NCBI RefSeq assembly: GCF_020075705.1
Contig: NZ_JAIQUM010000024.1
Coordinates: 1-64,000, forward strand
Length of the DNA stretch: 64,000 bases
Direction: 5' to 3'
DNA from: Metabacillus rhizolycopersici
Lineage (GTDB): Bacteria > Bacillota > Bacilli > Bacillales > Bacillaceae
The notes beneath the pieces were generated by a model. The model ran no database searches, was not told the origin of the DNA, and saw only the letters and a program-made list of their open reading frames with translations. Position 1 is the stretch's first letter, and each line of letters starts with the position of its first letter. The translations under genes and the position numbers were made by a program. This document shows positions 1 to 64,000 of this stretch, piece by piece.

Positions 1-173
1 ACCTTGAGCTTGGACAAAAAATCTCAAGTTCTGACAATAAATCATGATTATGGACGATACATCATTTCGAGAAGTTGAATTAGAAATCAAGTAAGTTTAA
101 AAACAACAAAGTTTACTAAAACAGCCTTTTATTATTATAAGAATCCCACTGAAAGAAGTTTCGTTGTTAACAA

Positions 174-2453
174 TTAGATCAATGGATTTAGGAATCTCGA
201 AGCAGCTGATTTTCGCCCCCGTCGTTTAGAGGGAATCGAGATCAATAAATGTTCTTTCGCCCGTGTCATGGCAACGTAAAGTAACCGTCTTTCTTCCTCA
301 AGATGTTCATAATTTCCTTTTCTCGCAGCCTCTAGGGAGAAATCATGTGGAAGGGAACCATCGACTGCTCCTACGATATATACATGTTTAAATTCAAGAC
401 CTTTTGAGCGGTGAATCGTCATGAGCTGAACACCTGCTTCATATGACGTTTTTTGTTCTTTTAATGCTTTTTGCGTTAAAGTCATATGCTCAGTGTGTTG
501 AAGGAATTCGGATACGTTCGAGAATTTCTTCGCGACAACCTTTAAATCGTTTAGATCATCAGAACCCTTTTCCATTGTATTCCCTTCGTTTCCTTGTTTT
601 TTTAGATAGTCAGAGAAACCAAGTTCCTTTTCAATCACTTGGATTGCTTTGACAGGATTTTCCCTTTTCAATGAGCTAATTCTCGGGACAATCTTTTTTA
701 ACTTAGCCATTTGAAAATTTGGAAGTCCACTTATAAATAATAATGCATCAACAAGTGTACAATCGTGAAGGATTGATAAGGCCTTCACATCGTTCAAAAC
801 AGATTGTTTTAAAAATAAAGCGCGAATTAGTTCTGTTATTGCTGATGTGTCATTCGCATCAATGCTAAGACGTAAGTATGAAAGAACTCCTCGAACCATT
901 TTTCTTTCATAAAATGAACTTTGCCCTTTTTCAATCACAAACGGGATACTTGATTGAACAAAGCGTTCAAAGACAGCACGGCCGCCAGTATGTGTGCGGT
1001 AAAGGATGGCAAATTCATTTGGTTTGGCACCCGCTTCAATTTTCTCCTTAATGTCGTTAACAATGAGTGTTGCTTCTTCTTCCTCATCATATGGAAAAAA
1101 GCAACTTGGCATTTGCTCTGTCTGAAATTGAGCATTCATCTGTTTGCTTAAGCGATGTTTATTTTTCGAAATGACTTCATTTGCAGAAGAGACAATATGG
1201 TGATCTGATCGATAATTAGAGGAAAGGGTAATGATGCGCGCCCCTTCATATTCTTTATTGAAATTTAAAATAAAGGACGGTTCGCTTCCTCTAAAGCTAT
1301 AGATTGTTTGATCATCATCGCCAACTCCGCATAAATTTTTCGTATGATTGGACAACAGCCTAATGAGCTTATATTGAACAGGATTAATATCTTGGAATTC
1401 ATCGATTAAAAAATAGTGAAATCGATTTTGATAGGATTGAAGAAGGGTTGGATTCGCACTCAACATCTCATAGCATTTCACAAGCATATCATCAAAATCA
1501 AATTGACCACGACTGCTCTTTTGTTCTTCATAATACTTGTAAAGTGCTAATGCTGTTTCTTCCCATTCTTCGCTTGGTTTTATATCTGTAGGTGATTTTA
1601 GCGTGTTTTTCCAATAGCCTATTTGTTGAATGGCTTGATCAAATGGGAAATCCTTTTCATCAATCCCAAATTCTCTACAAGCTTGCTTTAGGTAGCTTTC
1701 CTTTTGCCAATCCCATTTTAGTAAGTGCTGTCCACTCCATTTTTCGCGGTTGTCATGGAGAAGCATTTTGTAAAAAATACTATGGAAGGTTCCAACCACA
1801 AGACGGCTGAGTTGATGGGCTGGTAGCTTCGTGTTTGCATGAAGGCGTTCCTGCATTTCACGTGCGGCCTTTGCTGTAAAGGTAACAAGCATTATTGAGC
1901 TAGGATCAATTGCTTTTTCCTCCATCATATATAAGGCCCTTGTTGTTAACACGCGCGTTTTTCCACTTCCTGCACCAGCTAAGATGAGAAGGGGACCATC
2001 AATCGTGGTTACTGCTTCTTTTTGCTCAACATCAAGTGGGATCCCAAGTAGTGATGAAGGTGTTTTTATTTTTGGTAAAAAAGAAGTTCGCCCTTTAAGC
2101 GCTTTTGGTTGACGCCATTTTGTTTCGAGTGGTTTATCAATCGTTGCAATCGATCTAGATTTAGGCAAACGAAAGCCATTTTGTTCTGAATATTCGTCTT
2201 CGGAAACAGTTTGTTGCGAAGTATTCGTTTTGATAGGAGAGTCACCAATGAGATCATTGCAATGCTGATCAGCCATTTTGCTCGTGTGATAGAAACATGG
2301 TGGTTTGCTTAACCCGATATATAGCTTAACTGGTTTACCACAAGCGCTACATGTCACTTCGTTTTTTAAGCTAGCTTCATAGATTCGTTGATAATCCTCG
2401 CGAGGCAAATGTTGTAAAGATAGTTCTGTATTTTTCAATTTTGCGTATTTCAA
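174..2453 (-). CDS. yjcD: UvrD/Rep-type ATP-dependent DNA helicase (YjcD-like)
   Basis: Superfamily 1A DNA helicase of 759 residues, a size that fits B. subtilis YjcD. The Walker A motif GAGSGKT lies at about residues 160-166, the DEFQD motif II is present, and the C-terminus holds the VAMTRAKEHL-type motif VI. Unlike PcrA it has an N-terminal extension of about 130 residues with a probable zinc site (C35, C38, C53, H56, H64, C65). The start is a TTG behind a strong GGAGGAGG ribosome binding site. It probably unwinds DNA in repair or recombination; its exact role is not known to me. The neighbours downstream follow the yjc order of B. subtilis, which supports the symbol. Confidence 0.9.
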   Translation of the reverse strand: MKYAKLKNTELSLQHLPREDYQRIYEASLKNEVTCSACGKPVKLYIGLSKPPCFYHTSKMADQHCNDLIGDSPIKTNTSQQTVSEDEYSEQNGFRLPKSRSIATIDKPLETKWRQPKALKGRTSFLPKIKTPSSLLGIPLDVEQKEAVTTIDGPLLILAGAGSGKTRVLTTRALYMMEEKAIDPSSIMLVTFTAKAAREMQERLHANTKLPAHQLSRLVVGTFHSIFYKMLLHDNREKWSGQHLLKWDWQKESYLKQACREFGIDEKDFPFDQAIQQIGYWKNTLKSPTDIKPSEEWEETALALYKYYEEQKSSRGQFDFDDMLVKCYEMLSANPTLLQSYQNRFHYFLIDEFQDINPVQYKLIRLLSNHTKNLCGVGDDDQTIYSFRGSEPSFILNFNKEYEGARIITLSSNYRSDHHIVSSANEVISKNKHRLSKQMNAQFQTEQMPSCFFPYDEEEEATLIVNDIKEKIEAGAKPNEFAILYRTHTGGRAVFERFVQSSIPFVIEKGQSSFYERKMVRGVLSYLRLSIDANDTSAITELIRALFLKQSVLNDVKALSILHDCTLVDALLFISGLPNFQMAKLKKIVPRISSLKRENPVKAIQVIEKELGFSDYLKKQGNEGNTMEKGSDDLNDLKVVAKKFSNVSEFLQHTEHMTLTQKALKEQKTSYEAGVQLMTIHRSKGLEFKHVYIVGAVDGSLPHDFSLEAARKGNYEHLEEERRLLYVAMTRAKEHLLISIPSKRRGRKSAASRFLNPLI

Positions 2454-2510
2454 AGTGATCCTCCTCCCATAAAAAATTGATTTATTCTTTTATAGCGAAC
2501 TATAAAATTC

Positions 2511-2605
2511 ATGTACTATGGATAAGCGTACTGCATCCAGCTCCAGCGCCTAGCCCCTCTTGGGTCTAAGCCTGAGGCTGATCAAGGCGCTTGCGCTTTT
2601 GTTCG
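2511..2605. repeat. dispersed intergenic repeat, family A, copy 1
   Basis: It begins TGTACTATGGATAAGCG and continues through CATCCAGCTCCAGCGCCTAG to AAGGCGCTTGCGCTTTTG. The two arms AGCGCC and GGCGCT can pair, so a folded element is likely. Related copies lie at 4310-4354 and 6926-7086. No ORF fits. Confidence 0.7.
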
Positions 2606-2756
2606 TATATGTAAATAAAGGAAATCTACTAGATGAAATCGAATGTAAGAATAAACGACAATGTATATCTTAACAGAATCGTTATCTATCGAAAAGGTAA
2701 ACTTGTTCTGTTAACTTGAGGGAATTGAAGGGAGAAAATTGTTAAGGGGTGTAATA

Positions 2757-3011
2757 ATGGGCTACATATTACCAATTCAACATGATGGATATCAGCAGTA
2801 TGTGAACAGATCTTTACCTGTAGATGTTCGTTATTCAAATATCCGACCAACTACAGCTATTCAACTTTCCGATACGTATAATAATGAAGGAAGGAAACAA
2901 AATCATCAACGTTTTGCAGATGTTTTAGAACAAAAAATGAAAACGGTTAAAACGAATGAATATGTCGCAACTCCTAATGGAAGTGGGAATCTATTTAACG
3001 AATCAATATAA
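2757..3011 (+). CDS. small hypothetical protein (84 aa) in the yjcE position
   Basis: The ATG at 2757 follows AAGGGGTGTAATA, a usable ribosome binding site; a TTG 18 bases upstream has none. The product has no signal peptide or membrane segment and is rich in polar residues and Asn/Gln. It occupies the place of yjcE in the B. subtilis order, but I cannot show homology. A hairpin terminator follows at 3084-3112. Function unknown. Confidence 0.6.
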   Translation: MGYILPIQHDGYQQYVNRSLPVDVRYSNIRPTTAIQLSDTYNNEGRKQNHQRFADVLEQKMKTVKTNEYVATPNGSGNLFNESI

Positions 3012-3083
3012 TGAGATACGCTTTTTAGGAAAGGTGGAAAGGTACTTTTGTAAGAAAAACCTAGTCAAATCTAAATTTCAAGT

Positions 3084-3113
3084 AAAAACACAAGCGCCAA
3101 GCTTGTGTTTTTA
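3084..3113. terminator. bidirectional intrinsic terminator
   Basis: AAAACACAAGC and GCTTGTGTTTT form an 11-bp stem around a 5-base loop, with A and T runs on both sides. It lies between the convergent small ORF at 2757 and the DUF421 gene, so it can serve both strands. Confidence 0.8.
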
Positions 3114-3170
3114 GTGTGCCCTCAGATATAGGTAGAATCAATATGCAACTTATTGAAAGTATTTGGATTT

Positions 3171-3845
3171 TTAAATTGTTTGAACATGTAAACCTGAACC
3201 TTCCAGCCATTCGGCATACATAACTTCTTCGACCCGAAAGATATTTTGTTGCCTTAGCTGTTCTTCTAACCATGTTGTATTAAAGCCAGCTTCAGTAAGA
3301 TTATCATTTATGACTTTGCCATCACTAATAAGTGTAATCGGAATGTTCACTTGTTCAAGGTTTAATTGTAGATCTCTTTTTGTAGGTGTTTCGTAGGCTG
3401 CCTTTTTTAATATACTGACTGTACCATCGGTTTCAAGAATTGCATACTCTAGCTCACGGATGGAGAAAACGCCTTTTGATCGAATTAAATGCTGTAGTTG
3501 GTTTACATCGAGTTTGCTCTTTTTTAAGCTTTCTCGAAGTATTTGACCTTGACGAATAATAATCGTCGGACTCCCCTCTAAAAATCCTCGTGTCTTACTA
3601 AATTTCTGTGTAATCATTTCTAAAACGAAAATAAGTATCCCCCAAATAAAAACGGCATATATAATGTGAAATATTCCCACTTCATGATCAAAAATTGCAT
3701 TTCCTACTAATTCCCCTAAAACTAATGCCGAAATAAAATCAAATGTAGTAATTTGGGTAATCTGTGTTTTTCCTAATACTTTTGTAATGATAAATAGAGC
3801 GATGAACCCTAGAATTAATTCAATGAAGATGTCCCCAAAATGCAT
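3171..3845 (-). CDS. DUF421 domain membrane protein (YetF/YrbG family)
   Basis: 224 residues with about three hydrophobic N-terminal segments (residues about 1-85), then a soluble domain containing the family pattern GSPTIIIRQG and later IRSKGVFSIRELEYAILETDG. This layout is typical of DUF421/YetF proteins of sporulating Bacilli, whose biochemical role is not settled. The start at 3845 is preceded by GGAGG at good spacing; an ATG 21 bases upstream lacks a site. It converges with the small gene at 2757 and is divergent from the DUF3231-like ORF at 4002. Confidence 0.85.
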   Translation of the reverse strand: MHFGDIFIELILGFIALFIITKVLGKTQITQITTFDFISALVLGELVGNAIFDHEVGIFHIIYAVFIWGILIFVLEMITQKFSKTRGFLEGSPTIIIRQGQILRESLKKSKLDVNQLQHLIRSKGVFSIRELEYAILETDGTVSILKKAAYETPTKRDLQLNLEQVNIPITLISDGKVINDNLTEAGFNTTWLEEQLRQQNIFRVEEVMYAEWLEGSGLHVQTI

Positions 3846-4001
3846 CGAATAAACCTCCGTATCCATTCACATAGGCATTAGTTTTATCAAATAAAGCATT
3901 TTTTATCCGATTAAATGTAAGTAGAATATTGTGCAAATGGGAAATGAAATCTACTCGATAGTAAAGAATAAGCGTATCTATTGTCTCAAGGAGGAAAAAA
4001 C

Positions 4002-4229
4002 ATGACAGATTGTTCTACCCATCTTACAACAGCTGGCGTAGGGAACTACTATACGACTGCCGCTGCAGCGAGCCAAAGAGAGGATTTAGCAATCAATTAT
4101 GAACGACTATCGATGGAAATTGCGAAATTTGCGAAAAGCGGTCTTGATATTATGATTAAAAATAATTGGTTAGAGCAGCCACCAGGATTACTAGATCGAG
4201 AAAAATTGGCGAAGAATAAAGAGAAGTAA
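4002..4229 (+). CDS. short DUF3231-like protein (75 aa)
   Basis: The ATG at 4002 sits behind AAGGAGG. The C-terminal half, KSGLDIMIKNNWLEQPP, resembles the end of DUF3231/coat-F-like proteins (GWLEQPP pattern), but those are usually 150-330 residues, so this is either a short family member or a reduced copy. It has no membrane segment or signal peptide. A spore-associated role is possible by analogy only. A hairpin terminator (4256-4284) follows. Confidence 0.6.
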   Translation: MTDCSTHLTTAGVGNYYTTAAAASQREDLAINYERLSMEIAKFAKSGLDIMIKNNWLEQPPGLLDREKLAKNKEK

Positions 4230-4255
4230 ACACGATAAACTACTGTAAACAAACT

Positions 4256-4286
4256 AAAAAAGCTAACAAGACGTTAGCTTTTTTAA
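4256..4286 (+). terminator. intrinsic terminator
   Basis: AAAAGCTAAC and GTTAGCTTTT form the stem, followed by a T run, 26 bases after the stop of the DUF3231-like gene. Confidence 0.8.
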
Positions 4287-4309
4287 TGCTTAAGAATTAA
4301 TAAAATTAT

Positions 4310-4354
4310 TGTACTGTGGATAAGCACACGACATCCAGCTCCAGCGCTTTTGTT
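4310..4354. repeat. dispersed repeat, family A, copy 2 (truncated)
   Basis: Shares TGTACTGTGGATAAGC and CATCCAGCTCCAGCGC with copy 1 but stops after CTTTTGTT, where it runs into the stop codon of the acetyltransferase gene (4353-4355). Confidence 0.6.
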
Positions 4355-4781
4355 AATTAACTTCTTTCACCATTGTAACATGAGGCATATCAGCATCCAA
4401 AAATACGTCAGAAACCGTTTTATAGTCTAAACTTTCATAGAACGGAATAGCGTGTGTCTGCGCATTTAGTTTTATTTTGCTAACTCCTTGTGAAGTGGCA
4501 ATTTCCTCTAATTTGTTAACTATCAGCTTTCCAGCACCCTTTTTCCGTGCTGTTGAAAGAACACAAATTCTTTCAAGCTTTCCGATACCATCTAAGACAC
4601 GAACACGCGCTGCACCAATCGGCTCCTCGTTATCATCATAAAGGACCACATGTGTTGCTTCGTCCTCAAATTGATCAATTTCTATTTCTAGAGGAACATG
4701 TTGTTCGTGAACAAAAACAGTTCGTCTTACGGAGTATGCATCTTCTAGTTGTTCTTTTGTAGTGACTAGTTGTACGTTCAA
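4353..4781 (-). CDS. yjcF: GNAT family N-acetyltransferase (YjcF-like)
   Basis: 142 residues, the size of B. subtilis YjcF. The fold signature is clear: an N-terminal VRRTVFVHEQ segment, the GAARVRVLDG strand, the acetyl-CoA loop around LSTARKKGAGKLIVNKLE, and a C-terminal NAQTHAIPFYESLDY motif common to ElaA/YjcF-type enzymes. The start is a TTG after AAGGAT. The gene begins one base after the stop of yjcG, so the two are translated from one message. The substrate is unknown. Confidence 0.85.
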   Translation of the reverse strand: MNVQLVTTKEQLEDAYSVRRTVFVHEQHVPLEIEIDQFEDEATHVVLYDDNEEPIGAARVRVLDGIGKLERICVLSTARKKGAGKLIVNKLEEIATSQGVSKIKLNAQTHAIPFYESLDYKTVSDVFLDADMPHVTMVKEVN

Positions 4782-4782
4782 A

Positions 4783-5301
4783 TTATTCGTTATCCTTCCC
4801 TAATAAAAAAGTTTCATATACGGTCCATGAACCGTTTTCTAGTTGGTAGAGTAGATGGAAACGATCAACAACTTCTTCATGTTGAACGTCTAGCATTTTA
4901 ATACTACCAAGTACGTCAGAATGCTCATCATCAGATAGTTTTTGTCCAAGTGTGATATGAGGGACAAAAGAATATTCAGGCTCCAATCTTAGCGATCCTT
5001 TATGAAGTTTTGAGTGTAAGTCTAATAAGTCATCGTTTGGTTCCACTTTTAAATAAATCACATTATTTACAGGAGAAAAGGAACTAACCTTCTTAATCGA
5101 GATTTTTATTGGATTAGAATCTTGTGCAGTAATGCGTAGCTCGTTTGCAATAGTAACTATATCATCTGCAGAAGCATCAAATGCTGTTTTTAGCGTAACA
5201 TGTGGTGGGATTAAAGCATAATTTGGGTCATATCGCTTACGATAAGAATTTACTAAATCCTGTATTTTTTTTGATGGAAAAAGGGCAATTCCGTATTTCA
5301 T
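4783..5301 (-). CDS. yjcG: 2'-5' RNA ligase-like / 2H phosphoesterase superfamily protein (YjcG)
   Basis: 172 residues, matching the length of YjcG. Two HxT motifs mark the 2H phosphoesterase fold: PPHVTLK near residue 40 and VPHITLG near residue 115. The ATG at 5301 is preceded by AGGAGGGAATGAC; an in-frame ATG 24 bases earlier has no site. The family is expected to act on cyclic phosphodiester or 2'-5' linked RNA ends, but the substrate of YjcG is unknown to me. Cotranscribed with yjcF. Confidence 0.88.
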
Positions 5302-5505
5302 GTCATTCCCTCCTAGACGATTCATATAGTTTTAGTATACCAAATTTTCAAAAAGAAGCATATGAAACGAACGAAACAAAACGAAAGGTAAGGGCCCCGT
5401 TATCCTGTTCCACGTCCAAAGTGAATAAAATACAAAGAATAACGACCATTTATTTGAGGTTTATTTGTCCTAGGATGTTCACAGTACTTGCACAGTTGTT
5501 TTTAT

Positions 5506-5628
5506 CCCGTATTAACGTGCAGTAATATCCCGCCTCTAAGCGTGGGTGGATCACTGCACGTAAAAGCCTGATAAGTCTCTCTACCCATCAGTGGAAAGAA
5601 AACCCTCACTGATGCAAGTCTCGCTTTA
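5506..5628. repeat. dispersed structured repeat, family B, copy 1 (divergent)
   Basis: It contains ACGTGCAGT and ACTGCACGT as pairing arms, a CCCGCCTCTAAGCGTGGG inner part, a CATCAGTG/CACTGATG hairpin, and ends AAGTCTCGCTTTA. Copies at 58534-58687 and 59712-59862 have the same plan with GGGCAGT/ACTGCCC arms. The end of this copy supplies the stop codon of yjcH (5626-5628). Confidence 0.75.
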
Positions 5629-6351
5629 TTCAAAAATATCCTTCAATATAGGTGTTAAAGCAGGCTGCCAGTATTTCCATGTATGGTCTCCATCAAATTC
5701 TTCATATGTATAGGAAAATCCTTTTTTAGAAAGTAATAATTTTAACTCTCTATTTGGTGAGAGAAAGTCTTGAATTTCTCCGGTTGTTGTTTTAACCTTC
5801 GTCTCTTTTTTGCCAATTTGATGATAAATGGTTGGTCGAGAAGAAGTGGAAAATTGCTCCACGGCCTGTAACACGTCTTCGTTAACATATGGTGATTGGA
5901 GAATCAACTTTCCAAAGATGTTTGGATAAGCTAGTCCAGCGAGCAATGAAACTGTTGCCCCTAGTGAGTCCCCAATTAGAGCGCGTCCATATCCTACTTG
6001 GTAAGTTGGGAATTCCTTGTCAAGATATGGGACAAGTTCATGTGCTAGAAACCGAACATAGTTTTGAAATTTTACTCCCTGTGGATGATACTTTACTCTT
6101 CGATCTTCGACATTCTTATAAGGGATGCCAATAACGATGATGTTTTCAATTTCTTCTTCTTTCATTAGGGCTTCAACTTGTCTTCCTATTCGACCGAGTC
6201 GAAAATAATCTTGGCCATCTTGTGCGATAAGTAAGCTGTATTTATAAAGTGGAGAAAAATTCTCTGGAAGATAAATAAGCAATGTTAAGTCTTCTTGTAA
6301 AGCTGCTGAGAAAAAAGTATGTTCTCTAATAATCCCTGATTGTTTGCTCAT
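5626..6351 (-). CDS. yjcH: alpha/beta hydrolase, Esterase D-like (YjcH)
   Basis: 241 residues from the ATG at 6351, which has GGAGGG 6-7 bases upstream; the frame is open for another 26 codons without a site. It matches the esterase D / enterochelin esterase type: an SLLIAQDGQDYF segment, the nucleophile elbow GDSLGA at about residue 150, and a C-terminal DGDHTWKYW with the catalytic His. Probably a cytosolic carboxyl esterase, as no signal peptide is present. The stop codon lies inside repeat family B copy 1. Fits the B. subtilis position of yjcH next to yjcG. Confidence 0.85.
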   Translation of the reverse strand: MSKQSGIIREHTFFSAALQEDLTLLIYLPENFSPLYKYSLLIAQDGQDYFRLGRIGRQVEALMKEEEIENIIVIGIPYKNVEDRRVKYHPQGVKFQNYVRFLAHELVPYLDKEFPTYQVGYGRALIGDSLGATVSLLAGLAYPNIFGKLILQSPYVNEDVLQAVEQFSTSSRPTIYHQIGKKETKVKTTTGEIQDFLSPNRELKLLLSKKGFSYTYEEFDGDHTWKYWQPALTPILKDIFE

Positions 6352-6542
6352 GAAAAACCCTCCAGTATTTTTAACGTTAATATGATTTTTTAAGTTAAGC
6401 ATCTTTTTGAAGGGATTAGATGTAACCACTTTCTATTTTATCTTACATGTGTTGGCTGTAACAACCCCCAATGATTAGCTGGAGAAATGAGCATTTCATC
6501 TGAAATATTTTTCCGATATTTTAAACTATTATGATTATTACG

Positions 6543-6571
6543 TTGCAATCTCTTCTTGAATACGGTAAAGT
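6543..6571 (+). promoter_or_regulatory. candidate sigma-A promoter for metI-metC
   Basis: TTGCAA, 17 bases, TAAAGT, placed about 35 bases before the S-box riboswitch. Confidence 0.5.
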
Positions 6572-6603
6572 AATGAAAAGGAAAAATTAAAATTAAATAT
6601 ATT

Positions 6604-6855
6604 CTTATCAAGAGAGGCAGAGGGACTGGCCCTGTGAAGCCTCAGCAACCGGTACACAACGAGTGAAAAGTTGGTATTTGTTGATTTTGCGAAGTAAGGA
6701 ATAATGATTTAGCTAAGTAAATTTAGTTAATACGTTTCATCATTCCACCACGCAAAATTAACTATTTCCTATGAAATATACCAAAACATTCTGAGTGCCA
6801 AGGTGCTAAATCCAGCAAGCCACACCTGTATTATGCTTGAGAGATAAGAAGAAGC
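6604..6855 (+). promoter_or_regulatory. SAM-I (S-box) riboswitch with an enlarged P3 arm
   Basis: The conserved core is present in order: CTTATCAAGAGAGGCAGAGG, the GGCCC...GAAGCC segment, CAGCAACC, AAGGTGCTAAATCC, and the closing strand GAGATAAGAAG that pairs with CTTATC. It controls metI-metC by transcription attenuation in response to S-adenosylmethionine. P3 is closed by GGTAC (6651-6655) and GTGCC (6795-6799), with about 139 bases between them instead of the usual 15-20; this insert contains further pairing such as GATTTTGCG with CGCAAAATT. The antiterminator strand AGATAAGAAGAAG can pair with CTTCTTCTT of the terminator. Confidence 0.92.
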
Positions 6856-6868
6856 GCATCACATACAC

Positions 6869-6899
6869 AGTCTTCTTCTTAACCGAGGAAGACTTTTTT
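6869..6899 (+). terminator. riboswitch expression-platform terminator
   Basis: AGTCTTCTTC and GAGGAAGACT form the stem, followed by a T run. Its 5' arm is complementary to the GAAGAAG that closes the riboswitch, giving the usual mutually exclusive fold. Confidence 0.9.
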
Positions 6900-6925
6900 C
6901 GTTGTATAAGGAAATTTTTAATTCT

Positions 6926-7086
6926 TGTATTGTGGATAAGCGCTTCGGCATCCAGCTAAAACGCCCTGCCTCGTTTTGTTCATGAATTGCAGAGGAAGAA
7001 TTCCTTCTATTCATGAGTGGTTTATTACCCGAGGTTGATTAAGGCACTTTTGCTAATGTAAGTTGTCCAAGAATCGCGCTGGATGC
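6926..7086. repeat. dispersed repeat, family A, copy 3 (long form)
   Basis: It starts TGTATTGTGGATAAGCG, shares GCATCCAGCT, passes through CGAGGTTGATTAAGGCRCTTT-like sequence and ends CGCGCTGGATGC, which is complementary to GCATCCAGC at its start. It lies between the riboswitch terminator and metI, so read-through transcripts carry it as a long hairpin. Confidence 0.65.
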
Positions 7087-7134
7087 TTCCTCTCATGTGC
7101 ATAATCTAGAAAAAAACTTAGGATGGTGACAGAG

Positions 7135-8253
7135 ATGAGTCAAAGAATTGAAACGAAATTAGCACAAATGGGTAACCGAAGTGAAAATGTAACAGGTACA
7201 GTAAGCCCCCCAATTTATTTTTCGACAGCCTATCGTCATGCGGGGATTGGAGAATCAACTGGTTTTGATTATATTCGTACAGGAAATCCTACTAGACTTC
7301 TAGTCGAAAAAGCGATTGCGGATCTAGAGTATGGTGATCGCGGATTTGCATTTAGTTCAGGCATGGCTGCTATTCAAACAATCATGGCTCTTTTTCAAAG
7401 TGGTGACGAACTAATTGTATCATCTGACCTATATGGTGGTACGTACCGATTGTTTGAAAAGGAATGGAAAAAATATGGTTTATCCTTTCAATATGATGAT
7501 TTTTCAAATCCAGCAGAAACTGAAAAATTAATTACTGAAAAAACAAAGGCGTTATTTATTGAAACACCGACAAATCCATTAATGCAGGAAGCGGACATTA
7601 AAGGGCTAGCTGCTGTAGCAAAGAAACATAATATTTTAGTGATTGTTGATAATACCTTCTATACACCAGTCATCCAAACACCTATCCAGGACGGGGCTGA
7701 TATCGTCATTCATAGTGCGACGAAATATTTAGGTGGACATAATGATGTGCTAGCAGGGTTAGTAGTAACAAAGGGTGAGAAATTAAGTGAGGAGTTTTTC
7801 ATACATCAGAATGCAATAGGTGCTGTATTATCGCCATTTGATTCCTGGTTATTAATGCGTGGGATGAAAACCTTATCTTTGCGCATGAAACAGCATGAGC
7901 AAAATGCAAAGCTTGTTGCCGGGTTTTTAGAGGAGCATCCTGATGTACTTGATGTTCTATACCCAGGAAAAGGTGGAATGATATCTTTCCGCGTACAGGA
8001 TGAGAAATGGGTGAATCCATTTTTAAAAAGTCTAAAGACAATTTCGTTTGCGGAAAGTTTAGGCGGAATCGAAAGCTTTATTACGTATCCTGCAACCCAA
8101 ACACATATGGATATTCCTGAAGAGATAAGAATTGCAAATGGTGTCTGTAATCGATTGCTACGCTTTTCAGTAGGGGTTGAACATGCCGAAGATATTATTG
8201 AGGATTTAGTTCAGAGTTTTAAACAAATGAAAGGAGATGTAGTTGGTGAGTAA
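7135..8253 (+). CDS. metI: cystathionine gamma-synthase / O-acetylhomoserine thiolyase MetI
   Basis: PLP-dependent Cys/Met metabolism enzyme of 372 residues that makes cystathionine (or homocysteine) from an activated homoserine. The PLP lysine lies in HSATKYLGGHND, and ETPTNPLMQ, SSGMAAIQT and SLGGIESFITYPA are family motifs, close to B. subtilis MetI. The start MSQRIETK at 7135 matches the family N-terminus; an ATG 12 bases upstream is also in frame. Expression depends on the S-box riboswitch upstream. The gene overlaps metC by 8 bases, so the two steps of transsulfuration are translationally coupled. Confidence 0.95.
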   Translation: MSQRIETKLAQMGNRSENVTGTVSPPIYFSTAYRHAGIGESTGFDYIRTGNPTRLLVEKAIADLEYGDRGFAFSSGMAAIQTIMALFQSGDELIVSSDLYGGTYRLFEKEWKKYGLSFQYDDFSNPAETEKLITEKTKALFIETPTNPLMQEADIKGLAAVAKKHNILVIVDNTFYTPVIQTPIQDGADIVIHSATKYLGGHNDVLAGLVVTKGEKLSEEFFIHQNAIGAVLSPFDSWLLMRGMKTLSLRMKQHEQNAKLVAGFLEEHPDVLDVLYPGKGGMISFRVQDEKWVNPFLKSLKTISFAESLGGIESFITYPATQTHMDIPEEIRIANGVCNRLLRFSVGVEHAEDIIEDLVQSFKQMKGDVVGE

Positions 8254-9430
8254 TCAAGACTGGTCTTTCCAAACAAAATTATTGCATAATGATACGAAAG
8301 TGGACAAAGAAACAGGTGCTGTCAGTGTTCCAATTCACCATACATCAACTTTTCATCAATTTGATCTCGATGAGTTTGGGAAATATGATTATGCTCGTTC
8401 TGGCAACCCGACACGTGAAGCATTAGAGCAAGCGATTGCTGAATTAGAGGGTGGAGCAAGGGGGATGGCGTTTTCTTCAGGAATGGCGGCCATTTCAACC
8501 GCGTTTCTCCTTCTTTCTCAAGGTGATCATGTTCTCGTTACAGAGGATGTGTATGGCGGAACATTTCGAATGGTAACAGACGTACTTTCAAGATTTGGCA
8601 TTGAGCACACATTTGTTGACATGACAGATTTGCACAAAGTAGCATCTGAAATTCGTCCGAATACAAAAGTGATTTACATGGAAACACCATCAAATCCTCT
8701 TTTGAAAGTGACGGATATTCGAGGGATTGTGAATCTTGCTAAGGCGAACGGCTGTTTAACTTTTTTAGATAATACATTTTTAACACCTGAGCTTCAGCGA
8801 CCTTTAGAATTAGGTGTAGATGTAGTGCTTCATAGTGCGACGAAGTTTTTAGCGGGGCATAGTGATGTACTTGCAGGACTTGCTGTTGCAAAGGACGCTG
8901 AGCTAGGTGATCGATTATATAAACTTCAAAATGCATTTGGGGCTGTATTAGGGGCTCAAGATTGTTGGCTTGTGTTGCGAGGATTAAAAACGTTACATGT
9001 GCGTCTTAAACAATCTTCATCATCTGCACTGAAAATTGCCGAGTATTTAAGTAGACACCCTAAAGTAGAAACTGTCTATTATCCAGGATTGAGCTATCAC
9101 CCAGGGTATGAAACACAACAATATCAAGCAGATGGAGCAGGTGCTGTTTTATCATTTAAACTTGCAGATCGTGATGCTGTTAAAATACTTCTTCAAAACG
9201 TTAAGCTTCCGGTGTTTGCGGTTAGTCTAGGGGGAGTAGAATCAATCCTATCCTATCCTGCGAAAATGTCACATGCTGCAATGCCACAAGAGGAACGCGA
9301 AAAACGTGGAATCTCAGATGGCTTACTTAGATTTAGTGTAGGCTTGGAAAATGTTGATGATTTAATCAAAGATTTAGATGATGCATTGGAGAAACTTCCT
9401 ATAATTAAAAAGGAAGAAAGTGTTCGTTAA
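8246..9430 (+). CDS. metC: cystathionine beta-lyase MetC
   Basis: PLP enzyme of about 394 residues that splits cystathionine to homocysteine, pyruvate and ammonia. It shares the fold of MetI: PLP lysine in HSATKFLAGHSD, ETPSNPLLK, SSGMAAIST, and SLGGVESILSYPA. AAGGAG at 8230-8235 serves either the GTG at 8246 or a TTG three bases earlier; both overlap the end of metI. Position directly after metI matches B. subtilis. A strong terminator follows within 30 bases. Confidence 0.93.
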   Translation: MSNQDWSFQTKLLHNDTKVDKETGAVSVPIHHTSTFHQFDLDEFGKYDYARSGNPTREALEQAIAELEGGARGMAFSSGMAAISTAFLLLSQGDHVLVTEDVYGGTFRMVTDVLSRFGIEHTFVDMTDLHKVASEIRPNTKVIYMETPSNPLLKVTDIRGIVNLAKANGCLTFLDNTFLTPELQRPLELGVDVVLHSATKFLAGHSDVLAGLAVAKDAELGDRLYKLQNAFGAVLGAQDCWLVLRGLKTLHVRLKQSSSSALKIAEYLSRHPKVETVYYPGLSYHPGYETQQYQADGAGAVLSFKLADRDAVKILLQNVKLPVFAVSLGGVESILSYPAKMSHAAMPQEEREKRGISDGLLRFSVGLENVDDLIKDLDDALEKLPIIKKEESVR

Positions 9431-9432
9431 GA

Positions 9433-9458
9433 CTGACTCGGTTTGAGTCAGTTTTTTT
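9433..9458 (+). terminator. intrinsic terminator after metC
   Basis: CTGACTC and GAGTCAG stem with a GGTTT loop and seven T residues. Confidence 0.88.
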
Positions 9459-9551
9459 GTGGAGAATTCTCATTTAGTCCATTTTGAAGGGATATTCTTC
9501 AAGCTAAACTTAAATCTGTTTTAATAGACATTGTTTACTGAATAATCATAA

Positions 9552-9585
9552 TTGACAGTTTTATTGTTTTGTATGTTAATATAAG
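9552..9585 (+). promoter_or_regulatory. candidate promoter of the TRAP operon
   Basis: TTGACA at 9552 with AT-rich TTAATATAAG about 18 bases later; an exact -10 choice is unclear. Confidence 0.4.
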
Positions 9586-9624
9586 GTTGTATACTTTACA
9601 TAAAATAACAAAGGGGGAATTTTT

Positions 9625-10623
9625 ATGGGAAAAGTTCGTAGTAGCTTTCTAGTTGTTATAATGTTAGCACTTACGATGATCATTGCTGCTTGTGGGGGCG
9701 GTGGTAGTGAAGATGTCTCAGGTGATAATGGTGAAAATAACGGCGGTGACAAACAAAACTTAAGTCTCTTAACGGGGGGAACTGGCGGTACGTATTATCC
9801 ACTGGGGGGACAAATTGGGAAAATCATCACTGATAACACAGATGCGAATATTACACCACAAACATCTGGTGCTTCTGCTGAAAATATGGAAACATTAAGA
9901 GCTGGAGAGGCCGAGATTGCCTTCTCACAAACAGATATCGCAGCTTATGCAATAGAAGGAAAAGAAATGTTTGAAGGTAAGCCAATTGACAATATTCAAG
10001 CAATTGGTTCAATCTATCCAGAAACGGTACAACTTGTAACAACTAAGAAAAGTGGTATTAAATCTGTTGAGGATCTCAAAGGAAAATCCGTTTCAGTCGG
10101 TGCTCCTGGATCAGGAGTATATATTAATGCGATGCAGCTTTTAGAAATCCACGGATTAACAAGCGACGATATTAAAGCACAAAACCTTTCTTTCGATGAG
10201 TCTACAGACGGAATTCAATCAGGTAATATTGACGCAGCATTTGTTACTGCTGGTACACCAACAGGCGCTGTTGAAGCTTTATCAGCACAAAATGATGTTG
10301 TCATTATTCCATTTGCTGATGATAAAATTCAAAGCTTGATTGAAAAATATCCATATTATGCAAAAGATAAGATCCCAAGCGGAACATACGGTATTGAATC
10401 AGATGTGAACACAGTTGCTGTTAAAGCGATGTTAGTTGTTACGAAAGAACTTGATGAAAATTTAGTTTATGAAATGACAAAAGCCTTGTATGAAAACACT
10501 GATAAGATTACCCATGCAAAGGGTAAGTTCATTACCGCTGAAACAGCACTTGAAGGTTTAGGAAATATGGAGCTTCATCCTGGTGCAGCTAAATATTTTG
10601 AAGAAAAAGGCATTACAGAGTAA
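9625..10623 (+). CDS. TAXI-family TRAP transporter substrate-binding lipoprotein
   Basis: 332 residues. A signal peptide ends in the lipobox IIAAC (Cys about residue 23), followed by a Gly/Asn-rich linker. The LLTGGTGGTYYPLGG segment and the later PGSGVYINA stretch are characteristic of TAXI (TRAP-associated extracytoplasmic immunogenic) binding proteins, which capture organic acids or amino acids outside the membrane. Preceded by AAAGGGGG. It is first in an operon with a DUF1850 protein and a fused TRAP permease, the standard TAXI arrangement. The ligand cannot be told from sequence. Confidence 0.92.
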   Translation: MGKVRSSFLVVIMLALTMIIAACGGGGSEDVSGDNGENNGGDKQNLSLLTGGTGGTYYPLGGQIGKIITDNTDANITPQTSGASAENMETLRAGEAEIAFSQTDIAAYAIEGKEMFEGKPIDNIQAIGSIYPETVQLVTTKKSGIKSVEDLKGKSVSVGAPGSGVYINAMQLLEIHGLTSDDIKAQNLSFDESTDGIQSGNIDAAFVTAGTPTGAVEALSAQNDVVIIPFADDKIQSLIEKYPYYAKDKIPSGTYGIESDVNTVAVKAMLVVTKELDENLVYEMTKALYENTDKITHAKGKFITAETALEGLGNMELHPGAAKYFEEKGITE

Positions 10624-10696
10624 ACAATTATGAAAAGAGTCGGTAGATCGCTTTATGTGGTCTATCGATTTCATTTTATTGAAAGGTGGGGATTCA

Positions 10697-11215
10697 ATGA
10701 AGAAATGGAAGATTTCTTTTGCATTACTTTGTATCCCCCTGCTATTATTCTTCGTTTTTCTGTTTTTCTTTCCTTATAAACAAGTCATTGCTTTTACATA
10801 CGAGGACCAAGCTCAATTGCTTGCGTATTTATCATTGGAAAAGGACAAGACCTTCCAAATCCAGTATACACACTCAATCCATCTCTCAGATGTGATTGAA
10901 TCGTATCGTATATCCGACGAAGAAATCATTCAAACAGAGCTCGCATACGAAGACTTTGCTGTCGGAATGCCGTCTAATGCAGAAGGTGACGAAGTCTTTG
11001 AAGAAATTGCAGGTACATACTATATAAAAAATATGAATCGTTCATTCCCATTTTTTGATTTAAGAATTGGACAAGTAAGAGCAAACCATCGACTTATTTA
11101 TCAGAATAATACTTTTACGTTATCTCATTATTTGAAACCTGGAATATGGGTAAGAATCTCGCCGAAAAAAATTACGTTATGGCAACAATTGAAAGGAGTG
11201 AACATGAATGGCTGA
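10697..11215 (+). CDS. DUF1850 membrane-associated protein of the TAXI-TRAP operon
   Basis: 172 residues starting MKKWKISF after AAAGGTGGGG. One N-terminal membrane segment (about residues 5-27) is followed by an extracytoplasmic domain with the YTHSIHLSDVIE pattern of DUF1850. These proteins occur almost only between TAXI binding proteins and fused TRAP permeases; their role is not established. The gene overlaps the permease start by 8 bases. Confidence 0.85.
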   Translation: MKKWKISFALLCIPLLLFFVFLFFFPYKQVIAFTYEDQAQLLAYLSLEKDKTFQIQYTHSIHLSDVIESYRISDEEIIQTELAYEDFAVGMPSNAEGDEVFEEIAGTYYIKNMNRSFPFFDLRIGQVRANHRLIYQNNTFTLSHYLKPGIWVRISPKKITLWQQLKGVNMNG

Positions 11216-13184
11216 TAAAGAAGAAATTAAATACTTAACAGAAGAAGAGCAACAGGAGCTACTAGAAAAATACGATCCTGAAGCAGGGACAAGGAAACTT
11301 ACGGGAATTTTGGGCTATATCGTCTTTTTTGGTCTCCTTGCTTTTTCACTTTTTCAACTATACACAGCGATTTTTGGTGTTTTTACTGCACAAATTCAAC
11401 GTACTGTACACTTAGGCTTTGCGCTTTCTTTAATCTTTTTACTTTTTCCGGCAAATCGGAAGAAACGACAAAAGGGAAAGCTTCAGATTGCATGGTATGA
11501 TGGAATATTAGCACTTTTAAGTATTGGAGTAGGTGCTTATTGGCCATTGTTTTTTGAAGATCTCGTCATGAGTGTTGGGCGATTGACCACGTTGGATTTT
11601 ACAGTCGGTATTATTGCGATACTACTAGTTTTAGAGGCTACAAGACGAACTGTAGGTCTACCGATTATGATTATTGCGATTATATTTGTACTTTATGGGC
11701 TATTTGGACAATATATGCCAGGCTTCTTATCGCATCGAGGTTTAAGCTTAGATCGATTTGTGCAGACGATGTTTTTTACAACTGAGGGGATTTTAGGAAC
11801 ACCTTTAGCTGTTTCTTCCACTTTTATCTTCCTCTTCCTCTTATTTGGTTCTTTTTTAATTCGAACAGGGGTAGGTCAGTACTTTAATGATCTTTCGATT
11901 GCAATCGCAGGTAGAAGTATTGGGGGGCCAGCAAAGGTTGCGATTTTTTCAAGTGCACTTCAAGGGACAATAAGTGGAAGCTCTGTTGCCAATGTTGTCA
12001 CATCAGGAGCTTTTACAATCCCGATGATGAAGAAGCTCGGATATAAGAAAGAATTTGCTGGTGCAGTAGAGGCTTCGGCTTCAACTGGCGGACAATTAAT
12101 GCCACCCATTATGGGTGCTGCAGCATTCTTAATGGTTGAATTTATTGGAAACGGAATTACGTATTGGGATATTGCAAAAGCTGCAGCAATACCAGCTGTC
12201 CTATACTTTGCTGGTATTTGGATTATGACACACTTTGAAGCAAAGCGACTTGGGTTACGCGGTTTAACAAAGGAAGAAATGCCAAGTCGAAAAGAAGTGT
12301 TTAGAAAGATTTATTTATTAATTCCAATTGTTGCGATTATTTTGTTGCTCATGTCGAACATCACAGTAACGCATGCTGCCTTGTATTCGATTCTCATTTC
12401 AATCATTGTCGGCTTTATTAATCGAGATGTTCGTATGAAGTTTATGGATATTATTTATGCGTTAGTTGATGGAGCGCGTACTGCCTTAAGTGTTGCAGCA
12501 GCCACAGCAGCAGCTGGAATCATTGTTGGTATTGTAACGAAAACAGGATTAGGTCTAAAGTTAGCAAATGGACTAATTGAATTGTCAGGTGGTTATTTAA
12601 TTCCTACACTTATGTTAACGATGGTTGCGTCACTTATTCTAGGAATGGGCTCACCGACAACTGCAAACTATGTTATTACGTCAACGATCGCAGCACCTGC
12701 TATTATTTTACTAGGAGTACCAGATTTATCAGCTCATCTCTTCGTTTTCTATTTCGGAATCGTTGCAGATATTACACCTCCAGTAGCATTAGCTGCATTT
12801 GCTGCAGCAGGAGTATCGGGAGGAGAACCGTTACGGACAGGAATTGAGTCAACAAAGCTAGCAATCGCAGCGTTTATCATTCCATACATTTTTGTTCTCT
12901 CACCATCGCTTCTTATGATAGACACAACATGGCTCGAAGTCGTTTGGGTTGTATTGACAGCAATGCTTGGTATGATCGCAATTGGAGCCGGAGTTATTGG
13001 TTACTGGATGAGAGGGATGTACTGGTTTGAAAGAATCATTGCAGTGGTTGTTGGTTTCCTCTTAATCTATCCAGAACGGATTTCAGACATCACAGGGTTA
13101 ATAGCGTTTGCCGTGTTACTTACTTTACAATATGTCTGGAAACGAGACAAAGATAACAAGCCGAAAATATCAGCACAAGCATAA
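11208..13184 (+). CDS. TRAP transporter fused permease (DctQM type)
   Basis: 658-residue polytopic membrane protein with about 17 hydrophobic segments: an N-terminal DctQ-like part followed by a DctM-like part. The motif GTISGSSVANVVTSG and later GMGSPTTANYVI are signatures of the 4TM-12TM TRAP permeases. It uses the sodium or proton gradient to import the ligand delivered by the TAXI protein. The start overlaps the upstream DUF1850 gene, and a terminator follows directly. Confidence 0.92.
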   Translation: MADKEEIKYLTEEEQQELLEKYDPEAGTRKLTGILGYIVFFGLLAFSLFQLYTAIFGVFTAQIQRTVHLGFALSLIFLLFPANRKKRQKGKLQIAWYDGILALLSIGVGAYWPLFFEDLVMSVGRLTTLDFTVGIIAILLVLEATRRTVGLPIMIIAIIFVLYGLFGQYMPGFLSHRGLSLDRFVQTMFFTTEGILGTPLAVSSTFIFLFLLFGSFLIRTGVGQYFNDLSIAIAGRSIGGPAKVAIFSSALQGTISGSSVANVVTSGAFTIPMMKKLGYKKEFAGAVEASASTGGQLMPPIMGAAAFLMVEFIGNGITYWDIAKAAAIPAVLYFAGIWIMTHFEAKRLGLRGLTKEEMPSRKEVFRKIYLLIPIVAIILLLMSNITVTHAALYSILISIIVGFINRDVRMKFMDIIYALVDGARTALSVAAATAAAGIIVGIVTKTGLGLKLANGLIELSGGYLIPTLMLTMVASLILGMGSPTTANYVITSTIAAPAIILLGVPDLSAHLFVFYFGIVADITPPVALAAFAAAGVSGGEPLRTGIESTKLAIAAFIIPYIFVLSPSLLMIDTTWLEVVWVVLTAMLGMIAIGAGVIGYWMRGMYWFERIIAVVVGFLLIYPERISDITGLIAFAVLLTLQYVWKRDKDNKPKISAQA

Positions 13185-13189
13185 TCTGA

Positions 13190-13230
13190 AAAACCTGATC
13201 CTCGAACATGAGGTGTCAGGTTTTTTATTT
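13190..13230 (+). terminator. intrinsic terminator after the TRAP operon
   Basis: AACCTGA and TCAGGTT with inner CCTC/GAGG pairing, ending in a T run. Confidence 0.85.
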
Positions 13231-13346
13231 TCTGGGAAATAAGTCGAAATGTGTAAAACATAAATAAGCTGAAAAATCGGATTTTTTTCTGAAATAGGTT
13301 GACCAATAGGAATAATTTTATTACAATGTAAACAATAACTTAATAT

Positions 13347-13418
13347 GACTTGTTAGCTCAGTGGGAGAGCACTTCCTTGACAGGGAAGGGGTCGTGGGTT
13401 CGAATCCCTCACAGGTCA
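13347..13418 (+). tRNA. tRNA-Val(GAC)
   Basis: A 72-base cloverleaf: acceptor GACTTGT pairs with ACAGGTC, the D arm is TTAGCTCAGTGGGAGAGC, the anticodon arm CTTCC-TTGACAG-GGAAG carries anticodon GAC, and the T arm is GTGGGTTCGAATCCCTC. No CCA is encoded. Its 3' part is the integration site of the element that follows, and the crossover leaves the tRNA intact. Confidence 0.93.
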
Positions 13419-13420
13419 TC
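13374..13420 (+). other. attL-type core: tRNA-Val 3' end
   Basis: These 47 bases recur at 32773-32819 with a single difference (T at 13392 is G at 32791), and in degraded form at 38830-38874. The integrase gene lies 130 bases away with its C-terminus facing the tRNA, the usual layout for tRNA-targeting elements. Confidence 0.85.
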
Positions 13421-13548
13421 GAAACAAAATAGTGTATGAATCTTGTTGTATCAAGGTTTGTGGGGCAGAGAGACCATTTGTAGAGAGTAGCTACAGATGG
13501 TCTTTTTTTGTGAAATTAAGTGTTCTGGTCACAGACTGGTCACACAGC

Positions 13549-14670
13549 CTATTTTCTACCTGCATAGATGAATTGGTCGAATATCGTTGCTGCTTCTTTT
13601 TGCATTGTTGGTAATGAATGACTATAACGATCTAGCGTAATCTTCGTACTAGCATGTCCTAGACGTTCAGAGATTACTTTCACGTTCACACCTAATTGGA
13701 GCATGAGTGAAGCATGTGTATGCCGTAAATCATGAAATCGAATCTTAGGGACATTTGCTTTTTTAATAAAATTGTTAAAGCTACGTCGAAGGTTACTAGG
13801 ATTAATAGGAGTACCCTCTAATGAAGCGTTCACTAGATTCATGTTCTGATAACCGTTGCCAAGCTTTAAACGTTGCTCAGCTTGTACTGCCTTATGCTTC
13901 TTTAGTAAACGAATAACCGTATCAGAAAGCTCGATTACACGGCGGCTAGAGGTAGTCTTTGTGGATTCTTGAATCTTCTTCGAGCCATTAATAATTGTAT
14001 GACGTATCTTAATGACTTTCTTCTCAAAATCAATATCATCCCATAATAAGCCTATTAGTTCCCCTTGACGCATACCAGTATTTAGAGCTAATACATAAAT
14101 TAACTCATAGGGAGTTTCCTCAGCTGTTTTAAGAAACATTTGGACTTGCTCCTGTGTCCAGATGTTCATTTCTTGAGGCTTATGTTTAGGTGTAGAAATA
14201 GCTAAAACAATATTATGTGGCACAACTTGTAGCTTAACTGCTTGATTAAAAATGTTTACTAATACCTTATGAACATTCTGAATTGTAGCCGCACTACGTT
14301 TTTCTTCATGAAGTGTAGTGTACAGCAGAGAAATATGCAGAGGCTTAAGGTTTGCAATTAGCATATGCCCTAGAAAAGGTCGAATATGATTTTCAATAGT
14401 ATAGTAGTATTTTTGTTGTGTGTTTATGTTCACTGTACGCTTTTTATTTTCAATATAAATATCTAGAAATTCATTCAGTGTCATCTTAGAAGGCTCTATA
14501 TATGTGCCTTCGTTTACTTGATTAAGTGCTTTTGTCAGAGCAGCTTGTGCTTCCTTCTTCGTTTTAAAGCCACGTTTCTTCTTTTGTTTACGCTTTCCTG
14601 AAATTGGATCTTGATAGCCAAATACATAGTACCAGTTATTGTTTTCTTTCTTAATAGAACCTTGTGCCAT
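13549..14670 (-). CDS. int: tyrosine-type site-specific integrase
   Basis: 373 residues. The N-terminal arm-binding domain (WYYVFGYQDPISGKRKQKKK) is followed by a SAM-like core-binding domain (about residues 60-150) and a catalytic domain with LNTGMRQGELIGLLWDD (Arg), HDLRHTHASLMLQLG (His-x-x-Arg), the GHAS segment and the nucleophile in LDRYSH. It belongs to the phage/ICE integrase class that recombines into tRNA genes. The ATG follows AGGAGG. It sits 3' of tRNA-Val(GAC), with the excisionase-like gene just upstream, and is expected to drive insertion and excision of the 19.4-kb element. Confidence 0.95.
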   Translation of the reverse strand: MAQGSIKKENNNWYYVFGYQDPISGKRKQKKKRGFKTKKEAQAALTKALNQVNEGTYIEPSKMTLNEFLDIYIENKKRTVNINTQQKYYYTIENHIRPFLGHMLIANLKPLHISLLYTTLHEEKRSAATIQNVHKVLVNIFNQAVKLQVVPHNIVLAISTPKHKPQEMNIWTQEQVQMFLKTAEETPYELIYVLALNTGMRQGELIGLLWDDIDFEKKVIKIRHTIINGSKKIQESTKTTSSRRVIELSDTVIRLLKKHKAVQAEQRLKLGNGYQNMNLVNASLEGTPINPSNLRRSFNNFIKKANVPKIRFHDLRHTHASLMLQLGVNVKVISERLGHASTKITLDRYSHSLPTMQKEAATIFDQFIYAGRK

Positions 14671-14692
14671 TGGGAGTCCTCCTGATCAAATA

Positions 14693-14872
14693 TTATCCGT
14701 TTAACCATCTAAGAAATGATTGTTTTGATATTTTGATTCGACGACCGACCCTTACACTGTGAAAAACATTTGAGTGTACTAACTCATATGCTTGCATTCT
14801 TCCTATTTGTAAAATAGCCTGTACATCTTTCACATCCAATAGTTCTGGATATTGAAGTTCTAAATGTGTCAT
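14693..14872 (-). CDS. excisionase-like small HTH protein (59 aa)
   Basis: This 59-codon ORF ends 22 bases before the integrase start and reads in the same direction. The product has the MerR/Xis-type pattern LLDVKDVQAILQIGRMQAYELV, then VRVGRRIKISKQSFLRWLN, typical of helix-turn-helix excisionases with a C-terminal wing. Size and position both fit a recombination directionality factor. The start is an ATG behind GGTAGGAATTAGAG, a modest site. Confidence 0.8.
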   Translation of the reverse strand: MTHLELQYPELLDVKDVQAILQIGRMQAYELVHSNVFHSVRVGRRIKISKQSFLRWLNG

Positions 14873-15734
14873 CTCTAATTCCTACCTTTATTATAAATGT
14901 TTTTTGACAATGTTGTATCCTTTAGTGTCTTATAATGTAAGTGTACGAGGATTAAAGATTTTATACAAAGTCGCTCAGAACCGATCTCACATGAAATACA
15001 GCAAATTTGAGGTTCGAAATGTTATTACATTAAGGGAGGACATCTACTAATCTTAGAAATGCTCTACTTTCCTGCGAAATGCCCATATAAAGTGGAATTT
15101 TTTATAAAAATTTTCTGGAGGTAGCACCTTGTATGGTAAAGGAGATTAGTGAAGTTCGATGCCCCACCCCTTAGGTGTGGATAAACCGTTCTACACTTTG
15201 CCCAAAAATAAAAGAACAGACTATTTAAATGAACAGTCTGTGCTATATAAACATGGGGTAACCATGTAAGATTATTAGATTGGCATAAAAAAATTGCTAG
15301 CGTAGGTAAGTTATCAAATTACTTACCATTAAAAGATAAAGAGCCACCATGAATAACGATGACTCTTTATTATTTATTAAAGTAAAAACTATTTCTTACA
15401 ATTTAAGAAAATAAGATTTACTTTTTATTTTTTACGAAAATATCTTTTATTTCTTATTTTTTTATGAAAATAGTAAATATCTTTTATATTTAGTGAAAAT
15501 ATTATTTAAAACAAAAAGGAGATAATAAAGAATATCTCCTTTTTGTTTTAAAAATGGATTAACAGTGCCATCTTTTTGATTTAATATCGCTTTAATAGAC
15601 TTATTTGTACTAGATAAATAGTTTTAAGGTACAATATAAAAATTTGACCATAAACAAAGTATTGAAAATTCAGCTACATTATTAATGAAATTGAAAAGCA
15701 GACAGGGAAACGTCATTGCAGATGAAGTATATAG
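14873..15734. other. non-coding region inside the island
   Basis: No convincing gene. GTTCGATGCCCCACCCCTTA at 15154 resembles the right end of IS200/IS605 elements but no tnpA or tnpB remains. A/T-rich degenerate repeats (TTTTATTTCTTA-type) fill 15400-15500. A symmetric hairpin of AAACAAAAAGGAGATA and TATCTCCTTTTTGTTT occupies about 15509-15551 and could terminate transcription on either strand. Confidence 0.5.
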
Positions 15735-16352
15735 CTCCTAGTCTGGGGGAGTCTTAACGATGGTAAAGCTGCGATAGCTCTTTTAAAAGTTATTCAAGAA
15801 CGATTGCCATCTCTAGTTATTGAATTTGGAACATTAGACGCTGGGTATGATTATGTTCCAATTTACGAACAAATCTATCGGATGAAAGCTCAATCTGTCA
15901 TTGCTTATAACAAAAAGAATGAACCTGACCCTATTGGTTTTGATAAATATTTCGCTCCGACATGTGTACGTGAACATTCATATCTATATGATAGTTTTGA
16001 TGAAAAGTATGAAACATTAAAGTACTCACGACCTAAAGAATGTCGTGATTGCCCTTTAGCCAAGGATTCCCTTTGCCAAAAGGTATATAAAGTAAAAATC
16101 ACAACTAACTTACGACGTTATACTGCACCAGCTCGTGGTTCAAAGAAATGGAAAGACATTTATAAGCAAAGGACCGCAGTCGAACGAGTTAATGCCTATT
16201 TGAAGGAGTATTTCCAATTGAACCAGGTCCGTTATCGAACAGGAAAATGCGCAAAGGTCCACTTTGATTTGGTTCATCTTGTTTATAATGCATCAAAGTT
16301 AGCGTGTGATCGACTATTAGTACAAGCCAAATCACTACATCACGCAGCATAA
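15735..16352 (+). pseudogene. transposase remnant, IS1182-like C-terminal half
   Basis: The reading frame is open from 15735 (in-frame stop just before) to 16352 and carries only the C-terminal part of a DDE transposase: LVIEFGTLDAGYDY, the cysteine cluster ECRDCPLAKDSLC, RRYTAPARGSKKW, the RTAVERVNAY motif with the catalytic Glu, and KVHFDLVHLVYNASKL. The N-terminal half is missing or unreadable. A second remnant of a related transposase lies at 42406-43087. I infer the IS1182 family from the Cys cluster and the C-terminal motif; not tested by search. Confidence 0.75.
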
Positions 16353-16910
16353 TTTAAAAACAGAACAAAATCAATATTCGGTAAGTCTAACAATTTTTTA
16401 AAAACTACATTATGAAATTGATTCAATTAAACTTAAAATATAATACACCCAAAAATTTAAAAGAATAAATTCCAAAAATTTTAATATAAGTTAAGTGTAA
16501 ATTTTGATAAATTAAGTACACAACTATAAAATCGTTATTAAAAGCTCGGATGAAAACATTACATTCCTATACCAATCGATTATTCACATATTGTAACTCG
16601 TAAAGATAAATATATTTCTTATTTTTAAGGTAGTATATTATCTATCATCAGGAGCGACTACTTACAGTCGTTCTTTTTAAGTATTTTTTAAATATTTACA
16701 TTCTTGCATCTGATTTAGATAATGAATACTCTAATCTATGGAATCTAAATCATATGGTAAGATTGTAAAGTCTGTGATAAATTGGAAAAATTAAAACCTG
16801 ACTAATAAAATAGTGTTTTCAAATAAAATAAGTTAGTAATAAATATGGATAGAAAGTTTTTATTTTTCACTTCAATAAATTGTAAGTGTTTTCATCACCT
16901 GGGAGGCTAT
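16353..16910. other. A/T-rich intergenic region before the sensor kinase
   Basis: No gene seen. A hairpin of GAGCGACT and AGTCGTTC followed by TTTTT (about 16650-16680) looks like an intrinsic terminator. The promoter of the kinase gene could not be fixed. Confidence 0.4.
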
Positions 16911-18671
16911 ATGTTTTTTTCATTACGAAATCGATTATTTATTATTTTTACTTTACTTCTAACGATCCCCTTTCTGATTCTATCCATTATCATTCCAAAT
17001 TGGTTTACATCAATTATGGAAGAACAAACGAAGGATGCAACTGTCGAAATGATGGAGCAGTATTCACTTTATATTGATTCAATCACTTCACAAGCAGAAG
17101 ATCTTGGGAAACAGGTTCTTGTTAATCGAACAACTCAACAATGGTTGAAGTCAGAAATGGATCATTCAGAAACACCAAGTGACCAGCGTTTATTAATAAA
17201 AAATCAGCTGAAAATGCAGTTATCATCTATGATGATTAACAATTCTAAATCCATGTCTATCTCTGTCTTTCTTAATGATGGTACCGGGACTTGGGGGTAT
17301 CTTCCAACATTACAGGAAACAGAGTGGTTCATAGATTTTTCTGAAAATAATCAGCGGTGGGTGAAAACTCATGATGACACAATTGCAACGAATATAAATA
17401 GTTATCTTCTGCCACTTTTTGATCTGCTTACACTTGATTTATCTGGAGTGATTAAAGTTAATTTCCCCTCTTCATTGCTCGAAACAGCATTGAGTAAAAT
17501 CAAACTTGGTGAAAATGGTCGTGTTTATTTAGTAGATAGAAATGGATCGAATGTATTGTCCGAGAAGATACAGACTCCGGATTATGTATTGAATAAAAGT
17601 TTAGAAGAAATATCAAATGTTCAACAAAATAAAGGCCTAATTGAAACCAATTACGATAATGAGGAATACCTTGTATTTTTTCAAAAATTAAAAATCGGTG
17701 ATTGGGTTCTGGTTAGTGAGATTACAAAGTCTGAATTGTTCTCAAAAATTAATACATTGCAAAAGAACTTATTCTTTATCAGTGCTCTAATTTTTATATT
17801 AACAATTCTTGCGTCTTATTTTCTTTCCTTTACAATTGTTAGGCCTTTAGGAAAGCTAACGAAAGCAATGAAATTTATTGAACGTGGAGACTTTTCTGGA
17901 GCAAAAGGTTTTATGCCGACAATTAAATCTTATAACGACGAAGTAGGATATGCTATAAAAGTATTTGATCATACAATCGACAAATTAAATTTCTTAATTA
18001 AAACAGAATACGAAGCAAATATTCGAAGAAAAGATGCAGAATATAAAGCCTTATTATTACAAATTAATCCTCACTTTTTAAACAATACACTTGAAATCAT
18101 CGGGGGATTAGCGGTCCAGGGGAAAAATAAAGAGGTTATGAATGTAAGTATTTATTTAGGGAGAATGATGAGGTATTCCCTAAGTACCAAAAGTGATGTC
18201 GTGAGATTAGGTGAAGAAATAGCTTATATACGAAATTTCACAGATATTTTAAAACTTAGGTATGAAGATTCGATTAGTATAGAAATTGAAGAAGATCAAG
18301 AAACAAAACATCTGCCAATTATTAAGTTTATAATACAGCCACTTGTTGAAAACGCAGTCAAATATAGTTTTATCAAAAAACATTTTGCTGAACTTAAAAT
18401 AAAAACAGAAAAAAGTGGAGAAAAAATATTTATTATCGTTGAAGATAATGGAATAGGGATGTCTGAAAAGGTTATTAAAGACTTACTGGATACAGAAATA
18501 AATAATGAAGCAGGAAATGTGTTAGAAAGTAAAGGGACCAGTATTGGACTTAAAAATGTACTAGGCCGTTTGATGTTATATTACGGTGAAAATTTCTCAT
18601 ATGACATTCAATCTGAAAAGGGTAAAGGCACTAGAATCACATTGTGTATAAAGCGAGATTCCCATTGGTAG
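16911..18671 (+). CDS. YesM-type sensor histidine kinase
   Basis: 586 residues from the ATG at 16911, which follows GGGAGG. Layout: membrane segment at about 8-30, an extracytoplasmic sensing domain to about 285, a second membrane segment at about 290-310, a HAMP linker, then the His_kinase box LQINPHFLNNTLE (His near residue 388) and an ATP-binding domain with IQPLVENAVKYSF and DNGIGMSE. This is the class that pairs with YesN-type AraC response regulators to sense extracellular sugars. The partner regulator lies 125 bases downstream. In this island it probably senses fructans or sucrose. Confidence 0.92.
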   Translation: MFFSLRNRLFIIFTLLLTIPFLILSIIIPNWFTSIMEEQTKDATVEMMEQYSLYIDSITSQAEDLGKQVLVNRTTQQWLKSEMDHSETPSDQRLLIKNQLKMQLSSMMINNSKSMSISVFLNDGTGTWGYLPTLQETEWFIDFSENNQRWVKTHDDTIATNINSYLLPLFDLLTLDLSGVIKVNFPSSLLETALSKIKLGENGRVYLVDRNGSNVLSEKIQTPDYVLNKSLEEISNVQQNKGLIETNYDNEEYLVFFQKLKIGDWVLVSEITKSELFSKINTLQKNLFFISALIFILTILASYFLSFTIVRPLGKLTKAMKFIERGDFSGAKGFMPTIKSYNDEVGYAIKVFDHTIDKLNFLIKTEYEANIRRKDAEYKALLLQINPHFLNNTLEIIGGLAVQGKNKEVMNVSIYLGRMMRYSLSTKSDVVRLGEEIAYIRNFTDILKLRYEDSISIEIEEDQETKHLPIIKFIIQPLVENAVKYSFIKKHFAELKIKTEKSGEKIFIIVEDNGIGMSEKVIKDLLDTEINNEAGNVLESKGTSIGLKNVLGRLMLYYGENFSYDIQSEKGKGTRITLCIKRDSHW

Positions 18672-18795
18672 AGTCTTACTTATGGTTAGCTTAATATATC
18701 AAGTTTTTAGGGGGTTATCCCACTATCGCTTCCCAAACCACTCAAGCTTAAGTTGGATGTTGTAAAGCGTGTTTAAGTTACTGGAGGGGATATAC

Positions 18796-20388
18796 ATGTT
18801 GAACGTAATCATTGCAGATGATGAAATACAAATTCGTAAAGGTTTACGAATGAAAATTGAGTGGGAAGAAGAAGGTTTTCAAATTGTTGAAGAATCATCC
18901 AATGGACAAGAAACACTAGACTTGTTAAAAAAGCTGGATGTAGATGTTGTCATTACAGATGTAAGAATGCCGATCATGGACGGCATCGAATTTGTAAAAC
19001 AATGTCATCATGAGCATTCGAATGTTAAAGTAATTGTCTTATCTGGGTATTCCGATTTTGATTATGTAAGATCATCGCTGGTTGAAGGGGTGAAAGACTA
19101 CCTTTTAAAACCAGTTGCTCCTGATGAACTAGTAGAAGCTTTAAAAAGAATTAAATTAGATATAGAGGAAGAAAGGAAAAGAAAAATTGAAACTGATCAA
19201 ATGAAACGGCTTGTTCACAATCAGTTAGAAGAAATGCGGGGGCAGTTTTTACTCCACCTAGTTAAGGAGGAATGGCCCGAACTAACCGTTACAATTGAGA
19301 GACTTCAGCAATTACAGTTAGAAGATTTAGCAAATGAAAACGTACATGTTCAATTTGTAACGGTGGAAGTAAGAGGAACAGATCGAGACCCTAATAAAGT
19401 AAAGGAACTGTGGCTTCCTTTTAGAATGCTTTGCAAAGAAATAGCTAAAGAGCACGGAGGAACTTATTCCTTTTATGATGCAAGTTATGCGAATATGATT
19501 CACTTTATCCATAGAGTAGATTCTAATCAATTAGATACTAAATCTACATTGATTAAAAAAGTCCAACGACATGTAAAAGAATTCTTAAACTTGGAGACAG
19601 TGATAGGTATTGGGAAGATTATTACTGGTCTTACAGAATTTAAAAATGGTTATATTTCAGCGTTGCTTTCTTGGAGTCAAAGTCAATTAAGCTCGCAATC
19701 ACAGGTGATAGAGGGGACAATTAATAAAGACGTGTTTGAGTTTTCAGCTGATGTTGAAAAGAAATTGATTAACACAATTGAAAATGAAAATCATGAAGCT
19801 TTTAAGAGCAACATTTATTCAATTTTGGGAGGAATGAATAATCAATCCATTATGTCCTTTTCTATCATTGCTAATCGAGTTTTATTTTTGTTAGGTTCCC
19901 TAGCAAGAAAGTACGATATTGATACGATCGAAGTAAATAATATGATATGGAGTTGCCAACAGAGTATATGGGAGCTTAACTCTCAAAATAGGGTGATTGA
20001 GCAGCTCATCAATTTGGCACAGTCAATCATTGAAAAGGTACATGAAGACCGATCTTCTACGAATGGTGTGGCAATCGTAGAAAATGTACGTCGTTATTTG
20101 GACCAGCATTATGCAAGTGAAATTTCTCTTACGACACTAGCAGATCAATTTCATATTAATAGTGCTTATTTATCTGAAATTTTCAAAAATCATATTGGTC
20201 AAAACTTTAGTGATTACCTAATCAGCTTGCGAATGAATCATGCTCAAGCATTATTAAAAGATAAACAACTTAAAATAATCGACGTAGCTCACTTAGTGGG
20301 TTTTTCAAACTCGGGTTATTTTAGTACAGTATTTAAAAAACAAATTGGCCAAACTCCTGTTGAATTTCGTAACTCCACAGATTCATGA
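18796..20388 (+). CDS. YesN-type response regulator with AraC DNA-binding domain
   Basis: 530 residues. Receiver domain at 1-120 with the phosphoacceptor Asp near residue 55 in ITDVRMPIMDG and the conserved Lys in DYLLKPVAP. A long middle region of about 280 residues is followed by two AraC helix-turn-helix units (about 435-530: LTTLADQFHINSAYLSEIFK and IIDVAHLVGFSNSGYFSTVFK). The ATG follows CTGGAGGGG. It should activate the neighbouring sugar transport genes when phosphorylated by the kinase at 16911. Confidence 0.93.
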   Translation: MLNVIIADDEIQIRKGLRMKIEWEEEGFQIVEESSNGQETLDLLKKLDVDVVITDVRMPIMDGIEFVKQCHHEHSNVKVIVLSGYSDFDYVRSSLVEGVKDYLLKPVAPDELVEALKRIKLDIEEERKRKIETDQMKRLVHNQLEEMRGQFLLHLVKEEWPELTVTIERLQQLQLEDLANENVHVQFVTVEVRGTDRDPNKVKELWLPFRMLCKEIAKEHGGTYSFYDASYANMIHFIHRVDSNQLDTKSTLIKKVQRHVKEFLNLETVIGIGKIITGLTEFKNGYISALLSWSQSQLSSQSQVIEGTINKDVFEFSADVEKKLINTIENENHEAFKSNIYSILGGMNNQSIMSFSIIANRVLFLLGSLARKYDIDTIEVNNMIWSCQQSIWELNSQNRVIEQLINLAQSIIEKVHEDRSSTNGVAIVENVRRYLDQHYASEISLTTLADQFHINSAYLSEIFKNHIGQNFSDYLISLRMNHAQALLKDKQLKIIDVAHLVGFSNSGYFSTVFKKQIGQTPVEFRNSTDS

Positions 20389-20421
20389 AAAAAGAGCGTA
20401 ATTTGGAAGGTGGGGGTTCAG

Positions 20422-21750
20422 ATGAAAAAATGGTTAATGGTCTTTATAGTAGTGATTCTATTTGGTATGGCAGGGTTTGCATGGTCTTACTTCACCCATT
20501 CAAGCGAACGTACAGATAAAAGTGATAAAAGGAATGTTGGGGAACAAATAGAGCTGACATTTTTGCGGAATTTAGGTAACCCTGCGTTTAATAAGGCATA
20601 CGAAGAATTAGTTGTTGCCTTTGAGGCAGCTCATCCCAATATTAAAATTAATATGCAATCCATACATTGGGCTCATGAATATGAGTTAAGGTTACGTACA
20701 GAATTGGCTGCAGGAAACCATCCTGATATCATGGCAATTGATAGTCCTAACTTGGCTCTTTATGCGAATGCGGGATTCCTATTATCTATAGATTCATATA
20801 TGAAAGAGGAAGGTAATATTGATGATATACCCGAACAGACTTTAAATGGATTAACCTTTGAGAGTGAAATCCTTCTTGCACCTATCGTAGAATCTAGTAT
20901 TGCTTTATATTACAATAAGCATCTGTTTAAGGAGGCAGGAATCCCATATCCATCAGAAGATCCAAATAAATCTATGACATGGGATCAGGTACTAGAAATT
21001 GCCAAAAAAATAAGCAATCCGGAAAAAGGGATATATGGAATTGACCCGGCTCAAGGATTTAGTGAGGGAGAAGGACCAGCTTATTTTAAAATGCCAATCT
21101 TGTGGCAGTTCGGAGCAGATGTACTAAGTCCAGATGGGACAACAGCAGATGGTTACTTAAATTCTGAAGAAGCATTGGAAGCTTTGCAATTTTATCAAGA
21201 TTTGTATTTTAAACATCGTGTAGCTACGGTTGAATTGCCTCCAGCTTCTTTTGAAACAGGTAGGCTTGCGATGACTATATTAGGTTCTTGGCACTTATCA
21301 GAATTGCAAAGTGTCCCAGATTTTGATTTAGGTGAAGATTTTGGGGTTGCTCCATTGCCTAAGGGAGAATATCAAGTTGCTCCTCACGGAGGTTGGGCAT
21401 TGGGGATTTCTTCAAAGACTAAATATCCTAATGAAGCTTGGGAATTCGTTAAATTTGTTACAAGTTATGAGGGCTCTAAAAAATTTGTTGAAATTACAGG
21501 TGATTTGCCTGCTAGATACTCAGTGGTTAGCGATTTTCCTGATCTTAATGAGTACCCCAAAAATATCTTTGTTCAACAAGGACAAAAGTACTCCAAGAAC
21601 CGACCAGTTACACCTGTCTATCCGGTTGTAAGTGAAGCTATTAAGATATTATTTGAGGATGTTGGCATTGGCGGGAAAAATGTAAAGGCTTCAGCGACAG
21701 AAGCTGTTGAGAAAATAGATAATAGTTTAAACGAGATTCAAAATCCATAA
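20422..21750 (+). CDS. extracellular sugar-binding protein, membrane-anchored
   Basis: 442 residues of the ABC type-1 solute-binding family (UgpB/MalE-like): LTFLRNLGNPAFNKAYEELV, HPDIMAIDSPNLALYANAG, and GGWALGISSKTKYPNEAWEFVKF are typical. The N-terminal hydrophobic segment (about residues 4-24) has no lipobox cysteine, so it is either an uncleaved anchor or a normal signal peptide. The gene follows the response regulator by 33 bases and is closed by its own terminator, so it belongs with the two-component pair rather than with the permeases; a role as a sensor co-receptor is an inference. Confidence 0.85.
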   Translation: MKKWLMVFIVVILFGMAGFAWSYFTHSSERTDKSDKRNVGEQIELTFLRNLGNPAFNKAYEELVVAFEAAHPNIKINMQSIHWAHEYELRLRTELAAGNHPDIMAIDSPNLALYANAGFLLSIDSYMKEEGNIDDIPEQTLNGLTFESEILLAPIVESSIALYYNKHLFKEAGIPYPSEDPNKSMTWDQVLEIAKKISNPEKGIYGIDPAQGFSEGEGPAYFKMPILWQFGADVLSPDGTTADGYLNSEEALEALQFYQDLYFKHRVATVELPPASFETGRLAMTILGSWHLSELQSVPDFDLGEDFGVAPLPKGEYQVAPHGGWALGISSKTKYPNEAWEFVKFVTSYEGSKKFVEITGDLPARYSVVSDFPDLNEYPKNIFVQQGQKYSKNRPVTPVYPVVSEAIKILFEDVGIGGKNVKASATEAVEKIDNSLNEIQNP

Positions 21751-21755
21751 GATGT

Positions 21756-21792
21756 TTTATCCTCTAGTTTTTATTAGGGGATTTTTTTTTTC
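21756..21792 (+). terminator. intrinsic terminator
   Basis: ATCCTCTAG and CTAG/TAGGGGAT pairing around a short loop, followed by nine T residues. It separates the sensor block from the transport operon. Confidence 0.75.
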
Positions 21793-21918
21793 GAAATTAT
21801 AAAAAATCATCCGAAAAAATCAAATATTAACAACCGAAAATTTTGAAATATTACAAGTTTCGACTTTGTTATAGTAGAACTCACAGAGAGAGAACAAAAC
21901 AATGAGAGGGGCAAAAAA

Positions 21919-21954
21919 ATGAATGAAAAAACGTTTTACATTAAATGTAAGTAA
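21919..21954 (+). CDS. possible leader peptide (11 aa)
   Basis: ATG preceded by GAGAGGGGCAAAAAA opens an 11-codon frame (MNEKTFYIKCK) that stops just before the cre site and 51 bases before the permease start. The good ribosome binding site suggests translation; the role is unknown and it may be chance. Confidence 0.3.
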   Translation: MNEKTFYIKCK

Positions 21955-21957
21955 ATA

Positions 21958-21971
21958 TGTAATCGTTATCA
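21958..21971 (+). promoter_or_regulatory. cre site (CcpA operator)
   Basis: TGTAATCGTTATCA matches the Bacillus consensus TGWNANCGNTNWCA at every defined position. It lies 34 bases before the first permease start, so CcpA would block elongation or initiation of the sugar transport operon when preferred sugars are present. Confidence 0.8.
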
Positions 21972-22005
21972 ACAGTAATTATATTCATATAAGGAGGTTA
22001 ATAGA

Positions 22006-22971
22006 TTGGAAGAATTAGTAAAGGTTAACCAAGAAACAACTAGGCGAATCAAAGTTGAAACAAAAGTAAAGCGCCAATTAGATTATATTAAGCGGAACTA
22101 TATTCTTTATTTACTTATTGCCCCTGCTGTAATCCTTACGCTTATCTTTAAGTATATACCAATTTATGGAGCGACGATTGCATTTAAGGATTTCAGTCCG
22201 ATCCGAGGAATCAACGGAAGTGAGTGGGTTGGGCTTAAACACTTTACCAGCTTCTTAACATCCCCTAATTTTATGGAGATTTTAATGAATACAATAAAAT
22301 TGAGCTCTTTTGAACTCCTTATAGGATTTCCGATTCCTATCATATTGGCTCTTATGTTAAATCAATTGAGAAAATCGAGTGTTAAAAAGAATATCCAATT
22401 AGTTCTTTACGCACCACATTTTGTCTCAGTTGTAGTTATATCAGGTATGGTTTTCCTTTTTCTAACACCCGTAGGACCTATTAATGCATTATTAGGGATG
22501 TTTTCTGATAAACCCATTTCCTTCATGTCTGACCCAGATTACTTTAGAACGATTTACATTTGGTCTGGAGTATGGCAAGGAGCTGGTTGGGCATCTATCG
22601 TTTATGTTGCGGCTCTAGCAAACGTTGATCCACAACTACATGAGGCAGCAACACTAGATGGAGCATCGCTATTACAACGGATTTGGTATATCGATCTTCC
22701 TACCCTTAAGCCGGTTATGGCGGTATTGTTTATTTTAGCGGCTGGGGGAATCATGGGAATCGGATTTGAAAAAGCCTATTTATTACAAACGCCGATGAAT
22801 TCACCCTCATCAGAAATTATCGCAACTTATGTCTATAAACGAGGATTGCTTGCAGGAGATTACTCTTTTGCTACAGCAGTTGGATTGTTTAATGCGGTTG
22901 TGAATGTAATTTTACTGGTGTTCGTCAATCAAGTAGTGAAAAAACTAAATGAGGGCGAAGGTCTTGTCTAA
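22006..22971 (+). CDS. ABC transporter permease, LplB/YtcP family, first subunit
   Basis: 321 residues with six membrane segments starting after a short cytoplasmic tail. The EAA loop LHEAATLDGASLLQRIWYID, which contacts the ATPase, is clear. The start is a TTG with AAGGAGG 8 bases upstream. Such permeases (B. subtilis LplB) pair with an LplC-type subunit and an LplA-type lipoprotein, both encoded directly downstream. The operon encodes no ATPase; a shared multi-sugar ATPase such as MsmX elsewhere on the chromosome probably energises it. Confidence 0.92.
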   Translation: MEELVKVNQETTRRIKVETKVKRQLDYIKRNYILYLLIAPAVILTLIFKYIPIYGATIAFKDFSPIRGINGSEWVGLKHFTSFLTSPNFMEILMNTIKLSSFELLIGFPIPIILALMLNQLRKSSVKKNIQLVLYAPHFVSVVVISGMVFLFLTPVGPINALLGMFSDKPISFMSDPDYFRTIYIWSGVWQGAGWASIVYVAALANVDPQLHEAATLDGASLLQRIWYIDLPTLKPVMAVLFILAAGGIMGIGFEKAYLLQTPMNSPSSEIIATYVYKRGLLAGDYSFATAVGLFNAVVNVILLVFVNQVVKKLNEGEGLV

Positions 22972-22986
22972 GAAAGGAGGAGAACA

Positions 22987-23874
22987 ATGAACAACCAAAT
23001 AAAACACCCAAAAGGTGATCGGATTCTACTTCAAATTAATAATATTCTCTTGGCTATTATAGTACTTTTGATTACTGTACCACTGTTGTACGTATTTCTC
23101 TCTTCACTTTTGGAACCAAATGCATTGATTAGGAAGGGGTTTAACTTAAGTGGGTCTGATTGGTCTTTGGAAGGGTACCAACGAATTTTAACCGATGGAA
23201 CAATAGTTAAGGGATTTCTAAATTCGATAATATATTCGGCTGGATTTACTATTGTCACAGTTACAGTTTCCATCCTTGCAGGCTATACATTATCTGTAGA
23301 TGGCCTGGTTGGCAAAAAAGCTTTTATGGTCTTCTTCCTGATTACGATGTTTTTCGGCGGTGGACTAATTCCGACTTATTTTGTTATCAGAGATTTGGGA
23401 ATGCTTAATACAATTTGGGCAATCATTATCCCTGGTGCTGTAAATGTTTGGTTTATTATTCTAGCAAGAACTTATTTTAAAGCGATTCCAAACGAATTAA
23501 AAGAAGCAGCAAAAATAGACGGCGCCTCAGATTTCAGAATATTCGTGAGCATAATTTTACCACTATGTAAACCAATTATTTTTGTGTTGGCATTATATGC
23601 TTTCATTGGTCAATGGAATGCGTATTTTGATGCGATGATTTACTTGGATGATCGAGACCTGTATCCATTGCAATTGGTTTTACGTTCTATTCTCATTCAA
23701 AACGAGGTACAGCCTGGAATGGTTGCAGATATACAGGCTAGAAATGAGTTAATGAGAATTGCAGAGATGATTAGATACTCATCGATTGTGATTGCTAGTT
23801 TACCTTTATTAATCATGTACCCATTCTTCCAAAAGTATTTTGAAAAGGGAGTTATGGTCGGTTCTTTAAAATAA
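22987..23874 (+). CDS. ABC transporter permease, LplC/YtcP family, second subunit
   Basis: 295 residues, six membrane segments, with the EAA loop LKEAAKIDGASDFRIFVSI and the family C-terminus FFQKYFEKGVMVGSLK. It forms the heterodimeric channel with the permease at 22006. The spacing of 15 bases and its own AAAGGAGG site indicate cotranscription. Confidence 0.92.
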   Translation: MNNQIKHPKGDRILLQINNILLAIIVLLITVPLLYVFLSSLLEPNALIRKGFNLSGSDWSLEGYQRILTDGTIVKGFLNSIIYSAGFTIVTVTVSILAGYTLSVDGLVGKKAFMVFFLITMFFGGGLIPTYFVIRDLGMLNTIWAIIIPGAVNVWFIILARTYFKAIPNELKEAAKIDGASDFRIFVSIILPLCKPIIFVLALYAFIGQWNAYFDAMIYLDDRDLYPLQLVLRSILIQNEVQPGMVADIQARNELMRIAEMIRYSSIVIASLPLLIMYPFFQKYFEKGVMVGSLK

Positions 23875-23893
23875 AAAAAGATGAGGGGTTAAT

Positions 23894-25510
23894 ATGAATA
23901 AAATAGGAAAATCAGTTTCAGTTATTCTTCTTGCAGGGTCGCTAATAGTTACAGGATGTAGCAGTAAGAGTAGTAGCAGCAATAAATTTTCATCCGAGGA
24001 TTATAAACTCTCAGATGTATCATTTCCATTAAAAGAAGAAGTATCACTTAAGATTATGACCTCAAGCTCACCATTAGCACCTAAGGATCCAAATGAAAAA
24101 TTAATTTTTCAACGATTGGAGGAAAAAACCGGAGTTCATATTGATTGGCGAAACTATACAGGCGATGTTTTTAATGAAAAAAGAAATTTAGCCATTGCCA
24201 GTGGGGAGCTTCCAGATGCAATTTTTAATTCAGGGTTTAGCGACTATGAATTATTAAAAAATGCCAAAGATGGTGTAATCGTTCCTGTCGAAGACTTAAT
24301 TCAATATATGCCTAACTTACAAGCAGTACTTGAAAAAGCACCTCAATATAAGGCAATGATGACTGCTCCCGATGGCCATATTTATGCCTTTCCATGGATT
24401 GAAGAATTAGGTGAAGGGAAAGAAAGTATCCACTCTGTCGATGCTTTCCCTTGGATTAATATGGAATGGTTAACTAAATTAGGGTTAAAGATGCCAACAA
24501 CAACTGAAGAATTAAAACAAGTACTAATTGCATTCAAAACACAAGATCCAAATGGAAATGGAGAAGCTGATGAGATCCCAATGTCTTTCATCATTAATGA
24601 CGGCGGGCAAGATCCTCATTCATTATTCGGAGCTTTTGGTTTAGGTGATAACGGGGATTTTACAGTGGTAACCAATAATGATGAAGTAAAACTTTCAGCA
24701 GCTGATGAAAGCTATAAAAAAGCAATCGTATGGTTAAACGACTTATACAACGAAGGGTTAATCGATGTAGAGGCATTTGAACATGATTGGAATACGTATC
24801 TAGCAAAAGGAAGAGAAAATCGCTATGGATTATACTTCACATGGGATAAAGGAAATATCACAGGAATGGGCGACGACTACGATTTACTTGCTCCTTTAAA
24901 AGGACCTGAAGGACATCAAAATGTGGCAAGATCAAACGGAATGGGATTTGACCGTTCCCGCTTGGTCGTAACGTCTGCAAATAATAATCTTGAATTGACA
25001 GCAAAATGGATCGACCAACTTTATGACCCACATCAGTCTGTACAAAATAACTGGGGTACGTATGGGGATGAAAAGCACCAAAACATCTTTGAGTTTGATA
25101 AAAGCGCAAATTTGTTAAAGCACCGTCCGTTAGAAGGTAGCGCTCCAGTTGAGCTTAGAGAGAAAACATCTGTTGGTGGACCATTGGCTATCCTGGATAG
25201 TTACTATGGTAAAGTGACAACAAAACCAGAAGATGCTGCATGGAGATTAAATTTAATGAAGGAAGTAATGGTTCCTTATATAGAAGCTGAAAATATTTAC
25301 CCTAGAGTATTCTTTTCTCTGGAAGAACTTGATCGACTTTCTACTATAGAAGCAGACTTATTTGCTTATGTTAAAAGAAAACGTGCTGAATGGATTGCAA
25401 ACGGCGGCATTGAAAAAGAATGGAATGAATATTTAGATGAATTAGATCGACTAGGGTTGCAGGAGTGGTTAGAAATTAAGCAATCAGGATATGATAGAAA
25501 CTCAAAATAA
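23894..25510 (+). CDS. sugar-binding lipoprotein, LplA-like
   Basis: 538 residues. The signal peptide ends in the lipobox VTGC (Cys about residue 22) and is followed by a Ser-rich linker. The size and EKTGVHIDWRNY / AIASGELPDAIF pattern fit the large LplA/type-1 binding proteins that work with LplBC permeases on oligosaccharides. Its place after both permeases and before the GH32 gene suggests that it captures fructo-oligosaccharides or sucrose; the ligand is inferred from context. Confidence 0.88.
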   Translation: MNKIGKSVSVILLAGSLIVTGCSSKSSSSNKFSSEDYKLSDVSFPLKEEVSLKIMTSSSPLAPKDPNEKLIFQRLEEKTGVHIDWRNYTGDVFNEKRNLAIASGELPDAIFNSGFSDYELLKNAKDGVIVPVEDLIQYMPNLQAVLEKAPQYKAMMTAPDGHIYAFPWIEELGEGKESIHSVDAFPWINMEWLTKLGLKMPTTTEELKQVLIAFKTQDPNGNGEADEIPMSFIINDGGQDPHSLFGAFGLGDNGDFTVVTNNDEVKLSAADESYKKAIVWLNDLYNEGLIDVEAFEHDWNTYLAKGRENRYGLYFTWDKGNITGMGDDYDLLAPLKGPEGHQNVARSNGMGFDRSRLVVTSANNNLELTAKWIDQLYDPHQSVQNNWGTYGDEKHQNIFEFDKSANLLKHRPLEGSAPVELREKTSVGGPLAILDSYYGKVTTKPEDAAWRLNLMKEVMVPYIEAENIYPRVFFSLEELDRLSTIEADLFAYVKRKRAEWIANGGIEKEWNEYLDELDRLGLQEWLEIKQSGYDRNSK

Positions 25511-25618
25511 TAGTTTTTGTCAATATATAATCTGTGGCTGTACAGATTTAAGTATAGTACAGCCTCGTTCTATTTAATAAGTTTATACATTTAATAGTCT
25601 ATAAAAAAAGGAGAATGA

Positions 25619-27103
25619 ATGATGAACAAAATATATAATGAAAAGCACCGCCTTCAATTTCATTTTTCACCGGAAAAAAAGTGGATGAATGATCCCAATG
25701 GGATGGTCTTTTTTAAGGATGAATATCATTTATTTTATCAATACCATCCATTTGGTACTACTTGGGGACCTATGCACTGGGGGCATGCAGTCAGCAAGGA
25801 TATGATTCAATGGGAACATCTGCCGATCGCGCTTTATCCTGATGAGCATGGAGAGATTTTTTCCGGAAGTGCAGTAGTTGATTGGAACAATACCTCGGGA
25901 TTTTTTGATGATGAGCCTGGCTTAGTGGCTATATATACAAGTGCTGATAATTATCCTAACTCTGATCGACCTCGCCAGCGACAATGCCTCGCATACAGCA
26001 AGGACAATGGTAGAACCTGGAGAACATATGAAAGAAATCCAGTTCTTTCAGATGTTAACATTACGGACTACCGGGATCCAAAAGTGTTTTGGCATGAAGA
26101 AACGAGTAAATGGATAATGATGTTGGCAACAGGTCAATCCATAAGTATTTATACATCTCCTAACCTAAAAGAGTGGGAATTTGCCAGTGAATTTGGGAAT
26201 AATGCGGGTTCACATGATGGGGTCTGGGAATGCCCTGATTTGTTTAAATTACCTGTAGATGGTGACGATACTAATCAAAAATGGATCATGTTGGTTAGTA
26301 TTGGAGATAATCCAAAATTTAAAGAAGGATCACGGACACAATATTTTGTCGGACAATTTGATGGTACTACTTTTTTAAATGATAATCCTGATGAACAAGT
26401 TCTATGGCTCGATTTTGGTCGTGATAATTATGCAGGTGTAAGTTGGTCTGATATCCCTGCACAAGACGGCAGAAGAATTTACATTGGATGGATGAGCAAT
26501 TGGCGATATGCCAACCAAGTCCCAACAGAAGAATGGCGAAGTGCGATGACATTGCCCAGAGAGCTGTCGCTTACTTCTAGCAAGGAAGGAAATCGTATAG
26601 TCCAGAAAATCATTTCCGAAATTGACTCCATTAGAAATCATACAGAAGTTACTCAGGAGCTTACAATTGAATCTGACAGCCCTGTAACTTTTAATTTGAC
26701 CAGTCCTTTAATGGAAGTGAATGTTAAGTTTGATAATAAGGATTCAAATTCATTTGGATTGATTTTTGAGAATTCTAAAAATGAAAGCATCATGATACAG
26801 TACGATACGGCAAGTGAAAAGCTAATGGTTGACCGGACGAAAGCTGGAGTCAATAGTTTCTCTGAATCCTTTGCTGCCTTACAGGAAACTGATCTGAAAA
26901 TGGAAGACGGCAAAATCAATCTGCAAATCTTTATGGACACATCTTCAATAGAAGTACTAGCCAATGGTGGAAAAGCAGTTTGCACAAGCTTACTCTTCCC
27001 GAAACATCTGTATGAGAGAATAATCATCTTCTCAAATAAAGGAACGACAAGGGTCGCTCCATTGAAGCTCACCGAACTGAATTCAGTATGGGGTAAGTAT
27101 TAG
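25619..27103 (+). CDS. glycoside hydrolase family 32 beta-fructosidase (levanase/sucrase type)
   Basis: 494 residues. Catalytic motifs are intact: nucleophile WMNDPNG near residue 22, the transition-state RDP in YRDPKVF, and the acid/base Glu in WECPDLF. The C-terminal beta-sandwich of GH32 follows from about residue 340. It hydrolyses beta-fructosyl bonds of sucrose, inulin or levan. No signal peptide is present, so it should act on oligosaccharides after import by the LplABC-like system upstream. Starts at an ATG-ATG pair after AAAAAGGAG; a sugar kinase gene follows. Confidence 0.93.
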   Translation: MMNKIYNEKHRLQFHFSPEKKWMNDPNGMVFFKDEYHLFYQYHPFGTTWGPMHWGHAVSKDMIQWEHLPIALYPDEHGEIFSGSAVVDWNNTSGFFDDEPGLVAIYTSADNYPNSDRPRQRQCLAYSKDNGRTWRTYERNPVLSDVNITDYRDPKVFWHEETSKWIMMLATGQSISIYTSPNLKEWEFASEFGNNAGSHDGVWECPDLFKLPVDGDDTNQKWIMLVSIGDNPKFKEGSRTQYFVGQFDGTTFLNDNPDEQVLWLDFGRDNYAGVSWSDIPAQDGRRIYIGWMSNWRYANQVPTEEWRSAMTLPRELSLTSSKEGNRIVQKIISEIDSIRNHTEVTQELTIESDSPVTFNLTSPLMEVNVKFDNKDSNSFGLIFENSKNESIMIQYDTASEKLMVDRTKAGVNSFSESFAALQETDLKMEDGKINLQIFMDTSSIEVLANGGKAVCTSLLFPKHLYERIIIFSNKGTTRVAPLKLTELNSVWGKY

Positions 27104-27189
27104 AAGCAATGCTCTGATCGGAACAATTGGGTTAGATCTTTGTTTTACCTCAATATAAAAGGGAAATCTATAAAGGTAGGTCGATTTAA

Positions 27190-28152
27190 GTGAAAAAAAA
27201 TTCATCAATTCTATGTATTGGAGAATTACTTATTGATTTTTTCTGTACAGATGTGGACATAGATTTAGTTCAAGGCCGAAATTTTCAAAAGCAGGCTGGA
27301 GGAGCACCAGCCAACGTCTGCGTAGCTATTATGAAATTAGGGGGCAATGCCCAATTTAGCGGTAAAGTCGGCAATGACCCGTTTGGCTATTTTTTAAAGA
27401 AAACCTTAGAAGATGCTAAGGTTGATACGTCATTACTTGTTCTAGATGATGCCCATCCAACCACGCTGGCGTTTGTTTCCTTAAAGGCTGATGGAGAGAG
27501 GGATTTCGTTTTCAATCGTGGTGCCGATGGATACTTAACAGAAGACGAATTGCATATAGATAAAATCATGAAGAACAATATTCTTCATTTTGGTTCTGCA
27601 ACCGCTCTATTGGAAAATCCTTTTCAATCCACATACCTAAACCTTATGAAGTTTGCAAAGGAAAGTGGGAAATTCATCTCCTTCGATCCCAATTTTAGGA
27701 TTGACCTTTGGAAAGAAAGACGTTGCGACTTCATAGATTTAGCTAAACAGGGAATTAGTATTGCTGATTTTGTAAAAGTGAGTGATGAAGAGTTACGAAT
27801 TATTTCAGGGGTTAATGATTTAAAAGAAGGAGTAGCTATCTTTCATCAAATCGGAGCGAAAGTTGTTTCTGTCACCTTAGGAAAAGAAGGAACGATGATT
27901 TCAAATGGGACAGAAATTGGAATTGTCCCGAGTGTTAAAGTCACTTCCATCGATTCTACTGGTGCTGGAGATGCCTTTGTTGGCGCAACCCTTTATCAGT
28001 TAGCCATGTCAGAATACCCGAAAACAGTATTAGTAGACTTCGACCAACTAAAAAAAATCATCTCCTTCAGCAATAAAGTAGGAGCATTGGTCTGTACAAA
28101 GGTTGGAGCAATCCCAGCACTGCCAACTAAAGAGGAAGTAAACAACATTTAA
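27190..28152 (+). CDS. PfkB-family sugar kinase, probable fructokinase
   Basis: 320 residues of the ribokinase/PfkB fold. The N-terminal signature is [16 protein letters not shown] and the C-terminal ATP/anion-hole motif is [11 protein letters not shown], with the catalytic Asp. Bacterial fructokinases of this type phosphorylate fructose at position 6. The start is a GTG after AAAGGTAGG. Position after the GH32 enzyme gives a complete route: import, hydrolysis, phosphorylation of fructose. Confidence 0.9.
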
Positions 28153-28209
28153 TAGATGAAACAGCCTTTCTTGATTAATTTTGTAAATAGAGGAAGGAAG
28201 ATAAAATCA

Positions 28210-28569
28210 ATGAAAAATACTGAGATTAAACAATAATATTATACGGAAAGATATCGTCCACAGTTTCACTTCTCTCCAGAAGCTAAATGGATGAATGATC
28301 CAAATGGAAGGGTATTTTATGAAGGAGAATACCACTTGTTTTATCAGTACCATCCAAATGGAACAACATGGGGACCAATGTATTGGGGACATGCTGTAAG
28401 CAAGGACTTTATCCGTTGGGAACACTTTCCAATTGGGCTAAGGCCTGATGAACATGGTATGATTTTTTCTGGAAGTGCTGTTGTGGACTGGAATGACACA
28501 TCTGGATTTTTTAATGGGAATTCAGGTTTAGTTGTAATTTTTGCTCATGCAGATACGTACCCCAAGTAA
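28210..28569 (+). pseudogene. truncated second GH32 gene
   Basis: Reading from the ATG at 28210, an in-frame TAA appears at codon 9; the frame then runs on through WMNDPNG to 28569 and stops with the N-terminal quarter only. It is closely similar to the GH32 enzyme at 25619 ([20 protein letters not shown]) but differs at many positions, so it is a paralogue rather than a fresh duplication. RDP and EC motifs are missing, so no activity is expected. Confidence 0.88.
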
Positions 28570-28711
28570 TGACTAAAAAAGAATTGAACTAAATAATTAT
28601 TGAATAAAATAGTGATGTGAGAAATTAATTTTTTACCAATCGTTTGTAATAATAATAAATTACAAAGTTTTAGTGGAGTTCTTAGTGTGAAGCAAATGAA
28701 CAGACCATTAA

Positions 28712-28755
28712 CAAAGCCTCATTTCCGTTGGAACAGGAATGGGGCTTTTAATAAT
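28712..28755 (+). terminator. intrinsic terminator
   Basis: AAAGCCTCATTTCC and GGAATGGGGCTTT form an imperfect stem followed by TTAAT. It closes the GH32/kinase block. Confidence 0.6.
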
Positions 28756-28857
28756 ATAAACAATAAGTCCACTTCGATTTAAATATTTTATGGAGATTTT
28801 GATATAAGAACGGGCTTGTTATGTGGAATTCTATCAAGAAAACTAGAGGAGGATTAA

Positions 28858-29781
28858 ATGTTGAATAAAGGCTTAAAAGTTCTTCTTATCATCTTTGTTA
28901 TTTCTACGATTTTAATAGGGTTTATATTTAAACCAGATGAAAAACCTAAAGTGGTTGTTGTTTTAAAAGAATTAGATACAGAGTATTGGCAATTTGTTAG
29001 AGCAGGAGTAGAAAGGGGATTTCGGGAATTTAATATAGATGGTGAAGTTATCGCACCTCGATTCGGATCAGCAAAATTACAGAACGCTTTGTTAAAAAAG
29101 GTTCTTAAAGAAAAACCAGATGTATTAGTTGTCTCTCCGTTTCTTTCATCTAATATTCCTATGTTAGCGCAGTTTGACAAAAAAAAAATTCCGGTATTGC
29201 TATTAGATACAGATTATCCTTGGGAAAATAAAACGTCTTATATTGGTACTAATAACCTGGAATTAGGGAGAAAAGCAGGGGCATTATTAGCTTCTAAACT
29301 ACAGCCAGGTGATAAAGTGGCCATCATTGCTGGAGGAGGTGACCGGGTAAAAGGAGCAAAAATTAGTTTAGAAGCTGCAGGGATCAATATCACAGTAGAA
29401 AAATTAGGATTAGAAAATGAAGCTAAGCCAGTAAAGGAAGCAATGGAAACGATATTGTGGGATTATCCTGACCTTAAAGGTGTGTTTGCCACAACTGACA
29501 TCATGGCAATAAATGCTTTTAAGGTCATTGAGGAACATGAATTGAAAATGCCAGTCATAGGTGCAGATGGAATAATTGAAATGATTGAGTTAATAGAAAA
29601 TGAAGAGTTACCTGGTACAGTAGCACAAAATCCCTTTGATATGGGGTATTTAAGCATTGAAGCAGCAATGAAAGTTATAAATGGAGAAAAAGTTGATAGA
29701 TTTATTGATAGTGATGTAGATTTTATCATCAAAGGTAATTCTAAACAGAGATTAGATTTTTTGGAAAATTTGTTGGAGTGA
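28858..29781 (+). CDS. membrane-anchored RbsB-type sugar-binding protein
   Basis: 307 residues of the periplasmic-binding protein type-1 fold (ribose/LacI-like): VVVVLKELDTEYWQFVRAGVERG, GTNNLELGRKAGALLA and GVFATTDIMAINAFKVIEE. One N-terminal hydrophobic segment (about 6-24) lacks a lipobox, so the protein may stay anchored. TTG start after AGGAGG. No permease or ATPase of the ribose type accompanies it. In Clostridium, anchored binding proteins of this type (XylFII) pass a sugar signal to LytS/YesM-like kinases; a similar role with the kinase at 16911 is an inference. Confidence 0.82.
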   Translation: MLNKGLKVLLIIFVISTILIGFIFKPDEKPKVVVVLKELDTEYWQFVRAGVERGFREFNIDGEVIAPRFGSAKLQNALLKKVLKEKPDVLVVSPFLSSNIPMLAQFDKKKIPVLLLDTDYPWENKTSYIGTNNLELGRKAGALLASKLQPGDKVAIIAGGGDRVKGAKISLEAAGINITVEKLGLENEAKPVKEAMETILWDYPDLKGVFATTDIMAINAFKVIEEHELKMPVIGADGIIEMIELIENEELPGTVAQNPFDMGYLSIEAAMKVINGEKVDRFIDSDVDFIIKGNSKQRLDFLENLLE

Positions 29782-30068
29782 AGTTTCGCCATTGGTCATT
29801 AATAAAGTTAAGAGATTTTTACTGGAAGCAACCAGGTTGGAGCAAGAATAAACATACAAGAGTTGCATATCCAGAAGATCTTGCTTTACTTCTTTTATGG
29901 CATCCTTATAATGAGAGCGCATATCATCATTACGAGATTCCGAACGTACACTATACGGTTGTCACGGTGGCAGGCAAATGGGCGCCCGGGGAGATGACAG
30001 CTGGGGTGCTGGCGTATACTCTGTGGAGTAAAGTTATGAATCACAAACCTGATACAATAAACGGTTAA
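29778..30068 (+). CDS. hypothetical ORF (96 aa), possible gene remnant
   Basis: The frame opens with a GTG that overlaps the stop of the binding protein by 4 bases. I do not recognise the product. Its second half (from about 29930) is visibly richer in G+C than its surroundings, for example GGGCGCCCGGGGAG, which suggests a different origin. No membrane segment or signal peptide. It may be the tail of a lost gene fused to flanking DNA. Confidence 0.35.
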   Translation: MKFRHWSLIKLRDFYWKQPGWSKNKHTRVAYPEDLALLLLWHPYNESAYHHYEIPNVHYTVVTVAGKWAPGEMTAGVLAYTLWSKVMNHKPDTING

Positions 30069-30095
30069 AGGCACTGAAGAATTGGGAGGATTTGT

Positions 30096-30269
30096 ATGAT
30101 CTCTACAGAGAGAGAGGAATTAGAATATAGGATCAATCAACAGAAAAAAGAATTGATCCAGATTGCTGGATTAACTGGTTTAAATAGCCCTAAGACTATT
30201 TGTTGCAGTCAGAAATTAGACCAACTCATCACGATTTATCAAAAACTTTCTAATAAAAAAAGAAGATAG
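30096..30269 (+). CDS. Spo0E-like aspartyl-phosphate phosphatase (57 aa)
   Basis: ATG after GGGAGGATTTGT opens a 57-codon frame. The product has the two-helix pattern of the Spo0E family with the signature SQKLDQLI near residues 39-46, where the acidic residue takes part in dephosphorylation of Spo0A-P. Such proteins delay sporulation. It lies within the tRNA-Val element, so the element could influence the developmental decision of its host; this is an inference. Confidence 0.82.
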   Translation: MISTEREELEYRINQQKKELIQIAGLTGLNSPKTICCSQKLDQLITIYQKLSNKKRR

Positions 30270-30613
30270 AAATATGTTATTGAATGACAATTTATTTCCA
30301 TTATTTTCGAAATTTATCTTCTTGTTACAATCAAAATTAAAGGACTTTATTGTTACTGCACATTTACGTCAGGTATGCTAGTGCAGTCAGTTCCATCATT
30401 AATCACCAAAGTAGAAATCCTTTTTGGTATGGATGATTTGTCATAAAAATTCTATAACAAGTTTTTAATGGATACATATAACAAAAACTTCTCAACATTA
30501 CTTCTGTTAACTTAATAGTAAAAACCTATTGGGGTATTTTTGTTTTTGGATATTACTATAATTAGAAGTATCCCATATGACTTTTTCAAAATATTGGAGT
30601 TAGTATAGTTTCA
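30270..30613. other. intergenic region without recognised gene
   Basis: A/T-rich, no frame with a ribosome binding site. It separates the Spo0E-like gene from the IS3-type element. Confidence 0.4.
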
Positions 30614-30667
30614 TGGACACGGTTTAGTTAACTCTCTATGATAATAATAAGAGAGGAAGTGTCCGGC

Positions 30668-30940
30668 ATGGAATCAAGAAACAAGCGTAAATATAACGAT
30701 GATTTTAAGAAAATGGTGGTGGAACTTTATCACACTGGTAGCTCGGTAAGTACGTTAAGCAGCGAATATGGCGTATCTGAAGTCACAATTTATAAATGGA
30801 TTAAAGCTCTGACTCCAGTGAATGGTGAGGAAAATGGTCTAACGCCACAGGACATAACTGAAATCCAAAAAGAGAATCTTCGAATGAAACAGGAAATTGA
30901 AATCTTAAAAAAGGCTATGGCCATATTCGCCAGAAAGTAA
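30668..30940 (+). CDS. IS3-family transposase OrfA
   Basis: 90 residues from the ATG at 30668. It carries the helix-turn-helix of the Tnp_8 family (KYNDDFKKMVVELYHTGSS, YGVSEVTIYKWIKAL) and a C-terminal leucine zipper-like helix (ENLRMKQEIEILKKAMAIF) used to join OrfB by programmed frameshifting. It appears intact although its partner is not. Confidence 0.88.
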   Translation: MESRNKRKYNDDFKKMVVELYHTGSSVSTLSSEYGVSEVTIYKWIKALTPVNGEENGLTPQDITEIQKENLRMKQEIEILKKAMAIFARK

Positions 30941-30960
30941 CCGATACCGAGCTATCAAAC

Positions 30961-31625
30961 ATGATTCACAATCAAAAAGAAGTGTTTCCCGTCCAGGTCA
31001 TGTGTGAAGTGCTGGACATGCCAAGAAGCACTTATTATCAGTCTTTGATTAAAACAGAATCAGCACGTGACCGAGAAAACCGATTGAGGCTCGTGAAAAC
31101 ATACTACAACAGGACTTTTCTACGTCCAAATTAAACGAAAAATGGGTGGCCGATATCACCTATATCCACACTTTACGAGATGGTTGGTGTTATTTAGCTA
31201 CGGTTTTAGATCTGTATTCTAAAAAAATCATCGGATATTCTTTCTCTCGTTCCATGACAACTGAACTTGTTTTACAGGCCTTAAACAATGCCGTTTCTAT
31301 CCAACAGTCGGGACCTGGCTTCTTTTTACATACGGACCTTGGCTCTCAATATACAAGTGAAGATTTTAGCCAAGCGCTTAAAGAACAGGAAATCATTCCA
31401 TCGTTTAGTCGCAAAGGCTGCCCGTACGATAACGCATGTATTGAATCTTTTCATGCCATTTTAAAGAAGGAAGAAGTCCATCACGTAACCTATTTAAATT
31501 TCGAATCAGCGAACGCAGCCTTGTTTCAGTTTATTGAAGGCTGGTATAATCGTCGACGTATTCACGGCCAATTAAACTTTCAGACGCCGCAAGAAGTCGA
31601 AGATCAGTTCTACCAATCTGCATGA
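30961..31625 (+). pseudogene. IS3-family transposase OrfB, internal deletion with frameshift
   Basis: The N-terminal part (MIHNQKEVFPVQVMCEVLDM, RDRENRLR) reads in one frame to a stop at about 31134. From about 31100 the remainder continues in another frame: ENILQQDFSTSKLNEKWVAD, then the DDE core (DITYI, HTDLGSQYTS, IESFHAILKKEE) to 31625. The segment that normally lies between RENRLR and the DDE domain is missing, about 100 codons by comparison with the family, and the junction shifts the frame. Confidence 0.85.
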
Positions 31626-31821
31626 AAAGTTAACTTATTTGTGTCCAAGATATTGACTCAGATCCAAAAGAGAACATATACATTGGAACGACAGAAGTGC
31701 AATAACAATTGCTTTATGTTTGATATGGACAACGAAATTATTAAAGCTTTAATCTAGAAGGAAATCTAAAACAAGGTCATTGCTGCACAGTACAAGGATA
31801 CTATTCAATAGAAAAATGATA

Positions 31822-31846
31822 TTCAACAATCGGGCGCGATTGTTAA
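31822..31846. repeat. palindrome with AATCGGGCGCGATT centre, copy 1
   Basis: ACAATCGG and GCGATTGT style arms; flanks pair as CAATC/GATTG. See the second copy at 32480. Confidence 0.6.
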
Positions 31847-31934
31847 ATAAACACGTTTGTCCAAAGTATCATATTAGCAAATGACTGCTCTTACAGTGGG
31901 GGTTGCGGCGATCCTTTTTATTATTATTTTGAGT

Positions 31935-32084
31935 TTACGGAAACAATAAAGAAGTACCAGTTTTATCAATCTTGTCTTCATCTAATTGAACATCATATTC
32001 AAAGAATTTTGTTGAAAGGTATTGTTTTTTTAAGGTTTGGACGAAACCAGAGTCATCCAGTGTTAGAGGTAAAGAAAAGAACAT
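31935..32084 (-). CDS. hypothetical small protein (49 aa)
   Basis: Open frame of 49 codons beginning MFFSLPLTLDDSGF, directly downstream of the 44-aa gene at 32100. The ribosome binding site is weak (ATGGGTTATA). Unrecognised; it may be real because of its position, but evidence is thin. Confidence 0.3.
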   Translation of the reverse strand: MFFSLPLTLDDSGFVQTLKKQYLSTKFFEYDVQLDEDKIDKTGTSLLFP

Positions 32085-32099
32085 TATAACCCATGTTGT

Positions 32100-32234
32100 T
32101 TAACTTGCCCATTGTTTCAGAACTTGTTCTTTTGCAATTTGATAAACTTCTTCTTTTGAATTGTTTTTGTTAGCTATTACATTGGTTTGATAAATTTTCC
32201 CCTTGAATGTTACGTTGATTGTATACATGTACAT
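32100..32234 (-). CDS. small stress-type protein, BA3454-like (44 aa)
   Basis: ATG behind AAGGAGAAATAACAAA. The 44-residue product begins MYMYTINVTFKGK, followed by YQTNVIANKNNSKEE and ends VLKQWAS. This agrees with my memory of the short BA3454 family of stress response proteins in Bacillus; the assignment is not tested. Too short for most automatic gene calls. Confidence 0.6.
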   Translation of the reverse strand: MYMYTINVTFKGKIYQTNVIANKNNSKEEVYQIAKEQVLKQWAS

Positions 32235-32479
32235 TTTGTTATTTCTCCTTCCATTATAGCTATATTATAAATGTGATTTTTAAAGTTCTGATGAATTTTA
32301 TGTAAAGGTTTATTAAGTTTTACACCTCTTGTAAAGTAATAATAATTCGCTGAAGATAAGGGGGATGATGGGTGTTTTTTCATGACCTATCTTGCTTATT
32401 ATTTTATTGGTTTATTACAAGAGGTTTGTAAGATAAAATTATGTTGGTTAAGCTTACCAGCTAATAGAAGTTATTTAGA

Positions 32480-32511
32480 TTATTCCAGAATCGGGCGCGA
32501 TTCTGGAATAA
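32480..32511. repeat. palindrome with AATCGGGCGCGATT centre, copy 2
   Basis: TTATTCCAGAATC and GATTCTGGAATAA are perfectly complementary arms around GGGCGC. The arms differ from copy 1 but remain paired. Confidence 0.7.
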
Positions 32512-32697
32512 CATAGGCGGAAACTGATCAAACCTTTTAGTGCCATAAAGACTTAAATGACTTTGATCAAATCTTTTATAAATCAACAAATTACTGTGAA
32601 TTTATATTAGGAAAATGGCATCCACAGTGGCATGCATTTGGCAACAAAATTAAATTAACAATCAATAATTAACAATTAATAAAAGAAACAAAAAACC

Positions 32698-32727
32698 TGC
32701 AAATCCCTTGATATATAAGGATTTGCA
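32698..32727. repeat. right-end palindrome of the first element
   Basis: TGCAAATCC and GGATTTGCA surround CTTGATATATAA. The same site with TGA/TCA arms lies at 38765-38794 before the degraded third att copy, so it marks the right end of this element family. Confidence 0.65.
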
Positions 32728-32772
32728 GATACTGTCGGTAACAATCAATTATTATAAATAACACAAGGCTCG

Positions 32773-32819
32773 TCCTTGACAGGGAAGGGGGCGTGGGTTC
32801 GAATCCCTCACAGGTCATC
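32773..32819 (+). other. attR-type core: duplicate of the tRNA-Val 3' end
   Basis: 47 bases identical to 13374-13420 except one position. Only the anticodon-loop-to-3' part is present and the upstream sequence (ACACAAGGCTCG) cannot complete a cloverleaf, so it is not a tRNA gene. It marks the far border of the 19.4-kb integrated element. Confidence 0.87.
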
Positions 32820-32895
32820 CAATTGAATTATCAAAGTTTATACAATATTCAATCAAAATAAAAGTCTTGTAGAACTTCACTCAAATTTTGATTGA

Positions 32896-32937
32896 AAAAC
32901 TCCGTTATTCTGAATTTCAGAATAACGGAGTTTTTTT
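32896..32937. terminator. strong bidirectional terminator
   Basis: AAACTCCGTTATTCTGAA and TTCAGAATAACGGAGTTT form an 18-bp stem with T run, just beyond the att copy. Confidence 0.85.
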
Positions 32938-33198
32938 ATTTTTCTGAAGTATTTTGATGAAAAGGAAAAGATAAAAAAAAGCCAGCCATACAAGCACAGA
33001 GCAGAGAAAATGACCAAGAAGGAATCTGCTAAAATGATTTACGAAAGGTTTATAGAGTTTAAAGGAAAGCAAAATCTTCGCTCAGCCACTTTTGTCACAG
33101 AATATTCACATTTTTATGAATAACATACGCTCTTTTTTCTTCATTTTTCTATATATAGTCTATGAAAAGTATTCTAAGAAGAAGGGCAGTGGTTGAAG

Positions 33199-34200
33199 AT
33201 GGCAAAATATCGAATGGTGAGGACAGATTTTTGGAAGAATCCGATTGTTTTAGAAGAGATGACCCCAGAGGATAAATATTTTTACCTCTATCTTCTTACA
33301 AATCCACATACGACTCAAATTGGAATCTATCAAATTACGAAGAAACAAATGGCTTTTGATTTAGGTTATTCAATTGAGAGTATTCAATCGTTAATGGAAC
33401 GATTTATCGGGCATCACAAGTTGATTCGTTACAATCCTGAAACAAGAGAACTTGCTATTAAAAACTGGGGGAAAGAGAACCTGTGTAAAGGCGGAAAACC
33501 GGTCATGGATTGTATTTCTTCCGAATTAAAAGTGGTCGAGGATACCTCGCTTATTCCATATGTGTTGGAATCCATTCAAAAACAGGAAATTCGTAGCTTA
33601 TATGAATCTTTTTGTGAGCCCAAAAAAATGTCTTCTGACAAGGAAATGAAAGACCGAAATGAACATGATACATATCTAGATACGGATGATGTTGACGATT
33701 CGTCTGTGTCACGTTATACGATACGGGGACAAAAAGAAAAAGAAAAAGAAAAAGAAAAAGAAAAAGAAAAACAACAACAAAAAGCTTTTAACCCCAATAT
33801 AGAGAATATTCAAAAAATAGAGAATCAAATACAAAATCAAAAAACGAAAGATTTAAAAGAAATTGTTGAGTTTTGGGACAACAATGGATTTGGATTTTCA
33901 AACGTGAATGGTAAGCAGCAGCTGTTATCTTGGTTAGAAGATTCTAGCTTTTTACAGCCGAAAGCTGTGATTTTAAAAGCGATGACGATAGCCTGTGCTA
34001 ATAACAAGCGAAAGTTGAACTATGTTGTTGGGATATTGAAAAACTGGGAAAATGAATCGTTACTGACCGTTGAAGAAATTGATGATGATCATGAGAACCA
34101 ACATTCTTTACCAAAGCATAAGCAATCAACCGAATCTTTTCCTGCTGGAAGATACATTCCTAGTGGATTTGAACTTGATCTTACGGCAGGTGAAGAGTGA
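33199..34200 (+). CDS. phage-type DnaD-domain replication protein
   Basis: 333 residues. The N-terminal winged-helix part (RMVRTDFWKNPIVLEEMTPE, FYLYLLTNPHTTQIGIYQI) is typical of phage replisome organisers, and the C-terminal domain (about residues 220-300, IVEFWDNNGFGF ... VVGILKNWE) is DnaD-like. The two parts are joined by a charged linker with a run of KE dipeptides (about residues 180-192) encoded by a hexanucleotide repeat. It probably loads helicase at a phage or element origin. No DnaC-like partner or integrase lies beside it, so it is a leftover of a larger element. Confidence 0.85.
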   Translation: MAKYRMVRTDFWKNPIVLEEMTPEDKYFYLYLLTNPHTTQIGIYQITKKQMAFDLGYSIESIQSLMERFIGHHKLIRYNPETRELAIKNWGKENLCKGGKPVMDCISSELKVVEDTSLIPYVLESIQKQEIRSLYESFCEPKKMSSDKEMKDRNEHDTYLDTDDVDDSSVSRYTIRGQKEKEKEKEKEKEKQQQKAFNPNIENIQKIENQIQNQKTKDLKEIVEFWDNNGFGFSNVNGKQQLLSWLEDSSFLQPKAVILKAMTIACANNKRKLNYVVGILKNWENESLLTVEEIDDDHENQHSLPKHKQSTESFPAGRYIPSGFELDLTAGEE

Positions 34201-34229
34201 TGAGTATTGCTTAGAGGTAAAGGGAGATA

Positions 34230-34369
34230 TGGAGCAAAAAAAGAATGAACGAACAACCAGTCATTCTCTTTTAGATGCACCGAATAAAAGCATCATCTAT
34301 AAAAAAGAGACAAGGTATTCACAATACCCTGACTCCAAAAGCTTTACAGCAATTATCTCAAACAATTAA
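34230..34369 (+). CDS. hypothetical short ORF after the DnaD-like gene
   Basis: An ATG at 34230 gives about 46 residues (MEQKKNERTTSHSLLD...). The GGGAG site is too close for good spacing. In phage operons a helicase loader would begin here; this may be the stub of one, but no ATPase motif is present. Confidence 0.25.
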
Positions 34370-34430
34370 AGATAAAGTTTTCTCACTCTTAAAACCGGAA
34401 ACATATATCATCTATTTTGTGAGAAGGTAC

Positions 34431-35312
34431 TCAGTTTTTCATTAATGGCCAAGCATTTTGAAGGAGTTCATTAAAGGTTTGAATATTAGGTTCTTCTGAG
34501 CGTACTTTCAAGTTGATAGAAGAGGTAATGATAGGTTCTAACACTTTTTGGAGAACGGTGATTGATCCATCCTTTAATTCATTTTTAATTGCATTTTCTC
34601 CTAAAATCGCATAGCCAGTACCGTTTAAAACAGCTCGCTTAATCGTTTCGTCACTTCCTCCGCATACAATTGTTGATTGAGGTTGAGTATCTATTTTTTT
34701 GAAAAATTGGTCTGCAATATGACTAAAGCTACAATCAATATTATAAGAGATAAATGGATTGTGACATAAAATTTCTTGTGAGCTTTTCCCTTTACTAAGC
34801 TCTGACGATATGACTAAAAGGGTCTGTTCTTCCTCTAAAAAGCTTTTGCTTAAGTCGATTTCATTACATTCACTCGCAATAATCGCTATATCTGCGACGT
34901 GATCTCTAACGCTTTGGATTGCATGAACACTATTTAATGGAAGGAGATTTAAGCGCACGTTAGGGTAAAGTTCTGTATATTGCTTTATTAAAGGTGAAAG
35001 ATGATGGTTGCAATAGTATTCAGATGCAGCAACTGTCAGGACTCCAGCTGGTCCGTGGAGCTCTTCCATATCTTTTTCAATTTCTTCAACGAGTGTAAAT
35101 AAGTTGTCTACATGATCCTTTAGTTTTCTTCCAGCAGCTGTTAGAAAAGTCTTTTTTCCTACTCTGGTCAAGAGAGTATGTTTAAGCTCTCTTTCTAAAG
35201 ATTGTATTTGCAGTGTTATTGTTGGTTGCGTATATTTTAAACGCTTGGCGGCTTCTGTCATATTTAATTCTTTCGCTACAACCTGAAACGTTTTTAGATT
35301 TCTTAGTTCCAT
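34431..35312 (-). CDS. LysR-family transcriptional regulator
   Basis: 293 residues. N-terminal winged helix-turn-helix (LKTFQVVAKELNMTEAAKRLKYTQPTITLQIQSLE), linker helix, then a two-lobe effector domain beginning LTVAASEYYCNHHL. It is divergent from the aminotransferase/symporter pair at 35898, separated by 585 bases, and is the likely regulator of it. The effector is unknown. Confidence 0.9.
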   Translation of the reverse strand: MELRNLKTFQVVAKELNMTEAAKRLKYTQPTITLQIQSLERELKHTLLTRVGKKTFLTAAGRKLKDHVDNLFTLVEEIEKDMEELHGPAGVLTVAASEYYCNHHLSPLIKQYTELYPNVRLNLLPLNSVHAIQSVRDHVADIAIIASECNEIDLSKSFLEEEQTLLVISSELSKGKSSQEILCHNPFISYNIDCSFSHIADQFFKKIDTQPQSTIVCGGSDETIKRAVLNGTGYAILGENAIKNELKDGSITVLQKVLEPIITSSINLKVRSEEPNIQTFNELLQNAWPLMKN

Positions 35313-35897
35313 CCAGTCGTCTCCTCTTTATTTGCTTGAAAATCCACTTTCAATTTATTTTAACCATGTTGAATCGTCTCTTAGGAGTGTTATGGGGAAT
35401 CAAAGATAAAAATGTCGTACTGTTAGTAACTTTATCATAATAATGATTTCCAAACTACTACTAGTAAATAGGTCCAAAATGGGCATCTTAATGACGAATA
35501 ATGAAGTGATCATCTATAAAATTTTTCAATACTATAAGTGGCTAGTTACAAAAAGTATGATGTAAGAATCGGGTCTTTTATGATAAAAAACGTATTTTAT
35601 TAGTTGAAAAACCTCGTTTTTGTATTAATTGGAAATGAAAGCTTCCCTTCTATTCTTTTTTACTATAAAAAATCCTAATGATTAATTATTGACGGAAACT
35701 TATAAATATGAAAAAATCATCATCAGTATTCACTGATGAACGATTTCTTTTTCTGAAAGTAATGTTATGTAAGGATAAGTGTTAAACATAAAATTTAATT
35801 GGAAAATTCAAAGGAGACATACATATATCCACTAAAAGAATGACTTATTCGGGATCGTGGAATAACTGTTTCGTTTAAATAGAAATTAGGAGCTGTA
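35313..35897. other. divergent intergenic region, LysR / aminotransferase
   Basis: No gene seen. A hairpin ATCATCAGT/ACTGATGAACGAT with A and T runs (35710-35756) resembles a terminator or attenuator. LysR binding sites (T-N11-A) are too loose to fix by eye. Confidence 0.4.
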
Positions 35898-37235
35898 ATG
35901 ATGAATAATTGGACGTTATTAAATGAAGAAGGCCTTTTAGCACCAACGATGGCGAAAGACTTTCCAAATCTACCAGTTGTAAAGGCGGAGGGCTTACATT
36001 ATATAGGAGTCGATGGTAGAAAATATTTAGATTTTACATCTGGAATCGCAACAGAAAATACGGGGCATAGACATCCTAAAGTGATTGCCGCTATTAAAGA
36101 TCAAGTTGATAGCTTGGTTCATGGGCCTATCGGGATTATTAATTATGAATCAATTCTTCAATTAGCAAAGAAATTAAAAGAGGTTTTACCAGATCCATTA
36201 GATTGCTTCTTCTTTGGGAATAGTGGAGCTGAAGCAATTGAAGGAGCGGTGAAGCTTGCTAGACATGTGACAAATAGACCTTATGTTGTTTCTTTTCTTG
36301 GTGGTTTTCATGGAAGAACGATGGGAGCATTAAGCTTAACGACTTCTAAAAGTAAATATAGAAGAAATTTACCTGTTGGGGCAAATATGACGTATCAATT
36401 GCCATATGCACAGATTACTGAGACACCTGAAGGGCTAGACCCAGAAGTATATTGGTCTGAGCATGTTGAAAAGGATTTTGAGCGATTATTTAATCATCAA
36501 GTAGCTCCAGAGGAAGTGGCAGCCGTCATATTAGAGCCTGTACTTGGTGAAGGCGGATATGTGATTCCTCCAAAGGCTTGGTTACAAAAAATTAGAGAAA
36601 TTTGTGATCGACACCAAATTTTATTGATTTTTGATGAGATTCAGACTGGTTTTGGACGAACTGGAGATTGGTTTGCTGCTAATCGATTTGGTGTGACTCC
36701 TGATATCATGGCGATTGCAAAGGGGATTGCTAGCGGATTACCACTTAGTGCAACAGTGGCATCAAGAGAGCTGATGGAGAAATGGACAGTAGGTAGTCAT
36801 AGTACAACCTTTGGCGGAAATCCTGTAGCATGTGCTGCTGGATGTGCAACGATGGATGTGTTAAAAGAGGAAGGCTTAGTTGAAAATGCCCGAGTTTTGG
36901 GTGAGTATGCATTGAATAAATTAATAGAAATCAAAGAGAAACATCAAGTAATTGGTATTGTACGAGGGATTGGATTGATGATCGGTATTGAAATTATTCA
37001 TCCAGTAACAGGTGAACCGAACGGAGAGGGATTAATGAAAATTCTTGAGAAGAGTCTTGAGAAGGGAGTCATTCTCTATTTAAGTGGTAATAAAGGTGAG
37101 GTTATTCGAATGATGCCGCCATTAAATGTGGATAAAGAACATTTGGATCAAGGAATTGCAATGCTTGATGAAGCAATAACAGAATTAGAATTAGAATTAG
37201 AATTAGAATTAGAATTAGGAATTGGAGACAAATAA
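35898..37235 (+). CDS. class-III PLP aminotransferase (GabT-like)
   Basis: 445 residues of the 4-aminobutyrate/ornithine aminotransferase family: the [16 protein letters not shown] stretch, [12 protein letters not shown] with the PLP-binding Asp, and the PLP lysine in [11 protein letters not shown]. Starts at an ATG-ATG pair. The C-terminus ends in a run of six EL dipeptides encoded by a GAATTA hexamer array, then GIGDK, which is not a normal part of the family. Together with the symporter four bases downstream it probably forms a take-up and catabolism unit for an omega-amino acid. Confidence 0.9.
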
Positions 37236-37239
37236 GTGA

Positions 37240-38646
37240 ATGAATATACTTGATACAGCTGTGCTTATCCTCTATTTTGGTGTGTTGATTATTGTGGGGA
37301 TAATTGGGATTAATAAAGCGAAGTCAGAAAAAGACTTTTTACTAGCTGGAAGTCGTATGGGTTACTTTACACATGTAGGTTGTTTAGCGGCTGTTATTAT
37401 TGGTGGGGCTGCGACAATGGGCTCAACAACATTAGGCTATGAGTTTGGTATTTCTGGTTTTTGGTTTGTAACGATGATGGGAATAGGAATTGCTAGTTTA
37501 GGTTTATTTCTTGTTAAAAAGATTACTGGATATGAGGTCTTCACAATCAGTCAGCTCCTTGGAAAACGCTATGGTGAAGGAACTCAGCTAATCAGTGCAA
37601 TTGTTACGGCCATTTATACTCTTATGATCGTTGTAACACAAGTAATTGGAATGGGGAGTGTTATACACGTTTTACTAGGTTGGTCTGTTTTAACATCGAT
37701 GCTTATTGGTGGGGGGATCGTTCTCTTTTATACGATTCTAGGAGGCATGTGGAGTATTACACTAACAGACATCATTCAATTTGTGGTCATGACTATTGGT
37801 GTATTTTTTATCATGTTCCCTTATAGCGTAAATAGTGTAGGCGGACTAGCTACTTTGTTCAATAGTGTACCAGACAGTCATCTTAGCTTAACAAATATTG
37901 GTTGGGATAAGATATTTCAATACTTTCTATTATATTTCTTTGGTTTAATGGTTTCTCAAGACATATGGCAGCGTGTATTTACTGCGAAAAACCAAAAGGT
38001 TATGAAAAGTAGTGCAGTATCAGCTGGTATCTATAGCTTTTTTTATGGTTTGGCACTAAGTATTGTGGGGATGTGCGCACTAATCGTTCTTCCGAATTTA
38101 GGCGATTCGCAATCTGCATTTACAAGCTTAGCATTAGCAATTTTACCACCAGGTATGTTAGGGCTAGTTTTAGCCGCTGTTTGTTCAGCATTAATGTCGA
38201 ACGCTTCAGGAGCATTATTTGCCTCTGCGACCTTAATCACGAATGATATCATCAAAGTTTACAGTAAAAAGGACATGAACGATAAAGATGTCATTCAAAC
38301 ATCTCGTATAGTAACTCTTGGATTAGGTATACTAGCTATCATTTTTTCTGCATGGATTCAAAACATTCTCGTGGCATTAGATATGGCTTATGCGATTTTA
38401 TCAGGGGCTATTTTTGTACCGCTAGTGGTTGGCTTGTTTTGGAAACGTACAACTAGTAAAGCAGCTTTTTCCGCAATTATTGCTAGTACGATTGTTATAT
38501 TTATTACCTTTATCATTTATGGAGTAACTTCTACGCTACCAATCATTTATGGTGTATTCACGGGATTAGTAGTCATTGTAGTCCTAACATTATTTGGTAC
38601 TTCAAAGGTTGAGATGAGTGATAGTGAAAATTCTTATATAAGTTGA
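37240..38646 (+). CDS. sodium:solute symporter (SSS family)
   Basis: 468 residues with about 13 membrane segments, the LeuT-like SSS fold: GSRMGYFTHVGCLAAVIIGGA near the N-terminus and DIIQFVVMTIGVFF, SALMSNASGALFASATLITND with the family's conserved Ser residues in helix 8. It imports a small organic solute with Na+. It begins 4 bases after the aminotransferase stop, so the same substrate path is likely, but the ligand is not known. Confidence 0.9.
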   Translation: MNILDTAVLILYFGVLIIVGIIGINKAKSEKDFLLAGSRMGYFTHVGCLAAVIIGGAATMGSTTLGYEFGISGFWFVTMMGIGIASLGLFLVKKITGYEVFTISQLLGKRYGEGTQLISAIVTAIYTLMIVVTQVIGMGSVIHVLLGWSVLTSMLIGGGIVLFYTILGGMWSITLTDIIQFVVMTIGVFFIMFPYSVNSVGGLATLFNSVPDSHLSLTNIGWDKIFQYFLLYFFGLMVSQDIWQRVFTAKNQKVMKSSAVSAGIYSFFYGLALSIVGMCALIVLPNLGDSQSAFTSLALAILPPGMLGLVLAAVCSALMSNASGALFASATLITNDIIKVYSKKDMNDKDVIQTSRIVTLGLGILAIIFSAWIQNILVALDMAYAILSGAIFVPLVVGLFWKRTTSKAAFSAIIASTIVIFITFIIYGVTSTLPIIYGVFTGLVVIVVLTLFGTSKVEMSDSENSYIS

Positions 38647-38764
38647 AAATATTTCTTCAAAAATAGAACTGTTCACTACCTGTGAGAAGGCATTAATGCA
38701 TAAAGGCTTGTCTCATGTCATTCAATTTGTTAGGCAAAAGCCGCTTAAATAAAACGGGTTGCCC

Positions 38765-38794
38765 TGAAAATCCCTTGATATATAAGGATTTTCA
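38765..38794. repeat. right-end palindrome of the second element
   Basis: TGAAAATCC and GGATTTTCA surround CTTGATATATAA. Compared with 32698-32727 both arms changed together (TGC/GCA to TGA/TCA). Confidence 0.65.
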
Positions 38795-38829
38795 GATACT
38801 GTCGTTAACTATAATTAATACAAGGCTCG

Positions 38830-38874
38830 TCCTGACAGGGATGGGGTCGGGGGTTCGAATCCCTCACAGGTCAT
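38830..38874 (+). other. degraded third copy of the tRNA-Val 3' end (attR-like)
   Basis: TCCTGACAGGGATGGGGTCG then GGGTTCGAATCCCTCACAGG: one deletion and two substitutions relative to the tRNA gene. It is preceded, like the copy at 32773, by ACAAGGCTCG and the palindrome. This suggests an older element behind the first one. Confidence 0.75.
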
Positions 38875-39060
38875 TCATGTTAAAGAGTCTTAATTCCTTG
38901 TATTATAAGGGGTTAAGGCTTTTTCTATTTTTGTTTTAATGTGTGCATTCTAGTTTTAGTCATAAAAAACTGCACTTCCAATGGTCTAGATTTTGTCTAA
39001 CTATTGGGGTGCAGTTCAATCATTGAATTTGAGGGCTTTCTGTTTGAGTCCGAGTATGTT

Positions 39061-40284
39061 TTATTTTCCTAATGTCCGCGCTATCACCGCGCCAAATATA
39101 AGTGCCCATACCGGAGCGCTAATATGTAGGAAGGACACATTTGATAGGGCGATAATAAAAGCGGCTAATGCACTCAATTGATATTTATTTCCGGAAAACC
39201 CCATCTGTAAGCTGGATTGCAGAGATCCAATCAGAGCAAAACCAGCAAGCAGAGAGACAAACGCCTGTGGGAGGGATTGAATGAACGGAACGATCTTCCA
39301 AGCAAAAATCCCGAATAACAAAGTGATGAAGCCTGATACGAGGGAAGCTACATATCGCTTAGATTTCGGGCCTGAATCTTGACCGGCGCAAATGGTGGTC
39401 ATCATGCCGGCGATATTTGCGCTTTGCCCCCCAAAGAAAGCAGCCATGATCGAAAAAACTCCGCTAACTGAGATGATTTTGCGAATGGGTGGTTCAAAAT
39501 GGGAACTTTCCAAAGCTCCTATTCCCGGTGCTGCATCATTACTCAGGATCAGCATAGAAAGAGGAAGAGCCAGTGTTAGCAGCCCAATCCACGTGAATTC
39601 CGGAGTTTGTAAAGAAGGAAAGGAAAAAGCGAGTTCCTTGGATATTATGTTCAAGTCCTGCGTCCAAAACAAGACAAGGAAAGCAACGACTACAGCGACC
39701 ATAACGGGTGGGAAACGCCTACTATACTTTGTGGAAATAAAAAAACTGATTAGAGCCGCTCCTCCAACCAAGGGTATTTCTTTTACCGAGGGTACAAGCC
39801 GCACAACATAACTAGTCACCAACCCGGCCAGCATCGCCGCAATCACTTCCTTTGGAACCCATTTAATGATTTTGGTGAAAAGACCGGATATGCCGATGAG
39901 AAAAATGAATAAACCCGACATGACGTATCCACCAATCAACTGTGGATAAGTAAATTGAGAAGTAACTGTTGCTAAAAAAGCTACTCCAGTAATCGAATGT
40001 CCTCCGGTAACCGGAATTCGGCATAGCAATGGCATGACAATACCGAAGAGGCCGCCAAAAAAATAGACAGCGAACATCCAGTTGATGGTCTGATGAGCTG
40101 TAAAACCACCGGAAGCGGCTGCTTCTAAAATAATGATCGCTGGCCCTGTCATGATAAGAGTGCTGGAAATTAGTCCGGAAGATACGTTCTTGCTTGTTAC
40201 GTTTTGGAAAAAATGAGTTTTTCTCCATTCTTCTCCTGAGTTGAAATCTCTTGCTCTTGCTGAATATTTATCTAGTAACCCCAT
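39061..40284 (-). CDS. BenE-family membrane transporter (benzoate-type)
   Basis: 407 residues from the ATG at 40284, which has AGGAG 8 bases upstream; an ATG 45 bases earlier has none. About 12 membrane segments. GGHSITGVAFLATVTSQ and AAFFGGQSANIAGMMTTICAG agree with the BenE/nucleobase-transporter fold, whose known members take up benzoate with H+. The gene is visibly richer in G+C than its neighbours, a sign of separate origin. No benzoate catabolic gene lies nearby, so the substrate is uncertain. Confidence 0.75.
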   Translation of the reverse strand: MGLLDKYSARARDFNSGEEWRKTHFFQNVTSKNVSSGLISSTLIMTGPAIIILEAAASGGFTAHQTINWMFAVYFFGGLFGIVMPLLCRIPVTGGHSITGVAFLATVTSQFTYPQLIGGYVMSGLFIFLIGISGLFTKIIKWVPKEVIAAMLAGLVTSYVVRLVPSVKEIPLVGGAALISFFISTKYSRRFPPVMVAVVVAFLVLFWTQDLNIISKELAFSFPSLQTPEFTWIGLLTLALPLSMLILSNDAAPGIGALESSHFEPPIRKIISVSGVFSIMAAFFGGQSANIAGMMTTICAGQDSGPKSKRYVASLVSGFITLLFGIFAWKIVPFIQSLPQAFVSLLAGFALIGSLQSSLQMGFSGNKYQLSALAAFIIALSNVSFLHISAPVWALIFGAVIARTLGK

Positions 40285-40661
40285 CTGAGTGACTCCTGCC
40301 TTTCTCTCTTGTTGGTCAATATTAATCATTAGGACATGAGTGGAAAATTGTAGAGTAATTCCACTTTTAAATGGAAATAGCTGTTATCAGACACCTAATA
40401 ATAATATTTGTTACGATTATAACAGGAACATCATGCATGTATAGACCTATTTTATATGTCAGGAAATCGTCACATTTTCTCGATTAATCTTTTTTTCAGT
40501 ATTAGTCAGGTTCTATCTAGTGTTTTGTGGGTGCATGGAATTCTATTAGGTAAGTGGATGGTTGAAATATACTATAATTGGATGGTTATTTTTCAGAGAA
40601 ACTCTTTATTATTAGGAGAGAAAGACAATAAATATTAATTTTTGAAACCTCAAAAACGTAT

Positions 40662-40691
40662 AACCCCGTTCTGAGTAAGGACGGGGTTAAA
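40662..40691. terminator. hairpin, possible terminator
   Basis: AACCCCGT and ACGGGGTT stem with A-rich flank; weak T run. Confidence 0.4.
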
Positions 40692-40794
40692 ATAAAGTTG
40701 TTTTAATTTTTGTTGAAGAATACTTCAATGCACATAAAAAATAACAATAAAGTCATCTAAATCAAGTGTTTATAGCTATAGGTAAGCTTTTGAT

Positions 40795-40861
40795 ATTATC
40801 TCCAGCCTTTCCCCCATTTCACACCGTACAGGCGAGTTTCCCCGCATACGGCGTTCCAACT
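40795..40861 (-). mobile_element. group II intron fragment
   Basis: On the minus strand the sequence runs CGCCGTATGCGGGGAAACTC, GCCTGTACGGTGTGAA, GGGGGAAAGGCTGGAGA. The CGTATGCGGGG...TGTACGG hairpin is the conserved part found just upstream of the reverse-transcriptase gene in many bacterial group II introns. No reverse transcriptase or domains V-VI are found nearby. Confidence 0.55.
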
Positions 40862-41034
40862 AATCCAATTCATTCAGTCTTCTTTTTAAGCTTTGAGTCT
40901 ATAAGACTTCCATTTCAATCCAATTCGTTCTATCATAATTAATGAAAAGTAATAATGTTTGTTTAACCATCATTAACAGGTAGTAAAAGCCCTATTGATG
41001 CACTTAATACGAAAGAGAGTCAGGTAGTGTCGAG

Positions 41035-41676
41035 ATGGAAATTTTATTTGTTATTGTCTTAAATGTCATTTTACCAGTTTTTCTTTTAATTGGAGTTGGT
41101 GCTTTTCTTCATCGGAAATTTATATTTGATATGAATACACTATCTAAATTAACGACTTATTTGTTTTTACCGACGATGAGCTTTGTTAATATCTATCAAA
41201 GTAGTATAGATGGAGATACATTTTTTCAAATTATTGGCTTCTTAATGATCCAAGGTCTATGCTTAATGGGAATAAGTGCTGGGATTGCCAAACTAGGAAA
41301 ATTTGATAAAGGACTTTCAGCCACTTTTAAAAATAGTATTGTTTTGGAAAATTCAGGGAATTTTGGTTTGCCAGTCAGTCAGCTTGTCTTTCAAGGGAAT
41401 CCACTCGGGTTATCAGTTCAAGTAGTCGTTTTACTCTTTCAAAATCTTCTTACTTATACATATGGATTAATGAATTCTGTGTCTGTGAACACGGGTGGTT
41501 TAAAAGCAGTAAAAGAATTCCTGAAAAACCCGATCATTTATGCACTGCTTTTAGGGATGGTTTTTAATTCACTTTCGGTAAAGATTCCTTTCTTTCTATG
41601 GAGCCCCATCGAAAATCTATCAAGCGCCTTTCTTGCAATGGCATTAATTACACTTGGTGCACAAAGTGCTGGGTAA
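41035..41676 (+). pseudogene. AEC-family (auxin efflux carrier) permease, truncated
   Basis: 213 residues against about 300-320 for the family. The N-terminal half is normal (LNVILPVFLLIGVGAFLHRK, FLPTMSFVNIYQS) and the centre has NSGNFGLPVSQLVFQ. The frame ends at ALITLGAQSAG where the second set of membrane segments should continue. The following sequence holds transposon-like debris, so the 3' end was probably lost by insertion or deletion. Confidence 0.75.
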
Positions 41677-42405
41677 GGCACTATTTAAGCGCTCAATTAA
41701 TGATAGAACATAACTTCGATACGAATTTCTTTGTTTTTTCATAACGACAACATAATCGGCTTTCGTCCTGGCAAAAGTAATAGAAGCTATTAACTTAGCA
41801 TTATCCGATAAATTCTTTTTCTAGTTATTAATTGGACGACATATCTATCTATGAGTTAGTTTTTCTTCTAATGGACTATTAGTTCCCTCAATGATTGGTA
41901 GATAAAGTAAGGCGTTGTTAAGCATGGTAGTTATTAATAACTTTAAAGATCTCCATTAATTCACCTTAACCATTGATAAATTCCTCTGAATAGGAATATA
42001 TGTTCTATTTCTCTGTGAGAAGAAAGCCAAAACTAAAAATATTCGTCTTGGCTTTCTTCTTAGATTGCGCATTTGTTAGTGTTTTTTAACTGTTGCTTTA
42101 ACTGGTTTTTAAGCTCCTTAGTAGCACGTTTACGGTTATATACAACCTCTTCTTTACCAGAAATTAATGATTTAAGCGAGAGAAGATTGTCTTCTTTATC
42201 TTGAAAGTAAGCAGAGTGTTTATAAAACTCACGTTAAGAGTATGTAACAAAACGGAAAATTCGTTTAACAGTTGATGATTGAATCAATTTCATAAATTGA
42301 ACCCTGAGAGTCTTAAGGGTTTTGAGCCAAAAAAAAGAGTACCTCCCCAAATTGTCGAAATGAAGTAAGTACCAAATCAACTCTACGACTGGAGGAAGAC
42401 TCCCT
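41677..42405. other. debris region between the AEC gene and a transposase relic
   Basis: The minus strand reads stretches such as SDNAKLIASITFARTKADYV (about 41740-41830), which look like a decayed transposase, and 42065-42233 reads a Lys-rich C-terminal scrap. A hairpin AAGAAAGCCAA/TTGGCTTTCTT (about 42024-42060) is a good bidirectional terminator. No intact gene. Confidence 0.4.
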
Positions 42406-43087
42406 ATGATTGTTTTACGACAAGGAAGCCTATTTTCCCTGCAACAGTTATATGAATTAGAAGCCATCCGAAGATTTGAAGCTATTTTTTCAACTATCGA
42501 CATCGATCCAATCTTTGCCTTGGTAATGAAAAAATCATGTTTTAGCAGACCTGTTGAGCTTACCTCTGCTGCTATAATTTACTCCTTGGTTGTCAGAAAC
42601 TCAGAACGAATTCCATTCATTAGGGATTTAGTAAAGCGATTAAAGAATGATATGATTTTCCGTCTTGACTGCGGTTTTTTGGTATCTGATTCCGTGCCGT
42701 CAGAAGCTGCTTATTCAAGATGATACTGCTTCCCTTGATGCGACTCACTTTGAAGCTCGGAATCAAGCACCCCAAAAAGAGGAAAACCTAAAACGGAACT
42801 CAAGAAGCGTGGCCGCAAATCAAAGGAAGAACGGGAAAAATGGTTAATTGAAAAAGCTGAAAGCGAAGCCAACCTTCCTCTTTTTGAAAAGAAAGAGGCC
42901 CACTACGGATCTTAGACAATATACAGCTCTAGCTCGGGGGCAAAAAGTTTGGAAGACAATATTTAAACGCTTTACCGCTGTCAAACATGTCAAAGTTCAT
43001 TTTGACCTAGTAACCTTAGTTTATACTGCTTCCAAATTAGCTACAGACCGTATCAATGCCTTGTTAAATCAACAACAAGTTGCTTAA
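42406..43087 (+). pseudogene. transposase relic, IS1182-like, frameshifted and shortened
   Basis: Three consecutive frames together give an N-terminal part (SLFSLQQLYELEAIRRFEAI, LVVRNSERIPFIRDLVKRL), a middle scrap with DATHFEARNQAPQKEE, and a C-terminal scrap with DLRQYTALARGQKVWK and KVHFDLVTLVYTASKLATDR. The DDE domain is largely missing. The C-terminal motif is shared with the relic at 15735-16352, so both come from one transposase family but from different copies. Confidence 0.8.
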
Positions 43088-43167
43088 ATATTAAATGTTT
43101 TATTAAGGGCAAATTCTGTAGGTCTTTGTTTCTTTAAAATATGGAATAATGAAATTGATTCAATTAT

Positions 43168-43440
43168 CTATTTTTTCTTTTTTTTGATCATTTCACGAAG
43201 AGTCGTGTTCATTGCATCTTCTATTTCTTCAGCTTGTTTTACATTCTTATTTTTCCCTTTAACAAACTCGTCAACTTGTTCTTGAAGATCCATTACTACC
43301 TTCTTAATTTGTGACTTTTGCTCATCTGATAAGTTTATTCTATTTTCTTTCGTGACACCATTTTTTTTGAGAATATCCTGAACAAACAGCTGTACTATAG
43401 AAGAAGAGGTTTCTTGTAGGTTTTTCTTTTTATTAGCCAT
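43168..43440 (-). CDS. CotW-like spore coat accessory protein (90 aa)
   Basis: ATG behind AGTGAGGTG. A small Lys-rich protein with predicted helices: SSSIVQLFVQDILKKNGV followed by LSDEQKSQIKKVVMDLQEQV and a KKKKK tail. It lies 179 bases downstream of the CotX-like gene on the same strand; in B. subtilis cotW stands beside cotX. Position and size support CotW, but similarity is not proven. Confidence 0.5.
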   Translation of the reverse strand: MANKKKNLQETSSSIVQLFVQDILKKNGVTKENRINLSDEQKSQIKKVVMDLQEQVDEFVKGKNKNVKQAEEIEDAMNTTLREMIKKKKK

Positions 43441-43572
43441 TTTTTCACCTCACTTTATTAGTGGTATTGGGAAGAATAACTTCTCTAAAAGTTCTATCCA
43501 GTATCTTAATTCTACAAACAATAATCGGTTATATATAGCATAGGTAGATATAGTTCCCCTTTACCAGCATTA

Positions 43573-43612
43573 AAGAGGCTGTCTAAAAGTTAATACTTTT
43601 AGGACATCCTCC
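43573..43612. terminator. hairpin terminator behind the CotX-like gene
   Basis: GTCTAAAAGT and ACTTTTAGGAC pairing with outer GAGG/CCTC, between the two coat genes. Confidence 0.6.
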
Positions 43613-43619
43613 TCTAGTA

Positions 43620-44027
43620 TTAAAAAATGTCGATGTTAACAATTAATGCTACTAGGATTTGTAAAAGAAGCTGGAGAGAGATCGCTACATCAGTATCAGT
43701 AGTTGCAACAGATACTTCGGTTGAGTTTTCGATGATGAGATGTTGTTTGTTTATTTGCTTCATGTCAGCTTGTTGTAATAATTGTTGTGTTACTTGCTCA
43801 GCACGATTATTGTCAGCGATCGTTAAGTTGATAACAAGAGCAATAGCAACTTGAAGTGCAACTTGAAGAGAAACTGCTATTTGTGTGTCAGTAGTTGAAA
43901 CGGTAATGTTACTAGAATCTCTAACAATAATTGTCTCAGATGAGATTTGTTCCATCTCACTTACCTGGTCTGCATATTGTTGTACAGTTGCATTGGATCT
44001 AGTCCAATTATATGGTTTTGCTTTCAT
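43620..44027 (-). CDS. cotX: spore coat protein X/V (CotX-like)
   Basis: 135 residues with two copies of the CotX/CotV domain: IIVRDSSNITVSTTDTQIAV followed by SLQVALQVAIALVINLTIAD, then LIIENSTEVSVATTDTDVAI followed by SLQLLLQILVALIVNIDIF. This protein is part of the insoluble outer coat of Bacillus spores and is made late in the mother cell. ATG after GAAAGGAGG. No sigma-K promoter could be fixed with certainty. Confidence 0.88.
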   Translation of the reverse strand: MKAKPYNWTRSNATVQQYADQVSEMEQISSETIIVRDSSNITVSTTDTQIAVSLQVALQVAIALVINLTIADNNRAEQVTQQLLQQADMKQINKQHLIIENSTEVSVATTDTDVAISLQLLLQILVALIVNIDIF

Positions 44028-44397
44028 TGATTATACCTCCTTTCAATGTAATATATGAATGAAACTCTATTTTTGTATAGGACAAACATTCTAGTAAAAA
44101 ACTCTATTTTTGTATAGGAGAAACATTCTAGTAATCAACTTTATTCTTTATTCCTTTTCCCTACATTCAAGAGGATTACATTCGAGAATTCTATTTAATT
44201 AAGAAACAGGCACGTTTATATAAACGGTTTAACATCTTATTAGCTGTTAATCCGTAATGAGCTGAAAACAAAGAATGAAATTTCATTATTAGGATAAATC
44301 ATATATAAAACAAAACGATAATCTCACACTAAATTGGTTAACAAATAATGAAAAGGGTTTGGAGAATCTAAAAGCTTTTTCATCTTCTTTATTGACA

Positions 44398-44620
44398 GTC
44401 AATCCTCAATATAGTTTTTAAAAAGTACTTTGTTCGGCTCTATATAAGTTCCTTGAATCATTTTAGTCTCAATTTTTCTTAATTCCTCAGTATCTTCCTT
44501 TTTCGATTTAAAGCCTCGTCCTTTTTGTCTTCTTTCACCATACTCATTCTTATAATCGAGCACAATACTATGTTCCTCTAGTTTTAGCCCAATAAACGGA
44601 CATACAGTAACTCTAGTTAT
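44398..44620 (-). pseudogene. N-terminal scrap of a tyrosine integrase
   Basis: The minus strand reads VLDYKNEYGERRQKGRGFKS, KKEDTEELRKIE, QGTYIEPNKVLFKNYIED before a stop. This matches the arm-binding domain of the integrase at 13549 (GTYIEPSKMTLNEFLD and KRGFKTKKEAQ) at many positions, but no catalytic domain remains. A trace of another integrated element. Confidence 0.75.
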
Positions 44621-44711
44621 ATTTTTTTATTTTTTGAATTGACAGTTAATTTCACACTCTTTAGGACAAGATATTGAGATATATAAGGGTTCGAAATCAT
44701 CATATTAGAAA

Positions 44712-44755
44712 GGCTGAAATCCTTGTTATACTGGGGGATTCAGCCCTTTTTAGGT
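44712..44755 (+). terminator. hairpin terminator
   Basis: GGCTGAAATCC and GGATTCAGCC arms followed by CTTTTT. Confidence 0.6.
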
Positions 44756-44826
44756 ACTGGTACTTTTGTTTACATTGGAACTAAAGACTCCTCTTTTTAC
44801 AAAGGGTATTCAGATCGCATACGAAT

Positions 44827-44970
44827 TTAGTAGAGAACACGCCATAAATAAAAAGTCGCGTAGGCTTCCCAGTTCTTCCATGAAATTGATAATTGCAATA
44901 CCTCCTCTTTTGTAGGCTTTCTGTTCATATTCCTAACATAACTAATTTTGTTATCTTGCTCTTTCACTCC
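44827..44970 (-). pseudogene. C-terminal scrap of AlkA-type 3-methyladenine DNA glycosylase
   Basis: The last 47 residues read GVKEQDNKISYVRNMNRKPT, KEEVLQLSISWKNWEAYATF, YLWRVL. The pattern W-x-x-W/Y-x-(S/A)YATFYLWR is the family C-terminus of AlkA. The catalytic HhH-GPD part is missing. It stands next to adaA and ogt, where Bacillus often has an alkA gene. Confidence 0.65.
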
Positions 44971-45042
44971 AAAAGTATTATGTTTTCGTTTTGATGAGGT
45001 ATAGTGTTTTGTATCAAGAATGCTGATGTGGAGGAGATGAAA

Positions 45043-45371
45043 ATGGTCCAAGATATACGAGAACGTGTAAAAAGCTTAGATTGGGGGTTAATTAAAAACG
45101 AATTAGATGAGCAAGGATACCACTATTAACGAAAGAGGAATGTGAATCCTTTATTAAGCTTTACAGTGAGGAAGAATCATACAGAACGACAATCAATATG
45201 ACAAGATATCGCTTTGGAAATGGGGAGTACAAATATTTCCCTTATTCACCACCTGAAATTTTCCAAAGTTTAAGAGAATCTTTTTATCCAGAGTTGGAGA
45301 AAACGGCAAATCGATGGTTGGGTTATTTCTTTCACTATCTTGCTCTTTCATCTTTGAAATCAAACAATTAG
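45043..45371 (+). pseudogene. 2OG-Fe(II) oxygenase gene, frameshifted and truncated
   Basis: ATG at 45043 after GGAGGAG. The frame breaks at a TAA (45127) where one base seems lost in GGATACCACTATTAACG; the next frame resumes LLTKEECESFIKLYSEEESY and RTTINMTRYRFGNGEYKYFP up to about 45330. The N-terminal part of a small dioxygenase found with ada genes in Bacilli is recognisable; the iron-binding HxD...H part is missing. Confidence 0.65.
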
Positions 45372-45409
45372 ACGGTATAGGGATTATAATGAAAGGAGAG
45401 GTAAGATAA

Positions 45410-46018
45410 ATGCGAGATCGTATTGATCAAGGACTTCAAGAGCGTCATGGTTATCGAATATCGGATGACATGGGAATAATGACAAATGAAAAGTGGCAAG
45501 CAATTATAAATAATGATGCTTCGTACAATAATCATTTCTTCTATGCTGTAAAGACAACGGGGATTTTCTGTAAACCGTCATGCAAATCTCGTGTTCCAAA
45601 AAAAGAAAATGTAGGGATTTTCCAAAAAGCGGAACAAGCTCTAGATGCAAATTTTCGACCATGTAAACGTTGTAAGCCTACAAACGAGCGATTACCTGAT
45701 AGTGAATGGATAGCCCTTATCACTGAATACATTGACAAGAATTTTACAGAAAAATTAACGTTAAAAATGTTAGCAGATATTTCTCATGGTAGCCCCTATC
45801 ATTTACATCGAACATTTAAAAAAATTAAGGGTATCACGCCAGTTGAGTATATACAACAGATTAGAATAAACGAGGCAAAAAAATTTTTGATGCAAACGAA
45901 TAAGGCGATTGCGGATATTTCTATCTGTGTAGGTATGTCAAACACACCCTATTTTATAACTTTATTTAAAAAGAAAACCGGTCATACTCCGGCACAATTT
46001 CGTCAGGTACATCGCTAA
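45410..46018 (+). CDS. adaA: AdaA: methylphosphotriester-DNA methyltransferase and activator
   Basis: 202 residues. The N-terminal zinc domain has the four Cys of Ada: FFYAVKTTGIFCKPSCKSR and FRPCKRCKP, where one Cys takes the methyl group from a phosphotriester. The C-terminus is an AraC helix-turn-helix (LKMLADISHGSPYHLHRTFK, ISICVGMSNTPYFITLFKK). Once methylated it activates the adaptive response genes. Start at 45410 has AAAGGAG; a start at 45479 (MTNEKWQ) would match the family length better, so the first 23 residues are uncertain. Next to ogt. Confidence 0.92.
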   Translation: MRDRIDQGLQERHGYRISDDMGIMTNEKWQAIINNDASYNNHFFYAVKTTGIFCKPSCKSRVPKKENVGIFQKAEQALDANFRPCKRCKPTNERLPDSEWIALITEYIDKNFTEKLTLKMLADISHGSPYHLHRTFKKIKGITPVEYIQQIRINEAKKFLMQTNKAIADISICVGMSNTPYFITLFKKKTGHTPAQFRQVHR

Positions 46019-46043
46019 ATGAATAAAATGGAGGAAATGTAAA

Positions 46044-46577
46044 ATGGAGTCAAAAAATAGACCAATCATTTATTGGTCTTTGCTAACGTATAAGGATTGG
46101 AACTTTTATATAGCTTCAACAACAAAGGGGCTTGTGTTTGTTGGTTCAGAGAACAAACCATTTGAGGAATTGTCCGAATGGGCCAAGAAGCGTTTTTCAG
46201 GTAGTCCCCTTGTTGAAAATCGTGAAAAACTTGAACCATATGCTGTAGAAATCATCGAGTATCTCGAAGGTAAGCGGAAAATATTTACGGTCCCATTTAA
46301 TTACAATGGTACAGAATTTCAGCTTGCAGTCTGGAATGCACTTTGTGAAATTCCGTACGGACAAACGAAGTCGTATTCCGACATTGCAAATCATATTAAC
46401 AAACCAGCCGCTGTTCGTGCCGTAGGAGCGGCGATTGGGGCAAATCCAGTTTTAATTACTGTTCCATGTCATCGGGTAGTAGGAAAGAATGGTTCGTTAA
46501 CTGGCTATCGCGGTGGATTGAACATGAAGACACAGCTTTTAGATTTAGAAAAACAAGGTTCACTTAGCAAGGATTGA
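46044..46577 (+). CDS. adaB: methylated-DNA-protein cysteine methyltransferase (AdaB/Ogt)
   Basis: 177 residues. The active site PCHRVVGKNG lies near residue 140, and the DNA-recognition part is FQLAVWNALCEIPYGQTKSYSDIA. It repairs O6-methylguanine by irreversible transfer to its Cys. It starts 25 bases after adaA with a GGAGGAAATG site and should be coinduced by AdaA. Confidence 0.95.
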   Translation: MESKNRPIIYWSLLTYKDWNFYIASTTKGLVFVGSENKPFEELSEWAKKRFSGSPLVENREKLEPYAVEIIEYLEGKRKIFTVPFNYNGTEFQLAVWNALCEIPYGQTKSYSDIANHINKPAAVRAVGAAIGANPVLITVPCHRVVGKNGSLTGYRGGLNMKTQLLDLEKQGSLSKD

Positions 46578-46612
46578 ACCTTTCGTATTATGAATCGAAG
46601 AGAGGTTTCGCT

Positions 46613-47402
46613 ATGAAAAGTGAATTGTTCTACAAAAATCCCAAAACCAAACTTAATAAAGGTACGGGCTTTCTTTCAGGATATTCTCATTCACTCAATC
46701 CATATAGCGGTTGTTCATTTGGATGTTCGTATTGTTAAGTCCGGCAAATGCCTGTATCTCTCTTTAGAGAGGGGGAATGGGGAAAATGGTGCTGCCACTT
46801 TACTAAGCAAGGAGCTTCGTCGCGCCAAAGCCAAGGGGGATAAACATTTTTATGTCATCAAGCACCGACCCATATCAACCCGTAGAGCATAAGGGAAAAG
46901 TGACGAGATCGCTACTAGAGGTAATGATAGATGATCCTCCCAATTTCTTATTAGTACAGACGAGAGTCCACTTGTAAGTCTAGATATTGATTTGTTACAG
47001 CAATTAAAGGAAAGAGTCCGGATAAATATGACAATTGAGACGGACTCAAAAATAATCCGTAAACATTTTACTCCAGGAGCACCACCAATTCAGGCGCGCT
47101 TTAAGACGCTACAACAATTAGCGGATGCGGGTATACCTATCCAAGTTGCGGTAGCACCGATCTTATCGAGTGGGGAATATTTTCTTGAGAAATTGAAAGC
47201 ACTCGTTAATCGGATCTGTATAGATGACTACTTTATGGGCGATGGCAGTGGCGGAAAACGTACTAGAAATTGAAAAAAATATGGCGAACTTGGTTTAGAA
47301 GAATGGTATGGACCGCAAGCAATCAAAAAAGTATATAAGAGATTTTTAGGAATCTTTCCGGAAAATCAGATTTATGTTAGCCAGCAAGGGTTCGAGCCGT
47401 AA
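46613..47402 (+). pseudogene. SplB-like radical SAM protein, nonsense and frameshift mutations
   Basis: Reads KSELFYKNPKTKLNKGTGFL, then NPYSGCSFGCSYC with the radical SAM cysteines, then TAA where a Tyr codon is expected (46736), and continues VRQMPVSLFREGEWGKW. Frame changes then occur near 46790 and 46850 (SSSTDPYQPVEHK is in another frame) and a further stop before GELGLEEWYGPQAIKKVY. The protein is of the COG1533 class. All parts are in order, so decay is recent. Confidence 0.85.
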
Positions 47403-47560
47403 AGAATTCTGATAGATAAAATATGAGTAGTATTTACAATGATTGAGTAATGTAAGCGATAGTTACTTGATGAAATAGTGAAAGGGTAAAAAGATAGGCC
47501 TCAATTAGGAAGAGATCTCTTACTTGGACACGAAGAGGGTTACAGGTACCCATAAAAGGG

Positions 47561-48092
47561 GAAAAATTGCTATGACGGTAACGAAAAGAGTTGAAAGGTT
47601 CCCCTAAAGAGAAAAAATGGCTATTACCGGTAACGAAAAGAGCCTAAAGTTGCCCGCAAAGAGGAAAAATGGCTATTACCGGTAACGAAAAGAGCCTAAA
47701 GTTGCCCGCAAAGAGAAAAAATGGCTATTACCGGTAACGAAAAGAGCCTAAAGTTGCCCGCAAAGAGGAAAAATGGCTATTATCGGTAACGAAAAGAGCC
47801 TAAAGTTGCCCGCAAAGAGAAAAAATGGCTATTACCGGTAACGAAAAGAGTCCCAAGTTGCCCACAAAGGTAAAAAATTGCCTCCACTGATAACGAAAAG
47901 AGTCTAAAGTTGCCCACAAAGAGAAAAAAAGGTCCCTATCGGTAACGAAAAGAGTCCCAAGTTGCCCACAAAGGTAAAAAATTGCCTCCACTGGTAACGA
48001 AAAGAGCCTAAAGTTGCCCGCAAAAAGGGAAAACCGCCCTCACCGGTAACGAAAAGGGCCAAAGATGCCCACCAAAAGGAAAATCCACCTCC
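47561..48092. repeat. 52-bp tandem repeat array, about ten units
   Basis: The word TGGCTATTACCGGTAACGAA recurs at 47618, 47670, 47722, 47774 and 47826 with an exact 52-base step, and diverged units continue at about 47879, 47931, 47983 and 48035. Each full unit has the palindrome TTACCGGTAA, then AAGAGCCTAAAGTTGCCCGC. The unit length is not a multiple of three; the minus strand is open in places by chance only. Confidence 0.92.
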
Positions 48093-48153
48093 AAAATCAT
48101 CAATTTAGTCATTATGCGGAAAAAGTAACATTTTAGAATGTAAATGTGATCAA

Positions 48154-49065
48154 TCAAGAATCAATATAATACGAAGACCTACCGAATCCTACAAGTGTAT
48201 AATTCCTTTTTAGAATCCTTCTAATTGTTTTCTTGGACTCAATTACCTTGCACCATTCGTGGATAGAACTAGTTGTTATTTTTCTATCTGGAAAAAGAAG
48301 TTGAAATTGCTTAATATTCCGTATAACAGCAGCTTCAATATCCTCTTTGCATCCACATCCCTCACATACCAATTGGCTATCATTACAAGAAGTCAAAAAG
48401 GAAGTGCATAGCGGACAAGTTATCCCTTTTTTTACTTGATGAAAATCATATTTGGGAATTTGTGTGTAGGGGGATTGATGGATATGATCAGATACTAATC
48501 GTTCAGCTAACTTAACGTGTTTATCATTCAGAATTGATGTACTCATATTTAGATTTTTCATAAAACGATTAAGTTGTGTCGGTAAAATAATCGGTAAGTT
48601 TAGAGAGGCTTGAAATAAAGTAAACTCTGGGTTGATGAAGATAACATATGCTTCGATAGAAAAGCTTAATTTGTAATCTTGAAGTAATCGTCGAAATAAG
48701 GATACACTTCGTTTTAACTGAAGTAGTGGATTTTTAATTTCGTTTCCGGATTGTGTGTACCAATTGTCTGTGTTGATAAAGAAATCACCTTCATAATTTT
48801 TTACTTCAAAAAGATAAATGGTATTTTGAGAAATTAGCAGTGTATCGATTTGAAATAAGGATCCATTATTTTCAAGTAACAAGTCGTATAAAATAATCCA
48901 TTCACTTGTGAGATTCTCTAACCAAGCGGCCACCTTAGATTCACCTTCGTAGCCTTTCTCAAGGTTTAAATAATGTAGCTTTTCCTTAGACGATAAATTT
49001 TTTCGTTTGCTTAAATAGCTTAGAAGCTTTAATTCTACGGGTTCAATATGAGGTTTCATAAGCAT
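48154..49065 (-). CDS. NERD-domain protein with zinc-ribbon
   Basis: 303 residues. The NERD (nuclease-related) domain spans about residues 35-150: GYEGESKVAAWLENL, ILYDLLLENNGSLFQIDTLL and YLFEVKNYEGDF with the E-x-K catalytic-like pair. A zinc ribbon follows (CPLCTSFLTSC, LVCEGCGC, about residues 215-245). Bacillus has many NERD proteins; their substrates are not known. Its stop lies about 60 bases from the 52-bp repeat array. Confidence 0.85.
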   Translation of the reverse strand: MLMKPHIEPVELKLLSYLSKRKNLSSKEKLHYLNLEKGYEGESKVAAWLENLTSEWIILYDLLLENNGSLFQIDTLLISQNTIYLFEVKNYEGDFFINTDNWYTQSGNEIKNPLLQLKRSVSLFRRLLQDYKLSFSIEAYVIFINPEFTLFQASLNLPIILPTQLNRFMKNLNMSTSILNDKHVKLAERLVSDHIHQSPYTQIPKYDFHQVKKGITCPLCTSFLTSCNDSQLVCEGCGCKEDIEAAVIRNIKQFQLLFPDRKITTSSIHEWCKVIESKKTIRRILKRNYTLVGFGRSSYYIDS

Positions 49066-50107
49066 TTCTTACTTCCCTTCTTCCGTATTAGCTGCATATT
49101 GTATGAATTCTCCTTGATACATTTTAAGAAAGATTACCCGTATTTTCAACTATACAAATATCAGTTTTATGTTAGTAAACTAGGGTTCGTGCTGAAAAGA
49201 TTATACGGAAGATTATATTGACCTTCAGCACTTAGGGTAATAGAAAAAGGTGGTTTGGTGAAATAATGAGTGTATTTTGCTGATGAGCAAATAGGTTAGG
49301 AAGCCTTAAACAAATGGTTAATCAACACGATAAAGTTGAGCTGAAAGTGACATTAATGGCTTTAGAAATGGTAATTGTCGAAACTTGAAGAATAGTTGAA
49401 ATTGAAATTGTAATCGCTTTCATTTATAATGAAAGCAGGGGATGGCACGTGTGGCCATTACAGTATTAAGGCGTAGGTGGGGCCGATACTAATGAAATAG
49501 TAAGTAAATGATGGAGTAGAAATTTGTTTGTGTTTATTTTATGAAATAAGTTGGGAAAAGTCCCATATATATATTATTGAATTATGTATTGTTGTCTGAA
49601 TGTTATTTATCACACAAAAATAGTGTAGTTAGAGGACTTTTTTCGACAAACACGTATATTACTCTTGTCGTATACTTAACTATGTTGATTGCTTTATGAT
49701 AGAAAATCATATTTTACATGCTTATTTTCTAGTAAGTAGGTTATTATTCTAGCTTTTAATAGCGGGAGAGTGATGTTCAATTACATACATCTTCGGTTTT
49801 TTAGAAATGAATGGTGGAGAGGAAAAGTAGATTTATTCAGAATATGGTTTTCAACAATTACTTTAAAATGAGCGGGGATGTATCATTTTAGGTCAGGGGC
49901 TTTTGGGTTCCATGGAATTTTAATGTAATCGACTGAGATATCTGCACTTTGCACAATTCATTAGTCGGGGAGCCACTGGGAAAAAAGCATTCCAGTAGTT
50001 GATATTATTTCGCGTATTATTCCAGATAATGAAAGGTCAAAGCACCATTTAGAGAATTACGACGCTGAATCAATTCATATGGGATGGCTATATGGAGGGA
50101 TTTTGAT
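49066..50107. other. 1-kb region without convincing gene
   Basis: It holds an isolated perfect cre site (49409-49422) overlapping a hairpin (49416-49436). Short frames such as 49772-49876 (34 codons, begins MFNYIHLRFF) lack support. Confidence 0.4.
49409..49422. promoter_or_regulatory. isolated cre-like site
   Basis: TGTAATCGCTTTCA agrees with TGWNANCGNTNWCA at all defined positions. It overlaps GCTTTCATT/AATGAAAGC, a palindrome. No sugar gene lies next to it. Confidence 0.5.
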
Positions 50108-50260
50108 ATGTACTATGTAATGTATAATCAAGCAGAAGAAGTTATTTGTAAAGATATTGACGAAGTTACAAGCAACCTAATCAATGATTGGAAATTATAT
50201 GGCTTTAGTGAGAGTGAACAATTAGCTTCATCATTATTGCACGAGTGTAAATATTATTAA
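50108..50260 (+). CDS. hypothetical small protein (50 aa)
   Basis: ATG after TGGAGGGATTTTGAT, a good ribosome binding site, opens a 50-codon frame. The product is acidic and soluble (MYYVMYNQAEEVICKDIDEV...), unrecognised. Support comes from the site and the lack of competing frames. Confidence 0.5.
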   Translation: MYYVMYNQAEEVICKDIDEVTSNLINDWKLYGFSESEQLASSLLHECKYY

Positions 50261-50366
50261 CAAAGAATCTAGATCATGTGTAGATGTTTTGGAACTAAAT
50301 CTAGCAAGTGTGAATTTTACAAAGGCACCCTTTATGGGAAGTATTTCTGTACACATAAAGAGAAAA

Positions 50367-50412
50367 AGAAGCTAATCAACAACTGCATGCAGGCTGTTGA
50401 TTAGCTTCTTTA
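50367..50412. terminator. bidirectional terminator
   Basis: AAGAAGCTAATCAACA and TGTTGATTAGCTTCTT form a perfect 16-bp stem with A and T runs at either side, behind the malic enzyme gene. Confidence 0.9.
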
Positions 50413-50420
50413 TTTTCAAT

Positions 50421-51668
50421 TTATTTGATAACAGGTTGATGTGTTTCTGACATTGCTAATAAGCGCTCTTTTATTTGATTCGTATTTACTAGCTTTTGCG
50501 CAACACCTGATTCTATTGCAGCGTTTGCAACAGCTTCTGCTACATAAGCAGCAACTCTGCGGTCAAATGGATCAGGAATGACATAATCAGCATGAAGTTC
50601 TTCATCTGAAATTAAAGTTGCAATTGCATGTACGGCAGCTAATTTCATTTCTTCATTTATCTCTTTTGCTTGAACGTCCAAAGCCCCTCGGAAAATACCA
50701 GGGAAGGCAAGTACGTTATTGACTTGATTAGGAAAGTCTGAACGGCCTGTCCCAATTACAAGTGCTCCAGCTTCTTTGGCTGCTTCTGGCAAGATCTCTG
50801 GTATTGGATTCGCCATGGCAAAAATAATCGGATCACTATTCATCGAACGAACCATGTCTTTCGTAACAGCCCCAGCTGCTGACACACCGACAAACACATC
50901 TGCTCCAACAAGAGCATCTGCCAATGTACCTTGTTTTTGTTCTTTATTGGTGATACGAGCCATTTCATCTTTAAATGGATTCATCCCGACGGGGCGTCCT
51001 TCATAAATGATTCCTTTTGTATCACATAAAATGACGTCTTTTACACCCATATGCAGCAGTAATTTGACAATGGCCACGCCAGCGGCACCTGCACCGTTTG
51101 CTACAACGCGAATTTCTTCTATTTTTTTGTCAACTAGTTTCAAAGCATTAAGTAATCCGGCAGCGGTTACAATGGCTGTCCCGTGCTGATCATCATGGAA
51201 AATCGGAATATTACAAACTTTACGTAGTTGTTCTTCTATTTCAAAGCATTTTGGTGCTGCTATGTCTTCTAAGTTCACTCCGCCAAAAGTCGGTTCCAAT
51301 AATTTGACAACTTCGACAATTTTCTCAGGGTCTGTTGTATCCAAGCAAATTGGGAATGCATCTACATCTGCAAACGATTTGAATAACAATGCTTTTCCTT
51401 CCATGACTGGCATAGCTGCTTTCGGGCCAATATTCCCAAGACCGAGAACCGCTGTCCCATCAGAAACAACTGCAACTAGATTCCCCTTCATGGTGTAATC
51501 ATATACTTTGTTTTCATCTTCAAAAATATCCAAGCATGGTTCAGCTACACCTGGAGAATAAGCAAGACTTAAATCTTTCGCATTGGTTACTGGAACTTTA
51601 GAATGAACACCTAGTTTTCCTTGCTTTTCCTTATGCATCTTTAAAGCTTCTTCACGTAAAGTTGACAT
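50421..51668 (-). CDS. ytsJ: NADP-type malic enzyme (YtsJ-like)
   Basis: 415 residues, the short bacterial type like B. subtilis YtsJ (410). It decarboxylates malate to pyruvate with formation of NAD(P)H. The motifs are AYSPGVAEPC (malic enzyme N-domain), NLEDIAAPKCFEIEEQLR with metal ligands, FHDDQHGTAIVTAAGLLNAL, and the Rossmann segment VVANGAGAAGVAIVKLL. ATG after AAAGGAGCG. Stand-alone gene with its own terminator. Confidence 0.94.
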   Translation of the reverse strand: MSTLREEALKMHKEKQGKLGVHSKVPVTNAKDLSLAYSPGVAEPCLDIFEDENKVYDYTMKGNLVAVVSDGTAVLGLGNIGPKAAMPVMEGKALLFKSFADVDAFPICLDTTDPEKIVEVVKLLEPTFGGVNLEDIAAPKCFEIEEQLRKVCNIPIFHDDQHGTAIVTAAGLLNALKLVDKKIEEIRVVANGAGAAGVAIVKLLLHMGVKDVILCDTKGIIYEGRPVGMNPFKDEMARITNKEQKQGTLADALVGADVFVGVSAAGAVTKDMVRSMNSDPIIFAMANPIPEILPEAAKEAGALVIGTGRSDFPNQVNNVLAFPGIFRGALDVQAKEINEEMKLAAVHAIATLISDEELHADYVIPDPFDRRVAAYVAEAVANAAIESGVAQKLVNTNQIKERLLAMSETHQPVIK

Positions 51669-51754
51669 TCAGTGACGCTCCTTTTGTTTAATTTAAGAGA
51701 TATTTAATTTAGTAAACAAAGAGTGAAAGACTTGCAGGACTCCTTGGTAAAGTT

Positions 51755-51913
51755 TTAACCAGTTGCTAAAGCTAAATCAGGATCATTAAAGTAAACTACA
51801 TGGGAAAGAATCTTACAACCTCGAATATTCTTGAATGTTTCTCGTGCCTCAATTTCTGTGTTAAATTCAAACATTTTCGTGTTTTCCTTTGAATAGACCG
51901 TGATTACCCACAT
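51755..51913 (-). CDS. hypothetical small protein (52 aa)
   Basis: The ATG at 51913 follows GGGGGAG at good spacing; the frame is open for 18 codons before it. Product MWVITVYSKENTKMFEFNTE and FKNIRGCKILSHVVYFND, a compact alpha/beta-like small protein that I know only as unnamed Bacillus proteins. Between malic enzyme and the J-domain gene, reading leftward. Confidence 0.6.
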   Translation of the reverse strand: MWVITVYSKENTKMFEFNTEIEARETFKNIRGCKILSHVVYFNDPDLALATG

Positions 51914-52186
51914 GAAAAGCTTCTCCCCCAATATAAGATTGTTTTCCCCTTGGTGCATAATACCCAAGGGTCAATAAAGGATATTATGAACCATTAGAAA
52001 CAAGTTGAAAACACTTTCTACAAAAGAAGTCAAAACGTTACAAAATATACCTTTTTTAATAGATCTCACCTATATGTAATTGGTCAGTAATCAAGTATAT
52101 GTCTTGACAAATTGAGAGGATTAAGAGTAGTCCAATAATCGTGTTTTGTTTTTAAAATTTTCTATATTGCTAATAGAAAAAAACAA

Positions 52187-52975
52187 TTAATCTTTGATAC
52201 TATTCCTAAACGTATCATAATCAGTTTTAATATATTGAAATGTTTTTGCGTTGCCGCCACGATCGGGATGAGCTATTTTTAATAAATCTTTATACCCGGC
52301 TAACAGTTCTTTATTACTCGCCTTTTTTGAAAGTCCTAATTTTCGACGATAATCCTCCGATTCAGTAGTGGGGTGGAAATTGCCATTGCCACATATGTTT
52401 TCGGTGAAACGTTTGTCTTTTAATTTTATCAACTCATCACGTAATTCAATATTTTCTTTTAATAAATCGATCGTTTCATTTTTTAATCTATTTTTCTCAT
52501 TTTGTAGAAATATCAACTCTTGATTTAATTTATCTCTTTGTAGGATTAATATTTTTGATGCGGCTTCATGAAGTTCTTCAATAACTTCTATATGCTCATC
52601 TTGTGCTTTTATTTTTAATTTTAATTGATGTATTATGTCATCCTTATTTTGATTAGTCCTATTATTTGTCAGCAGCTTTGAAACTGTTTCATCAATCATG
52701 TATCCAGTATTCCTATTCCTAGTTCCATCGTATTTAATCTTACCTTCACGGAGCCAATGTGTAACGGTTTGGATACCAATACTATCAGCTACTCCTGCAT
52801 CCTTCAACAGTTCAATAACATAATCAGTATCATCAATTATATATTCAGCTTTCCTATTGCTGTTACCATCATATTTAATCTTACCTTCACGGAGCCAACG
52901 TCTAACAGTTTGAATACTATTATTTTCAGGTACGCCTGCATCCATTAATAGATTAAAAGCTTGATCTGTGTTCAC
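52187..52975 (-). CDS. J-domain protein with tandem HTH-like repeats and coiled coil
   Basis: 262 residues. Two repeats of about 42 residues at the N-terminus share NSIQTVRRWLREGKIKYDG / IGIQTVTHWLREGKIKYDG, the pattern of a MerR/excisionase-type DNA-binding helix pair. A long coiled coil follows (about 105-190, DELIKLKDKR). The C-terminus is a J-domain with the HPD motif in LKIAHPDRGGNAKTF (near residue 237). It should recruit DnaK to DNA-bound partners; this is an inference. GTG start after AAAGGGG. Confidence 0.8.
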   Translation of the reverse strand: MNTDQAFNLLMDAGVPENNSIQTVRRWLREGKIKYDGNSNRKAEYIIDDTDYVIELLKDAGVADSIGIQTVTHWLREGKIKYDGTRNRNTGYMIDETVSKLLTNNRTNQNKDDIIHQLKLKIKAQDEHIEVIEELHEAASKILILQRDKLNQELIFLQNEKNRLKNETIDLLKENIELRDELIKLKDKRFTENICGNGNFHPTTESEDYRRKLGLSKKASNKELLAGYKDLLKIAHPDRGGNAKTFQYIKTDYDTFRNSIKD

Positions 52976-53442
52976 GATGCATCCCCTTTCTCTTATTAAT
53001 GGTATGTCCTGTTACTTTGAGTAGAATTAGTCTCTAGTATATGTATAAGAAAAGGGGCTTCATTTTTTGTCCTTTTTTGCAAAAATCAACTACAAATCTT
53101 TACCGGAGAATCAAATAATGAGGATGTCAGTAAAAAAACCTTGCAAATAGTAATTATTGCGTTTTAATATGTATAATTAGATTGTGTAAAATATATCATC
53201 AACATCATTTAAATCGAAATGATTCTAATTTAAATACAATGGAGTGGAAATAGTTAAAAAACCGAAAATTGTTAAAGTGAAATGCAGCAAATAGGTGAAT
53301 CATTTCCAGAACCTAGTTACTCTACAAACAAGCTATCAGTTTAAGAGTTGTAAAAGGAATTAGGAATCTATTATGTAAAAAAGTTTAATAAAGTAATGAA
53401 TAGTCTGTAATGGTATGCATAAAATTACAATGGTATATCACT
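52976..53442. other. intergenic region between the J-domain gene and the Zur-type operon
   Basis: A/T-rich, no supported gene. Divergent promoters are expected here; the only clear site is the Zur-like box at its right edge. Confidence 0.4.
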
Positions 53443-53465
53443 TAATACGTAATTATTACGAATTA
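53443..53465 (+). promoter_or_regulatory. Zur box
   Basis: CGTAATTATTACG at 53448-53460 equals the core of the B. subtilis Zur consensus (CGTAATNATTACG), with TAATA/AATTA flanks extending the symmetry. It lies 27-50 bases before the start codon of the COG0523 gene, so it would repress the operon when zinc is plentiful. Confidence 0.82.
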
Positions 53466-53491
53466 CTTACAGGAGCATAAGGAGGAAAATA

Positions 53492-54451
53492 ATGAAAAAA
53501 ATAGCTGTCTATGTATTAAATGGTTTTTTAGGAAGTGGAAAAACAACCGTTTTGTTGAAGATGATTGAACAATACAAACAAGAAAATAAAAAAGTGGCAG
53601 TCATATTGAATGAACTAGGAACAGTAAATGTCGAAACACATTTGTTTAAAGATCAACAGTTGATTGAACTTCTAAATGGATGTATTTGTTGTACGATACA
53701 AGATGATTTACATGAAACACTTAAGGCATTGGTTGTTCAGCATGAGAAAGAAACTATCGACGTTTTGTTAATAGAGGGAACAGGTGTAGCGCATCCACTT
53801 GAAATAGCAGAAGTATTTGCTTTTGAAGATCTCGAAGCAGTATTTGAAATAGAGTCGATTATTGGAATAGTAGACGCTAGTCACTTTTTAGACTATTTAA
53901 GTATTTTTTCTAGTTCAAAAGAGATTCGAACTTTATTGAGAGAGCAAGTGCGTCATTCATCAATTATTTTACTGAATAAAATCGATTGTGTTGATGATAA
54001 ACAATTCTTGAAAATTCGCAAAAAAGTTGACTCGTTAATAAATGATAGAGTGCCAGTAATGACAGCTACATACGGAGACATTCATCTTGAAGAAATCCGA
54101 AAAAAACGCTTCGGACGGATAGAATCACTTCCATCAACAAGTTCTCATCCTCACCATCATCTTGGGTCACACCATGGGACCATTAAGATGGTAAAGATTG
54201 AATATGGACAGATGGTAGATAAGCGTATCCTAACAACCTGGCTGAATAATCTACCGAAAGAGGTTATTCGGGCAAAGGGTCTCATCCAATTCACGGGTGA
54301 TTCACACCTTACCCATGTCCAATTTGCAGACAAGCTTGTTCGCTATACAGCAATGGATATAAATGATGAACGAAAGCCTATGTTTGTATTTATTGGAAAA
54401 GACATAAGTAAAGAAATGTTTCAGGATTTTCCACATAGGATCGGAGTTTAG
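53492..54451 (+). CDS. COG0523/CobW-family GTPase, putative zinc chaperone
   Basis: 319 residues. Walker A GFLGSGKTT near residue 12, the metal motif GCICCTI near residue 66 and the NKID guanine-specificity motif near residue 165. A His-rich loop (SSHPHHHLGSHHG) at about residues 213-226 precedes the CobW C-terminal domain. In B. subtilis the related ZagA (YciC) delivers zinc under scarcity and is Zur-controlled. The Zur-like box upstream supports the same role. First gene of a three-gene operon. Confidence 0.9.
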   Translation: MKKIAVYVLNGFLGSGKTTVLLKMIEQYKQENKKVAVILNELGTVNVETHLFKDQQLIELLNGCICCTIQDDLHETLKALVVQHEKETIDVLLIEGTGVAHPLEIAEVFAFEDLEAVFEIESIIGIVDASHFLDYLSIFSSSKEIRTLLREQVRHSSIILLNKIDCVDDKQFLKIRKKVDSLINDRVPVMTATYGDIHLEEIRKKRFGRIESLPSTSSHPHHHLGSHHGTIKMVKIEYGQMVDKRILTTWLNNLPKEVIRAKGLIQFTGDSHLTHVQFADKLVRYTAMDINDERKPMFVFIGKDISKEMFQDFPHRIGV

Positions 54452-54454
54452 TAG

Positions 54455-55459
54455 ATGAACAAATCAGCTATGATAGTTAAAGAATTTATTGGACTTGCTT
54501 TAATAGCTATGTTTTTTTATCTCTTTCTTTTTGTGGATTTTCAAGGGTTTTCATTTGAAATGCCAAAAAGATTTTTAAATGTAAATACAATATTCTTGAG
54601 TATTGTGTTAGAAGCAATTCCATTTATTTTACTTGGAGTATTTGTATCAGCTCTTATTCAAACATTTGTTTCGGAAGAACTTGTTAAACGATTTTTACCC
54701 AAAAACGCAATAATAGCTCTACTACCCGCAGCTTTGTTAGGCGCTATTTTTCCAATTTGTGAGTGTGCAATTGTACCGGTAGTTAGAAGGTTGATAAAAA
54801 AGGGAATGCCTTTACATGTTGGAGTAGTTTTACTTGTAGGAGCTCCAATTTTAAATCCAGTGGTTTTTGCCTCTACTTATTATGCGTTTCAATCCACGAC
54901 TGAAATCGTTTATGCTCGAATGGGACTTGCTTTTGTCATTTCTATCGTCATGGGCTTAATTATGTATCTATTATTTAAAAATCGTAATCAATTAAAATGG
55001 TCAAAGGATGAGTTGATCGGTCGGATGAAAGCTGAAGAAGCTTTAAAAGATGTTGGGAAAATAAAATCAACTTTGTTTCATGCAAGTGATGAATTTTTTG
55101 AAATGGGTAAATACCTAATCATTGGCGCACTTATCGCCAGTTTATTTCAGACATTCCTGGATCGATCAATCTTAATGGAGTTAGGTTCTAATGAAACCAC
55201 TTCACCAGCAATTATGATGGCCTTTGGTTTTATCTTATCATTATGTTCCGAAGCCGATGCATTTGTTGCAGCGTCGTTTGGAGGTACATTCTCAGCAGGA
55301 TCTTTAATCGCTTTTCTTGTGTATGGACCGATGATTGATTTAAAAAATACGTTTATGTTATTCGCTTTTTTTAAAGCGAAATTTGTAGTAACTTTTGTCA
55401 TTGTTGTCACAATTGTTGTCTATGTTTCAGTTCTAGTGTACCAACAGATCCTATTGTAA
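54455..55459 (+). CDS. ycgR: UPF0718 family permease (YcgR/YraQ-like)
   Basis: 334 residues with about eight membrane segments. Two related halves are visible: IPFILLGVFVSALIQTF with FPICECAIVPVVRRL, and later FILSLCSEADAFVAASF. These C-x-x-E and C-S-E motifs in the membrane are typical of the family, which is suspected to transport metals or other small solutes. The gene begins 3 bases after the COG0523 stop and precedes a TIGR03943 gene, the usual YcgR-YcgQ pair of Bacilli. Confidence 0.88.
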   Translation: MNKSAMIVKEFIGLALIAMFFYLFLFVDFQGFSFEMPKRFLNVNTIFLSIVLEAIPFILLGVFVSALIQTFVSEELVKRFLPKNAIIALLPAALLGAIFPICECAIVPVVRRLIKKGMPLHVGVVLLVGAPILNPVVFASTYYAFQSTTEIVYARMGLAFVISIVMGLIMYLLFKNRNQLKWSKDELIGRMKAEEALKDVGKIKSTLFHASDEFFEMGKYLIIGALIASLFQTFLDRSILMELGSNETTSPAIMMAFGFILSLCSEADAFVAASFGGTFSAGSLIAFLVYGPMIDLKNTFMLFAFFKAKFVVTFVIVVTIVVYVSVLVYQQILL

Positions 55460-55471
55460 GGAGTGTTTTGA

Positions 55472-56437
55472 TTGAATAAACATAATCAAGATAATCGGTT
55501 TCATATTTATATACGTGGAATTATCTTAATAGGCTTTACGATGCTAATGCTTAAATTGATTATCACTGGTAGCATTCTAAATTTTATCGCACCGAGAATG
55601 ATGCCCTTTATTTATTTTGCTGTTGTTGTTTTTCTATTGCTCGGAATTGTTCAAATTTGGAGAAGTGGCTCGAAAAATGAAGCAGAGCTATTTTGCCTTT
55701 GCGGTTTTGACCATTCAGAGAAAAAATCACCGATTCAGTCAATGATCATCTATTCATTTTTTATTTTTCCAATTGTTACAGGCTTTGTTTTTCATGATGT
55801 TGTGCTGGACAGCTCAATTGCCGCAAAAAGGGGATTTAAAACTGGACTTAATAATACACAAGGTGAAGAGGTAGTAGCGGAGACAGATTTGGCAGAAGCA
55901 TATCTCAATGACCCTGAAGAATATATGAAAAATTTAGAGAAACGGGTACAAGAAAATGCTGGCGGGGCACCAAACTCAAGCCCAGACGTACCACTTGAGC
56001 ATCCAGAAGGTTTTGAGATTCAAGCTCCACCTGAAGACGTTTATGAATCTCTCGAAAAAGAAATGCTTCGAATGGACAAAATTGTTCTCGAAGACGAAAA
56101 TTACATTGCAATGACGACTATTCTTGATAAATCCCCGGAAAAATTTGTGGGAAAAGAAATTGAATTTGTAGGGTTTGTCTACCGTGAACCAGATTTTAAT
56201 GAAGACCAATTTGTCGTTGCTAGATTTGGACTTTCTTGTTGTGTTGCGGATGCTTCTGTATACGGAACACTTGCGACCTTTCCTAATGCAAAAAAATATG
56301 ATGAAGATCAGTGGGTCAAAGTAAAAGGGAACCTAAGCAAAACAGAATATAACGATTGGGAAATACCGTACGTGCAAATTCTATCAATTGAACAAATCGA
56401 TCAGCCTAAATCACCTTATGTTTATGAAAAATATTAA
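55472..56437 (+). CDS. ycgQ: TIGR03943 family protein (YcgQ-like)
   Basis: 321 residues: two to four N-terminal membrane segments (about residues 10-110), then a linker and a soluble C-terminal domain with VGKEIEFVGFVYREPDF and the RFGLSCCVADASVYG motif with two adjacent Cys. It is always found with the UPF0718 permease. TTG start with AAGGAG overlapping the stop of that gene. A metal-related function is supported by the Zur-type box of the operon. Confidence 0.88.
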   Translation: MNKHNQDNRFHIYIRGIILIGFTMLMLKLIITGSILNFIAPRMMPFIYFAVVVFLLLGIVQIWRSGSKNEAELFCLCGFDHSEKKSPIQSMIIYSFFIFPIVTGFVFHDVVLDSSIAAKRGFKTGLNNTQGEEVVAETDLAEAYLNDPEEYMKNLEKRVQENAGGAPNSSPDVPLEHPEGFEIQAPPEDVYESLEKEMLRMDKIVLEDENYIAMTTILDKSPEKFVGKEIEFVGFVYREPDFNEDQFVVARFGLSCCVADASVYGTLATFPNAKKYDEDQWVKVKGNLSKTEYNDWEIPYVQILSIEQIDQPKSPYVYEKY

Positions 56438-56490
56438 CTCAAATGTGAAACGTTACAATCAGATTAAAATTATGTATCCTTTTTAAAAGA

Positions 56491-56524
56491 AAAGACCAGG
56501 TCCGGATTTAAACCTGGTCTTTTC
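56491..56524 (+). terminator. intrinsic terminator after the Zur-type operon
   Basis: AAGACCAGGT and ACCTGGTCTT arms followed by a T-rich tail. Confidence 0.85.
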
Positions 56525-56559
56525 ATATATGAGCGACAAACTTTCTTATAATAGGAAAT

Positions 56560-56838
56560 CTATTTTTTGTTCATCTTATTTTCTATTATTTCAAAGATTG
56601 TATTATGAATTAAATCCCGAAAAATCACAGCTGCGCCTGTAACAAGTATGCCTTGAACGACAGATTGAATTTCAATTCCGTAATAAAGAAGACAAGCTAT
56701 AGTGGCAAAAGTAAGTTTAATCCAAGAATAACTCCATGTAGGAATAAAAGGGGTTTGACGCAAAAATACTCCAATACAGTACAAAACGGGAATTAAAATG
56801 AATGAGTCAGATCGAATATATGCTTCAAATAAATTCAT
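56560..56838 (-). CDS. A118-type holin-like protein (92 aa)
   Basis: Two to three membrane segments with ILIPVLYCIGVFLRQTPFIP, then VVQGILVTGAAVIFRDLI and a charged tail (IIENKMNKK). The layout fits the Hol118 holins of Bacillus and Listeria phages, which are also found as single host genes in Bacilli. AAAGGTGTGA precedes the ATG. No endolysin lies beside it. Confidence 0.7.
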   Translation of the reverse strand: MNLFEAYIRSDSFILIPVLYCIGVFLRQTPFIPTWSYSWIKLTFATIACLLYYGIEIQSVVQGILVTGAAVIFRDLIHNTIFEIIENKMNKK

Positions 56839-57424
56839 CTCACATTCACACCTTTCAAATAATTATATTTTATTTCCAAAGGTTGATCTCCCGATTTATC
56901 AAAGAACGGTTATTTTAGCTGTATAATTTTAAATGAATTTTGGTCATGAACATAAGCGTTATATTATATTGATTTACTTATTTATCCAATTTATTTTGAA
57001 TGGTAGTATAAAGAAAGTAACCAAATTTTTTTAACTTTAAACCGATCAAAGCAGCTAACTCATGGAGTTCAATGTTTGGTAAAGCTAAGCTCATTTTCTA
57101 CATAGGCCCTTTAATTACCTATCTTTAATTTATGTACACGATAAAACTTAGGTACTTAATTAAATAAAAAAACAAGTCTAAAATGTAGATTAATTTCAAC
57201 TTGAGATTTGTAATTCATTGTTTCACTAACTTAGATAATTAATGGTAATTTTTGGTGTTTTAATAATCGATATTTGTTCAAGATTTAGAAAAGTATTTAC
57301 CATGTTATAATGTGTGACTTGGAATAGAAGTAGATCTTCCAGCTGGTTATTGTTCTATGTGCAATTCAGGAGGGAATAGGAAATCAGGAATAAAGAATAA
57401 TAGAAACAGGTAAAATTAAATCGC
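56839..57424. other. intergenic region without gene
   Basis: A/T-rich, no supported frame. Divergent promoter region between the holin-like gene and csoR; the csoR promoter is at its right end. Confidence 0.4.
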
Positions 57425-57454
57425 TTTACATAGGGTAGAGGGGTATAGTATATT
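57425..57454 (+). promoter_or_regulatory. csoR promoter with candidate CsoR operator
   Basis: TTTACA, 18 bases, TATATT. The spacer holds AGGGTAGAGGGGTATAG, a G-rich box like those of CsoR operators; its symmetry is imperfect. Confidence 0.45.
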
Positions 57455-57475
57455 GTAATTGAGGATGGTGAGAAA

Positions 57476-57826
57476 ATGGATATTGATGAAACGAATGAAT
57501 ATGACCAATCCATAAAATCGGAGTGTGAGATGAACCCTGCTCATAATCGAAAAAGTCATCATTCAGATACCGTAAAAAAGAATTTAACTACACGGTTAAA
57601 CCGTATCGAAGGTCAAATCCGTGGAATAAAGGGTCTTATAGAAAAGGATACCTATTGTGATGATGTCATCACACAAATTTCAGCTACTCAAAGTGCTCTT
57701 AATAGTGTGGGTAAAATTTTATTAGAAGGCCATATGAAAAATTGCGTAGTCGATCGCCTCAATGAGGGAGACACAGAAGTAATCGATGAAGTGTTAGTTA
57801 CAATCCAAAAACTAATGAAAAAATAA
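57476..57826 (+). CDS. csoR: copper-sensing repressor CsoR
   Basis: 116 residues, all-helical DUF156 family. The Cu(I) ligands are visible: Cys in DTYCDDVITQI, then His and Cys in EGHMKNCV, the C-H-C pattern of true CsoR. LNRIEGQIRGIKGLIE is the family start. It represses its own operon and releases DNA on binding Cu(I). ATG after GGATGGTGAG. Followed by copZ (15 bases) and then by a dead copA. Confidence 0.93.
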   Translation: MDIDETNEYDQSIKSECEMNPAHNRKSHHSDTVKKNLTTRLNRIEGQIRGIKGLIEKDTYCDDVITQISATQSALNSVGKILLEGHMKNCVVDRLNEGDTEVIDEVLVTIQKLMKK

Positions 57827-57841
57827 AGGGATGAGAAATAT

Positions 57842-58048
57842 ATGGAAAACGTAACATTGAATGTAAAAGGGATGTCTTGCGGTCATTGTGTGAAAGCGGT
57901 TGAAGGTAGTGTAGGAAAACTAACAGGGATTAATGAAGTGAAGGTACATTTAGATGCTGGTAAAGTTGAGGTAGCCTTTGATAAGGAAAAGGTGTCACTT
58001 GAAACAATTAAAGAAGCAATTGATGATCAAGGATATGATGTTGAATAA
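57842..58048 (+). CDS. copZ: copper chaperone CopZ
   Basis: 68 residues with the heavy-metal-associated fold and the Cu(I) motif GMSCGHCVKAV near residue 10. It passes copper to the P-type ATPase CopA. A terminator hairpin (GTGCTTATTAAGCAC followed by T run) lies just after the gene, unlike the usual csoR-copZ-copA read-through. Confidence 0.95.
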   Translation: MENVTLNVKGMSCGHCVKAVEGSVGKLTGINEVKVHLDAGKVEVAFDKEKVSLETIKEAIDDQGYDVE

Positions 58049-58057
58049 TTACTTGAG

Positions 58058-58083
58058 TGCTTATTAAGCACTTCTTTTTTTAT
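58058..58083 (+). terminator. terminator after copZ
   Basis: GTGCTTATTAAGCAC symmetrical stem-loop followed by TTCTTTTTTT. Confidence 0.75.
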
Positions 58084-58096
58084 ATAATATACTGAA

Positions 58097-58463
58097 CTAC
58101 CACTTGATGAGATCAGGTGGAAAAATCCTGGTGGACGGAGAGGTAATTGAAGGGAATTCTGCCGTCAATGAATCGATGCTAACACTGGAACCGTTACAAG
58201 TGGTAAGCCCGAATTGACTGATGTTATTGTGAGAAATGATATAGTATGAAGTAGAATTCCTAGCCTTAATTGGAGCGGCAGAAAAACAATGAGGAATAGT
58301 AAGCAAAATCTGTTCTGGGCATTTGCATATAACACATTAGGCATTCCAATCGCTGCCATCGGGTTACTTGCTCCTTGGTTAGCTCTGGTGCAGCTATGAC
58401 ATTCAGCTCTGTGTCGGTCATTCTAAATGCACTCCGTTTACTTTACAAAGGGTAAAGTTATAA
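58097..58463 (+). pseudogene. remains of copA, copper P1B-type ATPase
   Basis: Three separate pieces of CopA can be read in order: GGKILVDGEVIEGNSAV plus NESML (actuator domain), GTVTSGKPELTDVIV (just after the DKTGT site; the phosphorylated Asp is lost), and [20 protein letters not shown], then [15 protein letters not shown] and QRVKL with the stop. Large internal deletions and frameshifts separate them. The gene stands where copA follows csoR-copZ in Bacilli. Confidence 0.88.
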
Positions 58464-58476
58464 AAGGGAAAAAATG

Positions 58477-58520
58477 TATATAAAAGAGGCTTTGATTATT
58501 AAATCAAAGCCTCTTTTATA
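58477..58520. terminator. bidirectional terminator
   Basis: TATAAAAGAGGCTTTGATT and AATCAAAGCCTCTTTTATA form a perfect stem with a short loop. Confidence 0.88.
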
Positions 58521-58533
58521 ATATAAGAATTTA

Positions 58534-58687
58534 TCCCGCATTAACGGGCAGTAATACCCCCACCTCTAAGCTTGAGTGAATCACAAAGAGGCGAAGGTGC
58601 GGGATAACTGCCCGTAAAAGCCCGATAAGTCTCGCTATCCATCAGTGGGGGATAAGGAAACCCCCCACTGATGGAAGTCTCGCTTTA
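58534..58687. repeat. dispersed structured repeat, family B, copy 2
   Basis: Outer arms ACGGGCAGT and ACTGCCCGT, inner CCCCACCTC with GAAGGTGCGGG, then the hairpin CATCAGTGGGGG/CCCCCCACTGATG and the end AAGTCTCGCTTTA. Near-identical plan and sequence at 59712-59862. Confidence 0.85.
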
Positions 58688-58777
58688 TAAGTTTTGGCTT
58701 CGAGAATTGTCCAGAACAAGGCCCTATCGGCTCGAGTTACGTTTTACTTCGCTTTCGCTTGCAGGATATCGAGCATA

Positions 58778-58936
58778 TTAAAGATAGTTGCGCTCACTAG
58801 AATAAGATAAAGCATCTACTAAGCTAAAAAAGCATAATTCAACACTTTTTTTACTTTCCTCAATTCCCTTTACAAGACAGTAGTGGTCATTAATCTTTTC
58901 AATTCTCATTTGATCATTAATTTTAAAAGTATTCAA
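58778..58936 (-). CDS. hypothetical small protein (52 aa)
   Basis: A 52-codon frame from a TTG at 58936 with AAAGGATGGTG upstream; an ATG 12 bases earlier in frame has no spacing for a site. Product MNTFKINDQMRIEKINDHYC, then ESKKSVELCFFSLVDALSY. It is unrecognised; the regular alternation of polar and hydrophobic residues suggests a small folded protein. Confidence 0.4.
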   Translation of the reverse strand: MNTFKINDQMRIEKINDHYCLVKGIEESKKSVELCFFSLVDALSYSSERNYL

Positions 58937-58948
58937 ATTTAGCACCAT

Positions 58949-59455
58949 CCTTTGTTATCAATCAATTGTCATGTTTTTAGTCATAGTTTCTACTTGAAAT
59001 ATTATCATAATAATTATATAAAAATAAATATCTAATTATAATTATTATAAAATAAAAATATTTATCGATAGTTGTTTCTAACGTGTAACTCACTAATATC
59101 TTTTAATCGAGCCTAATTATTTCCTTTAAAAACAAAACTTGCGATTAAATAGCAAACAGATTTGAAACCGAATAAATGGTTAGGTAGAGACATACATAAA
59201 GTAGTAAAATGAAAAGGATAGCATTCAATCTTCTTCCTTTGTAATATGAATCAATTGTGATTAGTCATGGCAGTAAACAACAGTATTTTTTAAAAAAGGA
59301 AGAATCCTTTTTAAAAGTGGATGGTATGTATATTTGGTAATTGGATGGTTTTTTATTTACAATTATAGGGTATTATTGATTGATTAAAGTGAACTTATTG
59401 ATATTGATTACTTTGGAGGATCTTTCTTATCATTTGCTGAAAAGGAGTAATGTTC
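58949..59455. other. intergenic region without gene
   Basis: A/T-rich; no supported frame or clear repeat. Confidence 0.4.
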
Positions 59456-59647
59456 ATGACCTTTGCATTCATCATCATTATTATTCTTGCCATACTGGCT
59501 TTAGTTGGGACCATATTTGTAGCAAAAGATAAAGATGAGAATTATATGAAAAAAACGAAAAATAATTTAACAAGATTAACGTGGATTTATACAATTGTTA
59601 TTATTCTTGCGATCATTGCAGTAGCGGTGTATATTTCTCTAAAATAA
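59456..59647 (+). CDS. small two-helix membrane protein (63 aa)
   Basis: ATG at 59456 after AAAAGGAG. Two membrane segments (about residues 2-22 and 43-62) joined by a charged loop with KDKDENYMKKTKNN. No known function; resembles unnamed short membrane proteins of Bacilli. Followed by a hairpin terminator at 59650-59690. Confidence 0.65.
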   Translation: MTFAFIIIIILAILALVGTIFVAKDKDENYMKKTKNNLTRLTWIYTIVIILAIIAVAVYISLK

Positions 59648-59649
59648 AA

Positions 59650-59690
59650 ATGGGCATCTACCATTTAGGGTGCCTATTTTTATTTTTTTT
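59650..59690 (+). terminator. intrinsic terminator
   Basis: TGGGCATCTACC and GGGTGCCTA arms, then T run. Confidence 0.6.
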
Positions 59691-59711
59691 AAGAAAAACA
59701 GATGTAACGTA

Positions 59712-59862
59712 TCCCGCATTAACGGGCAGTAATCCCCCACCTCTAAGCTTGAGTGAATCAAAGAAGTGAAGGTGGAGGATAACTGCCCGTAAAAGCTAAG
59801 GTAAGTCTCGCTAACCATCAGTGGGGATAAAGAAAACCCCCACTGATGGAAGTCTCGCTTTA
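59712..59862. repeat. dispersed structured repeat, family B, copy 3
   Basis: Same plan as copy 2: ACGGGCAGT/ACTGCCCGT arms, inner CCCCCACCTC with GAAGGTGGAGG, hairpin CATCAGTGGGG/CCCCCACTGATG, end AAGTCTCGCTTTA. Lies 97 bases before the MocR-type gene. Confidence 0.85.
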
Positions 59863-59959
59863 GAGACTTTTCCTTTTACATAAGTCAGGAAATTTTACAT
59901 TATTGAGGGTACTTACTATAATATATGAAAAATAAAGTGATAGTTAGGATGTAGCGCGA

Positions 59960-61393
59960 ATGGTATGGAAACCTGATCGAAATGCTAAAACACCGATATA
60001 TAAACAAATTGTAGAATACATTGAACTCGGGATTTCATCGGGGGAATTCTCTGCTGACAGCGTATTACCTTCAGAACGAAATTTAGCAAAAGAATTAGAT
60101 GTCAATCGAAGCACAATTGTTGCTGCCTATGAAGAATTACAGTCTCTTGGAATTGTGGAGCGAAAAAAAGGCAGTGGAACGCGTGTTAGTACAGACATAT
60201 GGGGAATATCCCGGAAACGAATTCCTAACTGGGGACGTTATGTAGAGGATGGATCATTTTTACCAAACCTACCACTCGTACAACGAATTCGGTCAGAGGT
60301 TCAAAAGAATGATTTAATTAATTTAGCTAGTGGTGAATTGTCTTCTGATTTGATGCCTACTGATCAATTTCGTCAAATACTCTCTAACCAACCGTTTTTG
60401 GAGAATCTCGGATACGACCATCCACAAGGGAATGAAGTCTTAAGAGATACGATTTCGACCCATGTGAAAGAGTACAAGAATATACATACTAGTCCTTCAT
60501 CTATTCTTATCACTTCTGGTGCTCAGCAGGCACTTCACCTTATCGTAGAATGTTTACTTAAGCGAGGGGATGCTGTTGCGATTGAAGATCCCTCTTATTG
60601 TTATTCACTGCCCGTCTTTCAGTCTGCAGGAATAAGAACCTTTCTGTTACCAGTTGATGAACATGGAATCAATCCAGATGATCTTATTGCTTTACATAAG
60701 AAGCATCGTATCAGGATGGTATTTTTAAATCCAGATTATCAAAATCCTACAGGCTCAATTCTTCATCTTTCAAGACGTAAAAGAATATTGGAGTTATCAA
60801 CTGAGTTTGGTATCCCAATCATTGAAGATGATCCATATAGTTTGACCTCCTATAATGGAGAAGTTAATCCAACTCTTAAATCATTGGATACGAATGGAAA
60901 TGTTCTATATATTAGCTCCTTATCGAAAATCGTTGCCTCAGGATTACGAATTGGCTGGATTATTGGTCCCCCGCAAGTTATCCAACGATTAGCTGACGCG
61001 AAACAGCAGGTTGACTTTGGTCATAGTGTTTTTCCACAATGGGTAGCGAGTCAATTTTTAGGATCAGAACACTTTACCAATCATATCGATATGATTCGGT
61101 CGCAATTGAAACTTCGAAAGGACGTCATCACTTCAAGTCTAAAAGAATTTACTTGTAACCAAGTTGACTTTTATTCACCCCAAGGCGGTATCCATCTATG
61201 GTGTAGGGTAAACCCTTCAATTAATGAATATCAATTACTAGAAGAGTCGATTAAGAATGGTGTCGCATTTGTTCCGGGAAGTATATTTGGTTCGAAAAAG
61301 GGGTATATCCGATTTACTTTCGGACGGGGAGAACCGAAAGACATATCAAAGGGAATTTTGCGATTTGCTGAAGCGTTAAGAAGTCTACGATAG
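59960..61393 (+). CDS. MocR-type regulator (GntR HTH fused to aminotransferase fold)
   Basis: 477 residues. N-terminal GntR winged helix (about 1-75: PIYKQIVEYIELGISSGEF, LPSERNLAKELDVNRSTIVA) joined to a class-I aminotransferase-like domain (about 115-475) with SGAQQALHLIVECLLKRGDA, LNPDYQNPTGS and the PLP lysine in SSLSKIVASGLRIGW. MocR proteins use PLP to sense a metabolite (amino acid, vitamin B6) and regulate nearby genes. No evident partner gene lies beside it here. Confidence 0.93.
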   Translation: MVWKPDRNAKTPIYKQIVEYIELGISSGEFSADSVLPSERNLAKELDVNRSTIVAAYEELQSLGIVERKKGSGTRVSTDIWGISRKRIPNWGRYVEDGSFLPNLPLVQRIRSEVQKNDLINLASGELSSDLMPTDQFRQILSNQPFLENLGYDHPQGNEVLRDTISTHVKEYKNIHTSPSSILITSGAQQALHLIVECLLKRGDAVAIEDPSYCYSLPVFQSAGIRTFLLPVDEHGINPDDLIALHKKHRIRMVFLNPDYQNPTGSILHLSRRKRILELSTEFGIPIIEDDPYSLTSYNGEVNPTLKSLDTNGNVLYISSLSKIVASGLRIGWIIGPPQVIQRLADAKQQVDFGHSVFPQWVASQFLGSEHFTNHIDMIRSQLKLRKDVITSSLKEFTCNQVDFYSPQGGIHLWCRVNPSINEYQLLEESIKNGVAFVPGSIFGSKKGYIRFTFGRGEPKDISKGILRFAEALRSLR

Positions 61394-61420
61394 ATTATCT
61401 AAATTTGACCATGTTAAAAG

Positions 61421-61463
61421 GAATGTCATCTGTACAAATGTACTTGAGATGATATTCCTTTTT
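61421..61463 (+). terminator. intrinsic terminator
   Basis: GGAATGTCATCT and AGATGATATTCC arms with TTTTT. Confidence 0.85.
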
Positions 61464-61509
61464 CGTTTCTAAATAGAGAGAACATCCGACTTTTGTTGCG
61501 ATTAATTAT

Positions 61510-61622
61510 TCAATGCTTAACTTTCCTAGGTGATTTATTTTTATTCTTATCGTCACCATGCTCATTATCTTCTGTAGTTACTTCTTGTTCTTCGTGAAAA
61601 ACAACAGTTGATTGTCCAGTAA
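61510..61622 (-). pseudogene. C-terminal scrap of an unknown protein
   Basis: The minus strand reads KITGQSTVVFHEEQEVTTED followed by NEHGDDKNKNKSPRKVKH and a stop, without a start or ribosome binding site. Highly charged; may be a leftover of a gene. Little support. Confidence 0.25.
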
Positions 61623-61748
61623 TTTTGGAATGTCAACACTAAACTATCAATATTTTGATTGTCATAGAAACATTTTGTAAATTGTAACAATAGTTTTAGT
61701 TAGTACGTAGGGGAAAAGCAGTCTAGAAGTAATTTTGATACTCTAATA

Positions 61749-61812
61749 TTTACATCAAATTTATCTTTCTTTACATTAAAGTAACATTATTCACACATTC
61801 ACTCGGTATAAT
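61749..61812 (+). promoter_or_regulatory. PhoP-box array and promoter of the phosphatase gene
   Basis: TTTACA (61749), TTTATC (61760), TTTACA (61770), GTAACA (61781) and TTCACA (61790) follow one another at 9-11 bases, the spacing of PhoP direct repeats (consensus TTAACA-like) in Bacillus. They end just before the -10 TATAAT at 61807. This places the gene in the phosphate-starvation regulon. Confidence 0.7.
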
Positions 61813-61844
61813 TTGTGAGGTATAAAACAAAAGGGAGAGACAAC

Positions 61845-63821
61845 ATGAAGAAAAATTTATTTTTACGTAGTCTAGCACTTTCAACATTTGCTTCATTAAT
61901 GGCTGTTAGTCCACTAGTAACAGCAGTAGAAACCGCAAAAAATAAGGAAGTCCAAGAAAATTCAGAATCAACTTTACGAGAACCAGAAACAGGATTCCGT
62001 GTATTACCATATTTACAATCTCCAACTAGTACTTCTATGACAATTAGCTGGGTATCTGAGGTAAATGAACCTGGTAGAGTAATAGTAACTGGTCCAGGAA
62101 TAAAGGCCAAAAAGGTGACTTCTACCCCGCATTACATGGAATTAATGGAGTATACACAAAAAGAATTAGAACAAAAATTAACTTATAACAGTGGCAATGG
62201 CGTAGTAGAAACGATTCCACAAGGCTCATGGTTAGAATCAAATTCAAACTATAAACATTCTGTAACAATTGATGGGTTAGAACCAGATTCAAAATACAAT
62301 ATTATAGTAAAACAAGGAAAAGAAACCCATACTTCTAAATTCGAAACTTTTCCGGATCAGGAAAATTGGGATGAATTATCATTAATTGCCTTTTCCGATA
62401 CTGAAACAGAACCATATGGGGCATTAGAACATCGTGAGTGGGAATTGCCTACAGTAAATCCTTATGCTCCAGGTTCGGAGGAACGTCCTAGTAAAGGGTC
62501 TGATTTTGATAAAAAGTATGGAAATCTAGCACGCAATGGTATGTTTTTAGTACGTTATCCACTAGATCAACAAACTGCTTTAAATGAAAACTTAGCTCAT
62601 ATTGAAGCGGCTGACCCGGATGCGTTACTTATTGCTGGTGATTTATCACAAGGTGCAGGATACCAACCTGCTTGGGATGAATTTTGGCGACACTTTGCAG
62701 GTGAATATACAGGTTTAGCTACGCATACACCATTACTACCTGCTTTAGGAAACTGGGAAACTTATGCAGCCATTAACGGCGGATATGGTAGTGATGAAGA
62801 TCGTACACCTGCAGTCATTTCCCGTAATAAGTACCATGAGTACTTCGATACGCCTGGTGATGCGGAAAATCCTCAGTATAAAGATTCATATTACCGAACA
62901 GATATTGGTCCGATTACATTATTAACATTGGATTCAACTAATGGAATTCCTGATGAATCAACTAAAACAAAGACTTTTACAGGTACAAAATACAGTGAAG
63001 ATGACTCTGTATTAAACGAATCAGTATGGGCAGGACAAGGTGTGGACGGTGATCCGTACATTACGACAGATACACAAGGTGAATTTACAGCTGAATCTTA
63101 TAATAATGCTTACACAGAGATTTTCAAAGGAACAACATCCGAGGATTCAGACTTACCAAACTTTAATCCAGGTACTGAGCAATACAAGTGGGCAGAAGAA
63201 CAATTAAAAGATGCACGTGAAAAAGGGCAAATCATTCTAGTGCAATTTCACCATTCCGCTTATTCAAGTGGTGTTCATGGGGCTCCGCCAAATCATGAAC
63301 TAGCAGACAATCAATCTGGTGTGGCAATGCGTGTCTATTCACCTATGTTTGAAAAATATGGTGTAGCTTCTGTTATTTCTGGACATGATGAAATGTTTGA
63401 ACGTAGCTGGGTAGATTTGGACGGAGATGGCAAAGGTTTCCACTCTTATGACGTTGGTGTAGCTGCTGACGGTTTACGTGGAGAAAAGGTGATGAAAGAT
63501 GAAAATGGTAAACTTGTGCCGCAAAACTATAATACTTACTCGGAGTGGAGTGCCATTCAAGATGAGCCGGAATTTTGGGCAACTAATGAAAATGGAGTAA
63601 AACACTTAATTGATGGTGGTTTACATTACGGACATTTACAAATGGACTTCGTAAAAACTTCATATGGTGCGGAATTAACATTATCACCGGTATATATATT
63701 CCCAATCTTGGATGATAACTATGACTTAGTTCGTACAGAACGTCGTGTATATAATGATGTTCAAAAGATTCATTTTGATGAGATAGGAAATGTAATACAA
63801 AACTTTGAGCCAGAAGATTGA
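61845..63821 (+). CDS. secreted purple-acid-phosphatase-like metallophosphoesterase
   Basis: 658 residues from the ATG at 61845 (AAAGGGAGAG upstream). Signal peptide to about residue 30 (LALSTFASLMAVSPLVTAVE). An N-terminal fibronectin-like domain (about 45-165, MTISWVSEVNEPGRVIV) precedes the calcineurin-type catalytic domain: LIAFSDTETEP, DALLIAGDLSQGAGYQP, LPALGNWETY, FHHSAYSSG and SGHDEMFERS carry the metal ligands. It probably frees phosphate from esters outside the cell. Some canonical residues differ (GNWE in place of GNHE), so activity is not certain. The PhoP-box-like promoter supports a phosphate-scavenging role. Confidence 0.87.
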   Translation: MKKNLFLRSLALSTFASLMAVSPLVTAVETAKNKEVQENSESTLREPETGFRVLPYLQSPTSTSMTISWVSEVNEPGRVIVTGPGIKAKKVTSTPHYMELMEYTQKELEQKLTYNSGNGVVETIPQGSWLESNSNYKHSVTIDGLEPDSKYNIIVKQGKETHTSKFETFPDQENWDELSLIAFSDTETEPYGALEHREWELPTVNPYAPGSEERPSKGSDFDKKYGNLARNGMFLVRYPLDQQTALNENLAHIEAADPDALLIAGDLSQGAGYQPAWDEFWRHFAGEYTGLATHTPLLPALGNWETYAAINGGYGSDEDRTPAVISRNKYHEYFDTPGDAENPQYKDSYYRTDIGPITLLTLDSTNGIPDESTKTKTFTGTKYSEDDSVLNESVWAGQGVDGDPYITTDTQGEFTAESYNNAYTEIFKGTTSEDSDLPNFNPGTEQYKWAEEQLKDAREKGQIILVQFHHSAYSSGVHGAPPNHELADNQSGVAMRVYSPMFEKYGVASVISGHDEMFERSWVDLDGDGKGFHSYDVGVAADGLRGEKVMKDENGKLVPQNYNTYSEWSAIQDEPEFWATNENGVKHLIDGGLHYGHLQMDFVKTSYGAELTLSPVYIFPILDDNYDLVRTERRVYNDVQKIHFDEIGNVIQNFEPED

Positions 63822-63924
63822 GGTGTGACAGTATTATATAATTTGGGTGATTTCCAATAAAAATGATAAAGTAAAAAAATTAACTATGAGTACAAATTCT
63901 AAAAAATTACCACAAACGGTAAAA

Positions 63925-63958
63925 AACAGCATTAGGTTAACAACCTAATGCTGTTCAC
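63925..63958 (+). terminator. hairpin terminator
   Basis: AACAGCATTAGGTT and AACCTAATGCTGTT form a perfect 14-bp stem about 105 bases after the phosphatase stop. Confidence 0.75.
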
Positions 63959-64000
63959 GCTGTTGAAATAAGATTCTGTCAACCCAAATAACGTGGAATT

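Follow-up and report, generated by a model that had tools for sequence, protein, structure and literature searches.

The stretch of DNA analysed here (the window; 64,000 nucleotides from Metabacillus rhizolycopersici) contained only one tRNA gene according to ARAGORN, an intact tRNA-Val(GAC) on the forward strand (13346-13420). The last 47 bp of this gene, which formed attL, recurred twice further along the same strand. The original prediction had described a duplication of the tRNA 3' end with one mismatch, and the alignment of 13374-13420 with 32773-32819 confirmed it (46 of 47 positions identical). This second att copy probably lay at the junction of two elements, referred to below as elements 1 and 2. 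A further, degenerate copy was found at 38829-38875 (41/47 without gaps) and was proposed as the right boundary of a composite island. For comparison, the best chance matches to this 47-mer in 30 simulated 64-kb sequences averaged 24.9 positions and never exceeded 28. The third copy had been absent from the original prediction. The right end of element 1 (32696-32776, forward strand) recurred ahead of the third att copy in a form shorter by 10 bases (38763-38833, forward strand). Namely, the sequences ahead of copies 2 and 3 matched over 57 nt at 88% and over 24 nt at 92%, and a 10-base gap, confined to one copy, separated these blocks. The G+C content of the element (35% versus 37% and 35%) was not distinctive.

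Beside the intact tRNA, and on the reverse strand, lay the genes of a tyrosine integrase of 373 aa (13549-14670; Phage_integrase match at 2.2e-29) and of an xis-like protein of 59 aa (14693-14872; HTH_17 match), as the original prediction had stated. Thus, the locus had both a tyrosine integrase adjoining an intact tRNA and, at its opposite boundary, a displaced tRNA 3' end, as expected of a tRNA-targeted integrative element. The integrase contained the R, HxxR, H and Y motifs, which we take to be significant for such an enzyme, and the xis-like protein narrowly missed the cut-off of the TIGR01764 'excise' model (27.8 bits, cut-off 28.8). The amino acid identity of the integrase to that of Metabacillus elymi was 96%. 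The integration module (13421-15169) was common to another Metabacillus genome, G016, with DNA identity of 97% across the integrase and about 94% across xis and beyond (94-97% overall), while three flanking genes were only 83.7-84.2% identical. Among 397 genomes of the order, integrases at E 1e-110 or better were found only in G016 and two others (47-51%), and all 3457 records that matched the integrase in a phage collection were below 60% identity. A transposase fragment (DDE_Tnp_1_6; 15804-16352, forward strand) preceded the sugar genes.

The sugar genes of element 1 were all on the forward strand. They encoded a YesM-like sensor kinase (16845-18671; His_kinase and HATPase_c matches, dCache below the cut-off), a YesN-like AraC-type response regulator (18769-20388), an SBP1 sugar-binding protein (20410-21750), two ABC permeases (22006-22971 and 22987-23874), a FusA-like fructo-oligosaccharide-binding lipoprotein (23894-25510), a GH32 fructosidase (25619-27103) with no signal peptide apparent by eye at its N-terminus, and a PfkB-family sugar kinase (27190-28152) whose top NCBIfam match was a fructokinase below the cut-off. 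These families, together with a Spo0E-like gene, were found where the original prediction had placed them. The FusA-like protein was homologous to FusA of PDB 5g5y (704 bits across 485 residues), for which a complex with nystose is available (PDB 5g60; PMC5287374). In the JGI naming, many relatives of SBP1 were called fructooligosaccharide binding proteins and others were of the glycerol-3-phosphate type. Further along the same strand were a second, truncated GH32 gene (28291-28569; 92 aa), an RbsB-like binding protein (28858-29781; Peripla_BP_4) and the remnant of an IS3-type element in pieces (30638-31625). We also considered the RbsB-like gene as a LacI/CcpA-type regulator and rejected this assignment, since it had no DNA-binding domain match. 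The description of the system as complete went too far: no ABC ATPase was found among the 19 element-1 ORFs scanned, the second GH32 was a fragment and a LacI regulator was missing. Importers that lack their own ATPase and rely on MsmX or MsmK have been documented elsewhere (PMC7658222). No Pfam match to relaxase or conjugation proteins was present in the 19 ORFs of element 1 and four of element 2, a set that took in few of the ORFs below 90 aa.

Catabolite control by CcpA had been proposed, and its basis was a single perfect cre-like match, a candidate CcpA site located 5' of the permease genes (21958-21971, forward strand). The expectation for element 1 was 0.08 matches, at least one was seen in 6.7% of 300 simulations, and the consensus used was the one we take to be that of cre. 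A similar site occurred 5' of the permease in two of four orthologous clusters, which were near-copies of each other. The gene behind the proposed sporulation brake was present (30096-30269, forward strand) and encoded a Spo0E-like protein of 57 aa that combined the phosphatase domain with an SQKLD motif, which fits the SQxLD motif of Spo0E-like phosphatases. However, its tie to the sugar genes was not supported, as it was outside the operon and near broken IS fragments.

Element 2 (32820-38875) encoded a phage-type replisome organizer or DnaD-like helicase loader (33193-34200, forward strand), a LysR regulator (34431-35312, reverse strand), a class-III aminotransferase (35898-37235, forward strand) and a sodium:solute symporter (37240-38646, forward strand). 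Its left end was unlike that of element 1. A search of its DNA with 120 integrases gave zero matches, and no transfer genes were present among its four long ORFs. Judging by its att copies on both sides and the missing integration and transfer genes, element 2 was probably of the CIME kind.

The original prediction had placed the right end at 32819 and given a size of 19.4 kb. An integrase-bearing element was indeed present at 13421-32819, but its right end looked like an internal att site. Immediately 3' of copy 3 there was a hairpin with a T run (38877-38935, forward strand; -21.2 kcal/mol) that resembled the tRNA-Val terminators of congeners; the hairpin z value was -6.7 there and -0.24 immediately 3' of copy 2. 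In comparisons with seven post-tRNA-Val sequences from congeners, using shuffles that preserved base composition only, the sequence after copy 3 was equalled by 0 of 500 shuffles in five comparisons and by 3 of 500 in two, whereas the sequence after copy 2 was equalled by 177 to 470 of 500. We therefore rejected 32819 as the right end. The terminator-like hairpin was not unique to copy 3, since positions 32895-32935, 76 nt past copy 2, contained a 20-nt inverted repeat free of mismatches together with a T run. The sequence 3' of the tRNA itself also exceeded all 500 shuffles when compared with the terminator of the relative G009. Based on the third copy and the terminator-like stretch that followed it rather than copy 2, the island is best taken to be about 25.5 kb long, and these sequence features make it more likely that the chromosome resumes past 38875. 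The nearest repeated tRNA fragment is thus not necessarily the end of an island, and the boundary can be placed by comparing the sequence 3' of each copy with the tRNA terminators of relatives.

Among relatives, the fructan cargo was not found beside tRNA-Val in any of 15 contexts with a DNA reach of 1.6-59 kb. In three other species (G009, G010 and G012) the same left-flank gene, tRNA and terminator were present without a second tRNA copy. Their right-flank genes differed from those of the window, with only 1.6 kb available past the tRNA of G009, and in the contexts examined no gene from beyond the island's right end adjoined tRNA-Val. Neither an excised circle nor a strictly empty site of the same species came to light. 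The fructan cargo was present at other sites of Metabacillus chromosomes, and YesM, YesN and the permeases were 77-85% identical to those of the cluster in G016 and were not obviously foreign. On the other hand, SBP1 and GH32 did not follow the host lineage in our sequence trees, which comprised 23 rows each, hand-picked from the 120 matches listed plus the genus copies. Grouping with the Metabacillus copies was rejected for SBP1 (AU p 1e-4) and GH32 (AU p 2e-8), with clade sets fixed after inspection of the trees and weak support (61/50) for the GH32 control clade. In the SBP1 tree, P0210 was a near-copy of a Metabacillus member, and in the GH32 tree one Metabacillus row stood apart, alone. 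A public contig of 184,015 bases (P0241) encoded a GH32 with 98% identity to that of the window.

We interpret the locus, with a probability of about 0.85, as a composite genomic island whose two elements are stacked at the tRNA-Val(GAC) 3' end, with the gene cluster for fructo-oligosaccharide catabolism on element 1. An integrase-bearing element at this tRNA was supported because none of the 15 relatives' contexts had the cargo beside it within the DNA available and because the module was far more alike between two species than their flanking genes. From the mobile metabolic island of the original prediction, the integrase-bearing tRNA-Val element and the fructan-type cargo were retained, but not the completeness, the right end or the tie of the Spo0E-like gene to the sugar genes. 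It could be argued that the repeat merely reflects an unrelated duplication of part of the tRNA and that the sugar genes are native and at their normal place in the genus, since the FusA-like gene occurred at 68% identity or more in 13 of 21 Metabacillus genomes. This was very improbable and largely contradicted by the cargo-free relatives, by the position of SBP1 and GH32 outside the Metabacillus copies and by the standard layout of integrase, xis and att.

An improbable alternative was a single element of 25.5 kb (13421-38875), in which the att copy at 32773 arose by later recombination or duplication. The similar right ends would fit one integrase family that made both, and only one integrase was found. 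However, the same element end preceded each distal copy, copy 2 was near-identical to the tRNA while copy 3 was more decayed, as expected if it were older, and tRNA copies were arrayed in a comparable way at the tRNA-Val of Peribacillus G003. A stronger alternative, to which we give somewhat less than an even chance, is that mobility belongs to the past: the island would be fixed and decaying, and the fructan cluster would now be ordinary chromosomal genes. The broken IS elements, the truncated GH32 and the lack of transfer genes among the ORFs scanned pointed in this direction. At the same time, the integrase and the xis-like gene were full length, the integrase motifs and the att sequence were kept, and the module was nearly identical to that of another species.

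The att copies and their order, the common integration module and the gene families were read from the nucleotide sequence; for the composite island we infer the order of integration, excision, transfer, the substrate, the regulation and the use of MsmX as follows. The older element (32820-38875), now without an integrase, would have integrated first. Element 1 (13421-32819), with its tyrosine integrase and xis-like gene, would then have entered the tRNA end ahead of element 2, and each integration would have restored the tRNA. YesM and YesN may sense the sugar, and the FusA-like protein and SBP1 may import short fructans or sucrose with the two permeases, probably powered by an MsmX-type ATPase of the host. 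The putative cytoplasmic GH32 would free fructose for phosphorylation by PfkB, and CcpA might turn the permease operon off through the cre-like site when better sugars are present.

The locus clearly belonged to an established type of genomic island, of which it was a fairly ordinary case. Islands of this type are the subject of the Islander database (PMC4383910). They have a tyrosine integrase beside a restored tRNA and, at their opposite end, a displaced piece of that tRNA, and ours differed in cargo and host only, in nothing fundamental. CIMEs and tandem accretion arrays (PMC5704250) were also similar, with stacked elements, a distal one without integrase and att sites between them, but here no conjugation or mobilisation gene was found in either element. 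The ssrA islands of Dehalococcoides (PMC3146451) are likewise stacked in one tRNA/tmRNA site with att sites between them, but they use a serine recombinase rather than a tyrosine integrase. As a known plasmid of the collection, the element was rejected, since none of 14 matching plasmid records covered 80%; a known phage was also rejected (nine matching viral contigs, at most 30%). The predicted conjugative plasmids pGeo12b (Geobacillus) and pTT39_p1 (Enterococcus faecium) shared two permeases, a FusA-like gene, GH32 and a sugar kinase with element 1, but had LacI and ROK instead of YesM/YesN and PfkB and were not tied to a tRNA. The Salmonella sucrose conjugative transposon CTnscr94 is reportedly inserted in a tRNA gene, and its scr genes are said to be of the PTS type. 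It resembled element 1 in its mobile sucrose catabolism (PMC11251922) and differed in being conjugative, in its Gram-negative host and in its scr genes. The claim that no element with this content had been described was consistent with the titles and abstract openings listed in searches of open PMC papers, among which none appeared, but the FusA-GH32 modules of plasmids were a precedent.

The integration module and the cargo were separable because the G016 element had the same tRNA, integrase and attL/attR arrangement, with an integrase 97% identical in DNA, and yet carried HsdM, HsdS and ParA-like genes over about 25 kb and another right end. Near-identical modules in the same tRNA of two species, with unrelated cargo, formed a natural comparison. 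A tentative and rather doubtful extension is that tRNA-Val(GAC) of Metabacillus might serve as an exchange port: a single integrase module would swap phage-defence cargo (HsdM/HsdS in G016) for carbon-catabolism cargo (fructans here), and stacked remnants could be recaptured through shared att ends. If so, niche genes and defence genes would compete for a single chromosomal site. Compared with the catabolic load of the window, three of the other occupied sites examined (G016, G006 and G003) had DNA methylase or restriction genes as their load.

The only tRNA detected in the window was tRNA-Val(GAC) at 13346-13420, and genes for an integrase of 373 aa and a xis-like protein of 59 aa adjoined this intact tRNA, as the original prediction had stated. 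The integrase retained R, HxxR, H and Y, which we take to be the integrase motifs. Alignment also bore out the predicted duplication: the 3'-terminal 47 bp of the tRNA were repeated at 32773-32819 with one mismatch, and the best chance match to this 47-mer in 30 simulated 64-kb sequences reached at most 28/47.

The 47-mer matched a third time at 38829-38875 (41/47, ungapped). Both att copies, the second at 32773-32819 and this third one, were preceded by shared element-end sequence (57 nt at 88% and 24 nt at 92%), and element end plus att matched between them in 104 of 130 aligned columns. The downstream flanks were compared with seven congener sequences, which followed an uninterrupted tRNA (three), a second tRNA copy (one) or a distal att copy (three), and with three further sequences that followed the tRNA of occupied sites. 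Significance was taken from 500 shuffles per comparison, preserving base composition alone. For the sequence after copy 3, no shuffle reached the observed score in five congener comparisons and 3/500 did in the other two; its matches to the occupied sites were unexceptional (34 to 75 of 500). For the sequence after copy 2, no match stood out among the seven congeners (177 to 470 of 500), and none did so clearly among the occupied sites (38, 43 and 325 of 500). The sequence after tRNA-Val itself matched the element ends of the relatives G016 and G018 (0/500 each), the terminator of G009 (0/500) and the second copy of G018 (11/500).

Immediately 3' of copy 3 lay a strong hairpin carrying a T run (-21.2 kcal/mol, z -6.7), and no strong hairpin was present immediately 3' of copy 2 (z -0.24). 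However, the left end of the first element also had one (z -5.7), and a perfect 20-nt inverted repeat was located at 32895-32935. These comparisons, the flank match more than the hairpin alone, suggest that chromosomal sequence begins again at about 38876. If so, the island would be a composite of element 1 (13421-32819) and element 2 (32820-38875). Thus, the tRNA duplicate at 32819 where the element had been predicted to end was real, but it was probably not the chromosomal boundary, since congener-like flank followed copy 3 (38875); this correction of the right boundary is one notable result. Element 2 encoded a phage-type replication protein, a LysR regulator, a class-III aminotransferase and a sodium:solute symporter, and none of 120 related integrases matched within it. 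Element 1 had, towards its right end, two 31-nt repeats built around ATCGGGCGCGAT (31820-31850 and 32481-32511, 84%).

The integrase and the tRNA-adjoining transporter had their closest relatives in the Metabacillus genome G016, which makes Metabacillus the probable genus of the host; among the matches listed for named-genome loci, other Bacillaceae were on top at 84-87%. Three flanking transporter genes shared 83.7-84.2% DNA identity with G016, as against 97.1% for the integrase, 96.9% for the stretch preceding it, 94.4% for xis and 93.9% for the next 297 bp, and homology ended at 15169. Judged by sequence comparison, the integration module and the cargo have separate histories. It was also notable that, at a single tRNA, one integrase was associated with two cargoes unrelated to each other.

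We inspected 15 contexts sharing the transporter gene, ten of them from Metabacillus and five from other bacteria (leaving out G024, where the tRNA was also near this gene), each covering 1.6 to 59 kb beyond the tRNA. The fructan cluster was beside the tRNA in none of them, with only distant paralogues below 40% identity, so the cargo did not occupy this place throughout the genus, in line with the mobile island originally proposed. At 80 listed loci, the only relatives of cargo genes were one of PBP4 (62%, L018) and a 32% PfkB. Extra tRNA copies were found in 4/10 Metabacillus contexts, and the cargo of relatives' elements was read from part of their large ORFs. G016 had the same integrase with HsdM, HsdS and a ParA-like protein, and G007 a 45% identical integrase with three cargo ORFs lacking Pfam hits. 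G018 carried another integrase with SIR2-like, HNH and FRG proteins; beyond these came a second tRNA-Val, genes for potassium transport and a partial copy. G006 had another integrase with a DNA methylase and a type III restriction subunit. The Peribacillus-like G003 had an integrase, repeated tRNA fragments, and DUF6079 and DNA-methylase genes. At the G006 locus L123, the tRNA-Val beside the transporter gene was interrupted behind its anticodon stem. About 80 bp further began a complete but different tRNA-Val(GAC), which adjoined another integrase; this element may supply a replacement tRNA.

The co-directional cargo comprised YesM, YesN, the sugar-binding protein SBP1 (20410..21750, +), two permeases, a FusA-like protein (23894..25510, +), GH32 and PfkB. 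The block occurred in identical gene order elsewhere on the chromosomes of G016, G007 and G006, and also of G020, where PfkB was absent from the stretch examined. Since the FusA-like gene was present at 68% identity or more in 13 of 21 Metabacillus genomes, the fructan system was common. The window cargo was 68-85% identical by gene to the G016 cluster, as against 92.9% for the tRNA-adjoining transporter. SBP1 and GH32 trees set the window proteins apart from Metabacillus copies, and GH32 stood beside a Neobacillus protein. Constraining the window proteins with Metabacillus copies was rejected for SBP1 (p 1e-4) and for GH32 (p 2e-8, although the control clade was weak). Some of the cargo at least, as far as these two trees cover it, thus came from outside the host lineage. 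Movement between species also seems likely for the chromosomal fructan cluster of G016 and G007, because six of seven proteins were 92-98% identical (YesM 87%) between loci L152 and L153, compared with 81% for the transporter gene.

The FusA-like protein matched Streptococcus pneumoniae FusA, of which a structure with nystose was reported (PMC5287374), at 704 bits. The best PDB matches of GH32 were exo-inulinases, its best NCBIfam match, which scored below the cut-off, was to the sucrose-6-phosphate hydrolase family, and no signal peptide was seen at its N-terminus, judged by eye. These observations fit import ahead of cleavage inside the cell. No ABC ATPase was found in the 19 element 1 ORFs scanned; importers of Bacillus and Streptococcus without their own ATPase were described as relying on MsmX or MsmK (PMC7658222). 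One perfect cre-like site lay upstream of the permeases. With one mismatch allowed, the whole window had 19 such sites against 8.9 expected, so single weaker matches mean little. A like site preceded the permease in G016 and G007, whose clusters are near-copies of one another; the examined stretches of G006 and G020 yielded none. The predicted Spo0E-like gene had the domain and the SQKLD motif, but it lay beyond the operon and nothing tied it to sugar use.

This kind of element was already known, since its components had precedents. Loci for fructo-oligosaccharides that combine GH32 with a transporter were described from several Firmicutes (PMC6952197), and tandem islands with integrase-less members were also on record (PMC5704250, PMC3146451). 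FusA-like genes occurred on 53 plasmid records, of which 47 came from Enterococcus and 28 were predicted to be conjugative. Plasmids pGeo12b and pTT39_p1 shared the two permeases, the FusA-like protein and GH32 with element 1 and additionally had LacI and a ROK protein, and a Pseudalkalibacillus plasmid had a similar set with GH32 split in two pieces. At L172 on pTT39_p1, fructo-oligosaccharide-type genes lay between guaA and a set of integrase, DUF3173 and rep genes, an arrangement suggestive of a further integrative element with this type of cargo.

Transposase-like remnants were present inside the island (15804-16429) and outside it (42406-43166, judged by eye), and similar stretches of 54 nt (72%) came after both. 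Immediately to the right of the island, a group II intron RNA matched the minus strand at 40772-40856, and a SAM riboswitch was located on the + strand at 6602-6850.
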